Shown in pieces: positions 1-64,000 of a stretch of DNA of 64,000 nucleotides. A program made the translations under genes and the position numbers. Numbering within the stretch: the stretch's first letter is position 1; each line of letters opens with the position of its first letter. Source of the stretch: Cloacibacterium normanense (GTDB lineage: Bacteria > Bacteroidota > Bacteroidia > Flavobacteriales > Weeksellaceae); NCBI RefSeq assembly GCF_002943105.1, contig NZ_PTPZ01000001.1, positions 248,001 through 312,000 on the forward strand, in the 5' to 3' direction. The notes under the pieces are model-generated. The model was not told the DNA's origin. It worked only from the letters and a program-made list of their open reading frames with translations, and did no database searches.

Positions 1-1
1 C

Positions 2-2554
2 GAAAAAATAGAAAAAGCTAAGGAAACCTACATTCCGAAAGATGTAAATATTACCACTACTTCAGACCAATCTACGCAAGTAGAGCATCAGGTAAATGAA
101 TTAGCCAATCACATTATTATTGGTATTCTTTTGGTAATGGGAGTTTTGAGTTTCTCTATGGGAATGAAAAATTCACTTTTCGTAGGAACTGCGATTCCTC
201 TTTCTATGTTGATTGCATTTGCCATTCTTCATGCGATGGGAATTACCCTGAATACCATGGTACTTTTTGCAATGGTAATGGGATTAGGAATGTTGGTAGA
301 TGACGGAATTGTGGTGGTAGATAATGTTTATGCCAATATGGAGAAAGGACTTTCCAGAAGTCTAGCTTCTAAATATGGAATTGGCGAGATTGCGTTCCCA
401 GTAATTTCTTCTACATTAACTACTCTTGCTGCTTTCTTCCCGATGTTATTCTGGCCAGGAATTATGGGTAATTTCATGAAATATTTCCCAATTACGATTT
501 CTGTAACCTTATCAGCATCCTTATTTGTAGCGATGATTATCAACGCATCGATGACAGGTGGAAGTATGACGCTGAAAGACGAAAATTTAACCACAGAAAC
601 CAATAAAAAGCTTACCATAATCTTTGGTGGAATAGGTTTATTAGGACTTATTTTAGGAATTTTTGTAGGAAAAGCATATTTCGCATTGGCTACCCTTTCA
701 GTTTTAGCCATTGCCGCGATTTGGTTGTACAAAAATTATTTCTTTGGAAAAATTGTACATTTCCAAGAGACTTTCTTCCCTAAATTAGAGTTGAAATATC
801 AAGATTTCTTAAGAAAATTGTTAGATGGTAAACCGAAAAAAGCGTTAATGTATGTAGTAGGTTTATTGGTGGCATCGTTTATTATTATGGGAATTTCTTT
901 TGCTACAAAATGGACAAAAGTATTATTCTTTCCAGATTCTATGCCGAAGCAAATGTATGTTTACATGGATTTTCCACAAGGAACAGACATTGGCAAAACC
1001 AATCAAGCTACAAAAGTGATTGAAAAAAGCATCTTGAATACCATTTCTAAGTTTAAAGACAAAAAAACTGGAGAAAATTTCTTGATAGAAAGTATGGTGA
1101 CTCAAGTAGGAAAAGGTGCGGTGAATCCTCAAGTAGATGCAGGTTCACAAGCAGAAACGCCTCATAAATCTAAAATTACCATCAATTTTGTGGAGTTTGC
1201 AGACAGAAGAGGAGTAGATACCAAAGAAGTTTTAGAAGAAATTAGAACTACAGTTCCTCAAATTGCAGGAGCAAATATTACCGTAGAACAACAAGCTTCT
1301 GGTCCTCCTGTTGGTTATCCTATTTCCATTGAATTAAAAGGAGATGATTACAACCAATTGATTGATGAATCTCAGAGATTAATTGCTTTTATCAATTCTA
1401 AAAATATTCCAGGTATTGAAAAACTTCAGGCAGACGTAAATAAAGATTCTCCAGAGTTGATTATTGACATTGATAGAGAAGTTGCTGGTAATATGGGTGT
1501 TTCTACCGCTTATACTGGTATTACACTGAGAAGAGCCATGTTTGGTCAAGAGATTTCTACTTTTAAGGATATTAAAGATGATTATCAAATTGCAGTAAGA
1601 TTACAGGAAGATCAACGTAAAAATCAGAGTGCGTTATTTAACCAACCGATTACTTTCCAAAATAATAAAGGACAGTTGTTGCAAATCCCAATCTCTACTT
1701 TTGCTAGATTTAATGAAGAAAAAACCTTCAGCAAAATCAAGAGAAAAGACAATACCAGAACCATTATGGTCTATTCTAACATCACAAAGGATGCTAATGC
1801 CAATGAAATTGTGCAGAAGTTAAAACAGGATATGAAGAATTACCAATTGCCAGAAGGTGTAAGCTTCAAATTTGCTGGAGAACAAGAAGAGCAAGGCAAA
1901 AACCAAAGTTTCTTATTGTTAGCGCTTTTCTTAGCAATGAGTTTGGTAACCGGTATTATTGTATTCCAGTTTAATTCATTATCTAAAACATTCATCATTA
2001 TGACGACCATTTTGTTGAGTTTTAGTGGAGTGTTCTTAGGATTAACAGTCTTTAAGATGGATTTCGTAATCTTAATGACCATGATGGGAATTATTTCTCT
2101 TGCAGGTGTGGTAGTGAAGAATGGTATTGTATTGATGGACTTCTTCGTGCTGAGATTAGACGAAAAAATCGCTGAAAAAGGTGTAGAAACGCATGATGAT
2201 TTGACTATTGAAGAAGTAAAAGAAGTGATAATAGAATCTGGTAAAGCGAGATTAAGACCAGTATTATTAACCGCAACTACTGCAGTATTAGGACTTATTC
2301 CATTAGCAATCGGACTTAACTTTGATATTTGGAGTTTCCTTACTACGCTTAATCCGCATCTTTCTATTGGTGGTGATAACGTAGCATTCTGGGGACCACT
2401 TGCTTGGACGATTATTTTTGGTCTGACTTTTGCAACGTTTTTAACATTGCTTATGGTGCCAGTAATGTTCTACTTGGTGAGTAAGCTAAAAATAAGAAGA
2501 AGAGCTAAAAAATTAGAAAAATTGAGATTGAAAGATAATTTGAGTAACGCTTAG
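2..2554 (+). CDS. RND efflux transporter permease, AcrB/HAE1 type (5' end outside window)
   Basis: C-terminal ~850 residues of an inner-membrane proton-driven RND pump; the frame is open from base 2, so the start lies before the window. Seen: the TM4 motif GMLVDDGIVVVDN with the paired Asp of the proton relay, and the matching Lys in GVVVKNGIVLMDF of TM10, as expected for drug/lipophile pumps of the AcrB class. A periplasmic porter half (roughly nt 920-1900) separates two membrane blocks. Oddity: between TM6 and TM7 (nt 605-745) there are two extra hydrophobic stretches not present in E. coli AcrB. A strong terminator follows, so this is the last gene of its operon; the adaptor and TolC partner would lie upstream. 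Confidence 0.93.
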   Translation, partial: EKIEKAKETYIPKDVNITTTSDQSTQVEHQVNELANHIIIGILLVMGVLSFSMGMKNSLFVGTAIPLSMLIAFAILHAMGITLNTMVLFAMVMGLGMLVDDGIVVVDNVYANMEKGLSRSLASKYGIGEIAFPVISSTLTTLAAFFPMLFWPGIMGNFMKYFPITISVTLSASLFVAMIINASMTGGSMTLKDENLTTETNKKLTIIFGGIGLLGLILGIFVGKAYFALATLSVLAIAAIWLYKNYFFGKIVHFQETFFPKLELKYQDFLRKLLDGKPKKALMYVVGLLVASFIIMGISFATKWTKVLFFPDSMPKQMYVYMDFPQGTDIGKTNQATKVIEKSILNTISKFKDKKTGENFLIESMVTQVGKGAVNPQVDAGSQAETPHKSKITINFVEFADRRGVDTKEVLEEIRTTVPQIAGANITVEQQASGPPVGYPISIELKGDDYNQLIDESQRLIAFINSKNIPGIEKLQADVNKDSPELIIDIDREVAGNMGVSTAYTGITLRRAMFGQEISTFKDIKDDYQIAVRLQEDQRKNQSALFNQPITFQNNKGQLLQIPISTFARFNEEKTFSKIKRKDNTRTIMVYSNITKDANANEIVQKLKQDMKNYQLPEGVSFKFAGEQEEQGKNQSFLLLALFLAMSLVTGIIVFQFNSLSKTFIIMTTILLSFSGVFLGLTVFKMDFVILMTMMGIISLAGVVVKNGIVLMDFFVLRLDEKIAEKGVETHDDLTIEEVKEVIIESGKARLRPVLLTATTAVLGLIPLAIGLNFDIWSFLTTLNPHLSIGGDNVAFWGPLAWTIIFGLTFATFLTLLMVPVMFYLVSKLKIRRRAKKLEKLRLKDNLSNA

Positions 2555-2603
2555 TTGCTTTAATTACACTATTCATAGTTTTGTTTTAATAGTTTATTTT
2601 GAT

Positions 2604-2641
2604 AATTCTCACTCCTAAATACTGGAGTGAGAATTTTTTTT
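2604..2641 (+). terminator. Rho-independent terminator after the RND gene
   Basis: Perfect 12-bp stem (AATTCTCACTCC / GGAGTGAGAATT) with an 8-nt loop, followed directly by a T run. It sits 50 nt after the RND stop codon. Confidence 0.9.
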
Positions 2642-2676
2642 ACGAAATTTACGTTTAATATGAAGATAGTGTTATT

Positions 2677-4095
2677 ATGAAAAAATATTTTTTATTAATC
2701 TTGTTACTATATCAGAGTTTTTTCTCTCAAAATACTACAGGAGTTTTTAATGATGGTTTTATATTTACCAACGCAATTCAAGGAAATCCATCATCTTTTT
2801 TACAAAGCTCTAATCCTTGGGAAATAAATATTATTTCTTTAGATTCTTATTTGTATAATAACTATGGGTATGTTTCTAAACAAAGTCTTTTAGGCATTTC
2901 TGGAGAAAATGATTTTACTATTAGCAATAAGAAAAGTTCTAATGATTTACCCAAAAACACTGTTGGTTTTACCGTTCATGATAAGTTTGACGGTCATTTT
3001 CAAGCAGACGTTCTAGGTCCTGCAGTGGCTGTCAAATTCAAGATTAAAGATCACGAATTTGCGGCAGGATTTTATACTAGATTAAGAACTTTTGGAAATG
3101 CTTTTAATGTAGCTGAGCCCTATAAACACGATAATTTTGTAGATCAGCCTTCTTATAATAGATTGTTTGAACCCTTTTCCGTAAATATGGCATCTTTGCA
3201 AGAAAATAATTTTTTTCTATCTAAATCTTTTCTGCAAACCAAAACTTCAGAATTTAATGTTGGAGTAAATTTTAAACATTCTAAAATTTGGGATGCATTA
3301 ATAGTAAAAGAAAACAAATCTTTTCATATTGATTATAATAGAGATGAAAACTCTCTTGTTTTTAACAATTTTGATGGTGAAATTCTCTTTGCAACATCTT
3401 ATGATTTTGATAAAAATAATTATAAGCCAAAAGATTATGGACATGCAGTAGGAGGTGATATAGGTTTTACATATATAGATTACGGAGATTATGACAAAGA
3501 AGAAGGGGAATATCTTCAAAAATTGGCGTTTTCTGTTACGGACATAGGTTTTATTAAAGTCAATGGAGAAAAGCATGTTTTTAATGGAGATCCGTTTACT
3601 ATTAATAGAAAAAACGATTTTCAACACTTAACAAGCATCTCTGATTTTTTACAAGAACTAAGTTCACATGTTTATAGTGATCCAACTGCTTCTCTTGTTG
3701 GAACTCAGTTTACAGTTGCTTTGCCTACTGCTCTACATTTTTCTTATAGTGGAAATCTACGCAGAAATAGATATTTAACTCTTGGAGTTAATCAAAGAGT
3801 GCCACTGTATAAGTATGCTTTTAAAACGCCTAATCTGTTTTATGTTAATTTAGCTAAAACACACCATTTAATAACCTACTCAGCACAATTATCTTTATTT
3901 GAGTATAAAAAACCTCAATTGGGCGCATATCTTAGATTTGGACCATTTTTTATAGGAAGCGATAATATTTTGCCCGTTTTTTTTAGACAAGATAAGTTTA
4001 ATTCTTTTGATGTCTATTTTGGATTTAAAATTTATCCTTTTTGGGACAGTTCAGAATCTCGAAGATCTAGAAAGGAATGTTATTGTGATAAATAA
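2677..4095 (+). CDS. DUF5723-like outer-membrane protein with signal peptide
   Basis: Protein of 472 residues beginning with a classic signal peptide (MKKYFLLILLLYQSFFSQ). The mature part is rich in aromatic residues and alternating polar/apolar segments ending in FGFKIYPFWD, as in Bacteroidota beta-barrel proteins of the DUF5723 type (PorP-like fold, function unknown). The N-terminal part contains the GNPSSFLQSSNPWEINIIS segment typical of that family. It is a single-gene unit between two terminators. Family assignment is by overall appearance, not a search; an outer-membrane location is inferred. Confidence 0.72.
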   Translation: MKKYFLLILLLYQSFFSQNTTGVFNDGFIFTNAIQGNPSSFLQSSNPWEINIISLDSYLYNNYGYVSKQSLLGISGENDFTISNKKSSNDLPKNTVGFTVHDKFDGHFQADVLGPAVAVKFKIKDHEFAAGFYTRLRTFGNAFNVAEPYKHDNFVDQPSYNRLFEPFSVNMASLQENNFFLSKSFLQTKTSEFNVGVNFKHSKIWDALIVKENKSFHIDYNRDENSLVFNNFDGEILFATSYDFDKNNYKPKDYGHAVGGDIGFTYIDYGDYDKEEGEYLQKLAFSVTDIGFIKVNGEKHVFNGDPFTINRKNDFQHLTSISDFLQELSSHVYSDPTASLVGTQFTVALPTALHFSYSGNLRRNRYLTLGVNQRVPLYKYAFKTPNLFYVNLAKTHHLITYSAQLSLFEYKKPQLGAYLRFGPFFIGSDNILPVFFRQDKFNSFDVYFGFKIYPFWDSSESRRSRKECYCDK

Positions 4096-4112
4096 AATTA
4101 GAATATAAAAAT

Positions 4113-4142
4113 AGTTGCAATGAAAATTGCAACTGTTTTTTT
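4113..4142 (+). terminator. Rho-independent terminator after the DUF5723 gene
   Basis: 9-bp perfect stem AGTTGCAAT/ATTGCAACT around a GAAA tetraloop, then G and seven T. Confidence 0.88.
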
Positions 4143-4190
4143 ATGATATAAAATAGGTTTAATTATTAATCTTAGCATTTTAGGAATTCC

Positions 4191-4198
4191 TAACTTTG
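4191..4198 (+). promoter_or_regulatory. Bacteroidota -7 element (TAACTTTG) of the ThrE operon
   Basis: Exact match to TAnnTTTG, 18 nt before the ATG at 4217. It contains an in-frame TTG that could be mistaken for the start codon; the element argues for the ATG. Confidence 0.7.
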
Positions 4199-4216
4199 CG
4201 CAGTAAAAATTTAAAG

Positions 4217-5011
4217 ATGAAATCAGAAATGTTGCAAGAGAAACCTTTAATCGAAAAATATAATGATTTACTCTTAGATATAGGCTCTACATTAATGGTT
4301 GCTGGTGCGCATTGTGGTAGAATAGACCGAAATATAAAGCGTATTGCAGATGTTTTCGGAGTAGATATAGAAATCTTTTATTCTTTCAATGGAATTATTC
4401 TCACCACTAAAATGAGAAACAACCCTTCAGAAACCGCCACTCATTATAAAAGATTACCAACTCATGGTGTTCATTTCGGGATTCTCAACGAAATAAGTTT
4501 GCTTTCTTGGAAGGTAGTGAGCGATCATCTAGATTATCCACATATTAAAAGAGAGTTTGAAAAAATTAAAAAACTTTCTCATCATAAACGAATTCAAATT
4601 ATTCTAGGAGTAGGAATTGCTTGTGCGTCTCTTTGTATTTTAGCCAAAGGAGATTTCATAGATGCCACTTTTGCGTTTTTTGGTTCTATGCTGGGATTAA
4701 TTGCGAGACAAGAAATTTCAAAACGAAAATTTAATGTGATGTTAGCGATTAGTGGTGGAGCATTTGTCACCAGTTTTATTGCTTCCATTAATGTTTTTTA
4801 TGGAATAGGAGCGCTCCCCGAAAAAGCATTGGCTACTTCAGTGCTGTATTTGGTACCGGGTGTTCAATTGGTGAATGCCGTTATAGATTTAATCGAAGGA
4901 TACGTTGCAACAGCGATTGCAAGAGGTTTTTATTCGGGATTTCTCTTATTGTGTATTGCTGCTGGAATGGCTTTGAGTATTCTAATTTTTGGAATTAATA
5001 ATTTTTACTAA
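4217..5011 (+). CDS. ThrE-family threonine/serine exporter, N-terminal domain subunit (DUF1212)
   Basis: Inner-membrane protein of 264 residues with a cytoplasmic N-terminal half carrying the DUF1212 pattern (LLDIGSTLMVAGAHCGRIDRNIKRIADVFG) and about five hydrophobic helices in the C-terminal half (ILGVGIACASLCIL, FAFFGSMLGLIA, GGAFVTSFIASI, LYLVPGVQLVNAVIDLIEG, GFLLLCIAAGMAL). Corynebacterium ThrE exports threonine and serine; in many Bacteroidota the two halves are separate genes, as here, with the partner starting 1 nt downstream. Start chosen at the ATG rather than the upstream TTG, which lies in the promoter. Confidence 0.88.
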   Translation: MKSEMLQEKPLIEKYNDLLLDIGSTLMVAGAHCGRIDRNIKRIADVFGVDIEIFYSFNGIILTTKMRNNPSETATHYKRLPTHGVHFGILNEISLLSWKVVSDHLDYPHIKREFEKIKKLSHHKRIQIILGVGIACASLCILAKGDFIDATFAFFGSMLGLIARQEISKRKFNVMLAISGGAFVTSFIASINVFYGIGALPEKALATSVLYLVPGVQLVNAVIDLIEGYVATAIARGFYSGFLLLCIAAGMALSILIFGINNFY

Positions 5012-5012
5012 A

Positions 5013-5525
5013 ATGGATTTTTTTCTATTAATCATAAAAGATTTTAGCTTCGCATTTTGTGTAGCCATTGGTTTTGGAAGTTTGTTTAACACTCCAAACA
5101 GAGTTTTATTAATCGCAGGATTATTAGGTGGTTTAGGTCATGCTTTGCGTTTTACTTTGTACGAAGGAGTTGGTTTAGGGTTAATAACTTCTACACTTTC
5201 CGGAACAGTGCTTATAGGTTTATTAGGAATCGTTTTGGCGCATAGAGTTCACACTCCGCCTATTGTTTTTACCATGCCAGCTTGTATTACCATGATTCCC
5301 GGAATGTACGCCTATAAAACCATGTTGGGCTTCATTCGATTGACAGACGAAAGTGGATTAGTCAGAAATCCTCAAGATTTAGACAATACTTTTCACAATT
5401 TGGTTCTTACCGCTTCTTTATTGTTTTGTTTGGCTGTGGGAATTTCCATCAGTGTATTGCTTTTCAGACAGTCGAGTGTGAAAATGCTGAAATTTGCTCA
5501 CAAAAGAAAAATAGAAAACGATTAG
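5013..5525 (+). CDS. ThrE-family exporter, C-terminal domain subunit (DUF3815)
   Basis: Small membrane protein (170 residues) with four to five TM helices and the DUF3815 signature, including TPPIVFTMPACITMIPGMYAYKTMLG. It completes the split ThrE-type exporter encoded with the preceding gene (1-nt gap, surely co-transcribed). Start is the ATG right after the upstream stop; the earlier TTG at 4989 would overlap the first gene. Its last 4 nt overlap the convergent ABC ATPase gene. Substrate (Thr/Ser or other small amino acids) is inferred from the family. Confidence 0.88.
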   Translation: MDFFLLIIKDFSFAFCVAIGFGSLFNTPNRVLLIAGLLGGLGHALRFTLYEGVGLGLITSTLSGTVLIGLLGIVLAHRVHTPPIVFTMPACITMIPGMYAYKTMLGFIRLTDESGLVRNPQDLDNTFHNLVLTASLLFCLAVGISISVLLFRQSSVKMLKFAHKRKIEND

Positions 5526-6232
5526 TCTTCTATTTTTACGCTGGTATAATGAGCAAAAGCTTCTTCTAAATTATTGAATTTTCCTTTGAAATCTGCAATG
5601 TCAGCATCTTGAACAATGTTTCCTTGATGAATCAAAATCACTCTAGTACAGAGTGCTTCTACTTCTTGCATAATGTGAGTAGAGAGAATTACGGTTTTTT
5701 CTTTGCCAATTTCTTTAATTACATTTCTAATTTCTAGAATTTGATTCGGGTCAAGACCATTGGTAGGTTCATCTAGAATCAATAAATCTGGAGCGTGAAG
5801 AATCGCTTGAGCTAAGCCAACACGCTGTTTATAACCTTTTGATAACTGAGAAATTTTCTTTGATTTTTCAGGAGTTATTCCTACTAAATCTATGATTTCA
5901 TCTACTTTTTCTTTAGAAATTTGGTGAATATCTGCCACGAATTGCAAATATTCTTTCACATACATTTCCAAATAAAGTGGATTATTTTCTGGCAAAAAAC
6001 CGATGTTTTTCTTTACTTCCGTTTCGTTTTCGGTAATGTTTTTTCCATCAAAAATAATTTCTCCCTCATCTATTTTTAGAGCACCCACAATAGATTTCAT
6101 CAAGGTAGACTTTCCTGCACCATTCGGTCCTAGAAGTCCTATGATTTCATTTTTGTGAATATCTAAATTGATGTTATTAAGCGCTGTTTGTTCGCCAAAT
6201 TTTTTTGTAAGATTTTTGATTTCTAAAGACAT
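5522..6232 (-). CDS. ABC transporter ATP-binding protein, GldA-like
   Basis: Complete ATPase domain of 236 residues: Walker A GPNGAGKST (~35-43), signature LSKGYKQR (~135), Walker B LLILDEPTNGLD (~155) and switch His in LSTHIM (~188). The segment NIGFLPENNPLYLEMYVKEYLQF closely resembles GldA, the ATPase of the flavobacterial gliding-associated GldAFG transporter, but the protein lacks the ~60-residue C-terminal extension of F. johnsoniae GldA and no gldF/gldG is adjacent. It may serve gliding/secretion or be an orphan ABC-2 ATPase. Convergent with the ThrE gene (4-nt overlap). Confidence 0.85.
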   Translation of the reverse strand: MSLEIKNLTKKFGEQTALNNINLDIHKNEIIGLLGPNGAGKSTLMKSIVGALKIDEGEIIFDGKNITENETEVKKNIGFLPENNPLYLEMYVKEYLQFVADIHQISKEKVDEIIDLVGITPEKSKKISQLSKGYKQRVGLAQAILHAPDLLILDEPTNGLDPNQILEIRNVIKEIGKEKTVILSTHIMQEVEALCTRVILIHQGNIVQDADIADFKGKFNNLEEAFAHYTSVKIED

Positions 6233-6268
6233 AAGTAATCCGTAATAAGAAATTGTAATTTGTTAACG

Positions 6269-6276
6269 CAAAAATA
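6269..6276 (-). promoter_or_regulatory. -7 element (TATTTTTG) for the GldA-like ATPase gene
   Basis: Exact TAnnTTTG on the minus strand, 36 nt ahead of the ATG at 6232. Confidence 0.65.
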
Positions 6277-6347
6277 GAGATAATATTTTGAAAATAGAGT
6301 TCCGTAAGAACGATTGATTTTATAAAATTGAATTTCTTCCAAAAATA

Positions 6348-6373
6348 AAATCCCAAGAAATTTCTTGGGATTT
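6348..6373 (-). terminator. Terminator of tRNA-Arg
   Basis: 26-bp perfect palindrome (AAATCCCAAGAAA and its complement) 3 nt beyond the tRNA 3' end; T-rich on the minus strand side. Confidence 0.85.
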
Positions 6374-6376
6374 TTG

Positions 6377-6450
6377 TGACCTCGACAGGATTCAAACCTG
6401 TAACCTTCTGAGCCGTAATCAGATGCGCTATTCAGTTGCGCCACGAGGCC
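6377..6450 (-). tRNA. tRNA-Arg (anticodon ACG)
   Basis: Cloverleaf of 74 nt read on the minus strand: acceptor GGCCTCG/CGAGGTC (one G-U pair), D arm GGCGC..GCGC, anticodon stem TCTGA/TCAGA with loop TTACGGC giving anticodon ACG (read as ICG, so CGU/CGC/CGA), T arm ACAGG-TTTGAAT-CCTGT, discriminator A. CCA is not encoded. Confidence 0.96.
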
Positions 6451-6463
6451 GAAATTCGGTTTG

Positions 6464-6471
6464 CAAATATA
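6464..6471 (-). promoter_or_regulatory. -7 element (TATATTTG) of the tRNA-Arg gene
   Basis: Exact TAnnTTTG on the minus strand, 13 nt upstream of the mature tRNA 5' end. Confidence 0.7.
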
Positions 6472-6495
6472 ATGCTTTTTTGCTTTCTTTGAAGA

Positions 6496-7542
6496 ATGAA
6501 ATCATATTTTTTTGCTTTTTTTGCGTTATTGATGGTAATTTCTTGTAAAAAAGAAACTTATCAATTGTCCACAGATTGGATTGTTATTTCTAAAAACATT
6601 CAGTTCAAAGAAAATGGCGATTTTTTACTCTTAAAATCAGGAAAACATCAGTATAAAATTCCGCATTCTAAATTGCCGTACCAAAAAATTATGTTGCTCA
6701 ACGCAAGTTTGGTAGGATACATTACAGAATTAGGCGCAGAAGAAAAAATCATTGGCGTTTCTAGTCCAGAATATATTTTTTCAGAGAAAATACAGAAAAG
6801 AATCCAAGAAAATAAAATTCAAAACATCGGAAACGAACAGAAATACAATGTAGAAAAAATCATTGCGTATCAACCAGATGCTATTTTCACCAATTACGTT
6901 GCCAGTTTCGAGAATACTTACGAAGTTTTAAAGAAAAACGGAATAGAAATTATCTTTATTGATGAATATTTAGAAGAGAAACCTTTAGAAAAAGCAAAAA
7001 CAATAGAGGTTTTCGGTAAACTTCTCGGTAAAGAAAAAGAAGCATTAGAAAAATATTCAGAAATTGAAAAAAAATATAATTCGTATAAGAATTTAGCAGC
7101 AAAATCTATGAATAAACCGCAAGTTTTAACCAATGAAATCTACGGAAATCAATGGTTTGTAGCAGGTGGAAACTCTCAAATTGCACATTTTATAAAAGAT
7201 GCAAATGCCCAATATATTTTTGGAGACAATTCAGAATCTAAATCTACCCCGAAAAGCTTTGAAGAAGTCTTTTCTAGAGCCGAAAATGCAGAATTTTGGG
7301 TAAATGTAGGAAATCATAAAAACAAGAAAGATTTACTTCACATCAACCCGAATTATGCGAAGATGAAAGTCTACCAAAAAGGCGATATTTACACGATTTC
7401 TGGTAGAGAAAAAGGTTCTGCCAATGATTATTTCGAAAGTGGAGTAGTTAGAGCAGATTTAGTTTTGAAAGACTATATTAAAATTTTTCATCCAGAGATT
7501 TTTCCAAAAGATTCATTATTGTATATGAAAAAACTGAATTAG
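6496..7542 (+). CDS. Metal-chelate ABC substrate-binding lipoprotein (BtuF/FepB-like)
   Basis: 348 residues: lipoprotein signal MKSYFFAFFALLMVISCKK (lipobox Cys at 17), then a helical-backbone metal receptor fold with typical segments LGAEEKIIGVSSPEY, KIIAYQPDAIF, IEIIFIDEYLEEKPLEKAKTIEVFGKLLGKEKEA and a C-terminal GVVRADLVLKDYIKIFHPE. Such proteins bind cobalamin, haem or ferric siderophores at the outer face of the inner membrane and feed an ABC importer. No permease or ATPase is next to it, so the ligand cannot be told; in flavobacteria this orphan form often lies apart from its btuCD partners. Confidence 0.82.
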   Translation: MKSYFFAFFALLMVISCKKETYQLSTDWIVISKNIQFKENGDFLLLKSGKHQYKIPHSKLPYQKIMLLNASLVGYITELGAEEKIIGVSSPEYIFSEKIQKRIQENKIQNIGNEQKYNVEKIIAYQPDAIFTNYVASFENTYEVLKKNGIEIIFIDEYLEEKPLEKAKTIEVFGKLLGKEKEALEKYSEIEKKYNSYKNLAAKSMNKPQVLTNEIYGNQWFVAGGNSQIAHFIKDANAQYIFGDNSESKSTPKSFEEVFSRAENAEFWVNVGNHKNKKDLLHINPNYAKMKVYQKGDIYTISGREKGSANDYFESGVVRADLVLKDYIKIFHPEIFPKDSLLYMKKLN

Positions 7543-7546
7543 TCGT

Positions 7547-7554
7547 TATTTTTG
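7547..7554 (+). promoter_or_regulatory. -7 element (TATTTTTG) of mtgA
   Basis: Exact TAnnTTTG just after the previous stop codon and 33 nt before the mtgA ATG. It includes an in-frame TTG (7552) that is therefore not the start. Confidence 0.7.
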
Positions 7555-7587
7555 CAACTTAAATCAACTATTATAGATTACATTTTT

Positions 7588-8232
7588 ATGTGGAAATTTA
7601 TTAAGAAACTATTTTATACCATTGCTATCATCAGCATTTTTTCTATTATTTGGGGAAGATTTTTTAATCCGATTATTACCATTACGCAAATAGAAGGTTT
7701 GGTGAAATATCAAAAACTAGACAGAGATTACATCAGCTTTGATGAAATGGGAAAAAACGTAAAAAAGGCTGTCATTGCTAGCGAAGATCAGAATTTTTAC
7801 AGACATAATGGTTTTGATTTTCAAGCCATCCAAAAAGCATTTGCAGATAATCAAAAAGGAAAAAAATTAAAAGGAGGAAGTACCATTTCTCAGCAAACCG
7901 CTAAAAATGTCTTCCTTTGGAACGGCAGAAGTTATGTGAGAAAAGGTCTGGAAGCTATTTTCACCTTTATCATAGAAAAAGTTTGGAGCAAAGACATTAT
8001 TTTAGAACGCTACCTGAACTCCATAGAAATGGGACAAGGTGTTTTCGGGGTAGAAGCAGCAAGTCACTACTATTTTGGGAAATCTTCGGCAGATTTAACC
8101 AAGTCAGAAGCAGCTTGGATTGCGGTTTGTCTTCCAAATCCTAAAAAATATGACCCGAAAAATCCTAGTTCTTATCTTTCTAGAAAACATTCTTGGGTGA
8201 TGAGACAAATGAATTACGTAAATTTGGAGTAA
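7588..8232 (+). CDS. mtgA: Monofunctional peptidoglycan glycosyltransferase
   Basis: 214-residue GT51 enzyme polymerising lipid II into glycan strands at the outer face of the inner membrane. One N-terminal TM anchor (KKLFYTIAIISIFSIIWGRFF) and the five GT51 motifs: ASEDQNFYRHNGFD with the catalytic Glu, KGGSTISQQTAKNVF, the KDIILERYLNSIEMG block with the second Glu region, GVFGVEAASHYYFGKS and SEAAWIAVCLPNP. No transpeptidase domain, and length fits MtgA. Start taken at the ATG following the promoter element. Confidence 0.95.
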   Translation: MWKFIKKLFYTIAIISIFSIIWGRFFNPIITITQIEGLVKYQKLDRDYISFDEMGKNVKKAVIASEDQNFYRHNGFDFQAIQKAFADNQKGKKLKGGSTISQQTAKNVFLWNGRSYVRKGLEAIFTFIIEKVWSKDIILERYLNSIEMGQGVFGVEAASHYYFGKSSADLTKSEAAWIAVCLPNPKKYDPKNPSSYLSRKHSWVMRQMNYVNLE

Positions 8233-8245
8233 ATAAAGACAATTC

Positions 8246-10273
8246 GTGAGGTTTCAATTCAATACATCGCAAAGTTCAGCAGAGATTCTTGATAAATATT
8301 TTTCTATCAAGAACGAAACGCGTGATTTAAAACCTCTTACAGAGCTTTTTCATTCTTTACAAAAAGAAAATTTCTCTGATTTTTTAACTTTTCTTAAAGA
8401 ACACGAAGAAATAAGACAAAACTTGGTGTATTACATCAATACAGTCTTTATGGGAAGAGCTTTTAACCTTTCTCTTACCGAAGCCAATATTCTTTCAGAA
8501 GACGCTTTTTTTCCGGAATTAAGAAAAAGAATTTTGTCAAAATTTCTACCACCAGTAGAAGATGATAATAATATTTCTAACGTCATCTCAAACGTTTTTT
8601 TCAGAGATAATGCTGATTTTAAATTCATCAAAAAAGTTTCTAGACAAGAATCTGATGAACTTTTCAGAATGTTAGAAATTGACCGCATGATTCTACAGCC
8701 AAAAGTGAAAAAAGAACTTCTTTTTTCGATGAATATTTTGGCGTGGAGAGCTATTGGAAACGCTTTAGATGTAGATGTGCTAAAAATGGCTCCAGAATAT
8801 AAAAATTTCGACAATCCATTTTTGGCATTACAAGATGAGCTAGACATTCTTATCAGCGATTTCAAAAAGAATCAAGCCATCGTTCTTACTTCTAAAGATA
8901 GTCATTATAAGCAAATTAAAATTTATCTTCAGCAATGTTTTGCTTTCATCAGCAAAGCGTTCAAAAATGCTTCTAAATACGGCATTTCAGGTAAAACCAA
9001 TCAATCTTTATTGAAAATTCGTCAACAATTACAGCGTATTTCAGAAATTTTAGAACTTCTAGTCATTGATGATGAAAAGGACGTGATTAGAAAGTCTAAA
9101 AATTTGGTTATCAATATTTTAGATTATAAATCTCACCGAAATAACATCCGAGATTTATTCAATGATAGCACCACATTGCTTTCGCATCTCATTACTACAC
9201 ATACCGCAGAAACAGGAACCAATTACATTACGACTTCGCCAAAAGAATATCTTAAAATGTTCAAAAAAGCAAGTGGAGGCGGAATTATCGTAGGTGCGCT
9301 TTGTGTCATAAAAATGTTGTATGCTTATGTTCCAGGCAGTGAATTTTACCATGCATTTTTATACTCTTTTAATTATGCGATGGGTTTCATTATGATTTAT
9401 TTAATGAATTTCACGCTGGCTACAAAACAACCAGCCATGACTGCTGCAACGATGGCTAAAGTGCTTTCTGAAGGGAAAAATAATTCTAAAAATTATCTAG
9501 ATTTTGCCCATTTGGTTTCCAAATTATTCAGGAGTCAGTTCATTGCGTTTGTAGGAAATGTATTGCTGAGTTTCCCGATTGCTTTGGCCATTATTTATGG
9601 TTTAGAAATTCTTTTCGGACAGAATTTTGCCATTGAAAAATCTTCCACTCTGCTCAAAGATTTAGACCCATTTCATTCTAAAGCCTTATTACATGCCGCT
9701 TTAGCGGGAGTTTATCTTTTCATTTCGGGGATTATTGCAGGGAATGTAGGAAACACCTCTGTTTTTTATAAAATACCAGAGAGAATTGCCAAAAATCCTT
9801 ATATCCATTATCTTTTCGGAAGAAATTTTGCCGAAAATCTTTCACAATATTATTCTAAAAATTGGGCGGGAATTATGTCTAACCTTTGGTTAGGGATTTT
9901 CTTAGGTTCTACAGCTACCATCGGTAAGTTTTTTGGACTGGATTTAGATATTCGTCATATTACTTTTGCGGCCGGAAATTTTGCCTTAGGATTATATGGA
10001 AAAGAATTTTCAATTGATACCCAAACGTTTATTATTGCTTTTGTAACGGTATTTGTAATTGGGTTCTTAAACTTTATTGTAAGCTTTGGATTGTCAATGT
10101 TTCTGGCATTCCGTTCTAGAAAAGTGAATTTTGGTGAGGTGAGAAACCTTAACCGAAGCATCATTAAATATTTCTTTAAAAATCCGCTGATTTTCTTTTT
10201 CCCAATTCGTTCTGTGTTAGACGAAAGAGCCAAAAAATTAATTTCAGACACTACAAAACATACACATCCATAA
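8246..10273 (+). CDS. 'Site-specific recombinase' family (PF10136, Gcr-like) membrane protein
   Basis: 675 residues starting at GTG, 13 nt after mtgA. The N-terminal ~330 residues are soluble and helical; the C-terminal half has about seven TM helices (for example GGGIIVGALCVIKMLYAYV, FVGNVLLSFPIALAIIYGLEILFG, FIIAFVTVFVIGFLNFIVSFGLSMFLAF). This is the pattern of PF10136, historically named after the gonococcal Gcr 'site-specific recombinase', although no recombinase catalytic motif is visible and the TM content argues for a membrane function. Its 3' end overlaps the convergent DUF721 gene by 23 nt. Confidence 0.75.
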   Translation: MRFQFNTSQSSAEILDKYFSIKNETRDLKPLTELFHSLQKENFSDFLTFLKEHEEIRQNLVYYINTVFMGRAFNLSLTEANILSEDAFFPELRKRILSKFLPPVEDDNNISNVISNVFFRDNADFKFIKKVSRQESDELFRMLEIDRMILQPKVKKELLFSMNILAWRAIGNALDVDVLKMAPEYKNFDNPFLALQDELDILISDFKKNQAIVLTSKDSHYKQIKIYLQQCFAFISKAFKNASKYGISGKTNQSLLKIRQQLQRISEILELLVIDDEKDVIRKSKNLVINILDYKSHRNNIRDLFNDSTTLLSHLITTHTAETGTNYITTSPKEYLKMFKKASGGGIIVGALCVIKMLYAYVPGSEFYHAFLYSFNYAMGFIMIYLMNFTLATKQPAMTAATMAKVLSEGKNNSKNYLDFAHLVSKLFRSQFIAFVGNVLLSFPIALAIIYGLEILFGQNFAIEKSSTLLKDLDPFHSKALLHAALAGVYLFISGIIAGNVGNTSVFYKIPERIAKNPYIHYLFGRNFAENLSQYYSKNWAGIMSNLWLGIFLGSTATIGKFFGLDLDIRHITFAAGNFALGLYGKEFSIDTQTFIIAFVTVFVIGFLNFIVSFGLSMFLAFRSRKVNFGEVRNLNRSIIKYFFKNPLIFFFPIRSVLDERAKKLISDTTKHTHP

Positions 10274-10541
10274 ATTGGTCTGCGCCAAATTCTTCTTGAA
10301 ATTTCTTGAGAAAAAATGACTTTTTCATTCTAAAATCATTTCTGAAAAGTGGAGATTTTATTCTGATTTCTAGAATTTTTTCATTCAGATTTACGCTTTC
10401 AATTTCTTTGAAAAAAGCCTCGTCTAAATAGCTTTTCAAAAAATCCTTGACTTGTAAAGCCAATAATTTATCCTCAAAACCATACAACTTGGCAAAACTT
10501 TTCACCAATTCAGAACTTTGATATTCTCTTTTCTTTTTCAT
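10251..10541 (-). CDS. DUF721/DciA-like protein
   Basis: 96-residue basic protein with the DUF721 layout: N-terminal helical segment (SSELVKSFAKLYGFEDKLLALQVKDFLKSYL) and a C-terminal K-homology-like part (LEIRIKSPLFRNDFRMKKSFFLKKFQEEFG). DciA in many bacteria is the replicative helicase operator; in Bacteroidota this gene typically lies directly after recF. Here the two are separated by ~510 nt holding a broken four-helix-bundle gene and inverted repeats, so the original recF-dciA pair appears to have been interrupted. DciA function is inferred. Confidence 0.75.
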   Translation of the reverse strand: MKKKREYQSSELVKSFAKLYGFEDKLLALQVKDFLKSYLDEAFFKEIESVNLNEKILEIRIKSPLFRNDFRMKKSFFLKKFQEEFGADQFMDVYVL

Positions 10542-10545
10542 TTTT

Positions 10546-10580
10546 GAGTTACGAGATTCGGGTTACGAGTTACGAGATTC
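10546..10580. repeat. Left inverted repeat flanking the four-helix-bundle gene
   Basis: Contains two copies of GTTACGAG plus a third diverged one. The 17-nt core GTTACGAGTTACGAGAT (10562-10578) occurs as an exact inverted copy at 11026-11042. Confidence 0.8.
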
Positions 10581-10599
10581 TTGGTTTAAAGTTAGTGGT

Positions 10600-10980
10600 T
10601 TAATTCTCTTCTTTTCCTTTATTCCAATTGAGTTTTACCCACTTCAAATAATTATTTATTTTTCCACCAAGTAAGTCATATTCATCTCTTAGTATTTTAA
10701 ATTCCGAATTAATTTCAGGATAAAGCAAAATAATTTTTTCTAGATGATTAATGGTTTCGTCACAACTTGAATGTGTGAAAACTAAAAATCTTTCATATTC
10801 TTTTTTATAAACACTCCTCCCATAACCTTCTACAATATTGGTTATTACAGAATCTGCGGAACGTCTTAATTGACTTCCTAATTCATACAATTAATGTTTT
10901 GGAAGTAAAAATGAAGTTTTATGTGTTTTAATAAATAACTCGAAACTTATCTTATAAATGTCTAAATCTCTATAACTCAT
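10600..10980 (-). pseudogene. Four-helix-bundle (S23/IVP-type) protein gene with in-frame ochre stop
   Basis: From the ATG at 10980 the frame reads MSYRDLDIYKISFELFIKTH, then KTSFLLPKH, hits TAA at codon 30 (10893-10891) and continues in the same frame as LYELGSQLRRSADSVITNIVEGYGRSVYKKEYERF to a stop at 10600. Both halves together (126 residues) match the four-helix-bundle family first known from proteins encoded in 23S rRNA intervening sequences and related to the Avd protein of diversity-generating retroelements. Families of this type read about GLU-LEU-TYR at this place, so a single G-to-T change (GAA to TAA) explains the stop. A 96-residue product could still be made from the TTG at 10890. 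Confidence 0.8.
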
Positions 10981-11023
10981 GGTAATTTAGTTTTTTATTA
11001 TGTTGAAATTCAATACACATTTT

Positions 11024-11056
11024 ACATCTCGTAACTCGTAACTCGAAACACGAATC
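11024..11056. repeat. Right inverted repeat flanking the four-helix-bundle gene
   Basis: Inverted copy of the left repeat (17-nt exact core at 11026-11042). It runs into the last bases of recF, whose stop codon is at 11057-11055. Confidence 0.8.
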
Positions 11057-12134
11057 AGATTTGAAAAATCTTACTTTCCTCATTAATCCTTTTCACCACA
11101 GATTCTGTTCGTTCTCTGTGTGTGTCTGTAATGAAAATCTGTCCGAAATTCTGCTGGTTCACCAATTCTATCATCTGAGAAACTCTATTGTCATCTAACT
11201 TATCAAAAATATCATCCAAAAGAAGAATAGGATTTTTATTCGTGATGTCTTTTATTCTTTTGATTTGAGCCAATTTCAGAGCGATGAGGAAGGATTTTTG
11301 TTGACCTTGACTTCCGAATTTTTTAATCAAATTTCCGTTCATTTCGAAGCGCAAATCATCCTTATGAATTCCTCGTGAAGTGTAAGTGAGAACTCTGTCT
11401 TTTTCGAGGTTTTCGCTTAAGATTTCTTCAAAATTTTGTTCATTCAGATTACTTTCATAAATCACGGTAACTTTTTCGTTTCCTTTTGAAATAATCTCAT
11501 AAAAATGTTGAATTGTAGGAAGGATTGATGCAACAAATCGTTGTCTTTTTTCAAAAATTTGAGTTCCAAATTTGGTCAAGGGTTCGTTGTATATTTCTAG
11601 AGAATCGAGGTCGAAAGTTCTGTTTTTAGCAAAATATTTGAGCAATGCATTTCTTTGTTGAAGCGTTTTTTGGTACTGAATCAGCGCAAAAAGATAATCA
11701 GAATCGGTCTGAGAAATCATGGCATCTAGAAACTTTCTTCTGCTTTCGCTGCCATCAGAAATGAGATTTGCATCATAGGGAGAAATCATTACACTTGGCA
11801 AAAATCCAATGTGGTCTGCAATTCTTTCGTAGGTTTTATCATTTTTTTTAATGATTTTTTTACCTTCTTTTGGCAATTGCACTTTGATGATGTCATTTTT
11901 TTCTTCTCCTTGAATTTCTGCTTCTATCGCAAAAAAATCACTTTCGTGTAAAATGTTTTGAGCATCAAGATTTCCCAAAAAACTTTTTGCCATCGAAAGA
12001 TAATGAAGTGCATCTAGAATATTGGTTTTTCCAGCGCCGTTATTTCCCACGAAACAATTGATTTCTGGCGAAAAATCGAATGATTTTTCACTGTGATTTT
12101 TGAAATTGAATATTTTCAGATTTTTGATGATCAT
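11055..12134 (-). CDS. recF: DNA replication/repair protein RecF
   Basis: 359-residue SMC-like ATPase that with RecOR loads RecA at gaps. Seen: N-terminal KNLKIFNFKNHSEKSFDFSPEINCFVGNNGAGKTNILDALHYLS with Walker A GNNGAGKT (~29-36), the RecF segment PYDANLISDGSESRRKFLDAMISQTD, signature-like FGSQGQQKSFLIALKLAQ and Walker B NPILLLDDIFDKLD. Full family length. Located 9 nt after the UbiA-like gene and probably co-transcribed with it. Its last codons overlap a repeat, which may have replaced the original 3' flank. Confidence 0.96.
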   Translation of the reverse strand: MIIKNLKIFNFKNHSEKSFDFSPEINCFVGNNGAGKTNILDALHYLSMAKSFLGNLDAQNILHESDFFAIEAEIQGEEKNDIIKVQLPKEGKKIIKKNDKTYERIADHIGFLPSVMISPYDANLISDGSESRRKFLDAMISQTDSDYLFALIQYQKTLQQRNALLKYFAKNRTFDLDSLEIYNEPLTKFGTQIFEKRQRFVASILPTIQHFYEIISKGNEKVTVIYESNLNEQNFEEILSENLEKDRVLTYTSRGIHKDDLRFEMNGNLIKKFGSQGQQKSFLIALKLAQIKRIKDITNKNPILLLDDIFDKLDDNRVSQMIELVNQQNFGQIFITDTHRERTESVVKRINEESKIFQI

Positions 12135-12143
12135 GTAGCAAAA

Positions 12144-12884
12144 TTACTTCAATAAAACGAGAATTAAAAACGGCATTAGGCTTAAACTTTCCATTAAAAA
12201 AGAATAATACCAATCTTCACGTTTTTGATGAGAAAAATAAATTAAGATAAAGGCAAAGGTAAAGGTTAAGAACAGCGAAATTGCAAATTCAAATTTCATA
12301 AAATATATCGCCAGAACTGAACTCAAACATAAAAAAATATAACTCAAATATTTGGTGTTTTGAATGCCGATTTTCATAGGTAAAGTCGTAAAATCATCTC
12401 TTTTTAAATCTCTAATTTCGAATGGGAAAGTAATGGCAGAAGTATAGAAGAAAATAATAAAAAACCACGCCCAATTCATCTCTTTCAGAGGAAACCAGAC
12501 TAAACTCAGCGCCCAAATAAATCCCACATAAAAAGTTTTGACCAAAGAAAATTGTCGAAGATTAATGTTTAGAAAATCTGCATTGTAAATAAAACCAAGA
12601 ATTAAAACAATCAGCCATTTCAAGTAAAAATTCAAGTCAAAATATTTCAAAAGAATTGAACTGATAAGAACAAATCCTAAAATATTCCAAATTTTAGCAA
12701 ATTTTCTTTTGTGATAAACGGTGAAAAAATATCCATTCCAAAACGTAAGGAAAAGTATGAATGCTAAAGTGTTTTGGTAAGATTCTTGCTCTTGCAAGAT
12801 GAAAACGCCTAAAAGCGTTGCGCACAGAGAAACATAAATCTGCGATTTTAGTAGAATATTTTTTAGTAAATTTATAACGTTCAT
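12144..12884 (-). CDS. UbiA-prenyltransferase-like integral membrane protein
   Basis: 246 residues, seven to eight TM helices. The segment FIYNADFLNINLRQFSLVKTFYVGFIWAL and the later FPFEIRDLKRDDFTTLPMKIG resemble the second Asp-rich region of UbiA-type prenyltransferases, but the first N/DxxxDxxxD motif is not recognisable (NGYFFTVYHKRKF in its place). Either a divergent UbiA relative or a non-catalytic member. ATG at 12884 preferred over an upstream ATG (12911), because a -7 element lies only 4 nt before it, giving an essentially leaderless mRNA. Same operon as recF. Confidence 0.55.
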   Translation of the reverse strand: MNVINLLKNILLKSQIYVSLCATLLGVFILQEQESYQNTLAFILFLTFWNGYFFTVYHKRKFAKIWNILGFVLISSILLKYFDLNFYLKWLIVLILGFIYNADFLNINLRQFSLVKTFYVGFIWALSLVWFPLKEMNWAWFFIIFFYTSAITFPFEIRDLKRDDFTTLPMKIGIQNTKYLSYIFLCLSSVLAIYFMKFEFAISLFLTFTFAFILIYFSHQKREDWYYSFLMESLSLMPFLILVLLK

Positions 12885-12888
12885 TAAG

Positions 12889-12896
12889 CAAATATA
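12889..12896 (-). promoter_or_regulatory. -7 element (TATATTTG) for the UbiA-like/recF operon
   Basis: Exact TAnnTTTG on the minus strand, ending 4 nt before the ATG at 12884; implies a transcript with almost no leader. Confidence 0.65.
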
Positions 12897-12906
12897 AAAA
12901 CACTTT

Positions 12907-12945
12907 GTCATTCTGAATGAAGCAAAGCGAAATGAAGAATCTATT
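12907..12945. repeat. Intergenic repeat of the 'CATTCTGAATGAAG...GAAATGAAGAATC' type
   Basis: Between 12907 and 12945 the sequence has a CATTCTGAATGAAG start and GAAATGAAGAATC end, a phrase that recurs between genes of many Bacteroidota as far as I recall. It lies between the divergent UbiA-like and macroglobulin genes. No second copy was found in this window. Confidence 0.4.
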
Positions 12946-12997
12946 TTTTGATTTTTCGTGACATTTTATTCTAATGCAATAAAAATCTTTTTTGATT

Positions 12998-15900
12998 ATG
13001 AAAAAACTAACCCAAATCTTCATTTTACTATTCCTTATTTGGAATATTACTCCTATGAAAGCTCAAAAATACTATGACCAACAATGGAAGAAAATTTCTG
13101 AAAATTATAAGAAAGGAACTTATAAATCTAATCTTCCGCTCATTTTAGACATTCAGAAACGTGCGATTTCGGAAGACAATGCTATTCAATTGATTAAATC
13201 TTTGAAAGCGGAATTAAGCGTGATAGACCTTACCGAAGATGATACTCAAAATGATACCGCTTCTCAATTTTTCAAAAAATTACAATCTTTTGACCAAAAA
13301 TTAAAAGGCGAACAAAAATTGGTTTTTCAAGTATTGTTGGGAGACTTTTTTCAAGATTATTACGATGAAAATCAATGGAAAATTAACCAAAGAACGAATG
13401 TAAATACTGGCGAAAAGCAAGATTTTTCTCAAATCGAAACATGGAGCAAATTAGATTTTAAAAATTATTTTGCACAACATTTTTCTGAAATTTCAAAACA
13501 AGATGCAGCTTTACAAAAAATAACGATTTCAAAATATGTAGAGATTTTTGATGGAGTAGAAGATATTTCTTATTTCCCTAGTTTTTTTGATTATAAATCA
13601 ATGCAATATGTTGATTATCTTCAAAATAATCATTATTTTACTAAAAATGAACTGAAAGAAAATCAGCATAAAATTTTAGGAATTTATGATGCGTTGATTG
13701 CTAAAAATTCAGGAAACGCACAATTGTACTTCAAACATCAAAAACTGAATGACGATTGTGCTTTTACCAACTGTAAAAACAAACAAGAACAATTAATTTC
13801 TCTTTATAATTCAGCAACAGAAGGCGATTATAAGGTTTTAATTGCTCAAGAAATCATTTCCAGTCTTCAAGGAGAACAAAAATTTGATGAAGCGCTTTCT
13901 TGGATTGAAAAAGTGAAAAAAGCCTATCCAAAATCTAAATTTTTAGAAAACATCAAAAATCAAGAAAATCAAATCAAACAGCCTTTTGTCAATATAAAAT
14001 TTGAAACGTCCACTTTGCCGAATCAACCGATTCATTTGGTTGCAGAATACAAAAATACTTCACAGTTTTCGCTCAATATTTATGAAGTGAAATCTGATTA
14101 TCAAGGCTTTTTGAAGTATATTTATAATTCTTGGAATAAAGATTATTTTTCTCAACTCAAGAAAACTTTGGTAAAAAAAGAAACTTTTCCTTTGAAAAAT
14201 TTCAAAGATTACACTTCTCATAAAACTTCGCTGGAAATTGCGGCACTTCCTTCGGGAATTTACGTGGGAGAATATTTGGTAGATGGCAATGTTCAAGATC
14301 ATTTTTACTTTATTGCCACCATTTCTAGAATTATTTTTAAGAATAAATCAGACCAACAAATTTTCGAAAATGAGTTGCAATTGGTGTTCAGAAATAATGG
14401 GAAAATTTTGCCAAAAGAAAGCTTAGAGTTTTATGAATATGTTGCTCAACAAAATATAGAAAAATCTGCGGGAGTTACAGATGCTAAAGCTGGTTTCAAA
14501 ATTCCAGAAAATGATAAAAAACGCTATTATCGCTATGTTTTGGTGCGACAACCTTCTACCAATGATGTGAATCTTTTGCAAGTTTACGGGAATCAGTATG
14601 ATACCTCTTTTAATACTAGAAATGAAGTAGAACAAGCGCAAATTTTCTTAGACAGATCGATTTACAGACCAGGACAAAATGTTTATTTTAAAGTAATTGG
14701 AACCGCTTTCAGTAGTGAAACCAACAAAGAAAAAGTAACACCAAAAGTGAAATTAAATATCACTTTGAAAGATACAAATGGCGAAGAAATTTCTACTCAA
14801 ACATTGACGACCAATGAATTTGGTTCTGTGAACGGAAGTTTTACGCTTCCACAAGGAAAACTGAACGGACAATTTTCTATAGAAGTAGATAATGACGACG
14901 ATAATGTGTCGGATTACGTAATTGATGGATATAAAAGTTTCAGAGTGGAGGAATACAAACGTCCGAAATTTGAAGTGAGTTTTGAACCGGTAAAACAAGA
15001 ATACCAGTACGGGCAAACCATTGAGTTGCAAGGAAAAGCGATGATGTTTTCGGGAGTTCCGCTCAGTAATGCTACCGTAAATTATGAAATCAAAAAACAG
15101 AATATTCGTTGGAGATATTTCTGGTGGTATCCTCGTGGAAATGACAATGAAAACTCAATTCTTGGCGAAGTAAAAACCAATGAAAAAGGTGAATTCATTA
15201 TAAAAATAGACCTTAAAAAAGATGAAACTTTAGAAGGAATTCAGATTGATAATTATCAAATCAATGCTTCGGTTACAGATATTAACGGAGAAACACAATC
15301 TGACCAAACCAATCTAAAAGTGGCTTCGGTTTCGCATTATATTTCACTCTCAGAAGCAAACACTTCGACTCCGCTCAGTGTGACAGATTATTTTACGGAT
15401 GAAAATATAAAATTTAAAGTTGAAACCAAAAATTACAACGACCAGATTTTAAAGAAAAGTTACACCGCAAAATTATCAAAATTATCACCTCAAGAAAGAG
15501 TTTTTAGAACCAATTTTGAGAGTGAAATTCAGAATGCGCCTTTCTTTAGCAAAGAAGTCTTTGTACAGAAATTCCCTCATGATTATTTTGAAAAATCGGA
15601 GAAAGAAAATAGAGTAGAAAAAGTAATTTTTGAAAAAACTCCAGATTCTAAAATTATTAGAATGACAAGTGATAATTTTGAACTAATTAATCAGCAAGGA
15701 ACTGCAACTGACTTTGAAATAGGGAAACTTCCGACTGGAAAATACAAACTCGAACTCTTTAATATCGAAGGAAAAGATACCATCAAAACGGAGAAAATTT
15801 TTGAAGTTTTTGATAAAGCTAAACTTTCTGAAAATCAAAAACCGTTCTTAAAAGTAATTCCTGTAAAATCTGAATACAACAGAACTGAAAAGGCTAAATT

Positions 15901-18900
15901 CTATATTTATTCAGCCATTCCAAATGCTTTATTGAATGTGTATGTGCAAAACGGTGATGGAAAAACGCAGTTTGAGCAATTACCGATTAAAAACGGAATT
16001 TTAGTTTATGAAGTTCCACTTCCGAAAGATATTAGCATTGAAAATCTGAATGTTCAGTTTCAAATGATTGCTTTCAATGATGTGCAAACTGTTTCGCAAG
16101 ATGTGAAAATTTCTTCGGATAAAAAGCCTTTGAAAATAGAATTGGTAACGTTTAGAGATAAATTACAACCGAATTCCAAAGAAAAATGGAGTGTGAAAAT
16201 TTCTGGCAGTTCGACTTCGCTCACCGACCAGATTACTGCCGAAGTTCTAGCGAATATGTATGATAAATCTTTAGACCAATTTGCGGTAAATACTTATTCT
16301 TGGCAAAGTCTTTACAGCAAACCTTACTGGATTTCTCAATACGGCATCAATGAAAGTTTAGACCAAAAATATTACAGCAAAAGACTAAAATATTTTGATA
16401 ATTTCGGTGTGAATAGACCGGATTTTGATTGGTTTGATGGTTCAATAATAACCGATAAATTGCAAGGAAGAACTCCTGGACTTCAGGTTTCTTCAGCGGT
16501 TCCTGGTGCAAATAAAGAAATAAAAATTAGAGGAATGGCTTCAATGAAGGCAGAAGCTGTAACAGATTCTGCACAATCTAAGGAAATTGACCAAGTTGTT
16601 GTGGTAGGGTATGGTAAAAAAGTTGTTAAAAATGATTTTGAAAATATAAAAGTTCGTCAGAATCTGAACGAAACCGCATTTTTCTATCCAAATTTAATGA
16701 CGGATAAAAACGGAAATGTATCGTTTGAATTTACATCTCCAGAAGCGCTTACACAATGGAAATTGATGTTTCTAGCACATACCAAAAATGCACAAGCCGC
16801 AACTTTAGAAAAAACGGTGGTTACACAAAAAGAATTTTCAGTAACACCGAATTATCCTAGATTTTTGAGAAAAGGTGATGAATTGGTTTTCAAATCTAAA
16901 TTGAGCAATTTAACGACTCAACAACTCAACGGTTTTGCGAAATTGCAAATATTAGACGCTTTCACCAATGAAGATATTACTGAAAAATTTGGAATTAACC
17001 AGTTAAATGCAGCAGCGGGTTACAATGTAGAACAATCATTTACACTCAATGCTAATGGAAGCACAAGCGTTCAATGGAATATAAAAGTTCCGAATGGAGT
17101 TTCTTCAATAATTATCAAAAATGTAGCAAAAGCAGGCGAATTTTCTGATGGCGAACAAAAAGCAATAGCAGTTTTGCCAAATAGAATGTTGGTGACTGAT
17201 GCAGTTCCGGTTTTTGTGAAAGAAGGTCAAACCAAGACCTTTGTTTTAGAAAATCTGAAAAATAATTCGTCTAAAACAGCAACTAATGTTTCCAATACTT
17301 TAGAATTGACGACCAATCCAATTTGGGAAGTGATTTTTGCGTTGCCAAGTCTTAAGAATGATAACAGTCTTTCTGCGGATGTGGTTTTCAATAAATGGTT
17401 TGCTGATGTTTTGGCGTCTGAAATTTTCAAAGCCAATCCGAAACTGAAAACTGTTTTTGATGAATATCAATCTAAAGGTTTATTGAATTCAAATCTCGAG
17501 AAAAACCAAGAATTGAAACAGTTGTTGTTGGAAGAAACACCTTGGGTTTTAGATGCTAAAAACGAAACCGAACAAATGGCGAAACTTTCTCGTTTATTTG
17601 ATGTCAATATGATGCGCAATTCCATCAATGAGGATTGGAGTGAGCTAAAAAAATTGCAAAATCCTGATGGCGGTTTTTCGTGGTACGCTGGTTACCCAAG
17701 TTCCTACTACAATTCGCTGTATATTTTGAAAAATTTAGGCAGAATTAATGAATGGTTGAAAGGAAATCTGGCAGATTATCAGTCTTCTGAGCAAAAAGAA
17801 ATGGTTTCTCAATTGGTGAAATATGTGGACAATGAAGTGAGCAGATATTTCGATGTAAAAGCGGTTGCTGAGCGTAGTCGAAGCAATGTTTGGAGCAATT
17901 ATGTGTTAGATTATTTGGATACTCGTCATTATTGGGAAAAAGAATATCCATTGAAAGGTGATGGCAAGAAAATGAAAGATTTAGTCATTTCAAAAGCGAA
18001 AACAGCTAAAATAACCGACTTCACTTTCTTTGGTTTACATAGAGCAGCGTTGCTTTTCGATGCTTACAATTTAAAAGATATTTCTAAAAAATTGATGACT
18101 TATCTGAAAGAAACTTCTGTACAAAGCGAAACGCAAGGTGTTTATTGGAAACAAAATCTCAACGATTGGGGTTGGTATTCCTCAAAAACCGTAAATCACG
18201 CTGGTGCTTTGGAAGCTTTCAATAAATTGACTACCGACCAAAATTTTGTAGAAGAAATGAAAATTTGGCTGATTACCCAGAAAGAAGTTTCTAATTGGGA
18301 TACTTCTAGAAGTACAGCAGAAGTGATTTATACCATTTTAAATTCAGGAAAATCTTGGACGTCCGCTGAATCTGATAAAACCACCATAATTTGGGGAGGA
18401 AAAGATTTGGTAAATCCTGATTCAAAAGCAACGGGTTATGTGAAATCAGCGGTAAATTCAGATAAAATAGATAAAAATTTAGCAAGCGTAACCATTACAA
18501 AACCAGGAGCTGGAATTGTTCAAGGTGGTTTATTCTGGCAATATTATGAGGATTTAGATAAAATCAAATCTTCGGAAAGTTATATTTCTATTACCAAAGA
18601 ATTGTACAAAAAAGTGAAAACCGTAAATGGTGAAGAATTGCAGAAAATTACAGAAAATGCTCCTCTTAAAATCGGGGATAAAGTAACGGTAAGAATGATT
18701 CTGAACACCGATAGAAATATGGAATTTATTCATCTGAAAGATATGAGAGCGGCAGGTTTTGAACCAGTTGACGTACTTTCTGGCTATCAATGGAAAAATA
18801 ATTTGGGCTATTATCAAGTCACCAAAGATGCTTCTACCAATTTCTACATCGAGTATATGCCGAAAGGAAAATACGTTTTCGAGTATGATTATATTTGTAA

Positions 18901-19003
18901 TGCAGCGGGAACGTTCAGCAACGGAATTACAACGATGCAGAATTATTATGCGCCACAAATGAACGCTCATACACAAGGAACGAAAGTTTCTATTTCAGAA
19001 TAA
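12998..19003 (+). CDS. Alpha-2-macroglobulin family protein with embedded TonB-plug/SusC-like segment
   Basis: 2001 residues, exported (signal MKKLTQIFILLFLIWNITPMKAQ). MG2-type region near residues 550-720 (FLDRSIYRPGQNVYFKV), A2M region from ~1228 (FYPNLMTDKNGNVSFEFTSPEALTQWKL) and a helical TED-like domain after ~1440. Bacterial members are thought to trap or inhibit proteases in the envelope. Two oddities: the position where thioester-bearing relatives have CxEQ reads SLSADVVFNKWFADVLASEI, so no thioester can form; and residues ~1150-1205 carry a SusC/TonB-plug phrase (LQGRTPGLQV, IKIRGMASM, VVVVGYG). ATG at 12998 chosen over TTG 12992. A strong terminator follows. Confidence 0.88.
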   Translation: MKKLTQIFILLFLIWNITPMKAQKYYDQQWKKISENYKKGTYKSNLPLILDIQKRAISEDNAIQLIKSLKAELSVIDLTEDDTQNDTASQFFKKLQSFDQKLKGEQKLVFQVLLGDFFQDYYDENQWKINQRTNVNTGEKQDFSQIETWSKLDFKNYFAQHFSEISKQDAALQKITISKYVEIFDGVEDISYFPSFFDYKSMQYVDYLQNNHYFTKNELKENQHKILGIYDALIAKNSGNAQLYFKHQKLNDDCAFTNCKNKQEQLISLYNSATEGDYKVLIAQEIISSLQGEQKFDEALSWIEKVKKAYPKSKFLENIKNQENQIKQPFVNIKFETSTLPNQPIHLVAEYKNTSQFSLNIYEVKSDYQGFLKYIYNSWNKDYFSQLKKTLVKKETFPLKNFKDYTSHKTSLEIAALPSGIYVGEYLVDGNVQDHFYFIATISRIIFKNKSDQQIFENELQLVFRNNGKILPKESLEFYEYVAQQNIEKSAGVTDAKAGFKIPENDKKRYYRYVLVRQPSTNDVNLLQVYGNQYDTSFNTRNEVEQAQIFLDRSIYRPGQNVYFKVIGTAFSSETNKEKVTPKVKLNITLKDTNGEEISTQTLTTNEFGSVNGSFTLPQGKLNGQFSIEVDNDDDNVSDYVIDGYKSFRVEEYKRPKFEVSFEPVKQEYQYGQTIELQGKAMMFSGVPLSNATVNYEIKKQNIRWRYFWWYPRGNDNENSILGEVKTNEKGEFIIKIDLKKDETLEGIQIDNYQINASVTDINGETQSDQTNLKVASVSHYISLSEANTSTPLSVTDYFTDENIKFKVETKNYNDQILKKSYTAKLSKLSPQERVFRTNFESEIQNAPFFSKEVFVQKFPHDYFEKSEKENRVEKVIFEKTPDSKIIRMTSDNFELINQQGTATDFEIGKLPTGKYKLELFNIEGKDTIKTEKIFEVFDKAKLSENQKPFLKVIPVKSEYNRTEKAKFYIYSAIPNALLNVYVQNGDGKTQFEQLPIKNGILVYEVPLPKDISIENLNVQFQMIAFNDVQTVSQDVKISSDKKPLKIELVTFRDKLQPNSKEKWSVKISGSSTSLTDQITAEVLANMYDKSLDQFAVNTYSWQSLYSKPYWISQYGINESLDQKYYSKRLKYFDNFGVNRPDFDWFDGSIITDKLQGRTPGLQVSSAVPGANKEIKIRGMASMKAEAVTDSAQSKEIDQVVVVGYGKKVVKNDFENIKVRQNLNETAFFYPNLMTDKNGNVSFEFTSPEALTQWKLMFLAHTKNAQAATLEKTVVTQKEFSVTPNYPRFLRKGDELVFKSKLSNLTTQQLNGFAKLQILDAFTNEDITEKFGINQLNAAAGYNVEQSFTLNANGSTSVQWNIKVPNGVSSIIIKNVAKAGEFSDGEQKAIAVLPNRMLVTDAVPVFVKEGQTKTFVLENLKNNSSKTATNVSNTLELTTNPIWEVIFALPSLKNDNSLSADVVFNKWFADVLASEIFKANPKLKTVFDEYQSKGLLNSNLEKNQELKQLLLEETPWVLDAKNETEQMAKLSRLFDVNMMRNSINEDWSELKKLQNPDGGFSWYAGYPSSYYNSLYILKNLGRINEWLKGNLADYQSSEQKEMVSQLVKYVDNEVSRYFDVKAVAERSRSNVWSNYVLDYLDTRHYWEKEYPLKGDGKKMKDLVISKAKTAKITDFTFFGLHRAALLFDAYNLKDISKKLMTYLKETSVQSETQGVYWKQNLNDWGWYSSKTVNHAGALEAFNKLTTDQNFVEEMKIWLITQKEVSNWDTSRSTAEVIYTILNSGKSWTSAESDKTTIIWGGKDLVNPDSKATGYVKSAVNSDKIDKNLASVTITKPGAGIVQGGLFWQYYEDLDKIKSSESYISITKELYKKVKTVNGEELQKITENAPLKIGDKVTVRMILNTDRNMEFIHLKDMRAAGFEPVDVLSGYQWKNNLGYYQVTKDASTNFYIEYMPKGKYVFEYDYICNAAGTFSNGITTMQNYYAPQMNAHTQGTKVSISE
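17865..17886 (+). repeat. REP-like palindromic insert inside the macroglobulin gene
   Basis: 22 nt with terminal inverted TTGCT/AGCAA around GAGCGTAGTCGA; the GAGCGTAGTCGAA core is a common dispersed repeat phrase in Bacteroidota. In frame it encodes VAERSRSN, out of character with its surroundings. Confidence 0.5.
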
Positions 19004-19012
19004 TTGAAAATG

Positions 19013-19050
19013 AAATCGCCCACAAATTTTTTGTGGGCGATTTTATTTTT
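19013..19050 (+). terminator. Terminator after the macroglobulin gene
   Basis: 14-bp perfect stem (AAATCGCCCACAAA / TTTGTGGGCGATTT) followed by a T-rich tail. Confidence 0.92.
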
Positions 19051-19063
19051 TGACAAATGTCAA
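19050..19063. promoter_or_regulatory. Candidate operator TTGACA-AA-TGTCAA upstream of tolC-like efflux operon
   Basis: 14-nt inverted repeat with 6-bp arms and a 2-nt centre, 53 nt upstream of the TolC-like ATG. A -7-like CAACTTTG lies at 19086-19093. Position and symmetry suit a dimeric repressor; no TetR/MarR gene is adjacent, so the binding protein is unknown. Confidence 0.4.
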
Positions 19064-19115
19064 AGGAATATTTTTTCAATCGTCGCAACTTTGCATCTGT
19101 AAACAAACATTAAAA

Positions 19116-20522
19116 ATGAAAAACTATAAAACATTAATTTTTACTGCAATGATGGGCTTTCCTTTGTCCTTCTCTGCGCAAACTGCTCCTTCATTCAAGG
19201 AATTGGTAGACGCAGCGATGACCAAAGATGCTGCCATAGAACAACAAAACTTAGAGTCTAAAGCAAATGGATTAGACCAACAAAAATTAAAAGACATTTT
19301 TCTTCCCACCGTTGAAATTTCTGGAAAAGGAGGTTATCTAAATGCAACAGCGAGATTTATTTCTCCCGAAATTGCCATTCCTGCGATTAAACCTATTTTT
19401 CCGGGTGCGGTTTTTCCAGAAGGAACTTTTGATAATAATTTTACTTTGTCTGGTTTTGATGCAGCCGCAAAAGTTGAAGCAAAAGCGCTTCTTTATTCTG
19501 GCGGAAAAGTAAAATATCTGAAACAGGCTTTGACCGAGAAAAATAATGCCACTCAAGCTTTACAAGTCAAAAATCAAGACGAAGTCATTACTCAAATTTC
19601 TAAAGCTTATGATCAATTTGCACTTGTAATAGAATCTAAAAAAGTTTTAGATGAAAGCAAAAAACGTCTCGATGCCAATAAAAAAACAGCAGAAAAAGCT
19701 TTAGGTTATGGCTTAATCACTCCTTATGATTACAAAAAAATAGAATTGGCACAAGCTACTTTGGATTCTAAAATGGTAGAATACGAAGGCAAAAAAGAGT
19801 TGCTGATTACGCAATTACATCTTTTAACAGGAATTGACAAAGAGAGAATTGCTCTCATCCATCCTGATTTGGAAAAAATAGATTATTTGCTTACCAATGA
19901 AACCATCGAAAATAGAGCAGAATTAAAAGCTTTGGATTTTGGGATTAAAGCCATTGATGCCAAAATAAAAGCAGAAAAAACCTGGTGGATTCCGAAAGTT
20001 CAAGCCATGACTTCACTTTCATACATGGGATTTTATAATACCAATCTTTCTTCATCTAAAGAATTAATGCCGGGAACTGGTGCAAAGTTAGATTATGACT
20101 TGACCAATCTTAATTTATTGCCGATTTTTCAAGCAGGAATTGGTTTTAAATGGGATGTTTTTGATGGAAATGAAGGAAAACATGAAGTAGAAAAAGCAAA
20201 AATTGAAAGAGAGATTTTAGAAAGTAAAAAATCTGATGCCGAAAGAAAATTACAACTCAATTTAGCCAATAATCAAACCAATTATAACATTGCAAATGCG
20301 CAAGTAGAATTAAAAGCGAAGGCGAAACAAATTGCTAAAAATGCAATGACACAAGCCGAAAAAGAATTCAGATATGGTTTGATTAAGTCTACTCAATTGA
20401 TAGAGGCAGAAAACGATTTAGAAAACGCAGAATTAGAATATCAAACTGCTGTTTTCAATCAAAGAAGAGCAGCGGTAGAACTCATGAAATCTACTCAAAA
20501 TTTAAACTTAGAAAAACTATAA
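19116..20522 (+). CDS. TolC-family outer-membrane efflux protein
   Basis: 468 residues: signal peptide (MKNYKTLIFTAMMGFPLSFSAQ) then the duplicated TolC helical-hairpin repeats. The C-terminal repeat is clear (AEKEFRYGLIKSTQLIEAENDLENAELEYQTAVFNQRRAAVELMKSTQNL). It forms the outer-membrane/periplasmic duct of the tripartite exporter whose adaptor and permease follow (36-nt and then 149-nt gaps). Start chosen at the ATG that begins the signal peptide; the longer frame to 19050 runs into the operator and promoter. Confidence 0.92.
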   Translation: MKNYKTLIFTAMMGFPLSFSAQTAPSFKELVDAAMTKDAAIEQQNLESKANGLDQQKLKDIFLPTVEISGKGGYLNATARFISPEIAIPAIKPIFPGAVFPEGTFDNNFTLSGFDAAAKVEAKALLYSGGKVKYLKQALTEKNNATQALQVKNQDEVITQISKAYDQFALVIESKKVLDESKKRLDANKKTAEKALGYGLITPYDYKKIELAQATLDSKMVEYEGKKELLITQLHLLTGIDKERIALIHPDLEKIDYLLTNETIENRAELKALDFGIKAIDAKIKAEKTWWIPKVQAMTSLSYMGFYNTNLSSSKELMPGTGAKLDYDLTNLNLLPIFQAGIGFKWDVFDGNEGKHEVEKAKIEREILESKKSDAERKLQLNLANNQTNYNIANAQVELKAKAKQIAKNAMTQAEKEFRYGLIKSTQLIEAENDLENAELEYQTAVFNQRRAAVELMKSTQNLNLEKL

Positions 20523-20558
20523 AACGATAAACATTAATTAATTAAATATTTTAATCCA

Positions 20559-21518
20559 ATGAAAAACTATATTGTAAAATCTTTATTTTTAGTAACCTTA
20601 CTTTCTCTAGGAGCTTGTAAAAACGAAACTCCACAACAATTAACCGAAGGAAAAACTAAAAAAGAAGTTGTTTCTTTCGCGCCAAAAGTTACCGGTAGGA
20701 TTTTAAAAATTTATGTAGAAGAAGGACAAACCGTAAAAGCAGGAGATACCCTCGCAATGTTAGACGTTCCCGAAGTTTCAGCGAAAATTGCTCAAGCAAA
20801 AGGAGCAACTGCAGCAGCAACTGCACAAGCACAAATGGCAAAAAACGGCGCAACTGCAGACCAACTTCGTCAGTTAAAAGCCAAACAAAAAGGTTTAGCA
20901 GAACAATATGAATATGCTCAAAAATCTTTTAAAAGAGCGCAAAATATGTACAAAGACAGTTTGCTTTCTCCACAAAATTACGATGAGGCTTTCGCAAAAT
21001 TACAAGGCGCAAAAGCGCAATATGATGCAGTGAATGCAGAATTACACGATGTAGAAATTGGTACAAGATTAGAAAAAATAGAAATGGCAATAGGTCAAGA
21101 AAATCAAGCGAGAGGCGTTCTTCAGGAAGCCAATGTTGCCTATTCTGAAAGATATATTATCGCAACCAATGATATGGAAATTGAAACCATTTCTCTAAAT
21201 GTTGGCGAATTGGCAACTGCTGGTTATGCTCTGTTTAATGGCTATATTCCGAATTCGACTTATTTCCGTTTTACCATTCCAGAAAGTAAAATTTCTAAAT
21301 ATCAAAAAGGAATGACCGTGAATATGAAATCTACTTACGGAAATCAAGAGTTTTCAGGGAAAATAGTTTCTATCAAGCAATTGACAAAATACGCAGATAT
21401 TACCACTGCTTTCCCAGATTATCAACCAGAAGATGCGGTTTACGAAATTAAAGTAATACCTACAGATAGAGCAAAAGTGAATAATCTATTGGTGAATTCT
21501 AGCGTAACTTTAAAATAA
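20559..21518 (+). CDS. HlyD-family periplasmic adaptor, lipoprotein
   Basis: 319 residues with a lipoprotein signal (LLSLGAC, Cys at ~20). A biotinyl-lipoyl-like half-domain (RILKIYVEEGQTVKAGDTLAMLDVPEVSAKIAQAK), a long coiled coil (~80-170), the second lipoyl half (ERYIIATNDMEIETISLNVGELATAGYALFN) and a beta-barrel region are in the usual order. Bridges the TolC-like protein and the ABC-2 permease of the same operon. Confidence 0.92.
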   Translation: MKNYIVKSLFLVTLLSLGACKNETPQQLTEGKTKKEVVSFAPKVTGRILKIYVEEGQTVKAGDTLAMLDVPEVSAKIAQAKGATAAATAQAQMAKNGATADQLRQLKAKQKGLAEQYEYAQKSFKRAQNMYKDSLLSPQNYDEAFAKLQGAKAQYDAVNAELHDVEIGTRLEKIEMAIGQENQARGVLQEANVAYSERYIIATNDMEIETISLNVGELATAGYALFNGYIPNSTYFRFTIPESKISKYQKGMTVNMKSTYGNQEFSGKIVSIKQLTKYADITTAFPDYQPEDAVYEIKVIPTDRAKVNNLLVNSSVTLK

Positions 21519-21667
21519 TCTTAACTAAAAACCGCAAAAGCTCCAAAAGAAATGTTTGAAAATAAGCAATTCAAAAGTAAAAAAAGTCTTTTTTTTTCTT
21601 TTGGAAAACTTTAAAACGGAAAAGCTTTTGTCTCTTTTGAGGTTAAAAAAATTAAAATTTAGAAAAA

Positions 21668-22864
21668 ATGAAACAGTTAAGATACCTTTTAAAAAGAGAG
21701 TTTCATTTGTTCTTCACGAACAAAACCATGCTTTCTGTATTTTTTATGGCTCCCATATTCTACGCGCTTTTGTTAGGTTTTACCTATGAAAAGGGAAAAG
21801 TGACAGATATTCCTGTGATTGTAATTAATCATGACCAAACTCCTTTGTCTAATCAAATTGTAGACATGTTAGATGATAATCAAACGCTGAAAGTACTGAA
21901 TTATGTAGAAGAACCAGCGATTTTGAAAGATGAGGTCATCAAAACAGAAGCAGGAGCAGTAGTGATTATTCCTGAGCGTTTCGAAGCCAATATGTTGCAA
22001 AAGAAATATCCAGAAATTAACGTGTATCTCAATACTTCGAATGTGTTGACCGCTAATTTTGCTTCAAAAGCGATTCAATTAACCTTAGGAACTTTTTCAG
22101 CAGGTGCAGAAATGAAAGCTTTGCAGAAAAAAGGAATGAATGCAGACCAAGCAAAAGCCAATATAGAACCTTATAAAGCCAATTATATTACGCTTTTTAA
22201 CACCACGAGTAATTACTTAATTTTTATGTGGCCAGCAATGATGGCGGTGGTTTTACAGCAAGTTATTCTTTTGGCGATGGCAGTTACGTTTTCCGAGGAA
22301 TTTAAAAGAGATTCTTTTATAAAAGATTTTGCAGGGAAACATAAATATGCGATTTTGGTAATGGCGATTAAATGTTTACCCGTTTGGATTTTTTCCAATT
22401 TAAATATTTTATTCTTTTACTTGTGTAGCTTGTATTTTAAAATTCCAGCTCCAGAAAACGCTATGAATTTCTTTTTGATAACAGCAATTTTTGTAGTAGC
22501 AGCAACCAATTTAGGCGTTTTGGTAAGTATTATGGTTCCAGATGCGCTCAAAGCGACTCAGATTTTAATGGTAATTGCTTCTCCTGCGTTTATCATCAGT
22601 GGATTTACTTGGCCAAATTATGCGATGCCAGATTTCATTACTTATTTCACTAAAATTATTCCTTTAACACCATATTTAGAAGCTTTGAAAATTATGGTTG
22701 TAGAAAAAGGTTCAGATTTTTTAACCAAAAAATATTTCTGGCACTTATTTATTTTAGGTTGGGTTTATTTCCTTTTAGGTTGGATAGCTTTGAAAATCAA
22801 AATCAAAATGTTGTTCAAAGAATATCATCTCTCTGAAGATTATGACGACCAGAGGTTCGTTTAA
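21668..22864 (+). CDS. ABC-2 type transporter permease (YhhJ/YbhR-like)
   Basis: 398 residues: N-terminal TM helix (MLSVFFMAPIFYALLLGFTY), a ~150-residue periplasmic domain, then five TM helices with the ABC-2 phrase GFTWPNYAMPDFITYFTKIIPLTPYLEALKIM. With the TolC and HlyD proteins it forms an export system. Unlike the usual layout there is neither a second permease nor an ATPase gene beside it. The 149-nt spacer before it is A/T-rich with an inverted CCAAAAGAAA (21543-21552 / 21595-21604), which might attenuate or stabilise the transcript. Confidence 0.9.
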   Translation: MKQLRYLLKREFHLFFTNKTMLSVFFMAPIFYALLLGFTYEKGKVTDIPVIVINHDQTPLSNQIVDMLDDNQTLKVLNYVEEPAILKDEVIKTEAGAVVIIPERFEANMLQKKYPEINVYLNTSNVLTANFASKAIQLTLGTFSAGAEMKALQKKGMNADQAKANIEPYKANYITLFNTTSNYLIFMWPAMMAVVLQQVILLAMAVTFSEEFKRDSFIKDFAGKHKYAILVMAIKCLPVWIFSNLNILFFYLCSLYFKIPAPENAMNFFLITAIFVVAATNLGVLVSIMVPDALKATQILMVIASPAFIISGFTWPNYAMPDFITYFTKIIPLTPYLEALKIMVVEKGSDFLTKKYFWHLFILGWVYFLLGWIALKIKIKMLFKEYHLSEDYDDQRFV

Positions 22865-22895
22865 TCCATATAGTTTTTTTATTAATGTTTATTCG

Positions 22896-22927
22896 AAGGC
22901 GTTTCAGTTTACTGAAACGCCTTTTTT
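22896..22927 (+). terminator. Terminator of the TolC/HlyD/ABC-2 operon
   Basis: Near-perfect palindrome with 13-nt arms (AAGGCGTTTCAGT / ACTGAAACGCCTT) and a TTTTTT tail. Confidence 0.9.
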
Positions 22928-22930
22928 GTG

Positions 22931-22938
22931 TAATTTTG
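22931..22938 (+). promoter_or_regulatory. -7 element (TAATTTTG) of the Crp-like regulator gene
   Basis: Exact TAnnTTTG 17 nt before the ATG at 22956. Confidence 0.7.
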
Positions 22939-22955
22939 CCAGAAATTTGGTTTTC

Positions 22956-23516
22956 ATGAAATTAATTCAAGAACTTAATAAGCACATTAAGGTAGATGCA
23001 GAAATAGAGCGTTTTTTAAATGAAGAATGTGAAACGAAAGTCTTTGAAAAAGGTGAAATATTGAGCAAGCAGAATCAATACAATCATACTGTTTTCTTTG
23101 TAGATGAAGGTTTGCTAAGAATGTTTTATTACGAAAATGGAAAAGATATCACCACCAATTTTTATTCTGAAGGCAAGATTACCGCTAATATTGATACCCT
23201 CTTTAAGAACCAACCTACTCGAAATAACATAGAAACTTTAGAAAAATCTGTAATTACCACTTGTAATTTCAATAAATTAGAGGAATTATGTTCGGTTTCG
23301 CTTACTGCGGCAAATTTCAGCAGATATATTCTAGGAAACTTAATGATAGAGATGTCTCACAGAATTTTTTCTTTGCAATACATGACAGCAAAAGAAAAAT
23401 ATATTCAACTTTTAGAAGAAAATCCTAATATCATTCTCAGAGCTCCATTAGGAATGATTGCTACTTATTTGGGGATTTCTCAGGAGACTTTAAGCCGTAT
23501 CAGAAGTGATATTTAA
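22956..23516 (+). CDS. Crp/Fnr-family transcriptional regulator
   Basis: 186 residues. N-terminal cyclic-nucleotide-binding-like beta roll (EKGEILSKQNQYNHTVFFVDEGLLRMFYYENGKDITTNFYSEG), dimer helix and a short C-terminal helix-turn-helix ending in LGMIATYLGISQETLSRIRSDI. Length and sequence match the small Crp/Fnr regulators abundant in Bacteroidota, which usually lack the residues for cAMP binding. It follows the efflux operon after a terminator and has its own promoter; whether it controls that operon is unknown. Start set at the ATG downstream of the -7 element. Confidence 0.9.
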   Translation: MKLIQELNKHIKVDAEIERFLNEECETKVFEKGEILSKQNQYNHTVFFVDEGLLRMFYYENGKDITTNFYSEGKITANIDTLFKNQPTRNNIETLEKSVITTCNFNKLEELCSVSLTAANFSRYILGNLMIEMSHRIFSLQYMTAKEKYIQLLEENPNIILRAPLGMIATYLGISQETLSRIRSDI

Positions 23517-23593
23517 GGTCCAAAACGGTTTTTATTTTCTAAATTTTATCATATTTTTAAGATTCTTTTGGTAGGCGTTTTAGAAATTTCAAT

Positions 23594-23601
23594 TAACTTT
23601 G
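23594..23601 (+). promoter_or_regulatory. -7 element (TAACTTTG) of the DUF1569 gene
   Basis: Exact TAnnTTTG 22 nt before the ATG at 23624. Confidence 0.65.
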
Positions 23602-23623
23602 AGATTCTTTAAAAATAAAATCC

Positions 23624-24079
23624 ATGCAAAACGTTTTTGATGCACAAGATGCGCAAGAGTACATCAATAGAATCAATAATTTAACACCAGAAACCCCAAG
23701 AAAATGGGGGAAAATGAGTGTAGACCAAGTTTTAGCACATTTAAATGTAGCCTATGACTTGACTTTCGCGCCAGAAAAATTTCCAAAGCCTAGTTTTATT
23801 GCTAAATTTTTACTTTCGAAATTTGTAAAACCGAAAATTACCAACGAAATTCCTTATAAACCTAGTTTGCCAACAAGTCCGGTTTTTATCATTGCAGATG
23901 AGAGAAATTTTGAAGAAGAAAAAGCCAAATTAATTGGCAATATTCAGCGTGTGCAACAATTGGGTAGAGAAGCTTTCGAAGGAAAAGAAAACATCAATTT
24001 TGGGAAAATGACGGCTCAAGGTTGGAATAATATGTTTGCGAAACATCTCAATCATCATTTAGATCAATTTGGAGTTTAA
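23624..24079 (+). CDS. DUF1569 (DinB-like) protein
   Basis: 151 residues; the pattern LTPETPRKWGKMSVDQVLAHLNVAYDLTFAP ... MTAQGWNNMFAKHLNHHLDQFGV is that of DUF1569, a member of the DinB/YfiT four-helix superfamily. The His in LAHLN and the HLNHHLDQF block occupy the places of the metal-binding histidines of DinB-like proteins. Cytoplasmic; biochemical role unknown, possibly a thiol-dependent metalloenzyme by superfamily analogy. Confidence 0.82.
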   Translation: MQNVFDAQDAQEYINRINNLTPETPRKWGKMSVDQVLAHLNVAYDLTFAPEKFPKPSFIAKFLLSKFVKPKITNEIPYKPSLPTSPVFIIADERNFEEEKAKLIGNIQRVQQLGREAFEGKENINFGKMTAQGWNNMFAKHLNHHLDQFGV

Positions 24080-24177
24080 ATTCTGAGAGAAGGCTGATAA
24101 ATTTCAGCAACATTAATCAAGATATTTTTTGTAAATTCGAGTATAAATAATTGTTCAATCTTAAAAATGATAACGCT

Positions 24178-24600
24178 ATGCACGATAATGTTAAAATCAG
24201 CGTAAAAGTAAACGCACCAATAGAAAAAGTTTGGGATGCGATTACGAATAGAGAACAGATGAAAGAATGGTATTTTAATATACCAGACTTCGAATTAAAA
24301 GAGCATACCGCTTTTAATTTCTTTGAAGGAGAAGATAAAAAATTACACCATCACTGCGAAATCGTAGAGATTATTCCTCAGAAAAAATTAAAACATTCTT
24401 GGACATATCCTGATTATACCCATGATAAAACGTTAGTGAAATGGGAACTTCAACCAGAAAGCAACGGAACGCTGGTTACTCTTACACACAAAGGTTTAGA
24501 AAACTTTGATCATCTAGGCGCTGATTTTAAGAAAGAAAATTTCCAAAACGGTTGGGACGAAATCCTAAACAAAGCTTTGAAAAATTTTGTTGAAAACTAA
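24178..24600 (+). CDS. SRPBCC/AHSA1-like domain protein
   Basis: 140 residues with the START-like AHSA1 pattern: ISVKVNAPIEKVWDAITNREQMKEWYFN at the N terminus, EIIPQKKLKHSWTYPDY in the middle and LTHKGLENF...NGWDEILNKALKNF at the end. These small helix-grip proteins bind hydrophobic ligands; no enzymatic role can be assigned. ATG at 24178 chosen, since homologues begin close to the VKISVKV strand. A terminator follows. Confidence 0.85.
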   Translation: MHDNVKISVKVNAPIEKVWDAITNREQMKEWYFNIPDFELKEHTAFNFFEGEDKKLHHHCEIVEIIPQKKLKHSWTYPDYTHDKTLVKWELQPESNGTLVTLTHKGLENFDHLGADFKKENFQNGWDEILNKALKNFVEN

Positions 24601-24627
24601 AAATTCTTAAAATTTATTAAATATTAG

Positions 24628-24657
24628 GCATCATTCTTATAGAGTGGTGCTTTTTTT
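24628..24657 (+). terminator. Terminator after the SRPBCC gene
   Basis: 9-bp stem GCATCATTC/GAGTGGTGC (two G-U pairs), 5-nt loop, then seven T. Confidence 0.8.
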
Positions 24658-24658
24658 G

Positions 24659-24666
24659 TAATTTTG
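24659..24666 (+). promoter_or_regulatory. -7 element (TAATTTTG) of the glutamine cyclotransferase gene
   Basis: Exact TAnnTTTG immediately behind the terminator, 17 nt before the ATG at 24684. Confidence 0.7.
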
Positions 24667-24683
24667 AACTAAATAATTTAAGA

Positions 24684-25703
24684 ATGAAAAAAACACTTTT
24701 CGTAAGTATATTTGCCCTATTTTTATTGACTTCATGTAATAAAGACAAAGAGATTTTAGACGCTCTCAATACCTATAATACAGAAATGGAAACCAAAGGT
24801 TATCATTTCGGGGACAAAATAAACCTACCCAAAGAAGTTACAGAAAACGCAGAAAGCATCAGCATCAGCTTCGGAGACAAAGAAACCAGCGATTTAGTAG
24901 TAGATCCAGCATTTTTTACTTTAGGAGATAATGCGGTAACCATCAATATTACCAGAGATGGAAAAGTATTGAGTCAAGATGCTACCATAAACGTTTTCGC
25001 TAAAAATCCAGAAGCGCAATTGACTTATGAAATCGTAGCAGAATATCCTCATGATAAGGCTAATTTTGTACAGGGATTTCAGCTAGAAGGAAATACTATT
25101 TATGAAAGTGATGGACAAACCGGACAATCTAAAATTTTAAAATATACCTTAGGTCAAACCAATGCTACAACTTTTACCGCACAACCAGCAGATGTTTTCT
25201 CTGAAGGAAGCACGATTGTAGGAAACAAAGTGTATCAACTGACTTGGCAAAATAAAAAAGGTTTTATTTATGATAAATCATCGCTTAAACTTTTGTCAGA
25301 ATTTCCTTATCCTAATGTAATGGGAGAAGGTTGGGGTTTAACGTATGATGGTAAAAATCTTATCGCTTCAGACGGAACTAAAAATCTATATTTCTTAGAT
25401 GTAAATGACCCTTCTAAAATGGTGAAATATATCTCTGTAGCTGGAAATACTGAAGTGTATGACCAATTAAATGAATTAGAATATGATAACGGTTTTGTTT
25501 ACGCTAATGTTTGGCAAAAGCCGATTATTCTAAAAATTAATCCAAAATCTGGAGAAGTGGTGGCGAGAATAGATTTCTCAGAAATTGTGAAAAAACACAA
25601 CACAGGAACAGATGATGTTCTCAACGGAATTGCCTTCAAAGGGCAGAATATGCTTATTACAGGAAAAAATTGGGACAAAATTTATGAAGTAAAAATAAAG
25701 TAA
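24684..25703 (+). CDS. Glutaminyl-peptide cyclotransferase (plant-type five-bladed propeller), lipoprotein
   Basis: 339 residues: lipoprotein signal ending LLTSCNK, an ~90-residue Ig-like N-terminal extension, then a glutamine cyclotransferase domain (PF05096). Recognisable parts are YPHDKANFVQGFQLEGNTIYESDGQTGQSKILKY, GEGWGLTYDGKNLIASDGTKNLYFLD, LNELEYDNGFVYANVW and the C-terminal VLNGIAFKGQNMLITGKNWDKIYEV. The enzyme turns N-terminal Gln of exported proteins into pyroglutamate; in Bacteroidota many T9SS and periplasmic substrates have such an N terminus. Own promoter; the next gene begins 59 nt later. Confidence 0.9.
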   Translation: MKKTLFVSIFALFLLTSCNKDKEILDALNTYNTEMETKGYHFGDKINLPKEVTENAESISISFGDKETSDLVVDPAFFTLGDNAVTINITRDGKVLSQDATINVFAKNPEAQLTYEIVAEYPHDKANFVQGFQLEGNTIYESDGQTGQSKILKYTLGQTNATTFTAQPADVFSEGSTIVGNKVYQLTWQNKKGFIYDKSSLKLLSEFPYPNVMGEGWGLTYDGKNLIASDGTKNLYFLDVNDPSKMVKYISVAGNTEVYDQLNELEYDNGFVYANVWQKPIILKINPKSGEVVARIDFSEIVKKHNTGTDDVLNGIAFKGQNMLITGKNWDKIYEVKIK

Positions 25704-25762
25704 ATTTCATGCTGAAAGTTTCTGGTTTTTTCTTGACAATACATTTTATAAACACAAATGCC

Positions 25763-26524
25763 ATGAAACGATTATCACTTATTTTTACATTTATTTGTTC
25801 TGCACTTTTTGCACAAAAAGAATTTCCTATTATCATAAAAGATAGTATTAGAGATGTTCTTATAGATGATTATGAGAACATTTATGTGTATCGCAATAGC
25901 GATTTGAGTATTCTGAAATATGATTCTCTTGGTCATAAAAAAGCACAAGTCATGTTTCCGCAACCGTTTAAAATACAATCGGTTGAAAACCCTCTGAATA
26001 TTTTTTTATTCTCAGAAAACGGACAGGAAATTAAAATTCTAGACCAGAATCTTAATGAAATTCAGTACCTTAATTTATACCAAAAATTCGGACATGTAAA
26101 AGCGGTTTATTCGCAAGATTTACAGTTTATTTGGGTGTTAGATTCAGCTCGAAAGCAATTGATACAGTACAATTATCGAGAGGATAAAATCATCAATATC
26201 TTTCCTTTTGACATGGATTTGAGTACTGTGGTAGATTTTATCGTGTATCAAAATCACTTATACTTACTCAGAGAAAAATGTTTCAGCGTTTATAAACTCA
26301 AAGGTGCTCAGAAATATTCTATCGACATAGATAATGGTAAAAGATTAAGACGCGTAAATGATAAAATTTACGTGATAGAACAAAATACCATTTCACTCTA
26401 CACACCAGCTCAATTATTCTATCCAGTATTTTCTAAAGAAAATTTTATCATTGTGGAAAAAAACAGCAATCATTTTTTGGCTTTGATAGAAGACAAACTT
26501 TATCTTTACGGAATAGAAAAATAG
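25763..26524 (+). CDS. Exported protein of unknown function, probably propeller-like
   Basis: 253 residues with a signal peptide (MKRLSLIFTFICSALFAQ). The rest is beta-rich with repeating Y/F-x-D-x-x phrases (IYVYRNSDLSILKYDSLG, IKILDQNLNEIQYLNLYQKFG, IWVLDSARKQLIQYNY, LYLLREKCFSVYKLKG) that suggest a small beta-propeller. I do not recognise a named family. Only 5 nt separate it from the deoxynucleoside kinase gene, so they are probably co-transcribed. Start set at the signal-peptide ATG; the frame extends to 25709. Confidence 0.6.
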   Translation: MKRLSLIFTFICSALFAQKEFPIIIKDSIRDVLIDDYENIYVYRNSDLSILKYDSLGHKKAQVMFPQPFKIQSVENPLNIFLFSENGQEIKILDQNLNEIQYLNLYQKFGHVKAVYSQDLQFIWVLDSARKQLIQYNYREDKIINIFPFDMDLSTVVDFIVYQNHLYLLREKCFSVYKLKGAQKYSIDIDNGKRLRRVNDKIYVIEQNTISLYTPAQLFYPVFSKENFIIVEKNSNHFLALIEDKLYLYGIEK

Positions 26525-26529
26525 AATCG

Positions 26530-27144
26530 ATGCATATTGCTGTTACTGGAAACATAGGCGCGGGAAAAACTACTCTAACTACCATGTTGTCAAAACATTA
26601 TGGTTGGGATGCGCAATTTGAAGATGTAGATCATAATCCATATTTAGAAGACTTTTACGAAGACATGAGCAAATGGAGTTTTGCGCTCCAAATCTATTTC
26701 TTAGGAAGCAGATTTCGCCAGGTAAAAGAAATTAGAGAAAGTGGTAAAAATATAGTTCAAGACAGAACCATCTACGAAGATGCGTATATTTTTGCGGAAA
26801 ACTTAAATGATATGGGCTTGCTTACCGAAAGAGATTTTAACAATTATTCTTCGGTGTTTCATCTGATGAAATCCTTTGTTTCGGCACCAGATTTGCTTAT
26901 TTATTTAAAGTCAGATGTTCCTAATTTAGTAAAGAAAATCTACAAAAGAGGAAGAGATTATGAAGCCAGCATTAGCATAGAATATTTATCTAAACTAAAC
27001 GAAAAATACGAAAAATGGATTTCTAACTACAAAGAAGGTAAACTACTCATTATAGAAGTTGATGATTTAGATTTTGTAGAAAGACCAGAAGATTTCGGGT
27101 ATATTTTAGAGAAAATAGAAGCAGAATTGCACGGACTTTTTTAA
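26530..27144 (+). CDS. Deoxynucleoside kinase (dAK/dGK type)
   Basis: 204-residue nucleoside-salvage enzyme phosphorylating deoxynucleosides. P-loop GNIGAGKTTL at ~7-16, Glu/Asp of the substrate site in FEDVDHNPYLEDFY, the DRTIYEDAYIFAENL motif (~78-92) with the catalytic DR-pair, and a LID-type RGRDYEASIS segment. Sequence is of the bacterial dNK family found in Firmicutes and Bacteroidota. Lies 5 nt behind an exported unknown protein. Confidence 0.92.
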   Translation: MHIAVTGNIGAGKTTLTTMLSKHYGWDAQFEDVDHNPYLEDFYEDMSKWSFALQIYFLGSRFRQVKEIRESGKNIVQDRTIYEDAYIFAENLNDMGLLTERDFNNYSSVFHLMKSFVSAPDLLIYLKSDVPNLVKKIYKRGRDYEASISIEYLSKLNEKYEKWISNYKEGKLLIIEVDDLDFVERPEDFGYILEKIEAELHGLF

Positions 27145-27222
27145 GCAGTAGCGTTGTAGAATGATTGAGAATTAGAGAACATTGATAAAAATTCATCATT
27201 AAACATCTAATATCCAAAATAT

Positions 27223-27564
27223 ATGATCACTATCTTACATAATAATCGCTGCGGAAAATCTAGAGCTGCCTTGCTGTATTTAGAATCTAAAGGTGTGGCA
27301 TTTGAAGTAAGAAATTACTTAGAAAACCCATTATCTGAAGTAGAAATAGAAGATTTATTATCTAAACTAGATACTTCAATACATAACATTATCAGAAAAA
27401 ATGAAGATTTGTGGAAAGAAAATTTTTCAGAAACAACTTATTCTGATAGTGGTTTAGTTTCTATTTTGGCAAATTATCCTAAACTTTTGCAAAGACCAAT
27501 TGTGATAAAAGATAATAAAGCTATCATCGCAAGAGAAATAGAAAAATTAGAAAAATTTCTATAA
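27223..27564 (+). CDS. ArsC/YffB-family (arsenate reductase-like) protein
   Basis: 113-residue thioredoxin-fold protein with the ArsC-like start ITILHNNRCGKSRAALLYLESKGVAFEVRNYLENP; the single active-site Cys (residue 9) is followed by GKS as in arsenate reductase relatives. The second block RPIVIKDNKAIIAREIEKLEKF is also family-typical. No ars genes are nearby, so arsenate may not be the substrate. Confidence 0.88.
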   Translation: MITILHNNRCGKSRAALLYLESKGVAFEVRNYLENPLSEVEIEDLLSKLDTSIHNIIRKNEDLWKENFSETTYSDSGLVSILANYPKLLQRPIVIKDNKAIIAREIEKLEKFL

Positions 27565-27572
27565 AATAAATG

Positions 27573-27602
27573 AAAAGCGAACTCGAAAGAGTTCGCTTTT
27601 TT
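27573..27602. terminator. Bidirectional terminator between arsC-like and epimerase genes
   Basis: 12-bp perfect stem AAAAGCGAACTC/GAGTTCGCTTTT with a GAAA loop, A run on one side and T run on the other; it serves both convergent genes. Confidence 0.9.
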
Positions 27603-27615
27603 GATTTAAAGTTTT

Positions 27616-28515
27616 TTATTTGTTGATTAAATCTTCTAAAGCAGCATTTAAATCGGCATATTTAAAAGTAAATCCTGTTGATTTTATTTTCTCGTTTGAC
27701 GCTCTGATTCCTTCTAAAATAATAGAAGACATTTCTCCCATAATCAGTTTCATCATAAATGCTGGAACAGGAATAGGCAAGAAAAATTTATTTGATTTTT
27801 GAGCCATACTTTTCATGAAAGCTTCATTGGTAACGGTTTCATCTGCTACCGCGTTGTAACTTCCATTGTATTGAGAATTTTCAATCGCTTCTACATACAT
27901 ATTCGCCAAATCTTCTATGTGAATCCAGTTCATCCATTGTTTTCCTTTTCCTACAGGTGAAGCCAAGTTGAAATCCGTTAATTTTTTCAATGGAACAAAA
28001 CTTCCGCCTTCTTTTGCCAAAACCATTGCTGTTCTTAGACAAACCACACGTTCTGAAATTTCAGAAAATTGATAAGCAGATTTTTCCCAATCTACTGATA
28101 GTTCAGCCAAAAAATCTAGTTTTTTGATGGGCGAATTTTCAGTGAGAATTTCATCACTCGTAAAAGTTCCGTAATAATTTATTCCAGAAGCTGAGATAAA
28201 GCTTTTTAGTTTGATTTGATGCTTTTCGCAGTAAGATTTAAGAAGATTAGCAGCATTAATTCTAGAGCTGTAAAGTTCTTTTTTATATTCTTTCGTCCAT
28301 CTTTTGGCAATGGTAGCACCAGCTAAATGAATGATGGCTTCTATGTTTTCAAAAGCTTCATCTTCTATGAAATTTTGATCTGGATTCCATTGGAATTCAT
28401 TAGGTTTTCCCGATTTTTTTCTGGTCAAAATTACAATTTCATGACATTTTTCTTTTAGTTTTCGAACTAAGTATTTCCCGATTAAACCAGTGGCTCCTGT
28501 TACTAAAATTTTCAT
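27616..28515 (-). CDS. TIGR01777-family NAD(P)-dependent epimerase-like protein
   Basis: 299 residues, extended SDR. N-terminal MKILVTGATGLIGKYLVRKL (GxxGxxG), IEAIIHLAGATIAKRWTKEYKKELYSSRI, SASGINYYG region and C-terminal DUF1731-type tail (PVPAFMMKLIMGEMSSIILEGIRASNEKIKSTGF). This is the YfcH/SDR39U1 family, whose substrate is unknown. ATG at 28515 preferred over a TTG three codons upstream. The 79-nt spacer to the DUF493 gene holds low-complexity AGATTT/GATGTTAGATTT repeats. Confidence 0.88.
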   Translation of the reverse strand: MKILVTGATGLIGKYLVRKLKEKCHEIVILTRKKSGKPNEFQWNPDQNFIEDEAFENIEAIIHLAGATIAKRWTKEYKKELYSSRINAANLLKSYCEKHQIKLKSFISASGINYYGTFTSDEILTENSPIKKLDFLAELSVDWEKSAYQFSEISERVVCLRTAMVLAKEGGSFVPLKKLTDFNLASPVGKGKQWMNWIHIEDLANMYVEAIENSQYNGSYNAVADETVTNEAFMKSMAQKSNKFFLPIPVPAFMMKLIMGEMSSIILEGIRASNEKIKSTGFTFKYADLNAALEDLINK

Positions 28516-28594
28516 AGATTTCAAATTATAAGATTTCAGATGTGAGATGTTAGATTTGAGAAGTTTTTACTTTGTACTTTTGTCTTACAACATC

Positions 28595-28903
28595 CTACAA
28601 CATAATTACGCCCTCAATTTTGGCAACTTCTTGATAAAGTCTGATCACATGTTCCGCATCCAGTACGAAACATTGTATCGTAACGCTGATGTATTTTCCG
28701 TTACTGCTTTCTCTGGTAGAAAAAGTATTTTTGGTGCCGTCAAAAACCTTATAAATTTCGGTAAGTTTTTCTTGATTATTGAGAATGATGAATTTATAAA
28801 GATAATCTTCAGGGAAATTGTGATTTTTCTCTAAATTTATTTTTAAAGAAGCATAAAATTCTGCTTGTTCATCAAATGGTTCGTTTCCTGTTACTTCTAT
28901 CAT
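28595..28903 (-). CDS. DUF493 (YbeD-like) protein
   Basis: 102 residues with the small alpha/beta ferredoxin-like DUF493 pattern: FPEDYLYKFIILNNQEKLTEIYKVFDG then SNGKYISVTIQCFVLDAEHVIRLYQEVAKIEGVIML. E. coli YbeD adjoins lipoate genes and is suspected to be regulatory; role here unknown. Its start overlaps the stop of the TolC gene (4-nt overlap), making it the last gene of the export operon. Confidence 0.85.
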   Translation of the reverse strand: MIEVTGNEPFDEQAEFYASLKINLEKNHNFPEDYLYKFIILNNQEKLTEIYKVFDGTKNTFSTRESSNGKYISVTIQCFVLDAEHVIRLYQEVAKIEGVIML

Positions 28904-30297
28904 TGTTTTAAAGTGTTGTTTTCCAGCCAGTTCAGTTTAAAATAAGTTTTAATCGTTTTGGCTTTCAGTTCTAAAAATTTTTCTTGAGTTTCTAATAGTT
29001 TGTTTTCTCTGCTGTTAATTAAGAAAAGTGAACTTTCACCATTAGAAAATTTTATTTCTTCGGCTTTTAAAAGCCTTTTATAATTCTCAATGAGCGATTC
29101 ATTATTTTGAGTTAAAGATAAGAAATTGCCCATTTCTGCATTGTAAGTCTGTATTTTGGTTTTTAATTCTTGGTTTTTAAATTTTATATTCTCATCATTC
29201 TGGAGAATTTTCAGCTTAATATTTTGATAATCAGCACGAGCTTCTCTCATGAATATGGGTAACTCCAATTTTATACCATATTGATAATTATTGTCAAAAA
29301 GTGGCAGAATGTCCTGATTTTTAAACTCTTTATTGTACAAATTGTAGTTGAAATTGATTTTAGGAAGAAAATTTTGCCATTTTAGTTTCCTTTCCAGTTC
29401 CAAAGATTTAGATTTTTCAAAATAATAATTCAGCGCATATTGTGCATCAATATTTTGTAAAAGTTTTTCGGTGATGATAAAATAATCTTGGGTAAACTGT
29501 GTGTTCAGTTGTTCACTTGGTTTAGTAAACAGCGGAAGATTGTAATTTTCACCGTTTTCTTTCCAAAGAAATTGTGAAAGTTCTATGGTAGAAATATTAT
29601 ACTTGTTCTGAGATTCTATGGTTTTGGCTTCGAAACTTTGCAGTTGCGTGAAAGCTTCTACAGTATCAATGGCTGGTCTTTCTCCCAATTCAAAAGATTT
29701 TTTGACCAATTGATATCTTTTTTTGTTGAGGTCTAGGACTTTTTTGTTCAATTCTAAAATTTCGTAATTTTTTACCCATTCCCAAAAACTAAAATTAGCT
29801 TCCAAAAGGATTTCATTTTTGAGCATTTCTTGCTCGTAAAAGGTCATTTTGCTGAAATTTTTAGATTGCTGAATAGCGGTTCTTCTTTTATTGTAAACCA
29901 AATCTCTTGCAAGCGGAATGCTTATTCCTACATGATTCAGAACGCCTTTAGTTTCTTCATTATTCAGTTTATTTCCAGTCAAATCATTGGTGCCAATGTT
30001 GAAATCGATTCCGTACCAAGTTGGGAGATTCATTTCTATGTTTTTTTGATTGTAATAAAGCGTGTTGTCTATTTTTTTTTCGCCAATTTTTGCTGAAATA
30101 TTTGGGTCAAGTAAAGCTTTAGCTTTCAAAATATTATTTTGAGCAATATTTTTTTCCCAATCAGAAATTTTAATAATCGGATGATTTTTTTGAACCCAAG
30201 AAATATAATTTGCATAACTCAAAGCAATAGAATCTTGAGCGAAAAAATGATAAGACGTGAAAAGAAAAATAAGCAATAAAATTTTATTTTTTCTCAT
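28900..30297 (-). CDS. TolC-family outer-membrane protein of a second export operon
   Basis: 465 residues with signal peptide (MRKNKILLLIFLFTSYHFFAQ) and TolC repeats (WVKNYEILELNKKVLDLNKKRYQLVKKSFELGERPAIDTVEAFTQLQSFEAK and, C-terminal, EIKFSNGESSLFLINSRENKLLETQEKFLELKAKTIKTYFKLNWLEN). Overlaps the upstream HlyD gene by 14 nt. It forms the exit duct for the ABC/HlyD pair of this operon. Confidence 0.9.
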   Translation of the reverse strand: MRKNKILLLIFLFTSYHFFAQDSIALSYANYISWVQKNHPIIKISDWEKNIAQNNILKAKALLDPNISAKIGEKKIDNTLYYNQKNIEMNLPTWYGIDFNIGTNDLTGNKLNNEETKGVLNHVGISIPLARDLVYNKRRTAIQQSKNFSKMTFYEQEMLKNEILLEANFSFWEWVKNYEILELNKKVLDLNKKRYQLVKKSFELGERPAIDTVEAFTQLQSFEAKTIESQNKYNISTIELSQFLWKENGENYNLPLFTKPSEQLNTQFTQDYFIITEKLLQNIDAQYALNYYFEKSKSLELERKLKWQNFLPKINFNYNLYNKEFKNQDILPLFDNNYQYGIKLELPIFMREARADYQNIKLKILQNDENIKFKNQELKTKIQTYNAEMGNFLSLTQNNESLIENYKRLLKAEEIKFSNGESSLFLINSRENKLLETQEKFLELKAKTIKTYFKLNWLENNTLKQ

Positions 30298-31585
30298 TCT
30301 TTTGGGTGTTTACTTGATAATAATCTGGCGGAAAACCATTGATATTTCTCCATATTTCGTACCAAATCGGCACATCATTCAGAATGGCAATTCCACTGGC
30401 TCCTGTTCCAATTTTCATGTTGGGTGGCCATCTTTTTTGAGTTTTATCTTCGGCAACAATCGCTTTAAATAAACCGTTTTCACTGATGGAATTTTCTATG
30501 GCAATAATTTTTCCAGAAAAAGTTCCGTAGCTAGAATTAGGCCAACCTGAGAAAACAATCGCAGGAAATCCGTCGAAAGTGAGCATCACCTTTTGATTTT
30601 CTCTAATCAGCGGTAAGTCTACAGGTTTTACATAAATTTCTGCGATGTAATCTATCTTTTTCGGAACAATAATTCCGATGGTTTCTGCGTCTTTTACAAT
30701 TTCGCCAATTCCAGCTTTCGTGAGTTGTGTAATTTGTCCGTCTTGTGTTGCCAAAATGTAATACAAACCTTTTCTCACTTTATAGGTTGCCACTTGATTT
30801 TCTAATTTTGCAATGTCACCAGTGCTTCCTGCAACTTGTCCCATACTTTGGAAGCGATCACCTTCAGTTTTACTCAATTTTTCTGTATATTCTTGAATAA
30901 CAGCGTTTTGTTCTATGTTTTGAGCCGTGATTTCTTGTTGAGTTTGTGCCAGTTTATTCTCCGCAGAAGTTTTCTTGGCGAGAGCATTTTGATAACTTAC
31001 ATTTCGTTGTTGCAACTGAGTAAGAGAAACCAAACCTTCTTCATACATTTTATTCTGACGATTAAGCTGGTCTTGAGCAATTTTTAATTCGTTGTTTACG
31101 GCGGTAAGTTCGGCTTGTTCTGCTTTTAATTTATTTTGTAACTGAGCAATTTTAATTTTAATTTGATTCAGTTTTAAATCTTTAGTGGCAGTAATGGCTG
31201 CAATTTGGTTTTCTGTGGTAGAAATTTTGGCATTATAATATTCTCTGACTCCTTTTTTTGCTTGAACTTGTTCCTGAGTTCTTTCTACCAAAAGTGGGTC
31301 TAAATAATCGTCTTTAATTTCAGAAATTTGAAGAATAGTATCACCTTTTTTGACTACATCTCCGTTTTTCACGTACCATTTGATGATTCTTCCAGGAATA
31401 GGAGAGTTGAGTTTTTGAGGTCTTTGTTCCTGAAATAAAGTATTAACATTTCCTTGAGTTTTAATATTCTGAGTCCAAGGCAAAAACATAATGAAAACAA
31501 ATGCTAAAAAAGTAAATAAAAACCATTTGGCAACATTTGATTTCTTATTGATATGATAAATATTTTCGAGTGATTTGAGTTGCAT
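30284..31585 (-). CDS. HlyD-family adaptor of a type I secretion-like system
   Basis: 433 residues with one TM helix near the N terminus (WFLFTFLAFVFIMFLPWTQN), a first lipoyl half (PIPGRIIKWYVKNGDVVKKGDTILQISEIK), a long coiled coil (~95-260) and the second half (YYILATQDGQITQLTKAGIGEIVKDAETIGIIVP) before a beta-barrel. TM-anchored architecture is like HlyD/bacteriocin exporters rather than lipoprotein AcrA. 4 nt downstream of the ABC gene. Confidence 0.92.
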   Translation of the reverse strand: MQLKSLENIYHINKKSNVAKWFLFTFLAFVFIMFLPWTQNIKTQGNVNTLFQEQRPQKLNSPIPGRIIKWYVKNGDVVKKGDTILQISEIKDDYLDPLLVERTQEQVQAKKGVREYYNAKISTTENQIAAITATKDLKLNQIKIKIAQLQNKLKAEQAELTAVNNELKIAQDQLNRQNKMYEEGLVSLTQLQQRNVSYQNALAKKTSAENKLAQTQQEITAQNIEQNAVIQEYTEKLSKTEGDRFQSMGQVAGSTGDIAKLENQVATYKVRKGLYYILATQDGQITQLTKAGIGEIVKDAETIGIIVPKKIDYIAEIYVKPVDLPLIRENQKVMLTFDGFPAIVFSGWPNSSYGTFSGKIIAIENSISENGLFKAIVAEDKTQKRWPPNMKIGTGASGIAILNDVPIWYEIWRNINGFPPDYYQVNTQKNEKK

Positions 31586-31589
31586 CGTT

Positions 31590-33245
31590 TTATTTTTTAG
31601 TTTCTAATAGGCCATTAATCATGTGAAAATGTTGATGAGCTTTTTGGATAAAGTCATCATCTTGAGTAACCACAATAATGGTTTTTTCCTTGGCTAATTC
31701 TTGTAAAAACGCTATCATTTTTTCTTTGATTTCTTTTGAAAGTCCATCATAAGGATCTTCTAAAATGATGATTTTATTATCCGTAGCAAGAGCTCTTAGC
31801 AGAAGGATTATTTTCTTATTGCTGTAAGAAAGTTGAGAGTTTCCATCTTGAATTTTGGTCAAAAATCCGTTGGTAAACTTAGTCCCGAAATCATCAATTC
31901 CTATTTTTTGAGCAATATGATTGATTTTTTCTACAGTTATTTTTTCATTTCCTAGTTGAATATTTTCCAGTACTGTTCCTTTGAAAACATCTATATCATC
32001 TGTGTGAATACTGATTCCTCTTCTGATTTGGTCTTGAGTTAAATTTTTAGAAGAAACATCATTGTATAAAATGTGACCAGAAGTAGGGGCGTAAATCCCA
32101 GACATTAAATTGATAAGCAAAGATTTACCTGAAGAAAGCTCTCCCGAAATCACATTGATACTACTTGGTTGAACTTTGAAATTTAAATTTTTCAGAATAT
32201 CTTCATCTCCAAAACCAAAAGAAACATTTTTAAATTCAATAGATTGAATATCATCTTTGATATGGATAATATCGCTTGTTTCATTTTCTTGTGGTAAATC
32301 GGTAACCTTCGAAAGTTTGCTGAGCGCCGTAATGACATCATAATAACTTTCTAAACTTTTAATGAGTTTTTCTACGGCGGTTAAAATGGTAAGCACTACA
32401 ATTTCTGCAGCGATAAACGCACCAATATTCAATTTTTGATTTACCAATAAATAGGTTCCGATTACTAACATAACCAGTGTAATCAAAACTTTGAAGAAAA
32501 TGATGGTTTTATATTGAAATAAAAGAACTTTGAAATGATGCGTTCTGTAACTCAGATAATCCAGAAGTCTGTCATCCGTTTCTCTAAGGTGAAGGTTGGT
32601 ATGTTTATTGGCTTTGAAAGATTTCACCGAACTGGCAATATCTTCTAACCAAGATGCGACAAAATATTTCTTATCACTTTCGATTAAACTTGTTTGTATC
32701 CCTTTTTCTGAAGTATAATTAAAAATCAAAACGACTCCTACCAATACAATTCCGCCAAAAGCTAAAAACCATGGATGATAAAAAGAGAGGAGAATAATCC
32801 CAAATAAAATATGAATAATAGCAGTCGGAATTTCGAGGAGAATTTTAGAAATTCCTTTTTGTAGATTTTGAGTGTCAAAAAAACGATTGATAAGTTCTGG
32901 TAAGTAATATTGATTGGTCTTTTCGAGTTTTATTTTTGGTAAAGTTTCCGAAAAAGAAATGGCATATTCTACGAATATTTTCTGCTGAATTTTTTCGATG
33001 ATTTCCATTACTTTCACCCTAAAAAATCCTACCAACCACGTTCCAAGAACTACAAATGCAATGAGAATATAGATAGAAGTAACCATAGTTGCACCCATCG
33101 CAAAACTGATGATGGCTTGTATTCCCAGTGGTAAACTCAACTGAACCAGACCACTTAATATAGCATAAAAGTAAATATTCAGAACATCTTTTCTTTCTTT
33201 AGTTATATACTTCAGAAGCCTTTTTCCTTGCTCTTTTGCCGTCAT
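31590..33245 (-). CDS. ABC exporter, fused membrane and (degenerate) ATPase domains
   Basis: 551 residues: exporter TM domain of about six helices (1-320) and an NBD (~330-551). It resembles type I secretion ABC proteins without the C39 peptidase domain. The NBD keeps a P-loop (GELSSGKS, ~369) but other motifs are altered: signature LSYSNKK for LSGGQ (~471), Walker B IIILEDP with Glu-Asp swapped for Asp-Glu (~491), D-loop DGLS for SGLD, and switch His replaced by Gln in VVTQDDD (~528). ATP turnover may be weak or use other residues. First gene of the ABC-HlyD-TolC-DUF493 operon; the cargo is unknown. Confidence 0.85.
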   Translation of the reverse strand: MTAKEQGKRLLKYITKERKDVLNIYFYAILSGLVQLSLPLGIQAIISFAMGATMVTSIYILIAFVVLGTWLVGFFRVKVMEIIEKIQQKIFVEYAISFSETLPKIKLEKTNQYYLPELINRFFDTQNLQKGISKILLEIPTAIIHILFGIILLSFYHPWFLAFGGIVLVGVVLIFNYTSEKGIQTSLIESDKKYFVASWLEDIASSVKSFKANKHTNLHLRETDDRLLDYLSYRTHHFKVLLFQYKTIIFFKVLITLVMLVIGTYLLVNQKLNIGAFIAAEIVVLTILTAVEKLIKSLESYYDVITALSKLSKVTDLPQENETSDIIHIKDDIQSIEFKNVSFGFGDEDILKNLNFKVQPSSINVISGELSSGKSLLINLMSGIYAPTSGHILYNDVSSKNLTQDQIRRGISIHTDDIDVFKGTVLENIQLGNEKITVEKINHIAQKIGIDDFGTKFTNGFLTKIQDGNSQLSYSNKKIILLLRALATDNKIIILEDPYDGLSKEIKEKMIAFLQELAKEKTIIVVTQDDDFIQKAHQHFHMINGLLETKK

Positions 33246-33262
33246 TGTGTTTTAAATTTTGT

Positions 33263-33270
33263 CAAAAGTA
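33263..33270 (-). promoter_or_regulatory. -7 element (TACTTTTG) of the ABC/HlyD/TolC operon
   Basis: Exact TAnnTTTG on the minus strand with a TTG 20 nt upstream of it, 17 nt before the ATG at 33245. Confidence 0.75.
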
Positions 33271-33280
33271 ATGCACAAAA

Positions 33281-33310
33281 AAATCAATTGCAATAGCTCG
33301 CAATTGATTT
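33281..33310 (-). terminator. Terminator of the DUF4197 gene
   Basis: 11-bp perfect stem AAATCAATTGC/GCAATTGATTT, 8-nt loop, and a T run on the minus strand; 24 nt after the DUF4197 stop. Confidence 0.88.
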
Positions 33311-33334
33311 TACATATTATTGTGATGAAAACCT

Positions 33335-34012
33335 CTATTTCAGAATATTCATAGGATTTTCTGGATTTGTTTTTTCGTAATTTTCTACAATGTTGAACAG
33401 TCCATTCACCATTTGTTCAGCCGCTAAATTGCTCAAACTTAAACTTGCAGAAGAACTAGAATTTTGATTTCCTAATAGACCGCCAAGTAAATTATTTCCT
33501 TGTAAAGCAAGATTTACACTTCTTACAATTCCGTATTCATTGAGTTTAGCGTCTACTTTTGGAGCGATGGCAGCCATGAGTTGTGCACTGGTTTTTTGTT
33601 TAAGATAAGCAGTTGCAGCGCCACTTCCACCTTGTGCAATTTGTTGAGCTTCTGCTGATGTCATATCATTAATCGCATTGATTAAAATAGGTTCTGCAAT
33701 CGGAGCAACAAATGCTGCAGCATCTGCAATGTATCCTTTTTCTTTCTGAACCAAATTGCTTAATCCTAATTTTTCTAGAGTAGAGTTAATGTCTTTCAGC
33801 TGTTGTGGAAGCGCAGCGTTAATCAATTCATTGCCCAAGAAACTGTTTTTATCTTTAAAAATTCCTAAACCTTTAGAAACGCCACCAATTAAAATCTTTT
33901 TAAGAACCGAAAGTCCTACTGTAGTGGCAATCGTCATACAAGATTGTGTGGTAGTGGTAATAATTCCCACTGAACCCAATGCTAATCCTGCTGCTAAAAT
34001 ATATTTTTTCAT
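33335..34012 (-). CDS. DUF4197 protein, exported
   Basis: 225 residues with a hydrophobic export signal (MKKYILAAGLALGSVGIITTTTQSC; the Cys could be lipidated although its lipobox is poor). The body has the DUF4197 pattern: GLGIFKDKNSFLGNELINAALPQQLKDINSTLEKLGL, the FVAPIAEPILINAINDMTSAEAQQIAQGG block and C-terminal NPMNILK. Periplasmic helical protein of unknown role found across Proteobacteria and Bacteroidota. Single gene with own promoter and terminator. Confidence 0.9.
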   Translation of the reverse strand: MKKYILAAGLALGSVGIITTTTQSCMTIATTVGLSVLKKILIGGVSKGLGIFKDKNSFLGNELINAALPQQLKDINSTLEKLGLSNLVQKEKGYIADAAAFVAPIAEPILINAINDMTSAEAQQIAQGGSGAATAYLKQKTSAQLMAAIAPKVDAKLNEYGIVRSVNLALQGNNLLGGLLGNQNSSSSASLSLSNLAAEQMVNGLFNIVENYEKTNPENPMNILK

Positions 34013-34050
34013 AATTTTTTTTTTTTAAGAGAAGTTTTCAAATATCAAGC

Positions 34051-34058
34051 CAAAGTTA
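34051..34058 (-). promoter_or_regulatory. -7 element (TAACTTTG) of the DUF4197 gene
   Basis: Exact TAnnTTTG on the minus strand, 38 nt before the ATG at 34012. Confidence 0.65.
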
Positions 34059-34107
34059 CAATTTTTTGGGCGTGTATTTTTTTCCTTTGCTTTTTCCATG
34101 CCAAAAA

Positions 34108-34205
34108 ATACCGCGCTTTTCGCTGCAATTCCTCGTGAAAACTAACGCTCGCTTCGCTCGCGCCATTTTCACTGCGGGATTTCCGCTGCAATCGCTCACG
34201 CAAAA
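34108..34205. repeat. GC-rich intergenic element with internal repeats
   Basis: In an otherwise ~35 % GC neighbourhood this stretch is much richer in GC. It carries CGCTGCAAT twice (34121 and 34184 areas), each followed by an xxCTC/GxTCACG tail, and the reiterated CGCTCGCTTCGCTCGCG. No convincing ORF product: frames covering it show no family. Confidence 0.5.
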
Positions 34206-34221
34206 CAATTCCGAGTTTCGA

Positions 34222-34277
34222 CATCCGACATCCATCATCTAACATCTAACATCTAACATCTAACATCTAACATCCAA
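34222..34277. repeat. Heptanucleotide tandem repeat (CATCTAA)n
   Basis: Eight 7-bp units: CATCCGA, CATCCAT, five perfect CATCTAA (34236-34270) and CATCCAA, ending 12 nt before the E1 stop codon. Confidence 0.9.
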
Positions 34278-34288
34278 CTTCTAGCTTC

Positions 34289-36268
34289 TCAATATTTCAA
34301 AATTTTCTCTACAGCTTCTGCCAATTCTTCATTGGGCATAAATTGGTCTTCGAGCTTTTTATTGAACGGAATTGGCGTATCCATAGAAGCTACACGTAGA
34401 ATAGGAGCGTCTAAATCCTCAAAACAATGTTCAGTAATGAGTGCAGAGAGTTCCGCTCCGAAACCACAAGTTAAAGTATCTTCATGCAATATAATCACTT
34501 TATTGCATTTTTTCACTGATTCGTAAATGGTTTCAGTATCGAGTGGAACCAGCGTTCTTAAATCTATAATTTCTAAAGAAATTTCAGGATTTTTTTCTGC
34601 AAATTCCATTGCCATATGAACGCCTAAACCATAAGTGATAATGGTAATGTCATTTCCTTCTTTCACTGTTCTGGCTTTACCAAATGGAGTAGTGTAGAAT
34701 CCTTCTGGAACGTTTCCTTTCAGACTTCTGTATAATTTTTTATGTTCGAAAAACAATACTGGATTTGGGTCTTCAAAACTTTGAATCAATAAACCTTTTG
34801 CATCATCTGGAAACGCAGGATAAGCGATTTTCAATCCTGGAGTTTTGGTAAACCATGCTTCATTACTTTGAGAGTGAAAAGGTCCCGCTCCAGTTCCCGC
34901 TCCAGTTGGCATTCTTACCACTACATCTGCTTTTTGGTTCCATCTGTAATGTGTTTTTGCCAAATTATTAATGATTTGATTGAAACCTTCTGTCACGAAA
35001 TCTGCAAACTGCATTTCTACCATAGATTTGTAGCCATTAATGCTGAGTCCTAAACCAGAACCTACAATCGCAGCTTCACACAATGGTGTATTTCTCACTC
35101 TTTTTTTGCCAAATTTTTCAACAAAACCTTCTGTAATTTTAAAAGCGCCACCATATTCTGCAATATCTTGTCCCATCAAAACAAGATTGGGATGGTTTTT
35201 CATGGAAATTTCTATCGCTTCAGAAATCGCATCGATGAATCTTATTTCTCTGTTTTGTAATTTTTGTGGTAAGATTTCTTGATTATCAAAAGGCGCATAA
35301 ACATCTTCTAATTCTGTTTTTTTATTCGGAATGATTTCTGGTTCTGCGATGGTTTGGTCAAGTGCATCGTCAACTTGCTTTTTATAGGATTCTTTTATTT
35401 CTTCAATCAAATTTTGGGTTAAAATTCCTTCAGAAAGTAAGAATTGTTCATAGTTAGCAATTGGGTCTTGTTTTGTCCATTCTTCAATCATTCCTTCTGG
35501 ATAATAGGCCGTTCCTGAAGCTTCTTCATGACCTCTGAGTCTAAAAGTATTGCATTCTACCAATATAGGTCTAGGATTTTTTCTGATGCTTTCTGCTAAA
35601 TTTTTGAAAGTTTGGTAAACTTCCAAAATGTTATTTCCATTAATAGAATGGGCTTCTATTCCGTAGCCAATTCCCTTATCTGCGAATGATTTGCATCTAA
35701 ACTGTTCACGAGAAGGTGTAGAAAGTCCCCACTGATTATTTTCAACGACGATGATCACAGGCAAATTCCAAACAGCGGCAGTGTTTACCGCTTCGTGAAA
35801 ATCGCCTTCAGAAGCGCCACCATCACCAGTGTAAACTAGTGTGCATTTTTCTTCTTGATTCAATAAATGAGAAAGTGCAATTCCGTCTGCAACTCCCATT
35901 TGTGAACCCAAATGCGAAATCATTCCCACAATTTTGAATTCCTGAGTCCCGAAATGAAAACTTCTGTCTCTTCCTTTGGTGAAACCATTCATTTTTCCTT
36001 GAAACTGAGAAAAAAGTCTATCCAATGGAATTTCCCTTGAAGTAAAAACGCCTAAATTTCTATGCATGGTCAAGATGTATTCTTCTTTGTTCATCGAAAG
36101 AGCAGAACCTACAGAAGTGGCTTCTTGTCCCCAACTAGAAAACCATTTCGAAATTTTACCTTGGCGCAAAGCAATGAGCATTTTTTCTTCTATGGTTCTA
36201 GGTAAAACCATTGCTTTGTAAAGGTGGAGTAGTGTTTCATTATCAAGATTTTCGGTGTTGAAATTCAT
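34289..36268 (-). CDS. 2-oxoisovalerate (branched-chain) dehydrogenase E1, fused alpha and beta subunits
   Basis: 659 residues. Alpha part (1-~300): TPP motif GDGGASEGDFHEAVNTAAVWNLPVIIVVENN and RLRGHEEAS loop. Beta part (~325-659): REIRFIDAISEAIEISMKNHPNLVLMGQDIAEYGGAFKITEGF, RMPTGAGTGAGPFHSQSNEAWF, and C-terminal transketolase domain with GFGAELSALI. It decarboxylates branched-chain 2-oxo acids, feeding iso-fatty acid synthesis that dominates flavobacterial lipids. The E2 gene lies 2.3 kb upstream, separated by ribosomal genes, each with its own promoter. Fusion of the two subunits is usual in this phylum. Confidence 0.93.
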   Translation of the reverse strand: MNFNTENLDNETLLHLYKAMVLPRTIEEKMLIALRQGKISKWFSSWGQEATSVGSALSMNKEEYILTMHRNLGVFTSREIPLDRLFSQFQGKMNGFTKGRDRSFHFGTQEFKIVGMISHLGSQMGVADGIALSHLLNQEEKCTLVYTGDGGASEGDFHEAVNTAAVWNLPVIIVVENNQWGLSTPSREQFRCKSFADKGIGYGIEAHSINGNNILEVYQTFKNLAESIRKNPRPILVECNTFRLRGHEEASGTAYYPEGMIEEWTKQDPIANYEQFLLSEGILTQNLIEEIKESYKKQVDDALDQTIAEPEIIPNKKTELEDVYAPFDNQEILPQKLQNREIRFIDAISEAIEISMKNHPNLVLMGQDIAEYGGAFKITEGFVEKFGKKRVRNTPLCEAAIVGSGLGLSINGYKSMVEMQFADFVTEGFNQIINNLAKTHYRWNQKADVVVRMPTGAGTGAGPFHSQSNEAWFTKTPGLKIAYPAFPDDAKGLLIQSFEDPNPVLFFEHKKLYRSLKGNVPEGFYTTPFGKARTVKEGNDITIITYGLGVHMAMEFAEKNPEISLEIIDLRTLVPLDTETIYESVKKCNKVIILHEDTLTCGFGAELSALITEHCFEDLDAPILRVASMDTPIPFNKKLEDQFMPNEELAEAVEKILKY

Positions 36269-36284
36269 AAGGAAAGTTTAAATT

Positions 36285-36292
36285 CAAAAATA
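36285..36292 (-). promoter_or_regulatory. -7 element (TATTTTTG) of the E1 gene
   Basis: Exact TAnnTTTG on the minus strand, with TTG 17 nt upstream of the element; 16 nt before the ATG at 36268. Confidence 0.75.
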
Positions 36293-36384
36293 ATCAAATG
36301 TGATGAGAGCAACAATTTATAAATTGCCAAATTTTCAATAAAGTCTAGATAAATTATCTATTTGTGAAATGAAAAGCATAAAAA

Positions 36385-36410
36385 AACGCTCTCAAAATTT
36401 TGAGAGCGTT
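36385..36410 (-). terminator. Terminator of the rpsF-rpsR-rplI operon
   Basis: 26-bp perfect palindrome (arms AACGCTCTCAAAA) with a T run on the minus strand, 23 nt after rplI. Confidence 0.9.
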
Positions 36411-36433
36411 CTTAATATTTATAAGTCTGAATT

Positions 36434-36910
36434 TTAAGCTTCAGTGTTTGCTTCTTCAGCAACTACATCAGAAACAACTTCGAATTCATATTCGAATTCT
36501 ACGTTTCTGTGAGGTCTTACTTTAGCAGAGAATTTACCTGTTCTCTTGATAGTGTTTCCAGGGATTTTGATGTATTTTTTGTCTACTTCTACACCAGCTT
36601 TAGCTAATTCTTCAGCTAAAGTAGCATTGTTAATAGAACCAAAAATCTTATCACCTGCACCAGCTTTAGCAGAGATAGAAATGGTAGTAGCTTTTAATTT
36701 TTCGATGATTGCAGTTGCAGCAGCGATTAATTTAGCTTCTTCTTCTTTTCTAGCTTCTAAAGTAGCTTCTAGAGCAGCTTTATTCTTAGGAGTTGCAAGA
36801 AGTGCATAACCTTGAGGAATTAAGAAGTTTCTTGCGTAACCTGGTTTTACATTTACTGTATCAAACTCAAGACCTAAGTTTTCTACGTCTTTTTTTAGGA
36901 TAATTTCCAT
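36434..36910 (-). CDS. rplI: 50S ribosomal protein bL9
   Basis: 158 residues. N-terminal RNA-binding domain MEIILKKDVENLGLEFDTVNVKPGYARNFLIPQGYALLAT, the long connecting helix (KAALEATLEARKEEEAKLIAAATAIIEKLK) and the C-terminal domain (GAGDKIFGSINNATLAEELAKAG...IKRTGKFSAKVRPHRNVEFEYEFEVV), followed by a short acidic tail. Third gene of the conserved rpsF-rpsR-rplI operon. Confidence 0.98.
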   Translation of the reverse strand: MEIILKKDVENLGLEFDTVNVKPGYARNFLIPQGYALLATPKNKAALEATLEARKEEEAKLIAAATAIIEKLKATTISISAKAGAGDKIFGSINNATLAEELAKAGVEVDKKYIKIPGNTIKRTGKFSAKVRPHRNVEFEYEFEVVSDVVAEEANTEA

Positions 36911-36983
36911 TGTTGTTGTCCTTTTTTGTTTTAAAAAGTTAGGTTTAGTGAGCTAAAACCAACAATTTATTTTTTGTTAATAA

Positions 36984-37286
36984 TTATTTTAATAAGTCTG
37001 CTACGTAAGGCATTAAAGCTAAGTGTCTAGCTCTTTTGATTGCTGCAGAAACTTTTCTTTGATATTTAAGAGAAGTACCTGTATATCTTCTTGGTAAAAT
37101 TTTACCTTGTTCGTTTACGAACTGTAATAAGAAGTCAGCATCTTTATAGTCTACGTATTTAATACCGAATTTTTTGAATCTACAGTATTTTTTATCAGAT
37201 TTAGTATTGATATCAAGTGGAGTAAGGAATTTTACTTCTGATTCACCTCCAGCTGATGCTTGTTTTGCCATGTCGTCGATTGCCAT
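36984..37286 (-). CDS. rpsR: 30S ribosomal protein bS18
   Basis: 100 residues; core [64 protein letters not shown] is bS18. The ~22-residue N-terminal extension ([20 protein letters not shown]) is common in Flavobacteriia. The core retains one Cys only, the zinc-free form. Confidence 0.98.
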
Positions 37287-37313
37287 TTTTGTAAATTTTT
37301 TAAGGGTTAAAAA

Positions 37314-37655
37314 TTAAGCTTTAGCAGTTTTTACTTTAGCTCTTCTTTTCACTGCGTATTCTACGCCATGCTTATCAAGTTTAGTAGTTAAGTAACGGAT
37401 TACTCTCTCGTCACGTTTGAAAGCAGTTTCTAAACCTGCAACTACAGTACCTTCACCTTTGAATTCAATCAAAGTGTAGAATCCATTCTTTTTTAATTGA
37501 ATAGGATAAGCTAATTTTTTAAGACCCCAATTTTCTTTAGCAACGATTTCGCAGTTGTGCTCTTTTAAGAAGTCTTCGAATTTTTTAACTGCTTCCTCCA
37601 CCTGAGCGTCAGATAGAACGGGAGTTAAAATGAAAACAGTTTCGTAATTGTTCAT
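37314..37655 (-). CDS. rpsF: 30S ribosomal protein bS6
   Basis: 113 residues, [69 protein letters not shown] and the [14 protein letters not shown] block are diagnostic. First gene of the operon; a promoter element lies 34 nt upstream. Confidence 0.98.
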
Positions 37656-37689
37656 AATGTTAAAAATATTTGTTAATTATTTCGAGGTG

Positions 37690-37697
37690 CAAAAGTA
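37690..37697 (-). promoter_or_regulatory. -7 element (TACTTTTG) of the rpsF operon
   Basis: Exact TAnnTTTG on the minus strand with a TTG 20 nt upstream, the best-spaced promoter of the window. Confidence 0.8.
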
Positions 37698-37773
37698 TTG
37701 AAACTTTTTTAAATACACAATATTGATGTGATAATTTGTTGATTTAATGATGTGTTAATGCCAGAATTTAGAT

Positions 37774-38250
37774 TTATTTCGCTAAATTTTCTATTCCATC
37801 TTTGTCTAAACGGAACACCGTCCATTCGTCCATTGGTTTTGCACCAAGAGATTTGTAAAATTCTATAGAAGGCGTGTTCCAATCAAGTACGCTCCATTCT
37901 AATCTACCACAGTTTCTATCTTTGGCAATTCTAGCCAATTCTACTAAAAGTGCTTTTCCGTAACCTTTTCCACGCATTTCTGGTTCTACGAAAAGGTCTT
38001 CTAAGTAAATGCCTGGTTTGCCAACAAACGTAGAAAAATTGTGAAAATAGAGTGCAAAACCAACTGGTTTTTCGTCTTCTTCTGCGATGAGAACTTCTGC
38101 AAATTTTTTCTCAAAAATATTGGTGCGAAGTTCTTCTACTGAAGTAATGACATCATTTTCTAGTTTTTCGTAAACTGCGAGTTTGTAGATTAAATTAAAG
38201 ATAGTTTCTGTGTCTTCTGGTGTTGCTTTACGGATTTGGAAGTTAGGCAT
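37774..38250 (-). CDS. GNAT-family N-acetyltransferase (diamine acetyltransferase-like)
   Basis: 158 residues with the acetyl-CoA binding motif LEDLFVEPEMRGKGYGKALLVELARIA (R-G-x-G-x-G/A form RGKGYG) and a C-terminal GRLEWSVLDWNTPSIEFYKSLGAKPMDEWTVFRLD, which is like the spermidine/spermine and thialysine acetyltransferase branch. Substrate not determinable. Upstream (38251-38614) lies a gene-free, repeat-rich stretch. Confidence 0.88.
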   Translation of the reverse strand: MPNFQIRKATPEDTETIFNLIYKLAVYEKLENDVITSVEELRTNIFEKKFAEVLIAEEDEKPVGFALYFHNFSTFVGKPGIYLEDLFVEPEMRGKGYGKALLVELARIAKDRNCGRLEWSVLDWNTPSIEFYKSLGAKPMDEWTVFRLDKDGIENLAK

Positions 38251-38277
38251 TATTATTTTAATTTATTAAGTGTTTAT

Positions 38278-38345
38278 TTTGTTATTCCGAAGGAATCTCT
38301 ACAAAGATTATTCATTGTGAAATCTACATTCCTACGCAATGACAA
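38278..38345. repeat. Dispersed repeat of the 'GTTATTCCGAAGGAATC...CCTACGCAATGACAAAC' type
   Basis: Gene-free stretch. GGAATCT and AGATT parts plus a terminal CCTACGCAATGACAAAC form an imperfect inverted arrangement (TATTCCGAAGGAATC versus ACATTCCTACGCAATGAC). I recall this as a common intergenic phrase of Chryseobacterium-like genomes. It may form a long imperfect hairpin. Confidence 0.4.
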
Positions 38346-38411
38346 ACAGTATGATTAAGTTAATGAAAGTTCAATTTTTTTCAAAAATAGCAATTTTTTG
38401 ACGAAAACGTA

Positions 38412-38553
38412 ACTAGCCCCGATTGCAGCGACATCCTTTTTCTTAGATTGGGAATTGCGGTTGCAAGAAAAAGATATAGCGGAAAGCGGGAAATGCTTCT
38501 AAAACACCCCGTCAATCTCGCTAAAGCGGATTGACACCCCTCTAAAAGAGGGG
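38412..38553. repeat. Composite hairpin element (three stem-loops)
   Basis: First part 38412-38495: CTAGCCCC...ATCCTTTTTCTT (38433-38444) pairing with AAGAAAAAGAT (38465-38475), closed by CCCC and GCGGG. Second: GTCAATC/GATTGAC (38511-38535) with inner CGC/GCG. Third: CCCCTCT/AGAGGGG (38537-38553). It fills most of the 364-nt gap between the E2 and acetyltransferase genes. No ORF of note. Confidence 0.6.
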
Positions 38554-38566
38554 AATCCACAAAAAA

Positions 38567-38592
38567 AAACCTCCGAAAAATTTCGAAGGTTT
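38567..38592 (-). terminator. Terminator of the E2 gene
   Basis: 12-bp stem with one mismatch (AAACCTCCGAAA / TTTCGAAGGTTT) followed on the minus strand by a T run; 22 nt after the E2 stop. Confidence 0.85.
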
Positions 38593-38614
38593 CTTTTATC
38601 TTTTTACTTGACTC

Positions 38615-39922
38615 TTAAATTTCTGTATTCATGTCCCAATTTTGTAGGTAATCATGAACATGTTTTAGGAACATTCCTCCAAGAGAACCGTCTACAACTC
38701 TGTGGTCATAAGAATGACTCATAAACATCATTTGACGGATGCCAATCATGTCGCCATCTTTGGTTTCAATAACTGCTGGCTTTTTCACAATCGCACCAAT
38801 TGCCAAAATCGCAACTTGCGGTTGAGGAATAATAGGCGTTCCCATTAAATTTCCGAAAGTTCCTACGTTTGAAATGGTGTAAGTAGCACCTTGAGTATCT
38901 TCTGGACGAAGTTTTTTGTTTCTTGCTCTGTACGCTAAATCGTTAATTGCTTTTGCCAATCCAGAAAGTGATAATTGGTCAGCATTTTTAATCACAGGAA
39001 CGATAAGGTTTCCGTCTGGTAAAGCAGTTGCCATACCAATGTTGATATTTTTCTTTTTGATGATTTTGTCGCCATCTACAGAAACATTAATCATTGGGAA
39101 ATCCTGAATAGCTTTTACCACAGCTTTCACGAAAATAGGCATGAAAGTTAATTTTTCGCCTTCACGTTTTTCGAAAATATCTTTATGTTTAGCTCTCCAT
39201 TTTACCACATTCGTTACATCTGATTCTATGAAAGAAGTTACGTGTGGCGAAGTTCTCTTAGAATTAACCATAGCATCTGCAATGATTTTTCTAACTCTAT
39301 CCATTGGGATAATTTCGTCACCTTCTGAAACCGGAACTGGCGCAGATTGCGGAGCAGCAGCAACTGGAGCAGTTACTTGAACTGGCGCAGCAACTGGAGT
39401 AGAAGTGCCTCTGTTTTTTACAAAAGCCAAAATATCTTCTTTGGTAATTCTGCCTTCTAAACCAGAACCTTTAATGGTTTTAAGTTCTGCTTCAGAAATA
39501 TTTTCTTCTTGAGCAATAGATTTTACGAGTGGAGAAAGATAAACATCTCCAGAAAATTCTTGAGGAGTAGAAGTAGTAGCTAAAGGTTTTTCTAATACTT
39601 TTACTACTTCTGTAGCAGGAACTTCAGTTTTAGGCTCTTCTGCTTTCGGAGTTTCTACAACTGGTGCAGCTTCTCCTTCACCTGCAATGTCTAAAATAGC
39701 GATTGCTTCACCGATTTTAGCAACTTCGTCTTTATGTTTTAAAATTTTTACAATTTTACCAGAAACTGGTGTAGGAACATCAGAGTCTACTTTGTCGGTA
39801 GCAATTTCTACCACAGAATCATCTTCATTTACGGTGTCGCCTTCATTATATAACCAACTGATAATAGTAGCTTCCATCACGCCTTCTCCCATGCTTGGAA
39901 GGATTAATTTGTATTCTGCCAT
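38615..39922 (-). CDS. Dihydrolipoamide acyltransferase E2 (branched-chain 2-oxo acid dehydrogenase type)
   Basis: 435 residues: one lipoyl domain (1-~80) with lipoylated Lys in EIATDKVDSDVP, an Ala/Pro/Glu-rich linker, a peripheral-subunit binding domain (YLSPLVKSIAQEENISEAELKTIKGSGLEGRITKEDILAF), a second linker and the catalytic domain with HxxxDG in SHSYDHRVVDGSLGG. Partner of the fused E1 encoded 2.3 kb away. The lipoate is supplied by LipB, whose gene also lies in this block. Branched-chain rather than pyruvate specificity is inferred from the E1. Confidence 0.93.
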   Translation of the reverse strand: MAEYKLILPSMGEGVMEATIISWLYNEGDTVNEDDSVVEIATDKVDSDVPTPVSGKIVKILKHKDEVAKIGEAIAILDIAGEGEAAPVVETPKAEEPKTEVPATEVVKVLEKPLATTSTPQEFSGDVYLSPLVKSIAQEENISEAELKTIKGSGLEGRITKEDILAFVKNRGTSTPVAAPVQVTAPVAAAPQSAPVPVSEGDEIIPMDRVRKIIADAMVNSKRTSPHVTSFIESDVTNVVKWRAKHKDIFEKREGEKLTFMPIFVKAVVKAIQDFPMINVSVDGDKIIKKKNINIGMATALPDGNLIVPVIKNADQLSLSGLAKAINDLAYRARNKKLRPEDTQGATYTISNVGTFGNLMGTPIIPQPQVAILAIGAIVKKPAVIETKDGDMIGIRQMMFMSHSYDHRVVDGSLGGMFLKHVHDYLQNWDMNTEI

Positions 39923-39941
39923 TTTACTTTTTGAATTTTCA

Positions 39942-39949
39942 CAAAGATA
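39942..39949 (-). promoter_or_regulatory. -7 element (TATCTTTG) of the E2 gene
   Basis: Exact TAnnTTTG on the minus strand, 19 nt before the ATG at 39922. Confidence 0.7.
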
Positions 39950-40072
39950 AAAATTTTTTGGAATTACGAATTAATAAAAATTAGATACTTTTTTTATGAA
40001 TTTTCTAATGGGGAGGTTTTAGGATTCTGAGAAACTTTCAAAAATTTATTTCTGAGGTTTTTTAAAAATCAA

Positions 40073-40080
40073 TACTTTTG
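40073..40080 (+). promoter_or_regulatory. -7 element (TACTTTTG) of the ABM monooxygenase gene
   Basis: Exact TAnnTTTG 21 nt before the ATG at 40102. Confidence 0.7.
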
Positions 40081-40101
40081 TTTTAGAAATTACAGTCAGT
40101 T

Positions 40102-40392
40102 ATGAATTTACACATTGTAGCATTATTTAGATTTAAAGAGAATCACCTTTTTGATGCGATAGAATTATTGAAAAAATTAGTAATAGAAACCAGAAAAGAA
40201 GAAGGTTGTCTTCAATATGATTTAATAGAAGACCGAGAAAACAAAGGCACTTTTTTCTTAATTGAACTTTGGGAAACCGAAGAACATCATCATTTACATG
40301 CAGGAACAGAACATCTTTTTGCTTTTAGACAAAACGCAACTCCGCTGATGGAATCTCAAACGGAGGTTTACAGAGGAGCGAAGATTTTTTAA
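40102..40392 (+). CDS. Antibiotic biosynthesis monooxygenase (ABM/YgiN-like) domain protein
   Basis: 96-residue ferredoxin-like ABM protein. Pattern: IVALFRFKENHLFDAIELLKKLVIETRKEEGCLQYDLIEDRENKGTFFLIELWETEEHHHLHAGTEH. Members are cofactor-free quinol oxidases or haem-degrading enzymes; the YgiN-like length and EEGCLQY motif favour a quinol monooxygenase-type role. Single-gene unit with its own promoter, convergent to lipB. Confidence 0.85.
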   Translation: MNLHIVALFRFKENHLFDAIELLKKLVIETRKEEGCLQYDLIEDRENKGTFFLIELWETEEHHHLHAGTEHLFAFRQNATPLMESQTEVYRGAKIF

Positions 40393-40399
40393 AAAGAAA

Positions 40400-40425
40400 A
40401 AGCGAAACTTAAAAAAGTTCCGCTT
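40400..40425 (-). terminator. Terminator overlapping the lipB stop codon
   Basis: 11-bp stem with one mismatch (AAGCGAAACTT / AAGTTCCGCTT); on the minus strand it is followed by CTTTTTCTTTTT. Confidence 0.65.
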
Positions 40426-41122
40426 CGAAAACATCTTGAAAATGTTTTTTTATTTTTTCTTTTACTTCTTCTACGTCTATTTCACGTTCAAGCTCTCTTT
40501 TTAGAGAAGTAACGGCTTTGTCCTTAATTCCGCAAGGAATAATGTATTCGAAATATCGTAAGTCTGTATTGATATTGATGGCAAAACCGTGCATAGTCAC
40601 CCATTTTGAAGTTTTAACGCCCAATGCACAAATTTTTCTAGCATAAGGTTTTCCTACATCGAGCCAAACTCCAGTTTCGCCCACACTTCTTTCACCTTTT
40701 AAACCGTATTCTGCAATGGTTCTGATGATTACTTCTTCTAGATTTCTCATATATAAATGAATATCTGATTTGAAGTTGTCTAAATCTAAAATCGGATAGC
40801 CTACAAGTTGACCAAAACCGTGATAAGTAATGTCTCCACCGCGATTGGTTTTTACGAAAGTGGCGTCTATTTCTTTTAGTTTACTTTCATTAGCAAGCAT
40901 ATTGTGCTCATCACCAGATTTTCCTAAAGTGTAAACATGTGGGTGTTCTACAAACAGTAAATAATTAGGAGTAGTTTCGGGTTCTTGGTCTTCGTTTTCT
41001 CTGTTTTTGATTTTAATGGCAATGATTTCATCCATTAAAGATTGTTGATATTCAAAAGCCTCAAGATAATTTTTAAGACCCAATTCTTCGAATTTTATTT
41101 TTTTGTTTTGTGAAGCGTTCAT
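40409..41122 (-). CDS. lipB: Lipoyl(octanoyl) transferase
   Basis: 237 residues. Transfers octanoyl from ACP to lipoyl domains. Seen: FVEHPHVYTLGKSGDEHNML, RGGDITYHGFGQLVGYPILDL, catalytic Lys in RKICALGVKTSKWVTMHGFAININTDL and catalytic Cys in EYIIPCGIKDKAVTSL. ATG at 41122 chosen; the GTG at 41140 falls in the -7 element. Likely target: the BCKDH E2 encoded nearby, along with other lipoyl enzymes. Confidence 0.96.
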   Translation of the reverse strand: MNASQNKKIKFEELGLKNYLEAFEYQQSLMDEIIAIKIKNRENEDQEPETTPNYLLFVEHPHVYTLGKSGDEHNMLANESKLKEIDATFVKTNRGGDITYHGFGQLVGYPILDLDNFKSDIHLYMRNLEEVIIRTIAEYGLKGERSVGETGVWLDVGKPYARKICALGVKTSKWVTMHGFAININTDLRYFEYIIPCGIKDKAVTSLKRELEREIDVEEVKEKIKKHFQDVFEAELF

Positions 41123-41139
41123 TTCTAATTTTTGGTTCA

Positions 41140-41147
41140 CAAAAATA
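41140..41147 (-). promoter_or_regulatory. -7 element (TATTTTTG) of lipB
   Basis: Exact TAnnTTTG on the minus strand 17 nt before the lipB ATG. Confidence 0.7.
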
Positions 41148-41236
41148 AGTTTTTTTTAATAATTATGCTTCGAATAAATTTTAAAAAAATCTGATATGAT
41201 TTTTAGCATTTTGAAAAAAGGGAAGGCTTTATTCGC

Positions 41237-41244
41237 TAAATTTG
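41237..41244 (+). promoter_or_regulatory. -7 element (TAAATTTG) of the cytochrome c gene
   Basis: Exact TAnnTTTG with TTTG at 41210-41213 (23-nt spacer), 34 nt before the ATG. Confidence 0.75.
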
Positions 41245-41278
41245 TGAAAATTTAAAAATAAATAAAAATATTATATCT

Positions 41279-41671
41279 ATGAAAAGAGTAATTTTAACAC
41301 TAGCTTTCGGTGCATTAGTAGCGGTTTCTTGTTCTAAAAAAGAAGAGCTAGTAAAAGAATCAAATGTAATGTTGCCAGAACCTACAGAGCAAACTGCTGC
41401 TACAGCTGCTGCAACTCCTGAAGAAGAAGGTAAAGCATTAATTGCAGGTTCAGATTGCCTTACTTGTCATAAAGAGGATGCTAAATTAGTAGGTCCTTCT
41501 TATCAAGATGTAGCGGCTAAATATACTGAAGCAGATATTGATATGTTAGCAGATAAAATCATTAACGGTGGTAGTGGAGTTTGGGGAGAAGTTCCTATGT
41601 CTGCTCACGCTGGAATGGATAAAGAAAATGCTAAAAAAATGGTGAAATATATTCTTACCTTAAAAAAATAA
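41279..41671 (+). CDS. Class I cytochrome c, lipoprotein (c551/c552-like)
   Basis: 130 residues. Lipoprotein signal with AVSCSKK lipobox, an Ala/Glu-rich linker, then a monohaem domain: haem site CLTCH (residues ~61-65), distal Met in VPMSAHAGM, and C-terminal helix ENAKKMVKYILTLKK. Periplasmic electron carrier, probably between the quinol-oxidising complex and a cytochrome oxidase. Own promoter and terminator. Confidence 0.93.
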   Translation: MKRVILTLAFGALVAVSCSKKEELVKESNVMLPEPTEQTAATAAATPEEEGKALIAGSDCLTCHKEDAKLVGPSYQDVAAKYTEADIDMLADKIINGGSGVWGEVPMSAHAGMDKENAKKMVKYILTLKK

Positions 41672-41702
41672 ACAATTGTACCAATTGTGATTTTAACAGA
41701 AG

Positions 41703-41727
41703 GCAACCTTTTTGGGTTGCTTTTTTC
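41703..41727 (+). terminator. Terminator of the cytochrome c gene
   Basis: GCAACC/GGTTGC stem with a 6-nt loop and TTTTTT tail. Confidence 0.8.
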
Positions 41728-41774
41728 TTGACCAAGCTAATTTTTAAGAAATTTAAAAATTCGTAAAAAATCCT

Positions 41775-41782
41775 TATTTTTG
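41775..41782 (+). promoter_or_regulatory. -7 element (TATTTTTG) of lysS
   Basis: Exact TAnnTTTG 23 nt before the lysS ATG at 41806. Confidence 0.75.
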
Positions 41783-41805
41783 CAATTCCAAAAAATTGAA
41801 AAACA

Positions 41806-43503
41806 ATGTCTTTATCAGAACAGGAAATCATCAGAAGAGAGAAATTACAGAAACTGACCGAAATGGGGATTAATGCATTCCCAGCAGATGAATATAAAAT
41901 TACGGATACTACTAAGTCTATCAAGAACGATTTTGCTGAAGGAAAATCAGTGAAAATCGCAGGTAGATTAATGTCTAGAAGAATTCAAGGGAAGGCTTCT
42001 TTTGCAGAATTACAGGATTCTGAAGGTAGAATTCAGGTGTATTTTAATCGTGATGAAATCTGTACTGGCGAAGATAAAACGCTTTATAATGAAGTCTACA
42101 AACATCTTTTAGATATTGGTGATATCATCGGTGTAGAAGGAGAGTTGTTCAAAACGCAAGTGGGAGAAATGACGGTAATGGTGAAAAACTTCACCTTATT
42201 GACCAAAGCACTTCGTCCGCTTCCGCAACCTAGAACTGATGAAAATGGAGTAACTCATGATGCTTTTAATGACCCAGAACTTAGATACAGACAGCGTTAT
42301 GTAGATTTGACGGTGAATCCTCACGTAAAAGAAATTTTCGTAAAGAGAACAAAATTGTTCAATGCGATGCGTGAGTTTTTCAATAACGCAGGTTATTTCG
42401 AGGTAGAAACTCCTATTTTACAGGCAATTCCTGGTGGAGCTGCGGCAAGACCTTTCATTACGCATCATAATGCACTAGATATTCCATTGTACATGAGAAT
42501 TGCAAACGAATTATATCTGAAAAGATTAATCGTAGGTGGTTTTGATGGGGTTTATGAATTTTCTAAAAATTTCCGTAACGAAGGAATGGACAGGACCCAC
42601 AATCCAGAGTTTACCGCGATGGAAATTTATGTGGCTTACAAAGATTACAACTGGATGATGGATTTCACTGAGAAATTGTTAGAATTCTGTGCGGTTTCTG
42701 TTAACGGAACTTCAGAATCTCAATTTGGTGAACATACTATCAATTGGAAAGCTCCATATCCTAGAGTTTCGATGACAGAAGCGATTCAGAAATTCACAGG
42801 TTTTGATATCACTGGAAAAACTGAAGATGAATTGCGTGATTTTGCAAAATCTATCGGAATAGAAGTAGATGAAACGATGGGGAAAGGAAAATTAATTGAT
42901 GAAATTTTTGGAGAAAAATGCGAAGGAAACTTCATTCAGCCGACTTTCATTACCGATTATCCAATCGAAATGTCGCCTTTAACTAAAAAACACAGAAGCA
43001 AAGAAGGTCTTACTGAGCGTTTTGAATTAATGGTTTGTGGTAAAGAAATTGCCAATGCATATTCAGAGTTGAATGATCCAATTGATCAAAGAGAACGTTT
43101 CGAGTCTCAAATGGCGCTTTCTGAGCGTGGTGATGACGAGGCGATGTTCATAGACCAAGATTTCTTAAGAGCTTTAGAATATGGTATGCCGCCAACTTCA
43201 GGTTTGGGAATTGGTATGGATAGATTAATCATGTTCTTAACTAATAATGCATCTATTCAAGAAGTATTGTTCTTCCCACAAATGAGACCAGAAAAAGCTG
43301 TTCCAAAAGTTGAATTAAATGAAGATGATAAAATTATCATCGAGATTTTAGAAAAAAATGGAGGTGAAATGAGTTTAGCTGAGGTAAAAACGCAATCTCA
43401 ATTTTCAGGAAAAAAATGGGACAAAACCTCTAAAAACCTTACCAAACTGAATGTAGTGAAGGTAGAGAAAACAGATGATGATTTGTTAATGAAATTAGTG
43501 TAA
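41806..43503 (+). CDS. lysS: Lysyl-tRNA synthetase, class II
   Basis: 565 residues: OB-fold anticodon domain (~55-160), then the class II core with motif 2 (FRNEGMDRTHNPEFTAMEIY) and motif 3 (GLGIGMDRLIMFLT). Beyond ~505 there is an additional ~60-residue C-terminal extension (IIEILEKNGGEMSLAEVKTQSQFSGKKWDKTSKNLTKLNVVKVE) that looks like a small winged helix and makes the enzyme longer than E. coli LysS (505). Such tails are seen in flavobacterial LysS. Flanked by its own promoter and a terminator. Confidence 0.97.
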   Translation: MSLSEQEIIRREKLQKLTEMGINAFPADEYKITDTTKSIKNDFAEGKSVKIAGRLMSRRIQGKASFAELQDSEGRIQVYFNRDEICTGEDKTLYNEVYKHLLDIGDIIGVEGELFKTQVGEMTVMVKNFTLLTKALRPLPQPRTDENGVTHDAFNDPELRYRQRYVDLTVNPHVKEIFVKRTKLFNAMREFFNNAGYFEVETPILQAIPGGAAARPFITHHNALDIPLYMRIANELYLKRLIVGGFDGVYEFSKNFRNEGMDRTHNPEFTAMEIYVAYKDYNWMMDFTEKLLEFCAVSVNGTSESQFGEHTINWKAPYPRVSMTEAIQKFTGFDITGKTEDELRDFAKSIGIEVDETMGKGKLIDEIFGEKCEGNFIQPTFITDYPIEMSPLTKKHRSKEGLTERFELMVCGKEIANAYSELNDPIDQRERFESQMALSERGDDEAMFIDQDFLRALEYGMPPTSGLGIGMDRLIMFLTNNASIQEVLFFPQMRPEKAVPKVELNEDDKIIIEILEKNGGEMSLAEVKTQSQFSGKKWDKTSKNLTKLNVVKVEKTDDDLLMKLV

Positions 43504-43524
43504 AACTATATAGATAGAATCAAT

Positions 43525-43550
43525 AAAAGCGGACATCAGTTCGCTTTTTT
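43525..43550 (+). terminator. Terminator of lysS
   Basis: 10-bp stem AAAAGCGGAC/GTTCGCTTTT (one G-U), ATCA loop, six T. Confidence 0.85.
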
Positions 43551-43776
43551 GTTTGGAAGAAATTGAATGAGTTTTTCCAATAATTTTTGTATTATTGTTG
43601 ATAACTTTTTATGATTTTTAAAGCCGTTTTTTCTTTCATATCTCACTAATTTTTACGATATTTGTAAGTCTTTGCGAAATGAAGATTTTAGCCGCGAGAT
43701 TTTAGATTTCATACCTTTTGAAATCTATTTTTTAAACTCAAATCTAAGCTTCAAATTCCAAAATTAAAATTTTATT

Positions 43777-45711
43777 ATGAGTCAAAAACAATATACAGCA
43801 GACAGTATTCAGGCATTAGAAGGAATAGAACACGTACGTCTTAGACCTTCTATGTACATTGGTGATGTAGGTGTTAGAGGTTTGCATCACTTGGTTTATG
43901 AGGTAGTTGATAACTCTATTGACGAAGCTTTGGCAGGTCATTGTGATACCATTGCAGTAACCATTCACGAAGGAGACGGAATTTCTGTAAAAGATAATGG
44001 TAGAGGTATTCCTGTAGACTTTCACCAAAAAGAACAAAAATCTGCGCTAGAAGTAGTAATGACCAAAATTGGTGCAGGTGGTAAGTTTGACAAAGATTCT
44101 TACAAAGTTTCTGGTGGTCTTCACGGAGTTGGGGTTTCTTGTGTGAACGCACTTTCTACTTCACTTATCGCTACTGTTTCTAGAAACGGAAAATTATACC
44201 AACAAAAATATTCTCAAGGAAAAGCATTAGCAGATGTACAAGAAATAGGCACTTCTACTTCTACAGGAACTGAAGTTTTCTTTCAACCAGATGGAAGCAT
44301 TTTCCAAGAATTGGTGTACAATTATGATACTTTAGCTGCTAGATTAAGAGAATTGGCGTTCCTCAATAAAGGAATTACTATTACTTTAACAGACGAAAGA
44401 AGAAAAAATGAAGATGGAAGTTTCCCAACTGAAACGTTCCATTCAGAAGGTGGTCTTAAAGAATTTGTTGCCTACATTGATGGAAACCGTGAATCAATCA
44501 TGGAACACGTAATCTTCATGGAAGGTGAGCGTGATGATATTCCGGTAGAAGTAGCCATGCGTTACAATACTTCATTCAACGAGAATTTACACTCTTATGT
44601 AAATAATATTAATACGCACGAAGGTGGAACGCATTTAGCAGGTTTCAGAAGAGCTCTTACTAGAACTTTAAAGAAATATGCTGATGAACTAGGTCTTCCT
44701 GCAAAAGAAAAAGTAGAAATTACGGGTGATGACTTTAGAGAAGGTCTTACAGCGATTATCTCAGTAAAAGTAATGGAGCCTCAGTTCGAAGGGCAAACCA
44801 AAACCAAATTAGGAAACTCAGAAGTTTCTGGTGCTGTAGATAAAATTGTAGGCGAAATGCTTACCAATTTCTTAGAAGAAAACCCTAATGAAGCGAAGCA
44901 AATCGTACAAAAAGTAGTTCTAGCTGCAAAAGCAAGACAAGCTGCGAAAAAAGCTCGTGAAATGGTTCAGAGAAAATCTCCAATGGGAGGTTCTGGTTTA
45001 CCAGGAAAATTATCTGACTGTTCTTCTAAAGATCCAGAAATTTCAGAAATATTCTTAGTAGAGGGAGATTCTGCAGGTGGAACTGCTAAACAAGGTAGAG
45101 ATAGACATTTCCAAGCGATTCTTCCATTAAGAGGTAAAATCTTGAACGTAGAAAAATCTATGCTTCATAAAGTTTATGATAATGACGAAATCAAGAATAT
45201 TTATACTGCTCTTGGTGTTTCTGTAGGAACTGAAGAAGATTCTAAAGCTTTGAATTTGGCAAAACTAAGATATCACAAAATTGTAATCATGACCGATGCT
45301 GATATTGATGGTTCTCACATTTCTACGTTGATTCTTACGTTCTTCTTTAGATATATGAAAGAACTCATTGAACAAGGATACATTTACATTGCACAACCGC
45401 CTTTATATTTATTGAAAAAAGGAAACAAAAAAATGTATGCTTACAACGAGAAAGAAAGAGAAGCAAAAACATTAGAAATGGCTCCAGATGGAAAAGGAGT
45501 AGAAGTACAGCGTTATAAAGGTCTTGGGGAAATGAACCCAGAACAGTTATGGGAAACGACTTTAAATCCTGAAAACAGAATCTTAAAACAGGTAACCATA
45601 GAAAGCCTTGCAGAAGCAGATAATGTATTCTCTATGTTAATGGGTGACGAAGTTCCACCAAGAAGAGAATTCATCGAGAAGAATGCAATCTATGCAAATA
45701 TTGACGCTTAA
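43777..45711 (+). CDS. gyrB: DNA gyrase subunit B
   Basis: 644 residues. GHKL ATPase (HVRLRPSMYIGDVGVRGLHHLVYEVVDNSIDEALAGHCD; KDNGRGIPVD; GGLHGVGVSCVNALS), transducer, and Toprim domain with EGDSAGGTAKQGRDR, PLRGKILNVEK and MTDADIDGSHIS. C-terminal QRYKGLGEMNPEQLWETTLNPENR is diagnostic of GyrB rather than ParE. Length is the short form. The 226 nt between the lysS terminator and the ATG hold only A/T-rich sequence with AGATTT-type low-complexity repeats and no clear TAnnTTTG. Confidence 0.98.
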   Translation: MSQKQYTADSIQALEGIEHVRLRPSMYIGDVGVRGLHHLVYEVVDNSIDEALAGHCDTIAVTIHEGDGISVKDNGRGIPVDFHQKEQKSALEVVMTKIGAGGKFDKDSYKVSGGLHGVGVSCVNALSTSLIATVSRNGKLYQQKYSQGKALADVQEIGTSTSTGTEVFFQPDGSIFQELVYNYDTLAARLRELAFLNKGITITLTDERRKNEDGSFPTETFHSEGGLKEFVAYIDGNRESIMEHVIFMEGERDDIPVEVAMRYNTSFNENLHSYVNNINTHEGGTHLAGFRRALTRTLKKYADELGLPAKEKVEITGDDFREGLTAIISVKVMEPQFEGQTKTKLGNSEVSGAVDKIVGEMLTNFLEENPNEAKQIVQKVVLAAKARQAAKKAREMVQRKSPMGGSGLPGKLSDCSSKDPEISEIFLVEGDSAGGTAKQGRDRHFQAILPLRGKILNVEKSMLHKVYDNDEIKNIYTALGVSVGTEEDSKALNLAKLRYHKIVIMTDADIDGSHISTLILTFFFRYMKELIEQGYIYIAQPPLYLLKKGNKKMYAYNEKEREAKTLEMAPDGKGVEVQRYKGLGEMNPEQLWETTLNPENRILKQVTIESLAEADNVFSMLMGDEVPPRREFIEKNAIYANIDA

Positions 45712-45737
45712 AATCAATATTTTATCAATAATTTCAA

Positions 45738-45764
45738 AACCGTTCAATCTTTGGACGGTTTTTT
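45738..45764 (+). terminator. Terminator of gyrB
   Basis: 10-bp stem AACCGTTCAA/TTGGACGGTT (one G-U), TCT loop, T run. Confidence 0.87.
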
Positions 45765-45794
45765 GCTATATTTAAGTTCACAAATATGAATTCC

Positions 45795-46595
45795 ATGAAA
45801 ACCATTTTTTTAGCTTTAGCTACTGTTTTCGTAGTTTTTTCTTGCAGCCCAAAAACCACAGGAAATAAAGGGATAATTCCAGAAAATGCCAATGAATTGG
45901 CTTCTGAAAATTTGCCTTTTGCGGTAGATTCTCTTCAATTGCAAGATTCTATTGCTGTAGCAAAAACTTTGAAATTAAGAACTTCATCAACCATTTTGTT
46001 ATTTCCTACGCTTCATAATAAAACTTTATTAGACAGCATTTATAGTACATCAGGAATCAAATTAGAGACATATTCTAAAGAAAAATTGAAGAAAGAATTA
46101 GAAAATCAAAAAGAAGCTTATTTTTCTCAAGCTCAAGAAGATGCTAAAGAATATACTCCAGATTTTGAACAAACTTGGGAAGAAAATTCTTACATGAAGG
46201 TTTTCTCTAATCAAAATGATATTCTTACCATTTCCTATGAAAATGATGGCTATTCTGGTGGAGCGCATGGTTATTACAATATATTGTTCAAAAATTTTGA
46301 CTTAAAAACCAATGCAGTGATTCAACTTTCTGATGTTTTTATGGATATCACTAAAGTAGATTGGAATAAAGTTTTAATGAAAAATTTTAAAAATCCAGAC
46401 CAAAAAGAAATGCTTTTAGTTGATAAAATTCCTGTAAATAACAATTTTTATTTTGATTCCCAAAACATCACTTTTGTGTACAATCAATACGAAATTACAG
46501 CTTATGCAGCAGGAGTAGTAGAAATTTCTATTCCATTTCCTGAGTTGAAACCTTATTTAAAACCGGAATTTATTTCGAGGAATAACATTAAATAA
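45795..46595 (+). CDS. DUF3298 (RsiV-like) lipoprotein
   Basis: 266 residues: lipobox VVFSCSP, a PdaC/DUF4163-like N-terminal part and a C-terminal DUF3298 domain (ISYENDGYSGGAHGYYNILFKNFDLKTNAVIQLSDVF; ITAYAAGVVEISIPFPELKPYLKPEF). Related domains occur in the anti-sigma factor RsiV, which binds lysozyme; no sigma factor or TM helix is present here, so this is a surface or periplasmic lipoprotein of unknown ligand. Two possible ATGs (45786, 45795); the second gives the more normal signal peptide. A near-match -7 element TATATTTA lies at 45767-45774. Confidence 0.82.
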   Translation: MKTIFLALATVFVVFSCSPKTTGNKGIIPENANELASENLPFAVDSLQLQDSIAVAKTLKLRTSSTILLFPTLHNKTLLDSIYSTSGIKLETYSKEKLKKELENQKEAYFSQAQEDAKEYTPDFEQTWEENSYMKVFSNQNDILTISYENDGYSGGAHGYYNILFKNFDLKTNAVIQLSDVFMDITKVDWNKVLMKNFKNPDQKEMLLVDKIPVNNNFYFDSQNITFVYNQYEITAYAAGVVEISIPFPELKPYLKPEFISRNNIK

Positions 46596-46600
46596 TTCCG

Positions 46601-46608
46601 TACTTTTG
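46601..46608 (+). promoter_or_regulatory. -7 element (TACTTTTG) of the lipid kinase gene
   Basis: Exact TAnnTTTG ending 5 nt before the ATG at 46614, implying a leaderless or near-leaderless mRNA. Confidence 0.7.
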
Positions 46609-46613
46609 CACCC

Positions 46614-47462
46614 ATGCAAAACGTAGCATTTATCATCAATCCTTTTTCTGCAAAGAAAAATTATCAGCCTTTTCTTAATTCTTTACAAGCAAAGGTTGAA
46701 AATCCGTTGTATTTGATTTCTAAATCCATTCAAGATACTGAAGATTTCATCAAGGAAAATTTTGAAATAGTAGATATTTTCGTTGCTATTGGAGGTGATG
46801 GAACCATTTCTACAGTGGCGAAAAATTTAATTCACACGGATAAAATTCTCGGGATTTTCCCAGCAGGAAGTGGAAACGGTTTTTCTAATGAAACCAAGTT
46901 TTCTAAAAATTTAGACGAACTTTTAGCGAAAATCCAGAGAAAGAATTTCAAAGAAATAGATACGTTTACGGTAAACGAAAGATTTTCGATTAATGTAGCT
47001 GGAGTAGGATTTGATGGAGCAGTTATTGAAGCTTTTGAAAAGACTTCCAGAGGTTTCAAAAATTATATCAAAACTTCTATCCAGACTTTTTTTAAATACC
47101 AACCAATTTCCATCAAATTCGAAGAAAAATATAAAAAATTTGACGGAAAATATTTGATGCTCAACGTTGCAAACACCCGTCAATTCGGGAATAACGCCTA
47201 CATTGCTCCTCATGCAAGTAAAAGTGATGGCTTGTTAGAAATTGCTTTGGTAAAGAAGTTTCCTTTCTCGCATTCTGGCGTTTTTGCCTACAGAATGTTT
47301 ACCAAAAAATTGGTTCCCAATCAGTACATTCATTATTTGTCAGTTCCAGAAATTGAATTTTCTGTCGATTCAGATTTGTGGCATCTCGACGGCGAGTTTA
47401 ACCAAATTTCATCTCCAGTTAAAGTAAAAGTGCTTCCAAAAAGTTTAAGAATTTTAGTCTAA
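46614..47462 (+). CDS. Diacylglycerol kinase-family lipid kinase (YegS/BmrU-like)
   Basis: 282 residues. DAGK catalytic motif VAIGGDGTISTVAKNL (GGDGT, ~63-67) and FPAGSGNGFSNE (~82-93), plus the C-terminal beta-sandwich with HLDGEF. Soluble lipid/sphingoid-base kinase family; substrate uncertain. The start codon lies almost at the transcription start. Its 3' end overlaps the convergent photolyase gene by 9 nt. Confidence 0.9.
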   Translation: MQNVAFIINPFSAKKNYQPFLNSLQAKVENPLYLISKSIQDTEDFIKENFEIVDIFVAIGGDGTISTVAKNLIHTDKILGIFPAGSGNGFSNETKFSKNLDELLAKIQRKNFKEIDTFTVNERFSINVAGVGFDGAVIEAFEKTSRGFKNYIKTSIQTFFKYQPISIKFEEKYKKFDGKYLMLNVANTRQFGNNAYIAPHASKSDGLLEIALVKKFPFSHSGVFAYRMFTKKLVPNQYIHYLSVPEIEFSVDSDLWHLDGEFNQISSPVKVKVLPKSLRILV

Positions 47463-48758
47463 ATTATCTAAAGCTTCTTTGTATACTTTCAGTACTTTTT
47501 CTCTGGCTTTTTTATGCTCTAAGATAGGTTTTGGATAGTATTTTGTCCCAAATTCAGGAATCCATTTTTTAATATATTTAAAATCTGGATCGAATTTTTT
47601 CTGTTGTTCATCTGGATTGAAAATTCTAAAATAAGGAGCGGCATCACAACCAGAACTTGCGCACCATTGCCAGTTTCCATTATTCGCACTTAAATCGTAA
47701 TCCATTAATTTTTCCGCAAAATACGCTTCGCCAATTCGCCAGTCGGTAAGCAAATGTTTGATGAGAAAACTCGCCGTAATCATTCTCACTCTGTTGTGCA
47801 TAAATCCTGTAGCGTTCAGTTCACGCATTCCCGCATCTACAATAGGAAATCCCGTTTTACCAGCTTTCCATTTTTCTAAAAATTCAGCATTGTTTTCCCA
47901 AGGAATAGCATCATATTTTGGTTTGAAAGAATGATTGACCACTTTCGGAAAATGATACAAAATCTGCATGAAAAATTCTCTCCAAATCAATTCTTTCAGG
48001 AAAGTAAGATTATTTTCTTTGGCAATTTTGGCTAACTTTCTTACGCTAATGGTTCCAAATCTCAGATGAACGCCTAATTGTGTAGTTCCTTTTACCGCAG
48101 GGAAATTTCGAGTTTCTTCATAAGTTTTGATGATGTGAAGATCTGCTTCTGGAACTTCAAATTTTAAATCTGTTTTTTGAAATCCCATATCTTCTATTTT
48201 GAGTTCTTTAAATGAAATATCTAGTAAATTATCTAGTTTTTTTTCTGATGGAAATCCTTGTAAACCAACTTTTTGAAATTCATTGAGCCAAAGTTTTGAA
48301 TATGGAGTATAAACGGTGTAAGGTTTTTTATCGGCTTTTACAATTTCATCTTTGTGAAAAATAACTTGGTCTTTAAACTGATGAAAATTGATGTTTTTTG
48401 AAGCCAAAAAATCGGCAATTTCTTGGTCTCTTTTTATGGCGTAAGGTTCATAATCTTCATTGCTATAAACCGCCTCTATTTCGTAGTTCTGGGATAGTTT
48501 TTTGTAGATTTCCAGAGGTTTTCCTTTGAAGATTTTGATGCCTTTATTCTTTGATTTTAAAAAAGAATTCAGGGTTTGTAAAGCTTGTACAATGAAATCA
48601 ACTCTTTTATCCGACTTATTTTCTAATAAATCTAAAATATCTTCGTCAAAAATAAAAATCGGCAATACCTTTTTTCCCGATTCTAATGCTTGAAATAAAC
48701 CGTGATTGTCTTTTAACCGAAGGTCTCTTCTGAACCAAAAAATAGAAACTTTATCCAT
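47454..48758 (-). CDS. phrB: Class I CPD photolyase
   Basis: 434 residues. Repairs cyclobutane pyrimidine dimers using light and FADH-. N-terminal Rossmann domain (SIFWFRRDLRLKDNHGLFQALESGKKVLPIFIFD) and FAD domain with LIWREFFMQILYHFP, KWKAGKTGFPIVDAGMRELNATGFMHNRVRMITASFLIKHLLTDWRIGEAYFAEKLMDYDLSANNGNWQW, ending YFRIFNPDEQQKKFDPDFKYIKKW. The segment WCASSGCDAAPYFRIFNP fits CPD photolyase. Last gene of the nine-gene TetR-led operon; 2 nt behind the MarR gene. Confidence 0.94.
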   Translation of the reverse strand: MDKVSIFWFRRDLRLKDNHGLFQALESGKKVLPIFIFDEDILDLLENKSDKRVDFIVQALQTLNSFLKSKNKGIKIFKGKPLEIYKKLSQNYEIEAVYSNEDYEPYAIKRDQEIADFLASKNINFHQFKDQVIFHKDEIVKADKKPYTVYTPYSKLWLNEFQKVGLQGFPSEKKLDNLLDISFKELKIEDMGFQKTDLKFEVPEADLHIIKTYEETRNFPAVKGTTQLGVHLRFGTISVRKLAKIAKENNLTFLKELIWREFFMQILYHFPKVVNHSFKPKYDAIPWENNAEFLEKWKAGKTGFPIVDAGMRELNATGFMHNRVRMITASFLIKHLLTDWRIGEAYFAEKLMDYDLSANNGNWQWCASSGCDAAPYFRIFNPDEQQKKFDPDFKYIKKWIPEFGTKYYPKPILEHKKAREKVLKVYKEALDNLD

Positions 48759-48760
48759 GC

Positions 48761-49408
48761 TTATTCTATCAAATGAAGGAGTTCTTTAATCTCAGAGTTT
48801 TTGTATTCTGTGTACAAAGTGTAATGAAAATCGTTTACTTTTTTCAATAATTCTAGCAATTTTGTTTTTTCATCATTTTTAAGATTAGCCGAAAGAATTC
48901 TAGAAGTGGTATTGACTTTTTCTACCGATTGATGGAAGGCTTCTTCTCCTTTTTTGGTCAATGTCAATCTTTTGGCACGTTTGTCATTTTCATCCACCAT
49001 TTCTTGAATCAAACCATCGTCTAGAAGTCTTTTGATGATTTGAATTCCCGTTTGTTTTTCGTGACCGTTTCTTTCGATGAGTTGCATTTTGGTCAAAGAA
49101 GGCTCGTCTTTGAGTCTGTAGAGATAAGTAAATTCTTCGTTCGCTAAAGTCGGAAAATCGCTTAAACCCTTGCGAATCATTTGTTTAGAAAATCTACCCA
49201 AAAGCAAAACCTGTTTGCAAATTTCATTTTCTGTGAAACTTACATCGTGGTTTTCATTTTTAAAAAGTTTGGTCGGACTTTCCGTAGTATATTTTTTTTC
49301 GTTGAGCCAAATTCTGAAATCTTCTACCGTAGCATGATTTTTAAACGACTTAGAAAGTTCGTATTCCTGAACTTCTAGTAGGAGATTAATTAAAAAACTG
49401 GTTTCCAT
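48761..49408 (-). CDS. MarR-family winged-helix regulator with N-terminal extension
   Basis: 215 residues. A MarR wHTH occupies ~80-175: FTYLYRLKDEPSLTKMQLIERNGHEKQTGIQIIKRLLDDGLIQEMVDENDKRAKRLTLTKKGEEAF, with the DKRAKR wing. The ~60-residue N-terminal extension (YELSKSFKNHATVEDFRIWLNEKKY) is longer than in typical MarR proteins and recurs in Bacteroidota members. Encoded between the SDR and CPD photolyase genes (gaps 5 and 2 nt), so it is co-expressed with photorepair and may give the island a second, redox- or ligand-type input. Ligand unknown. Confidence 0.87.
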   Translation of the reverse strand: METSFLINLLLEVQEYELSKSFKNHATVEDFRIWLNEKKYTTESPTKLFKNENHDVSFTENEICKQVLLLGRFSKQMIRKGLSDFPTLANEEFTYLYRLKDEPSLTKMQLIERNGHEKQTGIQIIKRLLDDGLIQEMVDENDKRAKRLTLTKKGEEAFHQSVEKVNTTSRILSANLKNDEKTKLLELLKKVNDFHYTLYTEYKNSEIKELLHLIE

Positions 49409-49413
49409 ATTGC

Positions 49414-50112
49414 TTATAATTTAATAGTACTCATTCCTCCGTCAATGCCAAAAATCTGTCCGGTAATCCAAGAAGAAGAATCAGAAAGTAAAAATACAAC
49501 CATTTTTGCAATTTCTTCAGGATTTCCTATTTTCTGAAGCGGATGTCTTTTCGCAGCGGCTTCTCTTTTCTCTGGCGATGCCAATAAAGCAGTGGCTAAA
49601 TTGGTGTCTGAAAGTGATGGCGCAATAGCGTTAAATCTTATTTTTTGAAGCGAAAATTCTGCCGCTAAACTTTTTACCAAACCTTCTACAGCGCTTTTAC
49701 TTGCTGCGATAGAAGAATGAAAAGGCATTCCTAATTTTGCTGCAACGGTGCTGAATAAAACCACACTTGCACTGTCAGATTTTTTAAGATTTGGCAATAA
49801 TTTCTGAATGATTTTAATAGCGCCCAAAACATTAATTTCGAAATCTTTTTTGAAATCTTCTTCAGATAATCTGCCGAAAGGTTTCAGATTAATGCTTCCT
49901 GGTGCATAAACCAATCCATCAATTTTTTCAGGAAAAGAGACATCATCCAAACTGTCCTCTAGAATGTCTTTTTGGTAAAAATGAAGTTTTACATTATTCA
50001 ATTCTGGAGTTTCTGTTCTAGAAATTCCGATGATTTGCGCTTCGTTTTGTAATTGTTTTGCGGTGGCTAAACCTATTCCGCTTCCACAACCGATGATGAC
50101 TATATTTTTCAT
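49414..50112 (-). CDS. SDR-family protein of photolyase clusters, catalytic Tyr missing
   Basis: 232 residues. Classical SDR frame: cofactor loop GCGSGIG (~8-14), LVYAPGSINLKPFGRLSEEDFKKDFEINVLGA, Ser of the active site in VVLFSTVAA, and C-terminal NPEEIAKMVVFLLSDSSSWITGQIFGIDGGMS. The YxxxK motif reads IAASK: Ile at ~135 replaces the catalytic Tyr while Lys139 stays. The rest (FHSSIAASKSAVEGLVKSLAAEFS...APSLSDTNLA) looks like SDRs encoded beside photolyases and TIGR03643 in other bacteria, so the loss seems a subfamily trait. A 70-nt spacer with TCTAAAATCT repeats precedes it. Confidence 0.85.
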   Translation of the reverse strand: MKNIVIIGCGSGIGLATAKQLQNEAQIIGISRTETPELNNVKLHFYQKDILEDSLDDVSFPEKIDGLVYAPGSINLKPFGRLSEEDFKKDFEINVLGAIKIIQKLLPNLKKSDSASVVLFSTVAAKLGMPFHSSIAASKSAVEGLVKSLAAEFSLQKIRFNAIAPSLSDTNLATALLASPEKREAAAKRHPLQKIGNPEEIAKMVVFLLSDSSSWITGQIFGIDGGMSTIKL

Positions 50113-50182
50113 ATTATTTTAATTTTATGTTTTATTTTTTATCACAGATTTTAAATCTAAAATCTTACATCTAAAATCTCAT

Positions 50183-50467
50183 TTATCTCTTTGATATTTT
50201 ATTTAAACTTATGGTTCTCTGTCTGGTACATTTAAATCTCTCAATTTCTGGATTTCTTTTTTTCAGATGTTTTTGACTAATGCCAGAATTTACTCTTTTT
50301 CTCCAAAGATTGAAAGAACTTCTTTTCAGTTCAGTTCTCATAATAGCGATGGTTTCAGCTTCAGAAATTCCAAACTGAAAAGTGATAGCTTCAAATGGCG
50401 TTCTATCTTCCCATGCCATTTCTATAATTCTGTCGATTTGTTCTACACTAAAATTTTTTTTCATCAT
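50183..50467 (-). CDS. TIGR03643 family protein
   Basis: 94 residues. The N-terminal block FSVEQIDRIIEMAWEDRTPFEAITFQFGISEAETIAIMRTELKRSSFNLWRKRVNSG is TIGR03643 (DUF2805): a small helix-turn-helix-like, basic protein encoded beside photolyase or carotenoid genes in many marine and soil bacteria; function undetermined. ATGA overlap with the upstream photolyase gene (ATG at 50467 inside its stop), so translation is coupled. A second ATG follows immediately. Confidence 0.9.
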   Translation of the reverse strand: MMKKNFSVEQIDRIIEMAWEDRTPFEAITFQFGISEAETIAIMRTELKRSSFNLWRKRVNSGISQKHLKKRNPEIERFKCTRQRTISLNKISKR

Positions 50468-51945
50468 TGGTCTAATTTTTCTAAAAAGTTTTGAGCTCTC
50501 ACGAGATGTAATTCTTTTTGCTGTTCAGTCATTTTATTCCAAGTGATGAGCATCATGTTCAATCTTGGATTTTTTCTAAAAAATTCTTGATTTTTAGAGA
50601 TGAAATTCCAAAAAAGAGCATCCCAAATTTCTCCCCAATTTTCGGTGGAATAATCACTCATTTTTTTGAGGTAATTGCTTCCGCTGATATACGGCTTTGT
50701 GCTCATGATTCCGCCATCAGCAAATAAACTCATACCATAAACATTAGGAACCATCACCCAATCATACGCATCGATGAACATTTCCATAAACCATTGATAG
50801 ACATCATTTGGATGAAACTCACACAAATTCATAAAATTGGCGAGAATCATCAGTCGTTCAATGTGATGAGCATAGCCAGTTTTCAATATTTTTTTAATGG
50901 TTTTGTCAATCGGAGCAATTCCTGTAGTTCCATCGTAAAAAGATTTTGGAATTTTTCGTTGATGATTCCAAAAATTTCGGGTTCTTTCAAAACTACCTTG
51001 GTACAAATATATTCCTCGAATAAATTCTCGCCAACCTAAAATCTGACGAATGAATCCTTCTAATGAATTGAGTGGAATTTCATTTTTTTGAGCAAATTCT
51101 ATGGATTTTTCGATGATGTAATTTGGAGTTAAAAATCCAATGTTCATCAATGGAGACAACACACTGTGATGCAAAAAATGCTCATGTTCTACAATGCTGT
51201 CTTCATAAATTCCAAATTCCAAAAATCTATTTTCCAAGAAATTTTCAAGCCAAATTTCTGCTTCTGAATAGGTAGTAGGATAGATTTGATAATCTGTTAA
51301 TTCCCCGTAATGATTTCCGAAATTTTCAGAAACATAAACTTTCGCTTCTTCGTAAAAAAGGTTATTCTGAGGAAATGAAATAGAAGGCGATTTTTTATTT
51401 TTTGGATATTTTTTTCGGTTTTCTGTATCGAAGGTCCATTTTCCGCCAACTGGTTTTCCATTTTCTAAAAGAATGTTTCTAGAAATGCGCTGTTGCTTGT
51501 AAAAATCGGTTTGATGATAATGCTTTTTGCTTTGAAAATATACCTTTAAATCTTCTTTTGAATTGATAAAACTTGGGTTTTCAATAATCTCAACTTCTAG
51601 TTTTGTCTTTAAAATTCTCTTTTCCAACCAATCGTCACAAACATCTATGATTTTGATTTTTTCAAAACCTTCTTGTTCTAAAAATCCAATTAAATTTCGA
51701 ATGTCTGAAAGCTCCGAAATGCTTTCTATATAATGAACTTTGAATCCTTTTTCGAGTAGAAAATTTTCATAGAATTTCATCGTAGCTCTGTGAAAAGCCA
51801 GTTTCTGTTGGTGAAATGTATACTGTTTGAAAAACAAAAATTCTTCAACTAAAAACACAGGAATTTCCTTTTCAAGAAATGAAATCTCTTGAAACAACTG
51901 ATGCGGAAATATCAATTGTGCCGTTTTTAGTGGTTTTTCAGCCAT
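50464..51945 (-). CDS. FeS-BCP/PhrB-type photolyase homologue lacking iron-sulfur ligands
   Basis: 493 residues, family of bacterial (6-4) photolyases (Agrobacterium PhrB). Family motifs are clear: AQLIFPHQLF, FLEFGIYEDSIVEHEHFLHHSVLSPLMNIGFLTP, GFIRQILGWREFIRGIY, GYAHHIERLMILANFMNL, DAYDWVMVPNVYGMSLFADGGIMSTKPYISGSNYLKKMSDY. But the [4Fe-4S] ligand positions are empty: TGIAPID (~340) where relatives have TGMNC, and SDYSTENWGE (~430) where relatives have a YCxxCxY...ACPFN loop. Probably cluster-free; (6-4) repair is inferred. Overlaps the CRY-DASH gene by 19 nt. Confidence 0.88.
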   Translation of the reverse strand: MAEKPLKTAQLIFPHQLFQEISFLEKEIPVFLVEEFLFFKQYTFHQQKLAFHRATMKFYENFLLEKGFKVHYIESISELSDIRNLIGFLEQEGFEKIKIIDVCDDWLEKRILKTKLEVEIIENPSFINSKEDLKVYFQSKKHYHQTDFYKQQRISRNILLENGKPVGGKWTFDTENRKKYPKNKKSPSISFPQNNLFYEEAKVYVSENFGNHYGELTDYQIYPTTYSEAEIWLENFLENRFLEFGIYEDSIVEHEHFLHHSVLSPLMNIGFLTPNYIIEKSIEFAQKNEIPLNSLEGFIRQILGWREFIRGIYLYQGSFERTRNFWNHQRKIPKSFYDGTTGIAPIDKTIKKILKTGYAHHIERLMILANFMNLCEFHPNDVYQWFMEMFIDAYDWVMVPNVYGMSLFADGGIMSTKPYISGSNYLKKMSDYSTENWGEIWDALFWNFISKNQEFFRKNPRLNMMLITWNKMTEQQKELHLVRAQNFLEKLDQ

Positions 51946-53228
51946 AAATTTCTAAATTTTTTATCGCTATCGTATTGTTCTGCTTGTTTTTCTGTGTTGA
52001 AACTTCTGTCTCGTGCATCATTGCCTATTCCTGCCAAATACAACCAGTTTCCGTAATTGCTGTGAACATCATAATCGATGAGCATTTCCTCGAAATAGGC
52101 AGCGCCAATCCGCCAATCTAGTTTTAGATTTTTACAGAAATAGGAAGCTACATTTTGTCTTCCTCGGTTGCTCATGAAACCCGTTTTTTGGAGTTCAATC
52201 ATGTTGGCATTCACAAATTCTGAGTGCGTTTTTCCAGAAATCCATTGTTCTAATTTTTGAGGATTGTTCTGAAATTCTACATTTTTATAAGGTTGAAGTC
52301 CGTTTTTGTGAAAAATTTCATTGCGGTGTTGCAAAGCAATAAATTTGAAATAATCTCGCCACAGCAATTCGAAAATCAACCAATACGTAGATTCATTGGC
52401 TCCGAATTTTTGTTCAATTTTTTTCACTTCATCATAAATGGAAACTGCAGAAATGCTTCCATTGGCTAACCACGCCGAAAATTTAGAGCTGTAATCACTT
52501 CCTACCAATCCGTTTCTGGTATTTTTATAATCTTTAAGCAGTTGAGTTTCCTCAAAATAATAACGCAATCTTTCCCAAGCTGCGTTTTCACCGCCAGAAA
52601 AAGGAAATGCTGAATAAGGATGAGTCTCAAAATTTTCAAAACCTAATTTTTCTAAATCAATTTTGTCTGATGGAATTTCTAGTTTAAAAAACGTTTCCTT
52701 TTTTTCGATTTTGAAAGGTTTTCTTACGCTGAAATTCTTTTCAACCTTATTTCTGAAGGTGGTAAAAAGCGCAGGAATTTTTTCTAATCTTTCGAAAACA
52801 AAATCTGGTTCTAATAAAAATTGTGAGTAAGATTTTTCAAATTTCACATTGGATAGAGCAGAAGCAACACTTTTTTCTAAATCCACTTCTTCTTGGGTAA
52901 ATTCTTCTTCACAAAAGATTTTTTGAATAGAGTAGTGTTCATTCAACTTTTCAAAAATCTCCTTTGTTTTTCCAAATTTTATCAAAAAAGTGATGTTGAG
53001 TTCAGCAAGATTGTGTTGTAAATCTAGAACACTTTCCAACAAAAATTTTGCACGAAATTTCCCGATTTTTCTAAAACCAAACTGCTTTTTTTGATAAAAA
53101 TCTTCATCGAAAATATACAAAGCTATAAAAGGCAAATCTCCTTGATATGCCTTAAATAGTGATATTTGGTCTTTGGTTCTTAAATCATTTTTGAACCAAA
53201 CGATGTTGATTTTTTGTTTTTCCTGCAT
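51927..53228 (-). CDS. Cryptochrome DASH
   Basis: 433 residues. N-terminal antenna domain (NIVWFKNDLRTKDQISLFKAYQG...FDEDFY) and FAD domain with NTRNGLVGSDYSSKFSAWLANGSISAVSIYDEV, ELLWRDYFKFIALQHRNEIF, ELQKTGFMSNRGRQNVASYFCKNLKLDWRIGAAYFEEMLIDYDVHSNYGNWLYLAGIGNDARDRSFNTEKQAEQYDSDKKFRNLW. The ARDRSFNTEKQAEQYD ending is the CRY-DASH hallmark. DASH proteins repair CPDs in single-stranded DNA and may sense blue light. Its start lies within the DUF2256 gene (49-nt overlap). Confidence 0.94.
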   Translation of the reverse strand: MQEKQKINIVWFKNDLRTKDQISLFKAYQGDLPFIALYIFDEDFYQKKQFGFRKIGKFRAKFLLESVLDLQHNLAELNITFLIKFGKTKEIFEKLNEHYSIQKIFCEEEFTQEEVDLEKSVASALSNVKFEKSYSQFLLEPDFVFERLEKIPALFTTFRNKVEKNFSVRKPFKIEKKETFFKLEIPSDKIDLEKLGFENFETHPYSAFPFSGGENAAWERLRYYFEETQLLKDYKNTRNGLVGSDYSSKFSAWLANGSISAVSIYDEVKKIEQKFGANESTYWLIFELLWRDYFKFIALQHRNEIFHKNGLQPYKNVEFQNNPQKLEQWISGKTHSEFVNANMIELQKTGFMSNRGRQNVASYFCKNLKLDWRIGAAYFEEMLIDYDVHSNYGNWLYLAGIGNDARDRSFNTEKQAEQYDSDKKFRNLWLKNH

Positions 53229-53335
53229 TTTTCGCTACAATATTTCACTTCTTCCCAGTCTTTTTTCCATTTTTTGCGCCAGTTAAAGGGTAAACCGTAA
53301 ACTTCACAGATTTTTGAGGGCAAATTTTTAGGCAT
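53180..53335 (-). CDS. DUF2256 micro-protein, overlapping the CRY-DASH gene
   Basis: 51-residue reading frame starting ATG at 53335, too short for normal calling. It reads MPKNLPSKICEVYGLPFNW, then RKKWKKDWEEVKYCSEKCRK, ending at TAA 53182-53180. The pattern K-I-C-x-x-C-x-x-P-F-x-W-R-K-K-W...EVKYCSxxCR is DUF2256, a small zinc-ribbon-like family repeatedly found next to cryptochrome/photolyase genes. In this copy the second Cys of the first pair is Tyr (CEVY), so one of four expected zinc ligands is lost. Overlaps the ABC1 kinase stop by 8 nt and the CRY-DASH start by 49 nt. Confidence 0.85.
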   Translation of the reverse strand: MPKNLPSKICEVYGLPFNWRKKWKKDWEEVKYCSEKCRKNKKSTSFGSKMI

Positions 53336-54653
53336 TTTCTACCATAAATTTTTTGAAATGATTAATTTCTATTCCTTCAGCTCTTAAATCGTGCATCATA
53401 TTATATAAACCAAAAAACGTTCGGTTCAGATAAATAAAATGTCTAGAACCACGATTGGTATTCATGTTTTTTAAATCGCTGAGTTTAGCATAACGCTGAC
53501 CTAAATCGGCAATTTCTTGGAAGAAACTCTCATCAGAAAAGTCAAAGAACTCTTGATTAAAAGGTCTTGTAAAGAGTTCTAACATTTCATGGAAAAGTTT
53601 ACTGAAAAACACTTTTTCTTCAGATGAATCTTCTGCTTTTAGAATTTCTAATTCATATAATTTTTGTTCAAAAAACGCTTGATTCATTAAGTTTTCTACT
53701 TTTGCCAATTCAAAATAAGGCTCATAAAAATCACTCGGAATTTCCTTTACACAACCAAAATCAATCACCATTAATTCGCCTTTTTCCGAAATCAAGAAAT
53801 TTCCTGGATGCGGATCTGCATGAACTTGCTTCAAAACGTGCATTTGATACATGTAAAAATCCCAAAGTGTTTGTCCGATTTTATTCAGCGTTTTCTGTGG
53901 ATGTTTGGTTTTGATAAATTCAGAGAAATGTTTTCCGTGCAACCAATCCATCGTGATGATTTTTTCACAAGAAAATTCTGGATAATATTTTGGGAATTTT
54001 ATATTTTCTAAGTGAGCACATTCTTCCGCAATTTGCTCGCTTCTAGAGAGTTCTAAATCGTAATTGGTTTCTTCATACAATTTATCTTCTACTTCTTTAA
54101 AGTACGATTCAGAGCCTTCTTTTCTGATGTTGAACATCTTCATTGCGATAGGTTTTACCAATTTCAAATCGCTGGAAATACTTTCCTGAACTCCAGGATA
54201 TTGAATTTTAACGGCCAATTCTTGACCGTTTTTCTTGGCTTTATGAACCTGACCAATACTCGCTGCATTAACTGATTCTGGTGAGAATTCATCAAAAATA
54301 TCTTCAGGATTTTTGCCAAAATATTTTCTAAAAGTCTTTTTAACCAAAGCTCCAGAAAGTGGCGGAACCGAAAACTGCGAAAGCGAAAATTTTTCTACAT
54401 AAGCTTGTGGCATGATGTTTTTTTCCATACTCAGCATTTGTGCTACTTTCAGCGCAGAACCTTTTAGTTCTTTTAAACTGTCATATATGTCTGCAGCGTT
54501 ATCTTCGTTTAGAATTTTTTTGGCTTCTTCTTCGTCTTTGGTGATTTTATTGCCGTAATATTTAATGTAATTTACGCCAACTTTTGCACCGGCTTTCAGT
54601 AAATTGCTGGCGCGTTCTATTTTTCCCGTGGGAATTTTATTGAGGGTTTTCAT
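53328..54653 (-). CDS. ABC1/UbiB/AarF-family atypical kinase
   Basis: 441 residues of the UbiB kinase-like fold. Seen: KxGQ-type helix as KGSALKVAQMLSMEKN (Gly replaced by Ala), Ala-rich loop NAASIGQVHKA in place of a P-loop, Lys of AVKIQYPG, HADPHPGNFLI catalytic loop, and VIDFGCVKEI with the metal Asp. Family members act in quinone or isoprenoid lipid metabolism as ATPases/kinases. The location between TetR and photolyases suggests a role with light-induced membrane lipids or carotenoids. 3 nt after the TetR gene. Confidence 0.92.
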   Translation of the reverse strand: MKTLNKIPTGKIERASNLLKAGAKVGVNYIKYYGNKITKDEEEAKKILNEDNAADIYDSLKELKGSALKVAQMLSMEKNIMPQAYVEKFSLSQFSVPPLSGALVKKTFRKYFGKNPEDIFDEFSPESVNAASIGQVHKAKKNGQELAVKIQYPGVQESISSDLKLVKPIAMKMFNIRKEGSESYFKEVEDKLYEETNYDLELSRSEQIAEECAHLENIKFPKYYPEFSCEKIITMDWLHGKHFSEFIKTKHPQKTLNKIGQTLWDFYMYQMHVLKQVHADPHPGNFLISEKGELMVIDFGCVKEIPSDFYEPYFELAKVENLMNQAFFEQKLYELEILKAEDSSEEKVFFSKLFHEMLELFTRPFNQEFFDFSDESFFQEIADLGQRYAKLSDLKNMNTNRGSRHFIYLNRTFFGLYNMMHDLRAEGIEINHFKKFMVENA

Positions 54654-54656
54654 TTT

Positions 54657-55313
54657 TTACGATTTTTGAAATTTTTCTTTCCACAAGAATTTGCCTAAAT
54701 CAATGATTTTTTTCAAAGGTTCATTGTTTAAGAATTCAAAACCTGTGTCAATGGTTTTTTCGATGAATAAATCTGTTTTTTCAAAACTTGGAGATTCGTC
54801 TTTTTGCCAAAATTCAATGATGGATAAAAAGTGTAACCAAAGCGCTTCTTCTCTAGATTTTTCATTGAAATTTTTAATAGAATCTTTAGCTTTTTCTAAA
54901 ATTTCTAAATCATTAAAGTCTAATGTTTTAATAAATTTTTGATGTTCAGATTTTAGTTCATGTAGTTTTTGTACAGTAGAAAGATTCTTTTTTCCTAAAA
55001 TCATTAGAACTAAAGACCTATTCATGGTAAGGTTTTCAAAAAAGATGAAATAAAGATTTAGTAATCTTTCTTTAGCGCTCATGTCTTCATAGCCTTCGAT
55101 TTCTAGAGAAAGTTCTAAAGATTTTTGAAAAAAATGCTTTAAAATTTCTTTCTCCAGATGTTCGAAGCTTGAAAAGAATTGATAAAATTCTTTTTCATCA
55201 AAGTGATTTTCTTGTGCAAAAACGAAGATATTTTTAGGTCTTTCTCCGTGAGTAAGTAGATAATTTCCGTAATCGGATAATATTTTTTCTGAATTGATGG
55301 TTTTATTTTTCAT
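54657..55313 (-). CDS. TetR/AcrR-family regulator heading the photorepair operon
   Basis: 218 residues. N-terminal HTH region ~1-65 with TetR hallmarks (SEKILSDYGNYLLTHGERPKNIFVFAQENHFDEKEFYQFFSSFEHLEKEILKHFF) and an all-helical ligand domain. It is the first gene of the leftward operon, divergent from the carotenoid operon. A perfect 18-bp palindrome lies 103 nt upstream of its ATG between the two promoters, a fitting operator for autoregulation and joint control. The signal sensed is unknown. Confidence 0.82.
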   Translation of the reverse strand: MKNKTINSEKILSDYGNYLLTHGERPKNIFVFAQENHFDEKEFYQFFSSFEHLEKEILKHFFQKSLELSLEIEGYEDMSAKERLLNLYFIFFENLTMNRSLVLMILGKKNLSTVQKLHELKSEHQKFIKTLDFNDLEILEKAKDSIKNFNEKSREEALWLHFLSIIEFWQKDESPSFEKTDLFIEKTIDTGFEFLNNEPLKKIIDLGKFLWKEKFQKS

Positions 55314-55409
55314 ATTTCAATTTTTTTAAATCGGTTTGTATTCCTTTAATAATGAGTTTTTTTGAGTTAATTTCTATTAATTGATACATTCGATAGAATT
55401 TATTGATGA

Positions 55410-55417
55410 CAAAAATA
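55410..55417 (-). promoter_or_regulatory. -7 element (TATTTTTG) of the TetR/photolyase operon
   Basis: Exact TAnnTTTG on the minus strand; its TA overlaps the first two bases of the 18-bp palindrome. Confidence 0.72.
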
Positions 55418-55433
55418 GTAAAATATTTTACTA
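55416..55433. promoter_or_regulatory. Perfect 18-bp palindrome, candidate operator of the divergent light island
   Basis: TAGTAAAAT followed by ATTTTACTA, without mismatch or spacer. It overlaps the leftward -7 element and covers the -33 region of the rightward promoter, so one bound dimer could block both. The obvious candidate binder is the adjacent TetR protein. Confidence 0.72.
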
Positions 55434-55450
55434 CTTAATAAAATAAAGTA

Positions 55451-55458
55451 TAAATTTG
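55451..55458 (+). promoter_or_regulatory. -7 element (TAAATTTG) of the ribA/crt operon
   Basis: Exact TAnnTTTG 31 nt before the GTP cyclohydrolase II ATG. Confidence 0.75.
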
Positions 55459-55489
55459 TACAATAATTATGATTTAAAAAATAGATAAT

Positions 55490-56092
55490 ATGATCAAGAT
55501 ACAAGCAGAATCAAAATTGCCTACAGATTTTGGAAAGTTCAAAATTGTAGCATTCTCAGAATCACAAGAAGATTGGATGCCGCACATTGCATTAATCTCT
55601 GAAAACACAGATTTTAACGGAGTGGTAAACGTAAGAATTCATTCAGAATGTATTACGGGAGAGATTTTTCATTCTCAAAAATGCGAGTGTGGTCAACAAT
55701 TAGATGCATCTATGAATTATATAGATGAAAATGGCGGAATTATTTTATATCTTCGTCAGGAAGGTAGAAATATTGGGATTATCAATAAAATAAAGGCTTA
55801 TCAGTTGCAAGAATTAGGTCTTGATACGGTAGAAGCTAATCTTCAGTTGGGTTTACCAGCAGATGATAGAGATTTTAATGTAGCGATAGAAATTCTTAAT
55901 ATTTTAGGTGTTAAAAAAATCAATCTTTTAACGAATAATCCCGAGAAATTAAGTTTTGTAGAAAACAGTAATATTCAATTGGTTAAGAGAATTCCACTGA
56001 ATATTAAGGCTAATCACATCAATAAATCATATTTAGAAACCAAAAAAAGTTATTTTGGACATCAATTAGAAGAAGCATTATCATCAATATAA
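55490..56092 (+). CDS. ribA: GTP cyclohydrolase II, stand-alone
   Basis: 200 residues; first step of riboflavin synthesis (GTP to diaminohydroxyribosylamino-pyrimidinone phosphate). Zinc site CITGEIFHSQKCECGQQLD with its three Cys, nucleotide region ILYLRQEGRNIGIINKIKAYQLQELGLDTVEANLQLGLPADDRDF, and LLTNNPEKL are intact; only the usual RGIG is RNIG. No DHBP synthase domain, unlike the housekeeping RibBA fusion common in this phylum, so this is probably an extra, regulated copy. As first gene of the carotenoid operon, opposite three flavin-dependent photolyases, it may raise FAD supply on illumination. Confidence 0.93.
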   Translation: MIKIQAESKLPTDFGKFKIVAFSESQEDWMPHIALISENTDFNGVVNVRIHSECITGEIFHSQKCECGQQLDASMNYIDENGGIILYLRQEGRNIGIINKIKAYQLQELGLDTVEANLQLGLPADDRDFNVAIEILNILGVKKINLLTNNPEKLSFVENSNIQLVKRIPLNIKANHINKSYLETKKSYFGHQLEEALSSI

Positions 56093-56106
56093 AAAATTAA
56101 ATACCC

Positions 56107-57567
56107 TTGAAAACAACAGTAATTATTGGTTCCGGATTTTCTTCGCTAGCTTCTGCTTGTTATATGGCAAAAGCTGGTTACAAAGTGACGGTTTTAGAAA
56201 AAAATGAACAATTAGGAGGAAGAGCTTCCATGATGGAAATTGATGGCTATAAGTTTGATATGGGCCCAAGTTGGTATTGGATGCCAGATATTTTCGAGAG
56301 ATTTTTTGCAGATTTTGGCAAAAAAGTTTCAGATTATTATGAGCTAGAAAAACTTTCGCCAGCTTATAGAGTGGTTTTTGGCGAAAATGATTACATCGAC
56401 ATCGAAGATACTCCAGAAAAAATCATTGCAACTTTCGAAAGAATAGAACCAGGCAGCGGAAAACATTTGAAAAAATTCATGGATGAAGCTCAAGAAAACT
56501 ACCGAATTGCGATGCAGGATTTGGTGTATAATCCAGGTTTATCATTGCTAGAATTGGTTTCTGTAGAAAGTGCTAAAAGACTAAATTTATTTGTCAAAAA
56601 TATTTCTGAGCAAGTAAGAAAGGAAATAAAAAATCCTAAATTGAGAAGTATTTTAGAATTTCCTGTATTGTTTTTAGGGGCAAAACCGAATAAAACTCCA
56701 GCTTTTTACAATTTTATGAATCATGCAGATTTCGGGTTGGGAACTTGGTATCCAAAAGGAGGTTTCAATGCGGTTGCACTTGGAATGGTGAAATTAGCCA
56801 AAGAATTAGGCGTAGAATTTCATGTGAATGAAGAAGTTATTGGAATAGATTATGAAAATAATCAAGCCAAAAAAATCAGAACTCAAAACGGAGTGTATGA
56901 AGCAGATGTTTTCATTTCTGGTGCAGATTATGCACACACCGAAAAACTCTTGAACGGAAACCGAAATTACAGTGAAGAATATTGGCAAAAGAAAACTTTT
57001 GCGCCGAGTTCATTCTTATATTATGTAGCTTTTAACAGAAAAGTGAACCATCTTTTGCATCATAATTTGTTCTTTGATACAGATTTTGAAGCTCATGCAA
57101 AAGAAATTTATGATACCAAAGAATTACCAAAACAACCTTTATTTTATGCTAATTTTTCGAGCAAAACAGATGATTCCCTTTGTGAAGAAGGTAAGGAAGT
57201 TGGATTTTTCCTTATTCCAGTTGCGGTAGATTTAGAAGACAACGAAGAAATTCACGAAAAATATTTCCAGTTGATTCTCGATAGAATTAAAAAATGTACG
57301 GGAGAAGATTTAAGTGATGCCATAGTTTTCAAAAAATCATTCGGTGTAAAAGATTTCAAAGAGCGTTATCATTCTTGTAGAGGAAACGCTTATGGTTTGG
57401 CAAATACCTTATTGCAAACATCGGTTTTAAGACCAACGATTAAGAATAAAAAATTGAAAAATTTCTTTTATACAGGGCAATTAACTGTTCCAGGACCTGG
57501 AGTTCCACCTGCATTAATTTCTGGAAAAGTAGTCACAGATTATATTTTAAAAAACACAAAATCTTAA
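56107..57567 (+). CDS. crtI: Phytoene desaturase
   Basis: 486 residues. FAD-binding N terminus KTTVIIGSGFSSLASACYMAKAGYKVTVLEKNEQLGGRA, the substrate region MEIDGYKFDMGPSWYWMPDIFERFF, and the C-terminal CrtI signature RGNAYGLANTLLQTSVLRPTIKNKKLKNFFYTGQLTVPGPGVPPALISGKVV. Converts phytoene to lycopene. Start is TTG: an in-frame stop lies three codons upstream and the Rossmann strand begins at residue 3, so no ATG is possible. 14 nt after ribA, 7 nt before crtB. Confidence 0.96.
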   Translation: MKTTVIIGSGFSSLASACYMAKAGYKVTVLEKNEQLGGRASMMEIDGYKFDMGPSWYWMPDIFERFFADFGKKVSDYYELEKLSPAYRVVFGENDYIDIEDTPEKIIATFERIEPGSGKHLKKFMDEAQENYRIAMQDLVYNPGLSLLELVSVESAKRLNLFVKNISEQVRKEIKNPKLRSILEFPVLFLGAKPNKTPAFYNFMNHADFGLGTWYPKGGFNAVALGMVKLAKELGVEFHVNEEVIGIDYENNQAKKIRTQNGVYEADVFISGADYAHTEKLLNGNRNYSEEYWQKKTFAPSSFLYYVAFNRKVNHLLHHNLFFDTDFEAHAKEIYDTKELPKQPLFYANFSSKTDDSLCEEGKEVGFFLIPVAVDLEDNEEIHEKYFQLILDRIKKCTGEDLSDAIVFKKSFGVKDFKERYHSCRGNAYGLANTLLQTSVLRPTIKNKKLKNFFYTGQLTVPGPGVPPALISGKVVTDYILKNTKS

Positions 57568-57574
57568 AAGTAAT

Positions 57575-58423
57575 ATGAATAATTTTCAAATTTTTAATCA
57601 CATTTCTGGATTAACCTCGAAAATGGTTACCGAAAAATACAGTACGTCTTTTTCCAGAGCTTCTACTTTATTTAAGCCAGAAATTAGACAACATATTTAT
57701 AATATTTATGGTTTTGTGCGATTTGCAGACGAGATTGTAGATACTTTTCATGATTACGACAAAGCAAAATTGCTAGAGGAATTCGAGAAAAACTACAGAG
57801 ATGCACTGGAAAATGGTATTTCTCTCAATCCTATTCTTCATTCTTTTTGTACCACACAAAGAGAGAAAAATATTCCTCAGCATTTGGTAGATGCGTTTTT
57901 GCATTCTATGAGAATGGATTTGGGCGATATCAAGGATTTGAATGACGAAAAATACAATGAATACATCTACGGAAGCGCAGAAGTAGTAGGTTTAATGTGT
58001 TTGAAAGTATTTGTAGATGGCAATGAAGAAGAATATCAAAAACTGAAACCTTATGCACAAAGTTTAGGAGCGGCGTTCCAAAAAATAAATTTTTTAAGAG
58101 ATATTTCTGCAGATTATACAGATTTAGGAAGAACTTATTTCCCGAATGTGAATTTCAGAAATTTTTCTCAACAGGATAAATTAGAAATCGAAAAAGACAT
58201 TGCTAAAGATTTTGAACATTCTTTGATCGGGATTAAAATGTTGCCGATGTCTTCAAGATTAGCGGTTTTTATGGCGTATAAATACTACACGAATTTATTC
58301 AAGAAAATTAAAAAATGTAAGCCAGAAATATTGATGCACAAAAGAATCAGTGTTTCTAATGCGAGGAAAGTTTATCTTTTTGGAGAGATGATTTTGTTTA
58401 AAAATCTTAACTTCGTAAGATAA
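57575..58423 (+). CDS. crtB: Phytoene synthase
   Basis: 282 residues, trans-prenyl head-to-head synthase joining two geranylgeranyl-PP. Both Asp-rich motifs are present: FVRFADEIVDTFHDYD and INFLRDISADYTDLGRTYFP. Other family segments are YSTSFSRASTLF and VVGLMCLKVF. Second carotenoid step gene of the operon. Confidence 0.95.
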   Translation: MNNFQIFNHISGLTSKMVTEKYSTSFSRASTLFKPEIRQHIYNIYGFVRFADEIVDTFHDYDKAKLLEEFEKNYRDALENGISLNPILHSFCTTQREKNIPQHLVDAFLHSMRMDLGDIKDLNDEKYNEYIYGSAEVVGLMCLKVFVDGNEEEYQKLKPYAQSLGAAFQKINFLRDISADYTDLGRTYFPNVNFRNFSQQDKLEIEKDIAKDFEHSLIGIKMLPMSSRLAVFMAYKYYTNLFKKIKKCKPEILMHKRISVSNARKVYLFGEMILFKNLNFVR

Positions 58424-58434
58424 ATTTAAAATCT

Positions 58435-58890
58435 ATGAAAAAGTTAGTTCTTGTATTTTTATTGTTTTGCAGTTTTATCAATGCACAAAGTTTAGTAGAG
58501 TTAAGAGGTTATCTTCAAAAAGGTGAAAACTCAGAAGAAGTAAGTAAAACCCTTATTTCAAAATCTAAAAATGCTTATGATACAACTAAAAAGCCTATTT
58601 ACATGGCATTTTATGCGGTAGGTAATTTTTTTATGGCAAAACACGCATCTAATCCTTTGAATAAATATTCTTATTTCAATAAAGGGAAAAAGTTGCTTGA
58701 AGATGCAATTAAAAAAGAACCCAACAATATAGAAATCAGATTGATGAGATTGATTTCTCAAGAAAAAACACCAAGTTTTTTGGGTTACAATAAAAATATA
58801 GAAGCAGACCGAAATTTCATTATTAAGAACTATAAAAATTCAGATGATGAAAATCTAGTGAAATTCATCAAAAACTATCTAAAAATCTAA
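58435..58890 (+). CDS. Exported protein of unknown function in the carotenoid operon
   Basis: 151 residues with a signal peptide (MKKLVLVFLLFCSFINAQ). The mature part looks like a single TPR-like helical repeat (YSYFNKGKKLLEDAIKKEPNNIEIRLMRLISQEKTPSFLGYNKNIEADRNFIIKNY). I know no function for it. Gaps of 11 nt to crtB and 9 nt to crtZ place it firmly inside the operon. Possibly helps carotenoid placement in the envelope; this is speculation. Confidence 0.75.
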   Translation: MKKLVLVFLLFCSFINAQSLVELRGYLQKGENSEEVSKTLISKSKNAYDTTKKPIYMAFYAVGNFFMAKHASNPLNKYSYFNKGKKLLEDAIKKEPNNIEIRLMRLISQEKTPSFLGYNKNIEADRNFIIKNYKNSDDENLVKFIKNYLKI

Positions 58891-58899
58891 AATTAAAAA

Positions 58900-59370
58900 A
58901 TGGAAGTATTGCAATATTTTTTCATCACATTAGGCGTTTTCGTTACCATGGAAGGCATTACTTGGCTCACGCACAAGTATATTATGCATGGTTTAGGTTG
59001 GTATTTTCACGAAGATCACCATCAACCAGGTTATCCTCATGTTTTTGAAAAAAATGATTTCTTTTTTGTGATTTTTGCGATTCCTAGTATTCTATTATTC
59101 TATTTCGGAACGGTAAATGGAATCAACTATCTTTTTTTCATAGGACTAGGAATTTTACTGTACGGAATGGCTTATTTTTTAGTGCATGATGTTCTCATTC
59201 ACAGACGTTTTAAATGGTTTGATAAAACCAATAACTGGTATTTACGTGGATTGAGAAAAGCGCACAAAATGCACCATAAACATCTTGGAAAAGAAGAAGG
59301 AGAGTGTTTCGGGATGCTTTTCGTGCCTTTGAAATATTTCAGAGAAGCAATGAATTCAAAAATAGCTTAA
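58900..59370 (+). CDS. crtZ: Beta-carotene hydroxylase (CrtZ type)
   Basis: 156 residues, di-iron membrane hydroxylase producing zeaxanthin from beta-carotene. All four His motifs: HKYIMHG, HEDHHQP, HDVLIHRR and HKMHHKH, with four TM helices. Length equals known CrtZ. Its presence with a cyclase and no ketolase predicts zeaxanthin as the end product, the usual yellow pigment of flavobacteria. Confidence 0.95.
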   Translation: MEVLQYFFITLGVFVTMEGITWLTHKYIMHGLGWYFHEDHHQPGYPHVFEKNDFFFVIFAIPSILLFYFGTVNGINYLFFIGLGILLYGMAYFLVHDVLIHRRFKWFDKTNNWYLRGLRKAHKMHHKHLGKEEGECFGMLFVPLKYFREAMNSKIA

Positions 59371-59426
59371 TCCATTTTTCTTTTTGAATTAACTGGTTAA
59401 TTATTCATTAATTTAAAATCAAAGTT

Positions 59427-60146
59427 TTGCAACAATATTATTACATAGCTCTAGATATCTTGAGTTTCAGCATTCCTTTTATCTTCAGTTTTGAGAAAAA
59501 ATGGATGAATTTTATCCGTTTTTGGAAACCTTATTTTTTGGCAATCATTACAGTGGGAATTTTCTTTATTCTATGGGATATTTATTTTGCTTACCAAAAT
59601 GTTTGGGGTTTTAATGACGAATATTTAATGGGAATCAGATGGTTTAAATTGCCACTCGAAGAATGGTTATTTTTCTTGCTTATTCCTTATTCCAGCAATT
59701 TTATTCACTATTCTTTAGAATATTTCTTCCCGAAATTGCAGTTGACCAAAAAATTGACACAATGGATTTCTGTTCTTCTATTAATCGTAAGTGCAAGTGT
59801 TTTTGCCACCAATTTAGATAGAATTTACACCGCAGCAAGTTTTGGTTTGTTTGCATTATTGATGATTTTCCAAATTTTTTATCAATGGGAATATGCACGA
59901 AAGTTTTACATCAGTTTTGTGCTGATTTATGTGCCGTTTTTCTTTGTTAATTCCGCTTTGACGGGAAGTTATTCAGAAAATCCAGTGGTTTTTTATGATA
60001 ATAATGAAAACCTCGGAATCAGAGTGGGAACCATGCCTTTAGAAGACAGTTTTTACTGTTTTTCGATGCTTTACGGAAGTGTTTTATTGTTTGAATATTT
60101 TAGAAGAAAATGGAACTATTCATTATCAATGTCTGTAAAATCTTAA
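59427..60146 (+). CDS. Lycopene beta-cyclase, fused CrtYc-CrtYd (heterodimer-type) domains
   Basis: 239 residues, six to seven TM helices in two homologous halves; each half keeps the acidic signature, PLEEWLFFLLIP in the first and MPLEDSFYCF in the second. This is the membrane cyclase class of actinobacterial CrtYcYd and the N-terminal part of fungal CarRP, unrelated to the FAD-type CrtY. Start assigned to TTG at 59427 because the first TM helix (YYYIALDILSFSIPFIFSF) precedes the first in-frame ATG. 56-nt gap after crtZ. Confidence 0.9.
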   Translation: MQQYYYIALDILSFSIPFIFSFEKKWMNFIRFWKPYFLAIITVGIFFILWDIYFAYQNVWGFNDEYLMGIRWFKLPLEEWLFFLLIPYSSNFIHYSLEYFFPKLQLTKKLTQWISVLLLIVSASVFATNLDRIYTAASFGLFALLMIFQIFYQWEYARKFYISFVLIYVPFFFVNSALTGSYSENPVVFYDNNENLGIRVGTMPLEDSFYCFSMLYGSVLLFEYFRRKWNYSLSMSVKS

Positions 60147-60165
60147 TTTAAAATAAAATTCAAAG

Positions 60166-60651
60166 ATGAAAATCAATATAAAAAAGCAGTCAGGAATTTA
60201 TACACTTACTTCGGAACAGATTCTTCCTATTTCTTTAGAAAAAGCTTGGGAATTTTTTACCCATCCTAATAATTTAGACAGAATTACGCCGAAAGAAATG
60301 CAGTTCAAAATCACCAATAATCCGCCAGATAAAACGTATCTTGGTCAAATTATTACCTATAAAATTGGGATTTTGCCAATGGTAAAAAGCAATTGGATTA
60401 CAGAAATTACGCATTTCGAAGACCAAAAATTTTTCGTAGATGAACAGCGTTTTGGACCTTATGCAATGTGGCATCACGAACACCATTTCGAAGCTACAGA
60501 AGATGGAAGAGTAAAAATGACGGATATTGTCAATTTCAAACTTCCTCTTGGAGTTTTTGGAGATTTATTGGCAGGTTTTTATGTTAAAAATAAAGTGAAA
60601 TTTATTTTTGAAAGTCGTTTTAAAATTTTAGAAGAAATCTTTAAATCATGA
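60166..60651 (+). CDS. SRPBCC (polyketide cyclase-like) protein of the light island
   Basis: 161 residues, helix-grip fold: LTSEQILPISLEKAWEFFTHPNNLDRITPKEMQFKITN at the N terminus and GPYAMWHHEHHFEATEDGRVKMTDIVNFKLPLG later. Proteins of this type recur beside photolyases and SDR-DUF2867 genes in several phyla. Overlaps the next gene by 4 nt (ATGA). Ligand unknown; a hydrophobic pigment or isoprenoid is conceivable. Confidence 0.87.
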   Translation: MKINIKKQSGIYTLTSEQILPISLEKAWEFFTHPNNLDRITPKEMQFKITNNPPDKTYLGQIITYKIGILPMVKSNWITEITHFEDQKFFVDEQRFGPYAMWHHEHHFEATEDGRVKMTDIVNFKLPLGVFGDLLAGFYVKNKVKFIFESRFKILEEIFKS

Positions 60652-62075
60652 AAATTTTTCTTACAGGAGCCACAGGTTATATCGGGAAAAGACTTCTCAT
60701 TCAGTTGTTAGAAGAAGGTCATGATGTAGTATGTTCTGTAAGAGACCAAAAAAGATTAAGCCTAAAACTCTATCAAAATCATCTTGAAAAAATTCAAATT
60801 ATAGAAAATGATTTTCTAGATGAAAATTCTTTACAAAATATTCCACAAGATATAGATTTTGCTTATTATCTGGTGCATTCTATGTCTTCTGGTAGTGGGA
60901 ATTTCTCAGAAAAAGAGAGAATTTCTGCCGAAAATTTCAGAAAAGCATTAGAAAAAACTTCAGTGAAACAAGTCGTTTTCCTCACTGGAATTATCAATGA
61001 GGAAAAACTTTCAGAACATCTTCAGTCCAGAAAAAACGTAGAAAAAGCGCTTAAAAGTGATAATTATGCTTTAACCTGTCTCAGAGCTGGAATTATTGTA
61101 GGTTCTGGTAGTGCTTCTTTTGAAATTATCAGAGATTTGGTAGAGAAACTGCCGATTATGGTTGCTCCAAAATGGTTGAAAACAAAATGTCAACCGATTG
61201 CCATCAGAAATGTGATTCAGTTTTTGACCAAAGTTATCGGCGTAGAAAAAACCTACAATCAAAACTATGATATTGCAGGTCAAGATGTTCTTACTTACAA
61301 AGAAATGTTGCTTCAATACGCCGAAGTTAGAGGTCTGAAACGGTGGATTTTTACCGTTCCTGTAATGACGCCTAAATTGTCTTCGTATTGGTTATACTTT
61401 ATTACTTCTACCACCTATTCTTTGGCGGTGAATTTAGTGGACAGCATGAAAATAGATGTGATTGCAAGACAAAATTCTTTGGCTTCGGACTTAGGAATTC
61501 ATTTATTTTCTTACAAAGAAGCAATTAACATGGCTTTTGACAAAATCAAGCAAAATGACGTGTTAAGCAGTTGGTATGATTCTTTTAACAATCAGTTTCA
61601 CAAGCGAAATGTTTGGCAATATTTAGAAGTTCCAGAGAAAGGTTGTTTTACAGATTTCAGAATTATGAAAGTAGACAATGAGGAATTGGCGTTGGAAAGA
61701 GTTTTCAGTATTGGTGGAAAAACAGGTTGGTATTATGCTAATTTTCTTTGGAAAATCAGAGGTTTTTTAGATAAATTAATCGGTGGAGTAGGATTAAGAA
61801 GAGGCAGAAGAAATCAAAACGAATTAGAAGCAGGAGATTCTGTAGATTTTTGGCGCGTTTTATATGCCAACAAAGAAGAAAAACGCCTTTTACTTTTCGC
61901 CGAAATGAAAGTTCCTGGCGAAGCTTGGTTAGAATTTTATATTAAAAATGGAGAGTTGTACCAAGAAGCAACTTTTCGTCCATTAGGATTATCAGGAAGG
62001 TTGTATTGGTATTCAGTTTTACCATTTCACGGTTTAATTTTCAATGGAATGCTTCGTAAATTAGCTGGGAAATAA
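60648..62075 (+). CDS. SDR-family protein fused to a DUF2867/SRPBCC-like C-terminal domain
   Basis: 475 residues. Atypical extended SDR N terminus (MKIFLTGATGYIGKRLLIQLLEEGHDVVCSVRD; DFAYYLVHSMSSGSGNFSEKE; QVVFLTGII) to ~290, followed by DUF2867 (GKTGWYYANFLWKIRGFLDKLIGGVGLRRGRRNQNELEAGDSVDFWRVLYANKEEKRLLLFAEMKVPGEAWLEF...LSGRLYWYSVLPFHGLIFNGML). Function unknown. Last gene of the carotenoid operon; its stop codon directly abuts that of the convergent ggt gene (no spacer). Confidence 0.9.
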   Translation: MKIFLTGATGYIGKRLLIQLLEEGHDVVCSVRDQKRLSLKLYQNHLEKIQIIENDFLDENSLQNIPQDIDFAYYLVHSMSSGSGNFSEKERISAENFRKALEKTSVKQVVFLTGIINEEKLSEHLQSRKNVEKALKSDNYALTCLRAGIIVGSGSASFEIIRDLVEKLPIMVAPKWLKTKCQPIAIRNVIQFLTKVIGVEKTYNQNYDIAGQDVLTYKEMLLQYAEVRGLKRWIFTVPVMTPKLSSYWLYFITSTTYSLAVNLVDSMKIDVIARQNSLASDLGIHLFSYKEAINMAFDKIKQNDVLSSWYDSFNNQFHKRNVWQYLEVPEKGCFTDFRIMKVDNEELALERVFSIGGKTGWYYANFLWKIRGFLDKLIGGVGLRRGRRNQNELEAGDSVDFWRVLYANKEEKRLLLFAEMKVPGEAWLEFYIKNGELYQEATFRPLGLSGRLYWYSVLPFHGLIFNGMLRKLAGK

Positions 62076-63764
62076 TTATTCTACGGCAACAGAATCATCG
62101 CCACGACTGTCTGCAACTGCGGTTGCATTACCATTTTCGTCGATTACAATCATTTCTGTTCTGCCAATTCCGCCACGTTTTTCAAATTTGTAATTTTTTT
62201 GTTCTAAAATTTTCAAAGTACTTTCAGGAAAATTTTTCTCTACAAAAACCACTTCGGGCAACCATTGATGATGAAATTTTGCAGAATTCACCGCTGACTT
62301 AGGAGCCATTTTAAAATCAATCACATTCACTATGCTTTGATAGACAGAAGTAGGAATCGTAGTTCCACCAGGAGTTCCCACCACAATGTAAGGTTTTCCC
62401 TTTTTCAAAACGATAGTTGGCGTCATCGAAGAAAGCATTCTTTTGTTGGGTTCAATTTTATTGGCTTCACCACCTAATGCACCAAACATATTCGGAACGC
62501 CCGGTTTTACAGAAAAATCATCCATTTCATTATTCAAGAAATATCCGCCACCTTTTACCACGACTTTGCTTCCGTATAAACCGTTTAAAGTGGTCGTAAC
62601 AGCAACTGCATTTCCAAATTTATCAATAATAGAAATATGCGTAGTTTCGGTAGATTCTTGAGGTTGAGCAATAATTTTCCCTACTTCTGCACTTGGGGTA
62701 GCTTTTTCAAAACTAAAATTTTTCCAACGATTTTTTAAATATTCTTCAGAAATAAGCATTTCGGTTTTGTCTTCTATAAAATCTGGGTCTCCCATAAATT
62801 CTGCACGGTCTGCAAAAGCTCTGCGTTCTGCTTCTACCATTACTTGAACTGCTTCTGGAGAGTTTTGTTGATATTTTTCTAAATTTTCAAAACTGCTCAT
62901 TTTAAGCATTTGAGCCAAAAGAATTCCACCACTCGAAGGAAGCGACATCGAAACAATTTCGTGATTTTTATAATCGAATTGTAATGCTTTTCTTTCTTTG
63001 GTTTTATAATTTTTCAGATCTTCAAGGGTAATAATTCCGTTTCCTCGCTTCATTTCGGAAACTAAAAGTTGAGCGTTTTTACCTTCATAGAAAGCTTTTT
63101 GACCTTGTTTTTGAATTAATTTTAAGGTTTGAGCCAATTCTTTTTGAACTAAAATATCTCCTTTCTTCCAAGGAATTTCTTTGGTAAAAGCTGTTGGATG
63201 TGAATTGTGTTTTAGAAAATCTTCTCGGGTTTCATTAAGTAAATTCGCTTCTCTTTCTGTAAGGGCAAATCCTTTTTGTGCTAAATCTATGGCAGGTTGA
63301 ATTAAAACTGACATCGGTAATTTCCCGAATTTTTGATGCGTGTAAAACATTCCAGAAACCGAACCAGGAACACCGACTGCCAATCTTCCGTTTTGTGATA
63401 AATCAGTATTGGCTTTTCCTTTTTCATCGAGATACATATCTCTGGAAGCGTTTTTAGGAGCAGTTTCTCTATAATCCAATGCGATTTTTTCGCCATCTTT
63501 AGTGTAACCTACTAAAAATCCTCCACCTCCAATATTTCCAGCTTGTGGATAAACAACTGCCAAAGCAAATTGCATAGCAATCACAGCGTCAAAGGCATTT
63601 CCACCCTTTTTTAGAATTTGAGCACCTGCTTCACTTGCGAGAGGATGTGCAGAAACCACCAAACCTTTTTCTTTTGCCTTAACTTCTTTGACAATAGAAA
63701 TGTTAGTGAATTGAGCAGAAACTGTTTGTGCTAAAAAGAGGAGAAGGAAAAGTAGATTTTTCAT
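62076..63764 (-). CDS. ggt: Gamma-glutamyltranspeptidase
   Basis: 562 residues, exported (signal MKNLLFLLLFLAQTVSAQ). N-terminal nucleophile hydrolase cleaved before the catalytic Thr of TTHISIIDKFGNAVAVTTTLNGLYGSKVVVKGGGYFLNNEMDDF. Other family blocks: GGNAFDAVIAMQFALAVVYPQAGNIGGGGFLVGYT, RETAP, SSGGILLAQML, SSMTPTIV and GTPGGTTIPTSVYQSI. Degrades glutathione and other gamma-glutamyl compounds in the periplasm. Confidence 0.96.
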   Translation of the reverse strand: MKNLLFLLLFLAQTVSAQFTNISIVKEVKAKEKGLVVSAHPLASEAGAQILKKGGNAFDAVIAMQFALAVVYPQAGNIGGGGFLVGYTKDGEKIALDYRETAPKNASRDMYLDEKGKANTDLSQNGRLAVGVPGSVSGMFYTHQKFGKLPMSVLIQPAIDLAQKGFALTEREANLLNETREDFLKHNSHPTAFTKEIPWKKGDILVQKELAQTLKLIQKQGQKAFYEGKNAQLLVSEMKRGNGIITLEDLKNYKTKERKALQFDYKNHEIVSMSLPSSGGILLAQMLKMSSFENLEKYQQNSPEAVQVMVEAERRAFADRAEFMGDPDFIEDKTEMLISEEYLKNRWKNFSFEKATPSAEVGKIIAQPQESTETTHISIIDKFGNAVAVTTTLNGLYGSKVVVKGGGYFLNNEMDDFSVKPGVPNMFGALGGEANKIEPNKRMLSSMTPTIVLKKGKPYIVVGTPGGTTIPTSVYQSIVNVIDFKMAPKSAVNSAKFHHQWLPEVVFVEKNFPESTLKILEQKNYKFEKRGGIGRTEMIVIDENGNATAVADSRGDDSVAVE

Positions 63765-63780
63765 TGGGAAATATTTTTAT

Positions 63781-63788
63781 CAAAAATA
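63781..63788 (-). promoter_or_regulatory. -7 element (TATTTTTG) of ggt
   Basis: Exact TAnnTTTG on the minus strand, 16 nt before the ATG at 63764. Confidence 0.7.
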
Positions 63789-63879
63789 ATCGAAAATTTT
63801 AAATGTTTTTCAAAAGACAACAGAATTGAGCTCCGAAAATATTTTAGGTATAAAATTTTTAATAACCCTTTAATTTTTC

Positions 63880-63887
63880 TAAATTTG
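63880..63887 (+). promoter_or_regulatory. -7 element (TAAATTTG) of the last, partial gene
   Basis: Exact TAnnTTTG 21 nt before the ATG at 63909. Confidence 0.7.
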
Positions 63888-63908
63888 TGAAAATCCTAAA
63901 ATTTAAAA

Positions 63909-64000
63909 ATGGAAACCGATACGCACACGGAAAAAATTCTTATTACTGGTGCTTTAGGACAAATAGGCACCGAACTGACCAATAGATTAGTGGAAATTCA
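63909..64000 (+). CDS. NAD-dependent epimerase/dehydratase (threonine dehydrogenase-like), 5' part only
   Basis: 30 residues before the window ends. EKILITGALGQIGTELTNRLVEI is an extended-SDR cofactor motif (GxxGxxG form GALGQIG), resembling the UDP-galactose-4-epimerase-related L-threonine 3-dehydrogenase of Bacteroidota. Rest of the gene lies outside. Confidence 0.8.
   Translation, partial: METDTHTEKILITGALGQIGTELTNRLVEI

Follow-up and report, generated by a model that had tools for sequence, protein, structure and literature searches.

Our analysis of a gene island of Cloacibacterium normanense leads us to favor, with modest confidence, a light-defense regulon in which two divergent operons would be controlled at one palindrome by a MarR-family protein encoded in the island, and in which the leftward operon opens with a COQ9-like/COQ8-like module that may handle isoprenoids. 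The window, that is, the whole stretch of DNA analyzed, comprises 64 kb of contig NZ_PTPZ01000001.1 (GCF_002943105.1), and all coordinates are window positions. According to the ORF calls, the island (47454-62075) consists of 17 closely spaced genes in two divergent operons, and every ORF of this layout was found where the original prediction had placed it. The genes and putative control elements are as follows:

47454..48758, minus strand: photolyase, CPD-type by family models (PF00875/PF03441; TIGR03556 366.7 bits, below its cut-off)
48761..49408, minus strand: MarR-family regulator that may repress both operons (MarR_2/HTH_27)
49414..50112, minus strand: classical SDR (adh_short_C2 7.7e-43)
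50183..50467, minus strand: TIGR03643/DUF2805 small protein (PF10985 8.6e-34; TIGR03643 above cut-off)
50464..51945, minus strand: prokaryotic 6-4 photolyase-related protein without CxxC...C ligands (DPRP 3.7e-51)
51927..53228, minus strand: CRY-DASH (TIGR02765 455.9 bits, cut-off 317)
53180..53335, minus strand: DUF2256 small protein, 51 aa (PF10013 1.4e-19)
53328..54653, minus strand: soluble COQ8-like ABC1 atypical kinase/ATPase (PF03109 2.2e-56)
54657..55313, minus strand: "TetR", a COQ9-like TetR-fold protein, probably not DNA-binding (PF17931; acidic HTH; weak COQ9 matches; model and fold search)
55410..55417, minus strand: putative leftward promoter -7 element TATTTTTG (sequence; upstream alignment)
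55417..55432, no strand: putative operator palindrome AGTAAAATATTTTACT, 16 bp, between the divergent promoters (sequence; cross-locus comparison)
55451..55458, plus strand: putative rightward promoter -7 element TAAATTTG (sequence; upstream alignment)
55490..56092, plus strand: GTP cyclohydrolase II, ribA (PF00925 1.7e-57; NF001591 above cut-off)
56107..57567, plus strand: crtI, CrtID type, phytoene desaturase/3,4-desaturase (NF058655 705 bits, cut-off 640)
57575..58423, plus strand: crtB phytoene synthase (SQS_PSY 1.1e-42)
58435..58890, plus strand: exported protein, signal-like N-terminus by eye, possible TPR (weak TPR_17 0.036)
58900..59370, plus strand: crtZ carotene hydroxylase (His-box motifs in sequence)
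59427..60146, plus strand: CrtYcd-type lycopene cyclase (PF18916 2.6e-35; TIGR03462 above cut-off)
60166..60651, plus strand: SRPBCC/START-like protein, Coq10-like at superfamily level (PF03364 matches among alignment relatives)
60648..62075, plus strand: NDUFA9/Coq11-like atypical SDR with a DUF2867 domain (Pfam SDR-DUF2867; PDB profile matches; fold search)

Gene content and conservation of the island

From tetR to phr, the gaps in the leftward operon are 3, -8, -49, -19, -4, 70, 5, and 2 nt, and those in the rightward operon are 14, 7, 11, 9, 56, 19, and -4 nt. The gene names originally proposed proved broadly correct. Most were backed by Pfam and NCBIfam, namely, photolyase, MarR, SDR, DUF2805/TIGR03643, DPRP, CRY-DASH (above cut-off), DUF2256, and ABC1 on the leftward side and RibA, CrtI (above the CrtID cut-off), SQS_PSY, Lycopene_cyc, and SDR-DUF2867 on the rightward side; three (crtZ, SRPBCC, and "tetR") rested on other evidence. 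The CrtZ sequence, which gave no useful Pfam match at E ≤ 10, carries HxxxxH and HxxHH boxes, which we take to be the carotene hydroxylase motif. The neighborhood was also found to be conserved: all genes were kept in four of six regions from the same genus (with CRY-DASH split in one of these four), while more distant genomes of the same family contained subsets of the genes and retained the divergent layout.

The claim of three photolyase classes needs a caveat, because the supposed FeS-BCP homologue belongs to the type without a cluster, its sequence missing the C-terminal CxxC...C cysteine ligands of the 4Fe-4S cluster. These ligands are present in 9 of 30 DPRP loci. By sequence motif, the island protein resembles the subgroup M prokaryotic 6-4 photolyases, which the accessible part of PMC9178010 describes as DPRP-type proteins without cluster cysteines.

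A putative operator that tracks the linked marR gene

By the Bacteroidota promoter consensus, we take TATTTTTG and TAAATTTG to be -7 elements, and the 16-bp palindrome lies between the promoters to which they would belong. The palindrome AGTAAANNNNTTTACT (≤1 mismatch) occurs in 21 of the 30 loci with a linked marR gene and in none of the 82 loci without one, 53 of which carry TTTGTTTAA-N16-TTAAACA in its place. In several marR-less loci the latter motif also lies upstream of crtI and of a CarH/LitR-type gene, and in 13 of the marR-less loci a CarH-type gene is found close to crtI. A motif scan found no CarH-type gene in the examined stretches of the 30 marR-containing loci and no CarH/LitR-type gene in the whole 64-kb window, which agrees with the earlier view that the input differs from the CarH/LitR kind. 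Since the palindrome tracks marR, while the other motif and the CarH-type gene occur in marR-less loci, these sequence comparisons suggest that MarR probably replaces CarH at this island. One light regulon appears to be run by two unrelated controls, a CarH-type gene with one operator or MarR with another, and the swap of regulators supplies exact sites at which this could be examined.

The idea of one regulon joining pigment and photorepair was likewise supported: the predicted operator sits in the shared divergent promoter and is kept across genera, and in other flavobacterial loci a single motif precedes both the crtI and the tetR-abc1 operons. The original prediction had named the TetR protein as the regulator to delete. 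This choice found no support, as its HTH is acidic and the protein is COQ9-like and paired with ABC1 in all loci seen; judged by sequence, MarR is the better candidate regulator of both operons.

With up to two mismatches allowed, neither operator was found in 27 of 110 distinct upstream regions. An excess of palindromes of any kind upstream of tetR was not clear-cut (20/30 with marR and 47/82 without, against expected fractions of 0.50 and 0.34). An inverted repeat, TTAAACA-N0-7-TGTTTAA, was considered and dropped, the motif found being TTTGTTTAA-N16-TTAAACA. Copies of AGTAAAATATTTTACT with up to three mismatches were no commoner in the window genome than those of a reversed control (148 versus 157 places), and therefore no wider regulon is claimed there.

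The TetR-like protein shows a weak resemblance to COQ9

At E ≤ 0.001, the sole Pfam match of the window "tetR" product was TetR_C_23, and the TetR_N DNA-binding model did not match it even at E ≤ 10. In 21 genomes, TetR_N matched at 84 places, none of them among the 11 module genes of those genomes; for 81 relatives, TetR_N was not among the best 25 Pfam families listed, which leaves room for a match in one member. The 81 TetR-like proteins have an HTH net charge of -2.59, compared with +0.81 in 31 ordinary TetRs (p 1e-14; the p-values are overstated because the loci are related). Position -4 is acidic in 81/81, and Lys/Arg at position +6 is found in 0/81, compared with 31/31 of the ordinary TetRs. 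These controls came from 33 loci, less L238 and L239, where the picked ORF was not a TetR; they were chosen by TetR_N, so their 31/31 TetR_N score is circular.

After TetR_C_23, COQ9 was the family matched most often (70/81, weakly, by NCBIfam; best 8.9e-5), and the COQ9 Pfam model matched 45/81; the TetR repressor CurR (NCBIfam) was listed for 35/81. The window protein itself scores too low to reach the cut-off of either COQ9 model (11.9 of 20.5 bits for Pfam PF08511 and 13.6 of 74.55 for NCBIfam TIGR02396). For the 31 controls, COQ9 was not among the best 25 Pfam families listed, the lowest of which had 2 members, so that up to 2 weak matches are possible, nor among the best 25 NCBIfam families, where the lowest had 15 and up to 15 are possible. 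A C-terminal profile built from 24 of the 81 gave eight matches in the PDB at E ≤ 10, three of them to COQ9 sequences, weakly. Whole-protein profiles placed bacterial TetR regulators first, in one case with FadR (4.2e-5; 13 matches at E ≤ 1) and in a second at 2.8e-4 (15 matches at E ≤ 10), and COQ9 was missing from both lists. The TetR fold is backed by the structure model and the fold search: Foldseek ranked human COQ9 (6awl) fourth, and the best folds were bacterial TetR entries (3c07, Z 16.5; 3ni7, Z 15.8), with COQ9 at Z 13.4, a value near 13 being reachable by unrelated helical bundles. A C-terminal helix is predicted at residues 199-216 (pLDDT about 69), with a hydrophobic moment of 0.37 against a background of 0.25 and a 95th percentile of 0.45. 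Judging by sequence, this protein has probably lost DNA binding and is unlikely to be a regulator of that kind. The label "TetR regulator" would then mislead for the family, relatives of which are encoded in at least 538 stretches found by pattern search.

A COQ8-like partner encoded next door

The window ABC1 is of the short type, with no strongly hydrophobic segment. In the PDB it matched COQ8B (1.2e-24) and COQ8A (4.8e-20), and it scored 151.7 bits against the 487.55-bit cut-off of the UbiB equivalog TIGR01982. The catalytic motif HADPHPGN is present in 111 of 112 short ABC1s. The short type (172-197 bits) and TetR_C_23 over its cut-off occur in an identical set of 32 out of 149 genomes. 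The TetR-like protein is present in all 112 loci; abc1 is the next tracked gene after it in 31/31 fetched regions as well as in the window, and the same order holds in 80/80 named loci, 78 of them within the gap rule. COQ7 exceeded its cut-off in 0/149 genomes, with one weak match below it. The crtI gene lies inside the examined stretch in only 14 of the 80 named loci, and 3 of the 32 module genomes have no phytoene synthase match, which counts against a carotenoid as the sole substrate. No bacterial COQ9-ABC1 operon appeared among the results listed by our searches of open-license papers.

Two proteins of the rightward operon extend the likeness. The window SRPBCC protein had zero Pfam matches even at E ≤ 10, and its profile gave no convincing match in the PDB; PF03364 was matched by 17 of the 23 members of the alignment to which it belongs. 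In a fold search covering about residues 1-303 of the SDR-DUF2867 protein, each of the 50 VIA rows listed was a chain from complex I or from a supercomplex (Z 25.9-28.3), identified as NDUFA9/39-kDa wherever the PDB profile matches name the chain; the Foldseek list also includes sugar epimerases. As modeled, the N-domain has an NDUFA9-like fold, NDUFA9 being a relative of yeast Coq11. By eye, the strand-helix order of the DUF2867 C-terminal domain resembles the helix-grip (START-like) fold.

Proposed function and alternatives

We read the pair as a COQ8/COQ9-like module that is linked to genes for photolyases and carotenoids and would handle isoprenoids in bacteria where COQ7 was not found. 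With light as the presumed trigger, the island MarR would switch both operons together at the single palindrome between their promoters. The COQ9-like TetR-fold protein, having probably abandoned DNA binding, may bind a polyprenoid lipid at the membrane, drawing it into its pocket with the help of a putatively amphipathic C-terminal helix, and the soluble ABC1 ATPase could power extraction of the lipid and its transfer to membrane-lipid enzymes, here presumably those of the carotenoid pathway together with the NDUFA9/Coq11-like SDR. The START-like SRPBCC protein may act as a lipid carrier, and photolyases, RibA (for flavin supply), and carotenoids would complete the response.

That the TetR-like protein genuinely acts as a repressor through an unusual HTH, sensing a lipid and autoregulating the abc1 operon, we consider unlikely. 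Its TetR fold, the bacterial regulators at the top of both the fold and the whole-protein profile searches, HTH residues that are conserved rather than decayed and share profile similarity with ordinary TetRs, and the place of its gene as first in the operon in most loci would all suit such a role. However, the acidic residue at -4 (81/81), the missing Lys/Arg at +6 (0/81), and the absence of TetR_N from the families listed argue against it, as does an upstream operator that varies with linked marR while the TetR-like protein itself is found in all 112 loci. We give still less credence to the view that the operons are independent neighbors, with a sunlit habitat linking pigment and photolyases and the ABC1 pair a general stress or quinone factor there by chance. 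The examined stretch lacks light-cluster genes in 13 of the 112 loci with the module, and most named loci have no crt genes nearby; yet one divergent-promoter operator is conserved across genera, a common motif elsewhere lies upstream of the tetR-abc1 and crtI operons and a CarH-like gene, and photolyase is present in 32/32 module genomes compared with 49/117 others.

A variant of the main reading with another substrate, which we hold only tentatively, is that the module serves menaquinone instead of carotenoid, in quinone redistribution or repair under light stress. COQ8/COQ9/Coq11-type proteins elsewhere work on quinones, according to the available sections of PMC9774615 and PMC11495197, and the three module genomes without a phytoene synthase match fit this substrate, whereas the partner operon in the window consists of carotenoid enzymes and Pfam and NCBIfam recognized no menaquinone gene within the island.

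Comparison with known systems

Like the COQ8-COQ9 pair of coenzyme Q biosynthesis, the module of the favored light-defense regulon combines an ABC1/COQ8-type kinase with a TetR-fold partner whose C-terminal part has a motif of the COQ9 type and a predicted additional helix, and the two genes are adjacent in every locus seen. It differs in its bacterial setting without COQ7 over cut-off, in its linkage to photolyase and carotenoid genes, and in window COQ9 scores under the curated cut-offs. The NDUFA9-like fold recalls yeast Coq11 and complex I NDUFA9 (PMC11495197, in part), and a Flavin_Reduct-like gene downstream of abc1 in 43/112 loci, absent from the regions of the window's genus, shares its Pfam family with S. 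pombe Coq12, going by an excerpt of PMC10279924; these superfamilies are broad, and the island adds the DUF2867 domain. It is conceivable, if doubtful, that flavobacteria hold a light-responsive set of COQ8-, COQ9-, Coq10-, Coq11-, and often Coq12-like helpers for carotenoids or menaquinone, making no ubiquinone. If so, an older and general module for lipid extraction would lie behind the COQ helpers of eukaryotes, which would represent one of its uses, and flavobacteria with this cluster would offer a simple genetic system in which to study COQ8 and COQ9, the mechanical roles of which are still debated (PMC11495197 and PMC7615680, as excerpted). A co-operonic bacterial pair with a colored product adjacent and no COQ7 would allow their testing outside mitochondria.

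CarH/LitR regulons likewise have a single regulator for carotenoid and photolyase genes, one of the type encoded near crtI in the 13 related loci; unlike these, loci with a linked marR have MarR and a different operator, with no CarH-type gene seen. The arrangement of a marR gene and a putative operator in a divergent promoter resembles that of CrtR of Corynebacterium glutamicum, a MarR-family repressor of a carotenoid operon with a divergent promoter, the regulon of which is light-inducible with no known B12 step in the accessible text of PMC6739363. The same text states that phrB is not controlled by CrtR, whereas the island includes photolyase genes, has marR at the distal end of its photorepair operon, and contains a clear 16-bp palindrome in its divergent promoter.

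Conservation of the island

All 17 genes that the original prediction had placed at 47454-62075 are present. They form two divergent runs in which neighbours overlap or lie a short distance apart, and family models upheld most of the names assigned to them, with some exceptions, among them the 'TetR' and the 'FeS-BCP homologue'. The genome that contains the window comprises 2.84 Mb in 19 contigs and is 99.97% complete; its assignment to the Weeksellaceae is based on the original prediction and on named relatives such as Chryseobacterium and Kaistella. The proposed check for neighbourhood conservation had a positive outcome: the island is kept in its own genus, and subsets of it occur elsewhere in the same family. 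In the yegS-ggt interval, every gene is kept in four of the six own-genus regions, one of which (L071, 5629-8333) has its CRY-DASH gene split into two pieces approximately 1.4 kb apart, as if by an insertion. The other two lack the CRY-DASH gene and the DPRP gene, the latter encoding a cluster-less 6-4 photolyase, with the neighbours retained (L070, 11502-11920; L075, 7831-8258); nothing else is missing from L070, while the contig of L075 stops within ribA, and no DPRP match was found in either genome. Other same-family genomes show the divergent layout of tetR-abc1 opposite crtI or ribA with part of the gene set, or retain still less of it. Collectively, the island is real and conserved; what is new is a COQ9-like/COQ8-like pair and a probable swap of regulators, and not a TetR-controlled light operon. 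In several genomes, crtB and crtZ likewise flank the gene for a small, uncharacterised exported protein (58435-58890 in the window).

The predicted 'FeS-BCP homologue' (50464-51945, minus strand) is indeed a DPRP-type protein but lacks the CxxC...C cluster ligands, which are absent from the window and from 21/30 DPRP loci and present in 9/30 (eight by the script's pattern and L117 by eye). Cluster-less prokaryotic 6-4 photolyases (subgroup M) have already been described (PMC9178010).

Pairing of the TetR-like and ABC1 genes

Two genes of the leftward run form what we call the module:

54657-55313, minus strand, TetR-like protein
53328-54653, minus strand, ABC1 kinase (abc1)

TetR_C_23 was the sole family match of the TetR-like protein at E ≤ 0.001, and it exceeded the cut-off in 32 of 149 relatives' genomes. 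The ABC1 kinases scoring above 170 bits in these relatives fell into two groups: a long one (frames of approximately 550 to 600 aa, 214 to 250 bits), with a hydrophobic segment near the C terminus in the eight inspected, and a short one (approximately 440 aa, 172 to 197 bits), none with a strongly hydrophobic segment. Short kinases were present in exactly the same 32 genomes as TetR_C_23. A 33rd TetR_C_23 match, in genome G053 (C1:1831819-1831962), is a remnant that scores below the cut-off and contains a stop. This genome has no short ABC1 either; the two genes may have disappeared jointly.

In the window and in each of 31 further regions, the TetR-like gene is followed by abc1 as the next tracked gene on its strand, at a gap of at most 117 nt except in L067 (484 nt). 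Both genes occur in that order in 80/80 named loci, with an intergenic distance of −60 to 300 nt in 78. The resulting 112 loci include two duplicates (L075/L139 and L072/L140). In two Sphingobacterium records (L145 and L150), the module TetR is 56 to 60% identical to that of the window, above most Flavobacteriaceae records, which suggests horizontal transfer. A flavobacterial-type module also lies on a contig labelled as a Klebsiella pneumoniae metagenome-assembled genome (L208), which was probably mis-binned.

The PDB relatives of the window ABC1 include 7cy2, 5yjz, COQ8B (9tvk, 1.2e-24) and COQ8A forms, and the protein scores far below the UbiB cut-off. HADPHPGN is retained in 111/112 short kinases, and 108/112 carry GSALKVAQML in place of the UbiB KxGQ, of which we take it to be the positional counterpart.

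All 32 module genomes encode a photolyase, compared with 49/117 others. The association was incomplete for phytoene synthase (29/32 versus 53/117), DUF2805 (24/32 versus 18/117), DUF2867 (25/32 versus 24/117) and DPRP (18/32 versus 13/117); relatedness inflates every p-value given here. No light-cluster genes were found in 13 of the 112 stretches examined, some of which are short. In a Tenacibaculum locus (L217, 9518-9991), a TspO/MBR gene lies between crtY and the TetR-like gene.

Repressor or COQ9-like protein

A tetR deletion had been proposed as a check on expression of the island; the charge of the helix-turn-helix (HTH) of the TetR-like protein and its lack of TetR_N point away from a usual repressor. 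TetR_N matched 84 places in 21 genomes, none of them being their 11 module genes. Over 23 residues, the HTH of the 81 module proteins (the window and 80 named loci) had a mean net charge of −2.59; for the controls, 31 ordinary TetRs encoded by relatives, the value was +0.81 (p 1e-14). HTH position −4 is acidic in 81/81 module proteins versus 1/31 controls, and Lys/Arg at +6 occurs in 31/31 controls and 0/81 module proteins. The HTH region of the module proteins is conserved and therefore functional; judged from its charge, DNA recognition is unlikely.

Besides TetR_C_23, COQ9 was the most frequent family match: its Pfam model matched 14/28 and 45/81 module proteins (best 0.0022) and its NCBIfam model 70/81 (best 8.9e-5), with the window protein under both cut-offs. 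The NCBIfam model of the TetR repressor CurR matched 35/81, and whole-protein profiles searched against PDB sequences found bacterial TetR regulators, FadR on top, and no COQ9. A C-terminal profile (79 positions, from 24 of the 81 proteins) gave eight matches among 177,635 PDB sequences at E ≤ 10: three were COQ9 (0.45 to 0.98), one was the TetR-annotated 3ni7 (0.22), which shares the FWxxDxS stretch, and four were unrelated. The AlphaFold model (pLDDT 88) has an additional helix at 199-216. Foldseek ranked 3c07, two chains of 3ni7 and human COQ9 (6awl) 1 to 4 (best E 1.9e-3), and VIA placed 3c07 (Z 16.5) and 3ni7 (15.8) over COQ9 (13.4). Because TetR hits outrank COQ9 and, as the tool warns, unrelated helical bundles can reach a Z near 13, the fold is consistent with COQ9 but not diagnostic. 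According to the literature, COQ9 has an atypical TetR fold, is not predicted to bind DNA and carries an amphipathic helix, alpha10 (PMC9774615).

Partners resembling lipid and coenzyme-Q helper proteins

Two further genes of the rightward run overlap by 4 nt in the window and are adjacent in 11 of the 32 loci holding both:

60166-60651, plus strand, SRPBCC protein
60648-62075, plus strand, SDR-DUF2867 protein

Seventeen of the 23 members of the SRPBCC alignment, the window protein not among them, match PF03364, 'polyketide cyclase/dehydrase and lipid transport' (best 2.6e-5), a family that includes COQ10. For the SDR-DUF2867 model (pLDDT 81), the 50 VIA matches listed were all respiratory complex I or supercomplex chains (Z 25.9 to 28.3), where named NDUFA9/39-kDa subunits except for 9g83 (epimerase-type) and 8iuf (NDUEG4). 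Foldseek interspersed complex I chains with sugar epimerases, and a profile search of PDB sequences gave 9g83 and then NDUFA9s. Yeast Coq11 is reported to be an atypical SDR that interacts genetically with Coq10 and whose nearest higher-eukaryote relative is NDUFA9 (PMC11495197). A Flavin_Reduct-like gene, so identified by a Pfam run on three proteins, immediately follows abc1 in 43/112 loci (examples are L162, L163, L190, L217 and L160, 10853-11539), none in the window's genus. Schizosaccharomyces pombe Coq12 is assigned to the Flavin_Reduct family (PMC10279924). The likenesses of these partners to Coq10, Coq11, Coq12 and NDUFA9 are at the superfamily level. COQ7 was above the cut-off in 0/149 genomes, with a single weak match below it. 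Flavobacteria use menaquinone and are not known to use ubiquinone.

Divergent promoter and a probable regulator swap

The 176-nt divergent promoter contains a candidate operator directly beside the leftward −7 element:

55410-55417, leftward −7 element, TATTTTTG
55417-55432, candidate operator, AGTAAAATATTTTACT
55451-55458, rightward −7 element, TAAATTTG

We take both −7 elements to represent the Bacteroidota −7 consensus. The box AGTAAANNNNTTTACT was searched for in the 220 nt 5′ of the TetR-like gene in the 112 loci. With at most one mismatch, it occurred in 21 of the 30 loci with a linked marR versus 0/82 without (27/30 versus 4/82 at up to two mismatches); single-base shuffles came within one mismatch in 0.5%. 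With the two duplicates removed and within 150 nt, the counts were 20/29 versus 0/81. The three exceptions among marR loci are L058, L060 and L076; in L060, marR adjoins tetR on the upstream side, and its own upstream region holds only three-mismatch sites. The box is absent from the marR-less loci L072/L140, L145 and L150, whose TetR-like proteins are 56 to 62% identical to that of the window.

Within 150 nt upstream, a wide motif, TTTGTTTAA-N16-TTAAACA, occurred with at most one mismatch in 53/82 marR-less loci versus 0/30 marR loci; shuffles predict 0.28/82 at up to two mismatches. No region has both operators, and 27/110 have neither.

The wide motif also lies upstream of crtI in 9 of the 14 marR-less loci holding crtI and upstream of a MerR gene in 8/13 loci. 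This gene adjoins crtI or is within approximately 1.3 kb of it. All 13 MerR proteins retain Wx9EH and ExHxxG, which we take to be the B12 motifs of CarH, and the one searched against the PDB (L048) matched CarH/LitR entries best. By inference, the wide motif would be the binding site of the MerR protein. Against this reading, the motif is missing before the TetR-like gene in 7/13 MerR-gene loci at up to two mismatches; four of these seven (L185, L200, L204 and L217) have crt genes upstream in the same direction. In the 1,533 kb of marR-less loci, 102 further copies of the motif (up to two mismatches, both strands) lie away from tracked genes. Neither the 30 marR stretches nor the 64-kb window yielded a CarH-type gene in a motif scan, in agreement with the earlier remark that no B12-binding LitR/CarH regulator is seen. 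These results point to two regulators for one regulon, with MarR as that of the window. The control proposed for the window resembles that of light-inducible carotenoid genes in Corynebacterium glutamicum, where the MarR-type protein CrtR is reported to act as a repressor whose ligand is unsettled (PMC6739363).
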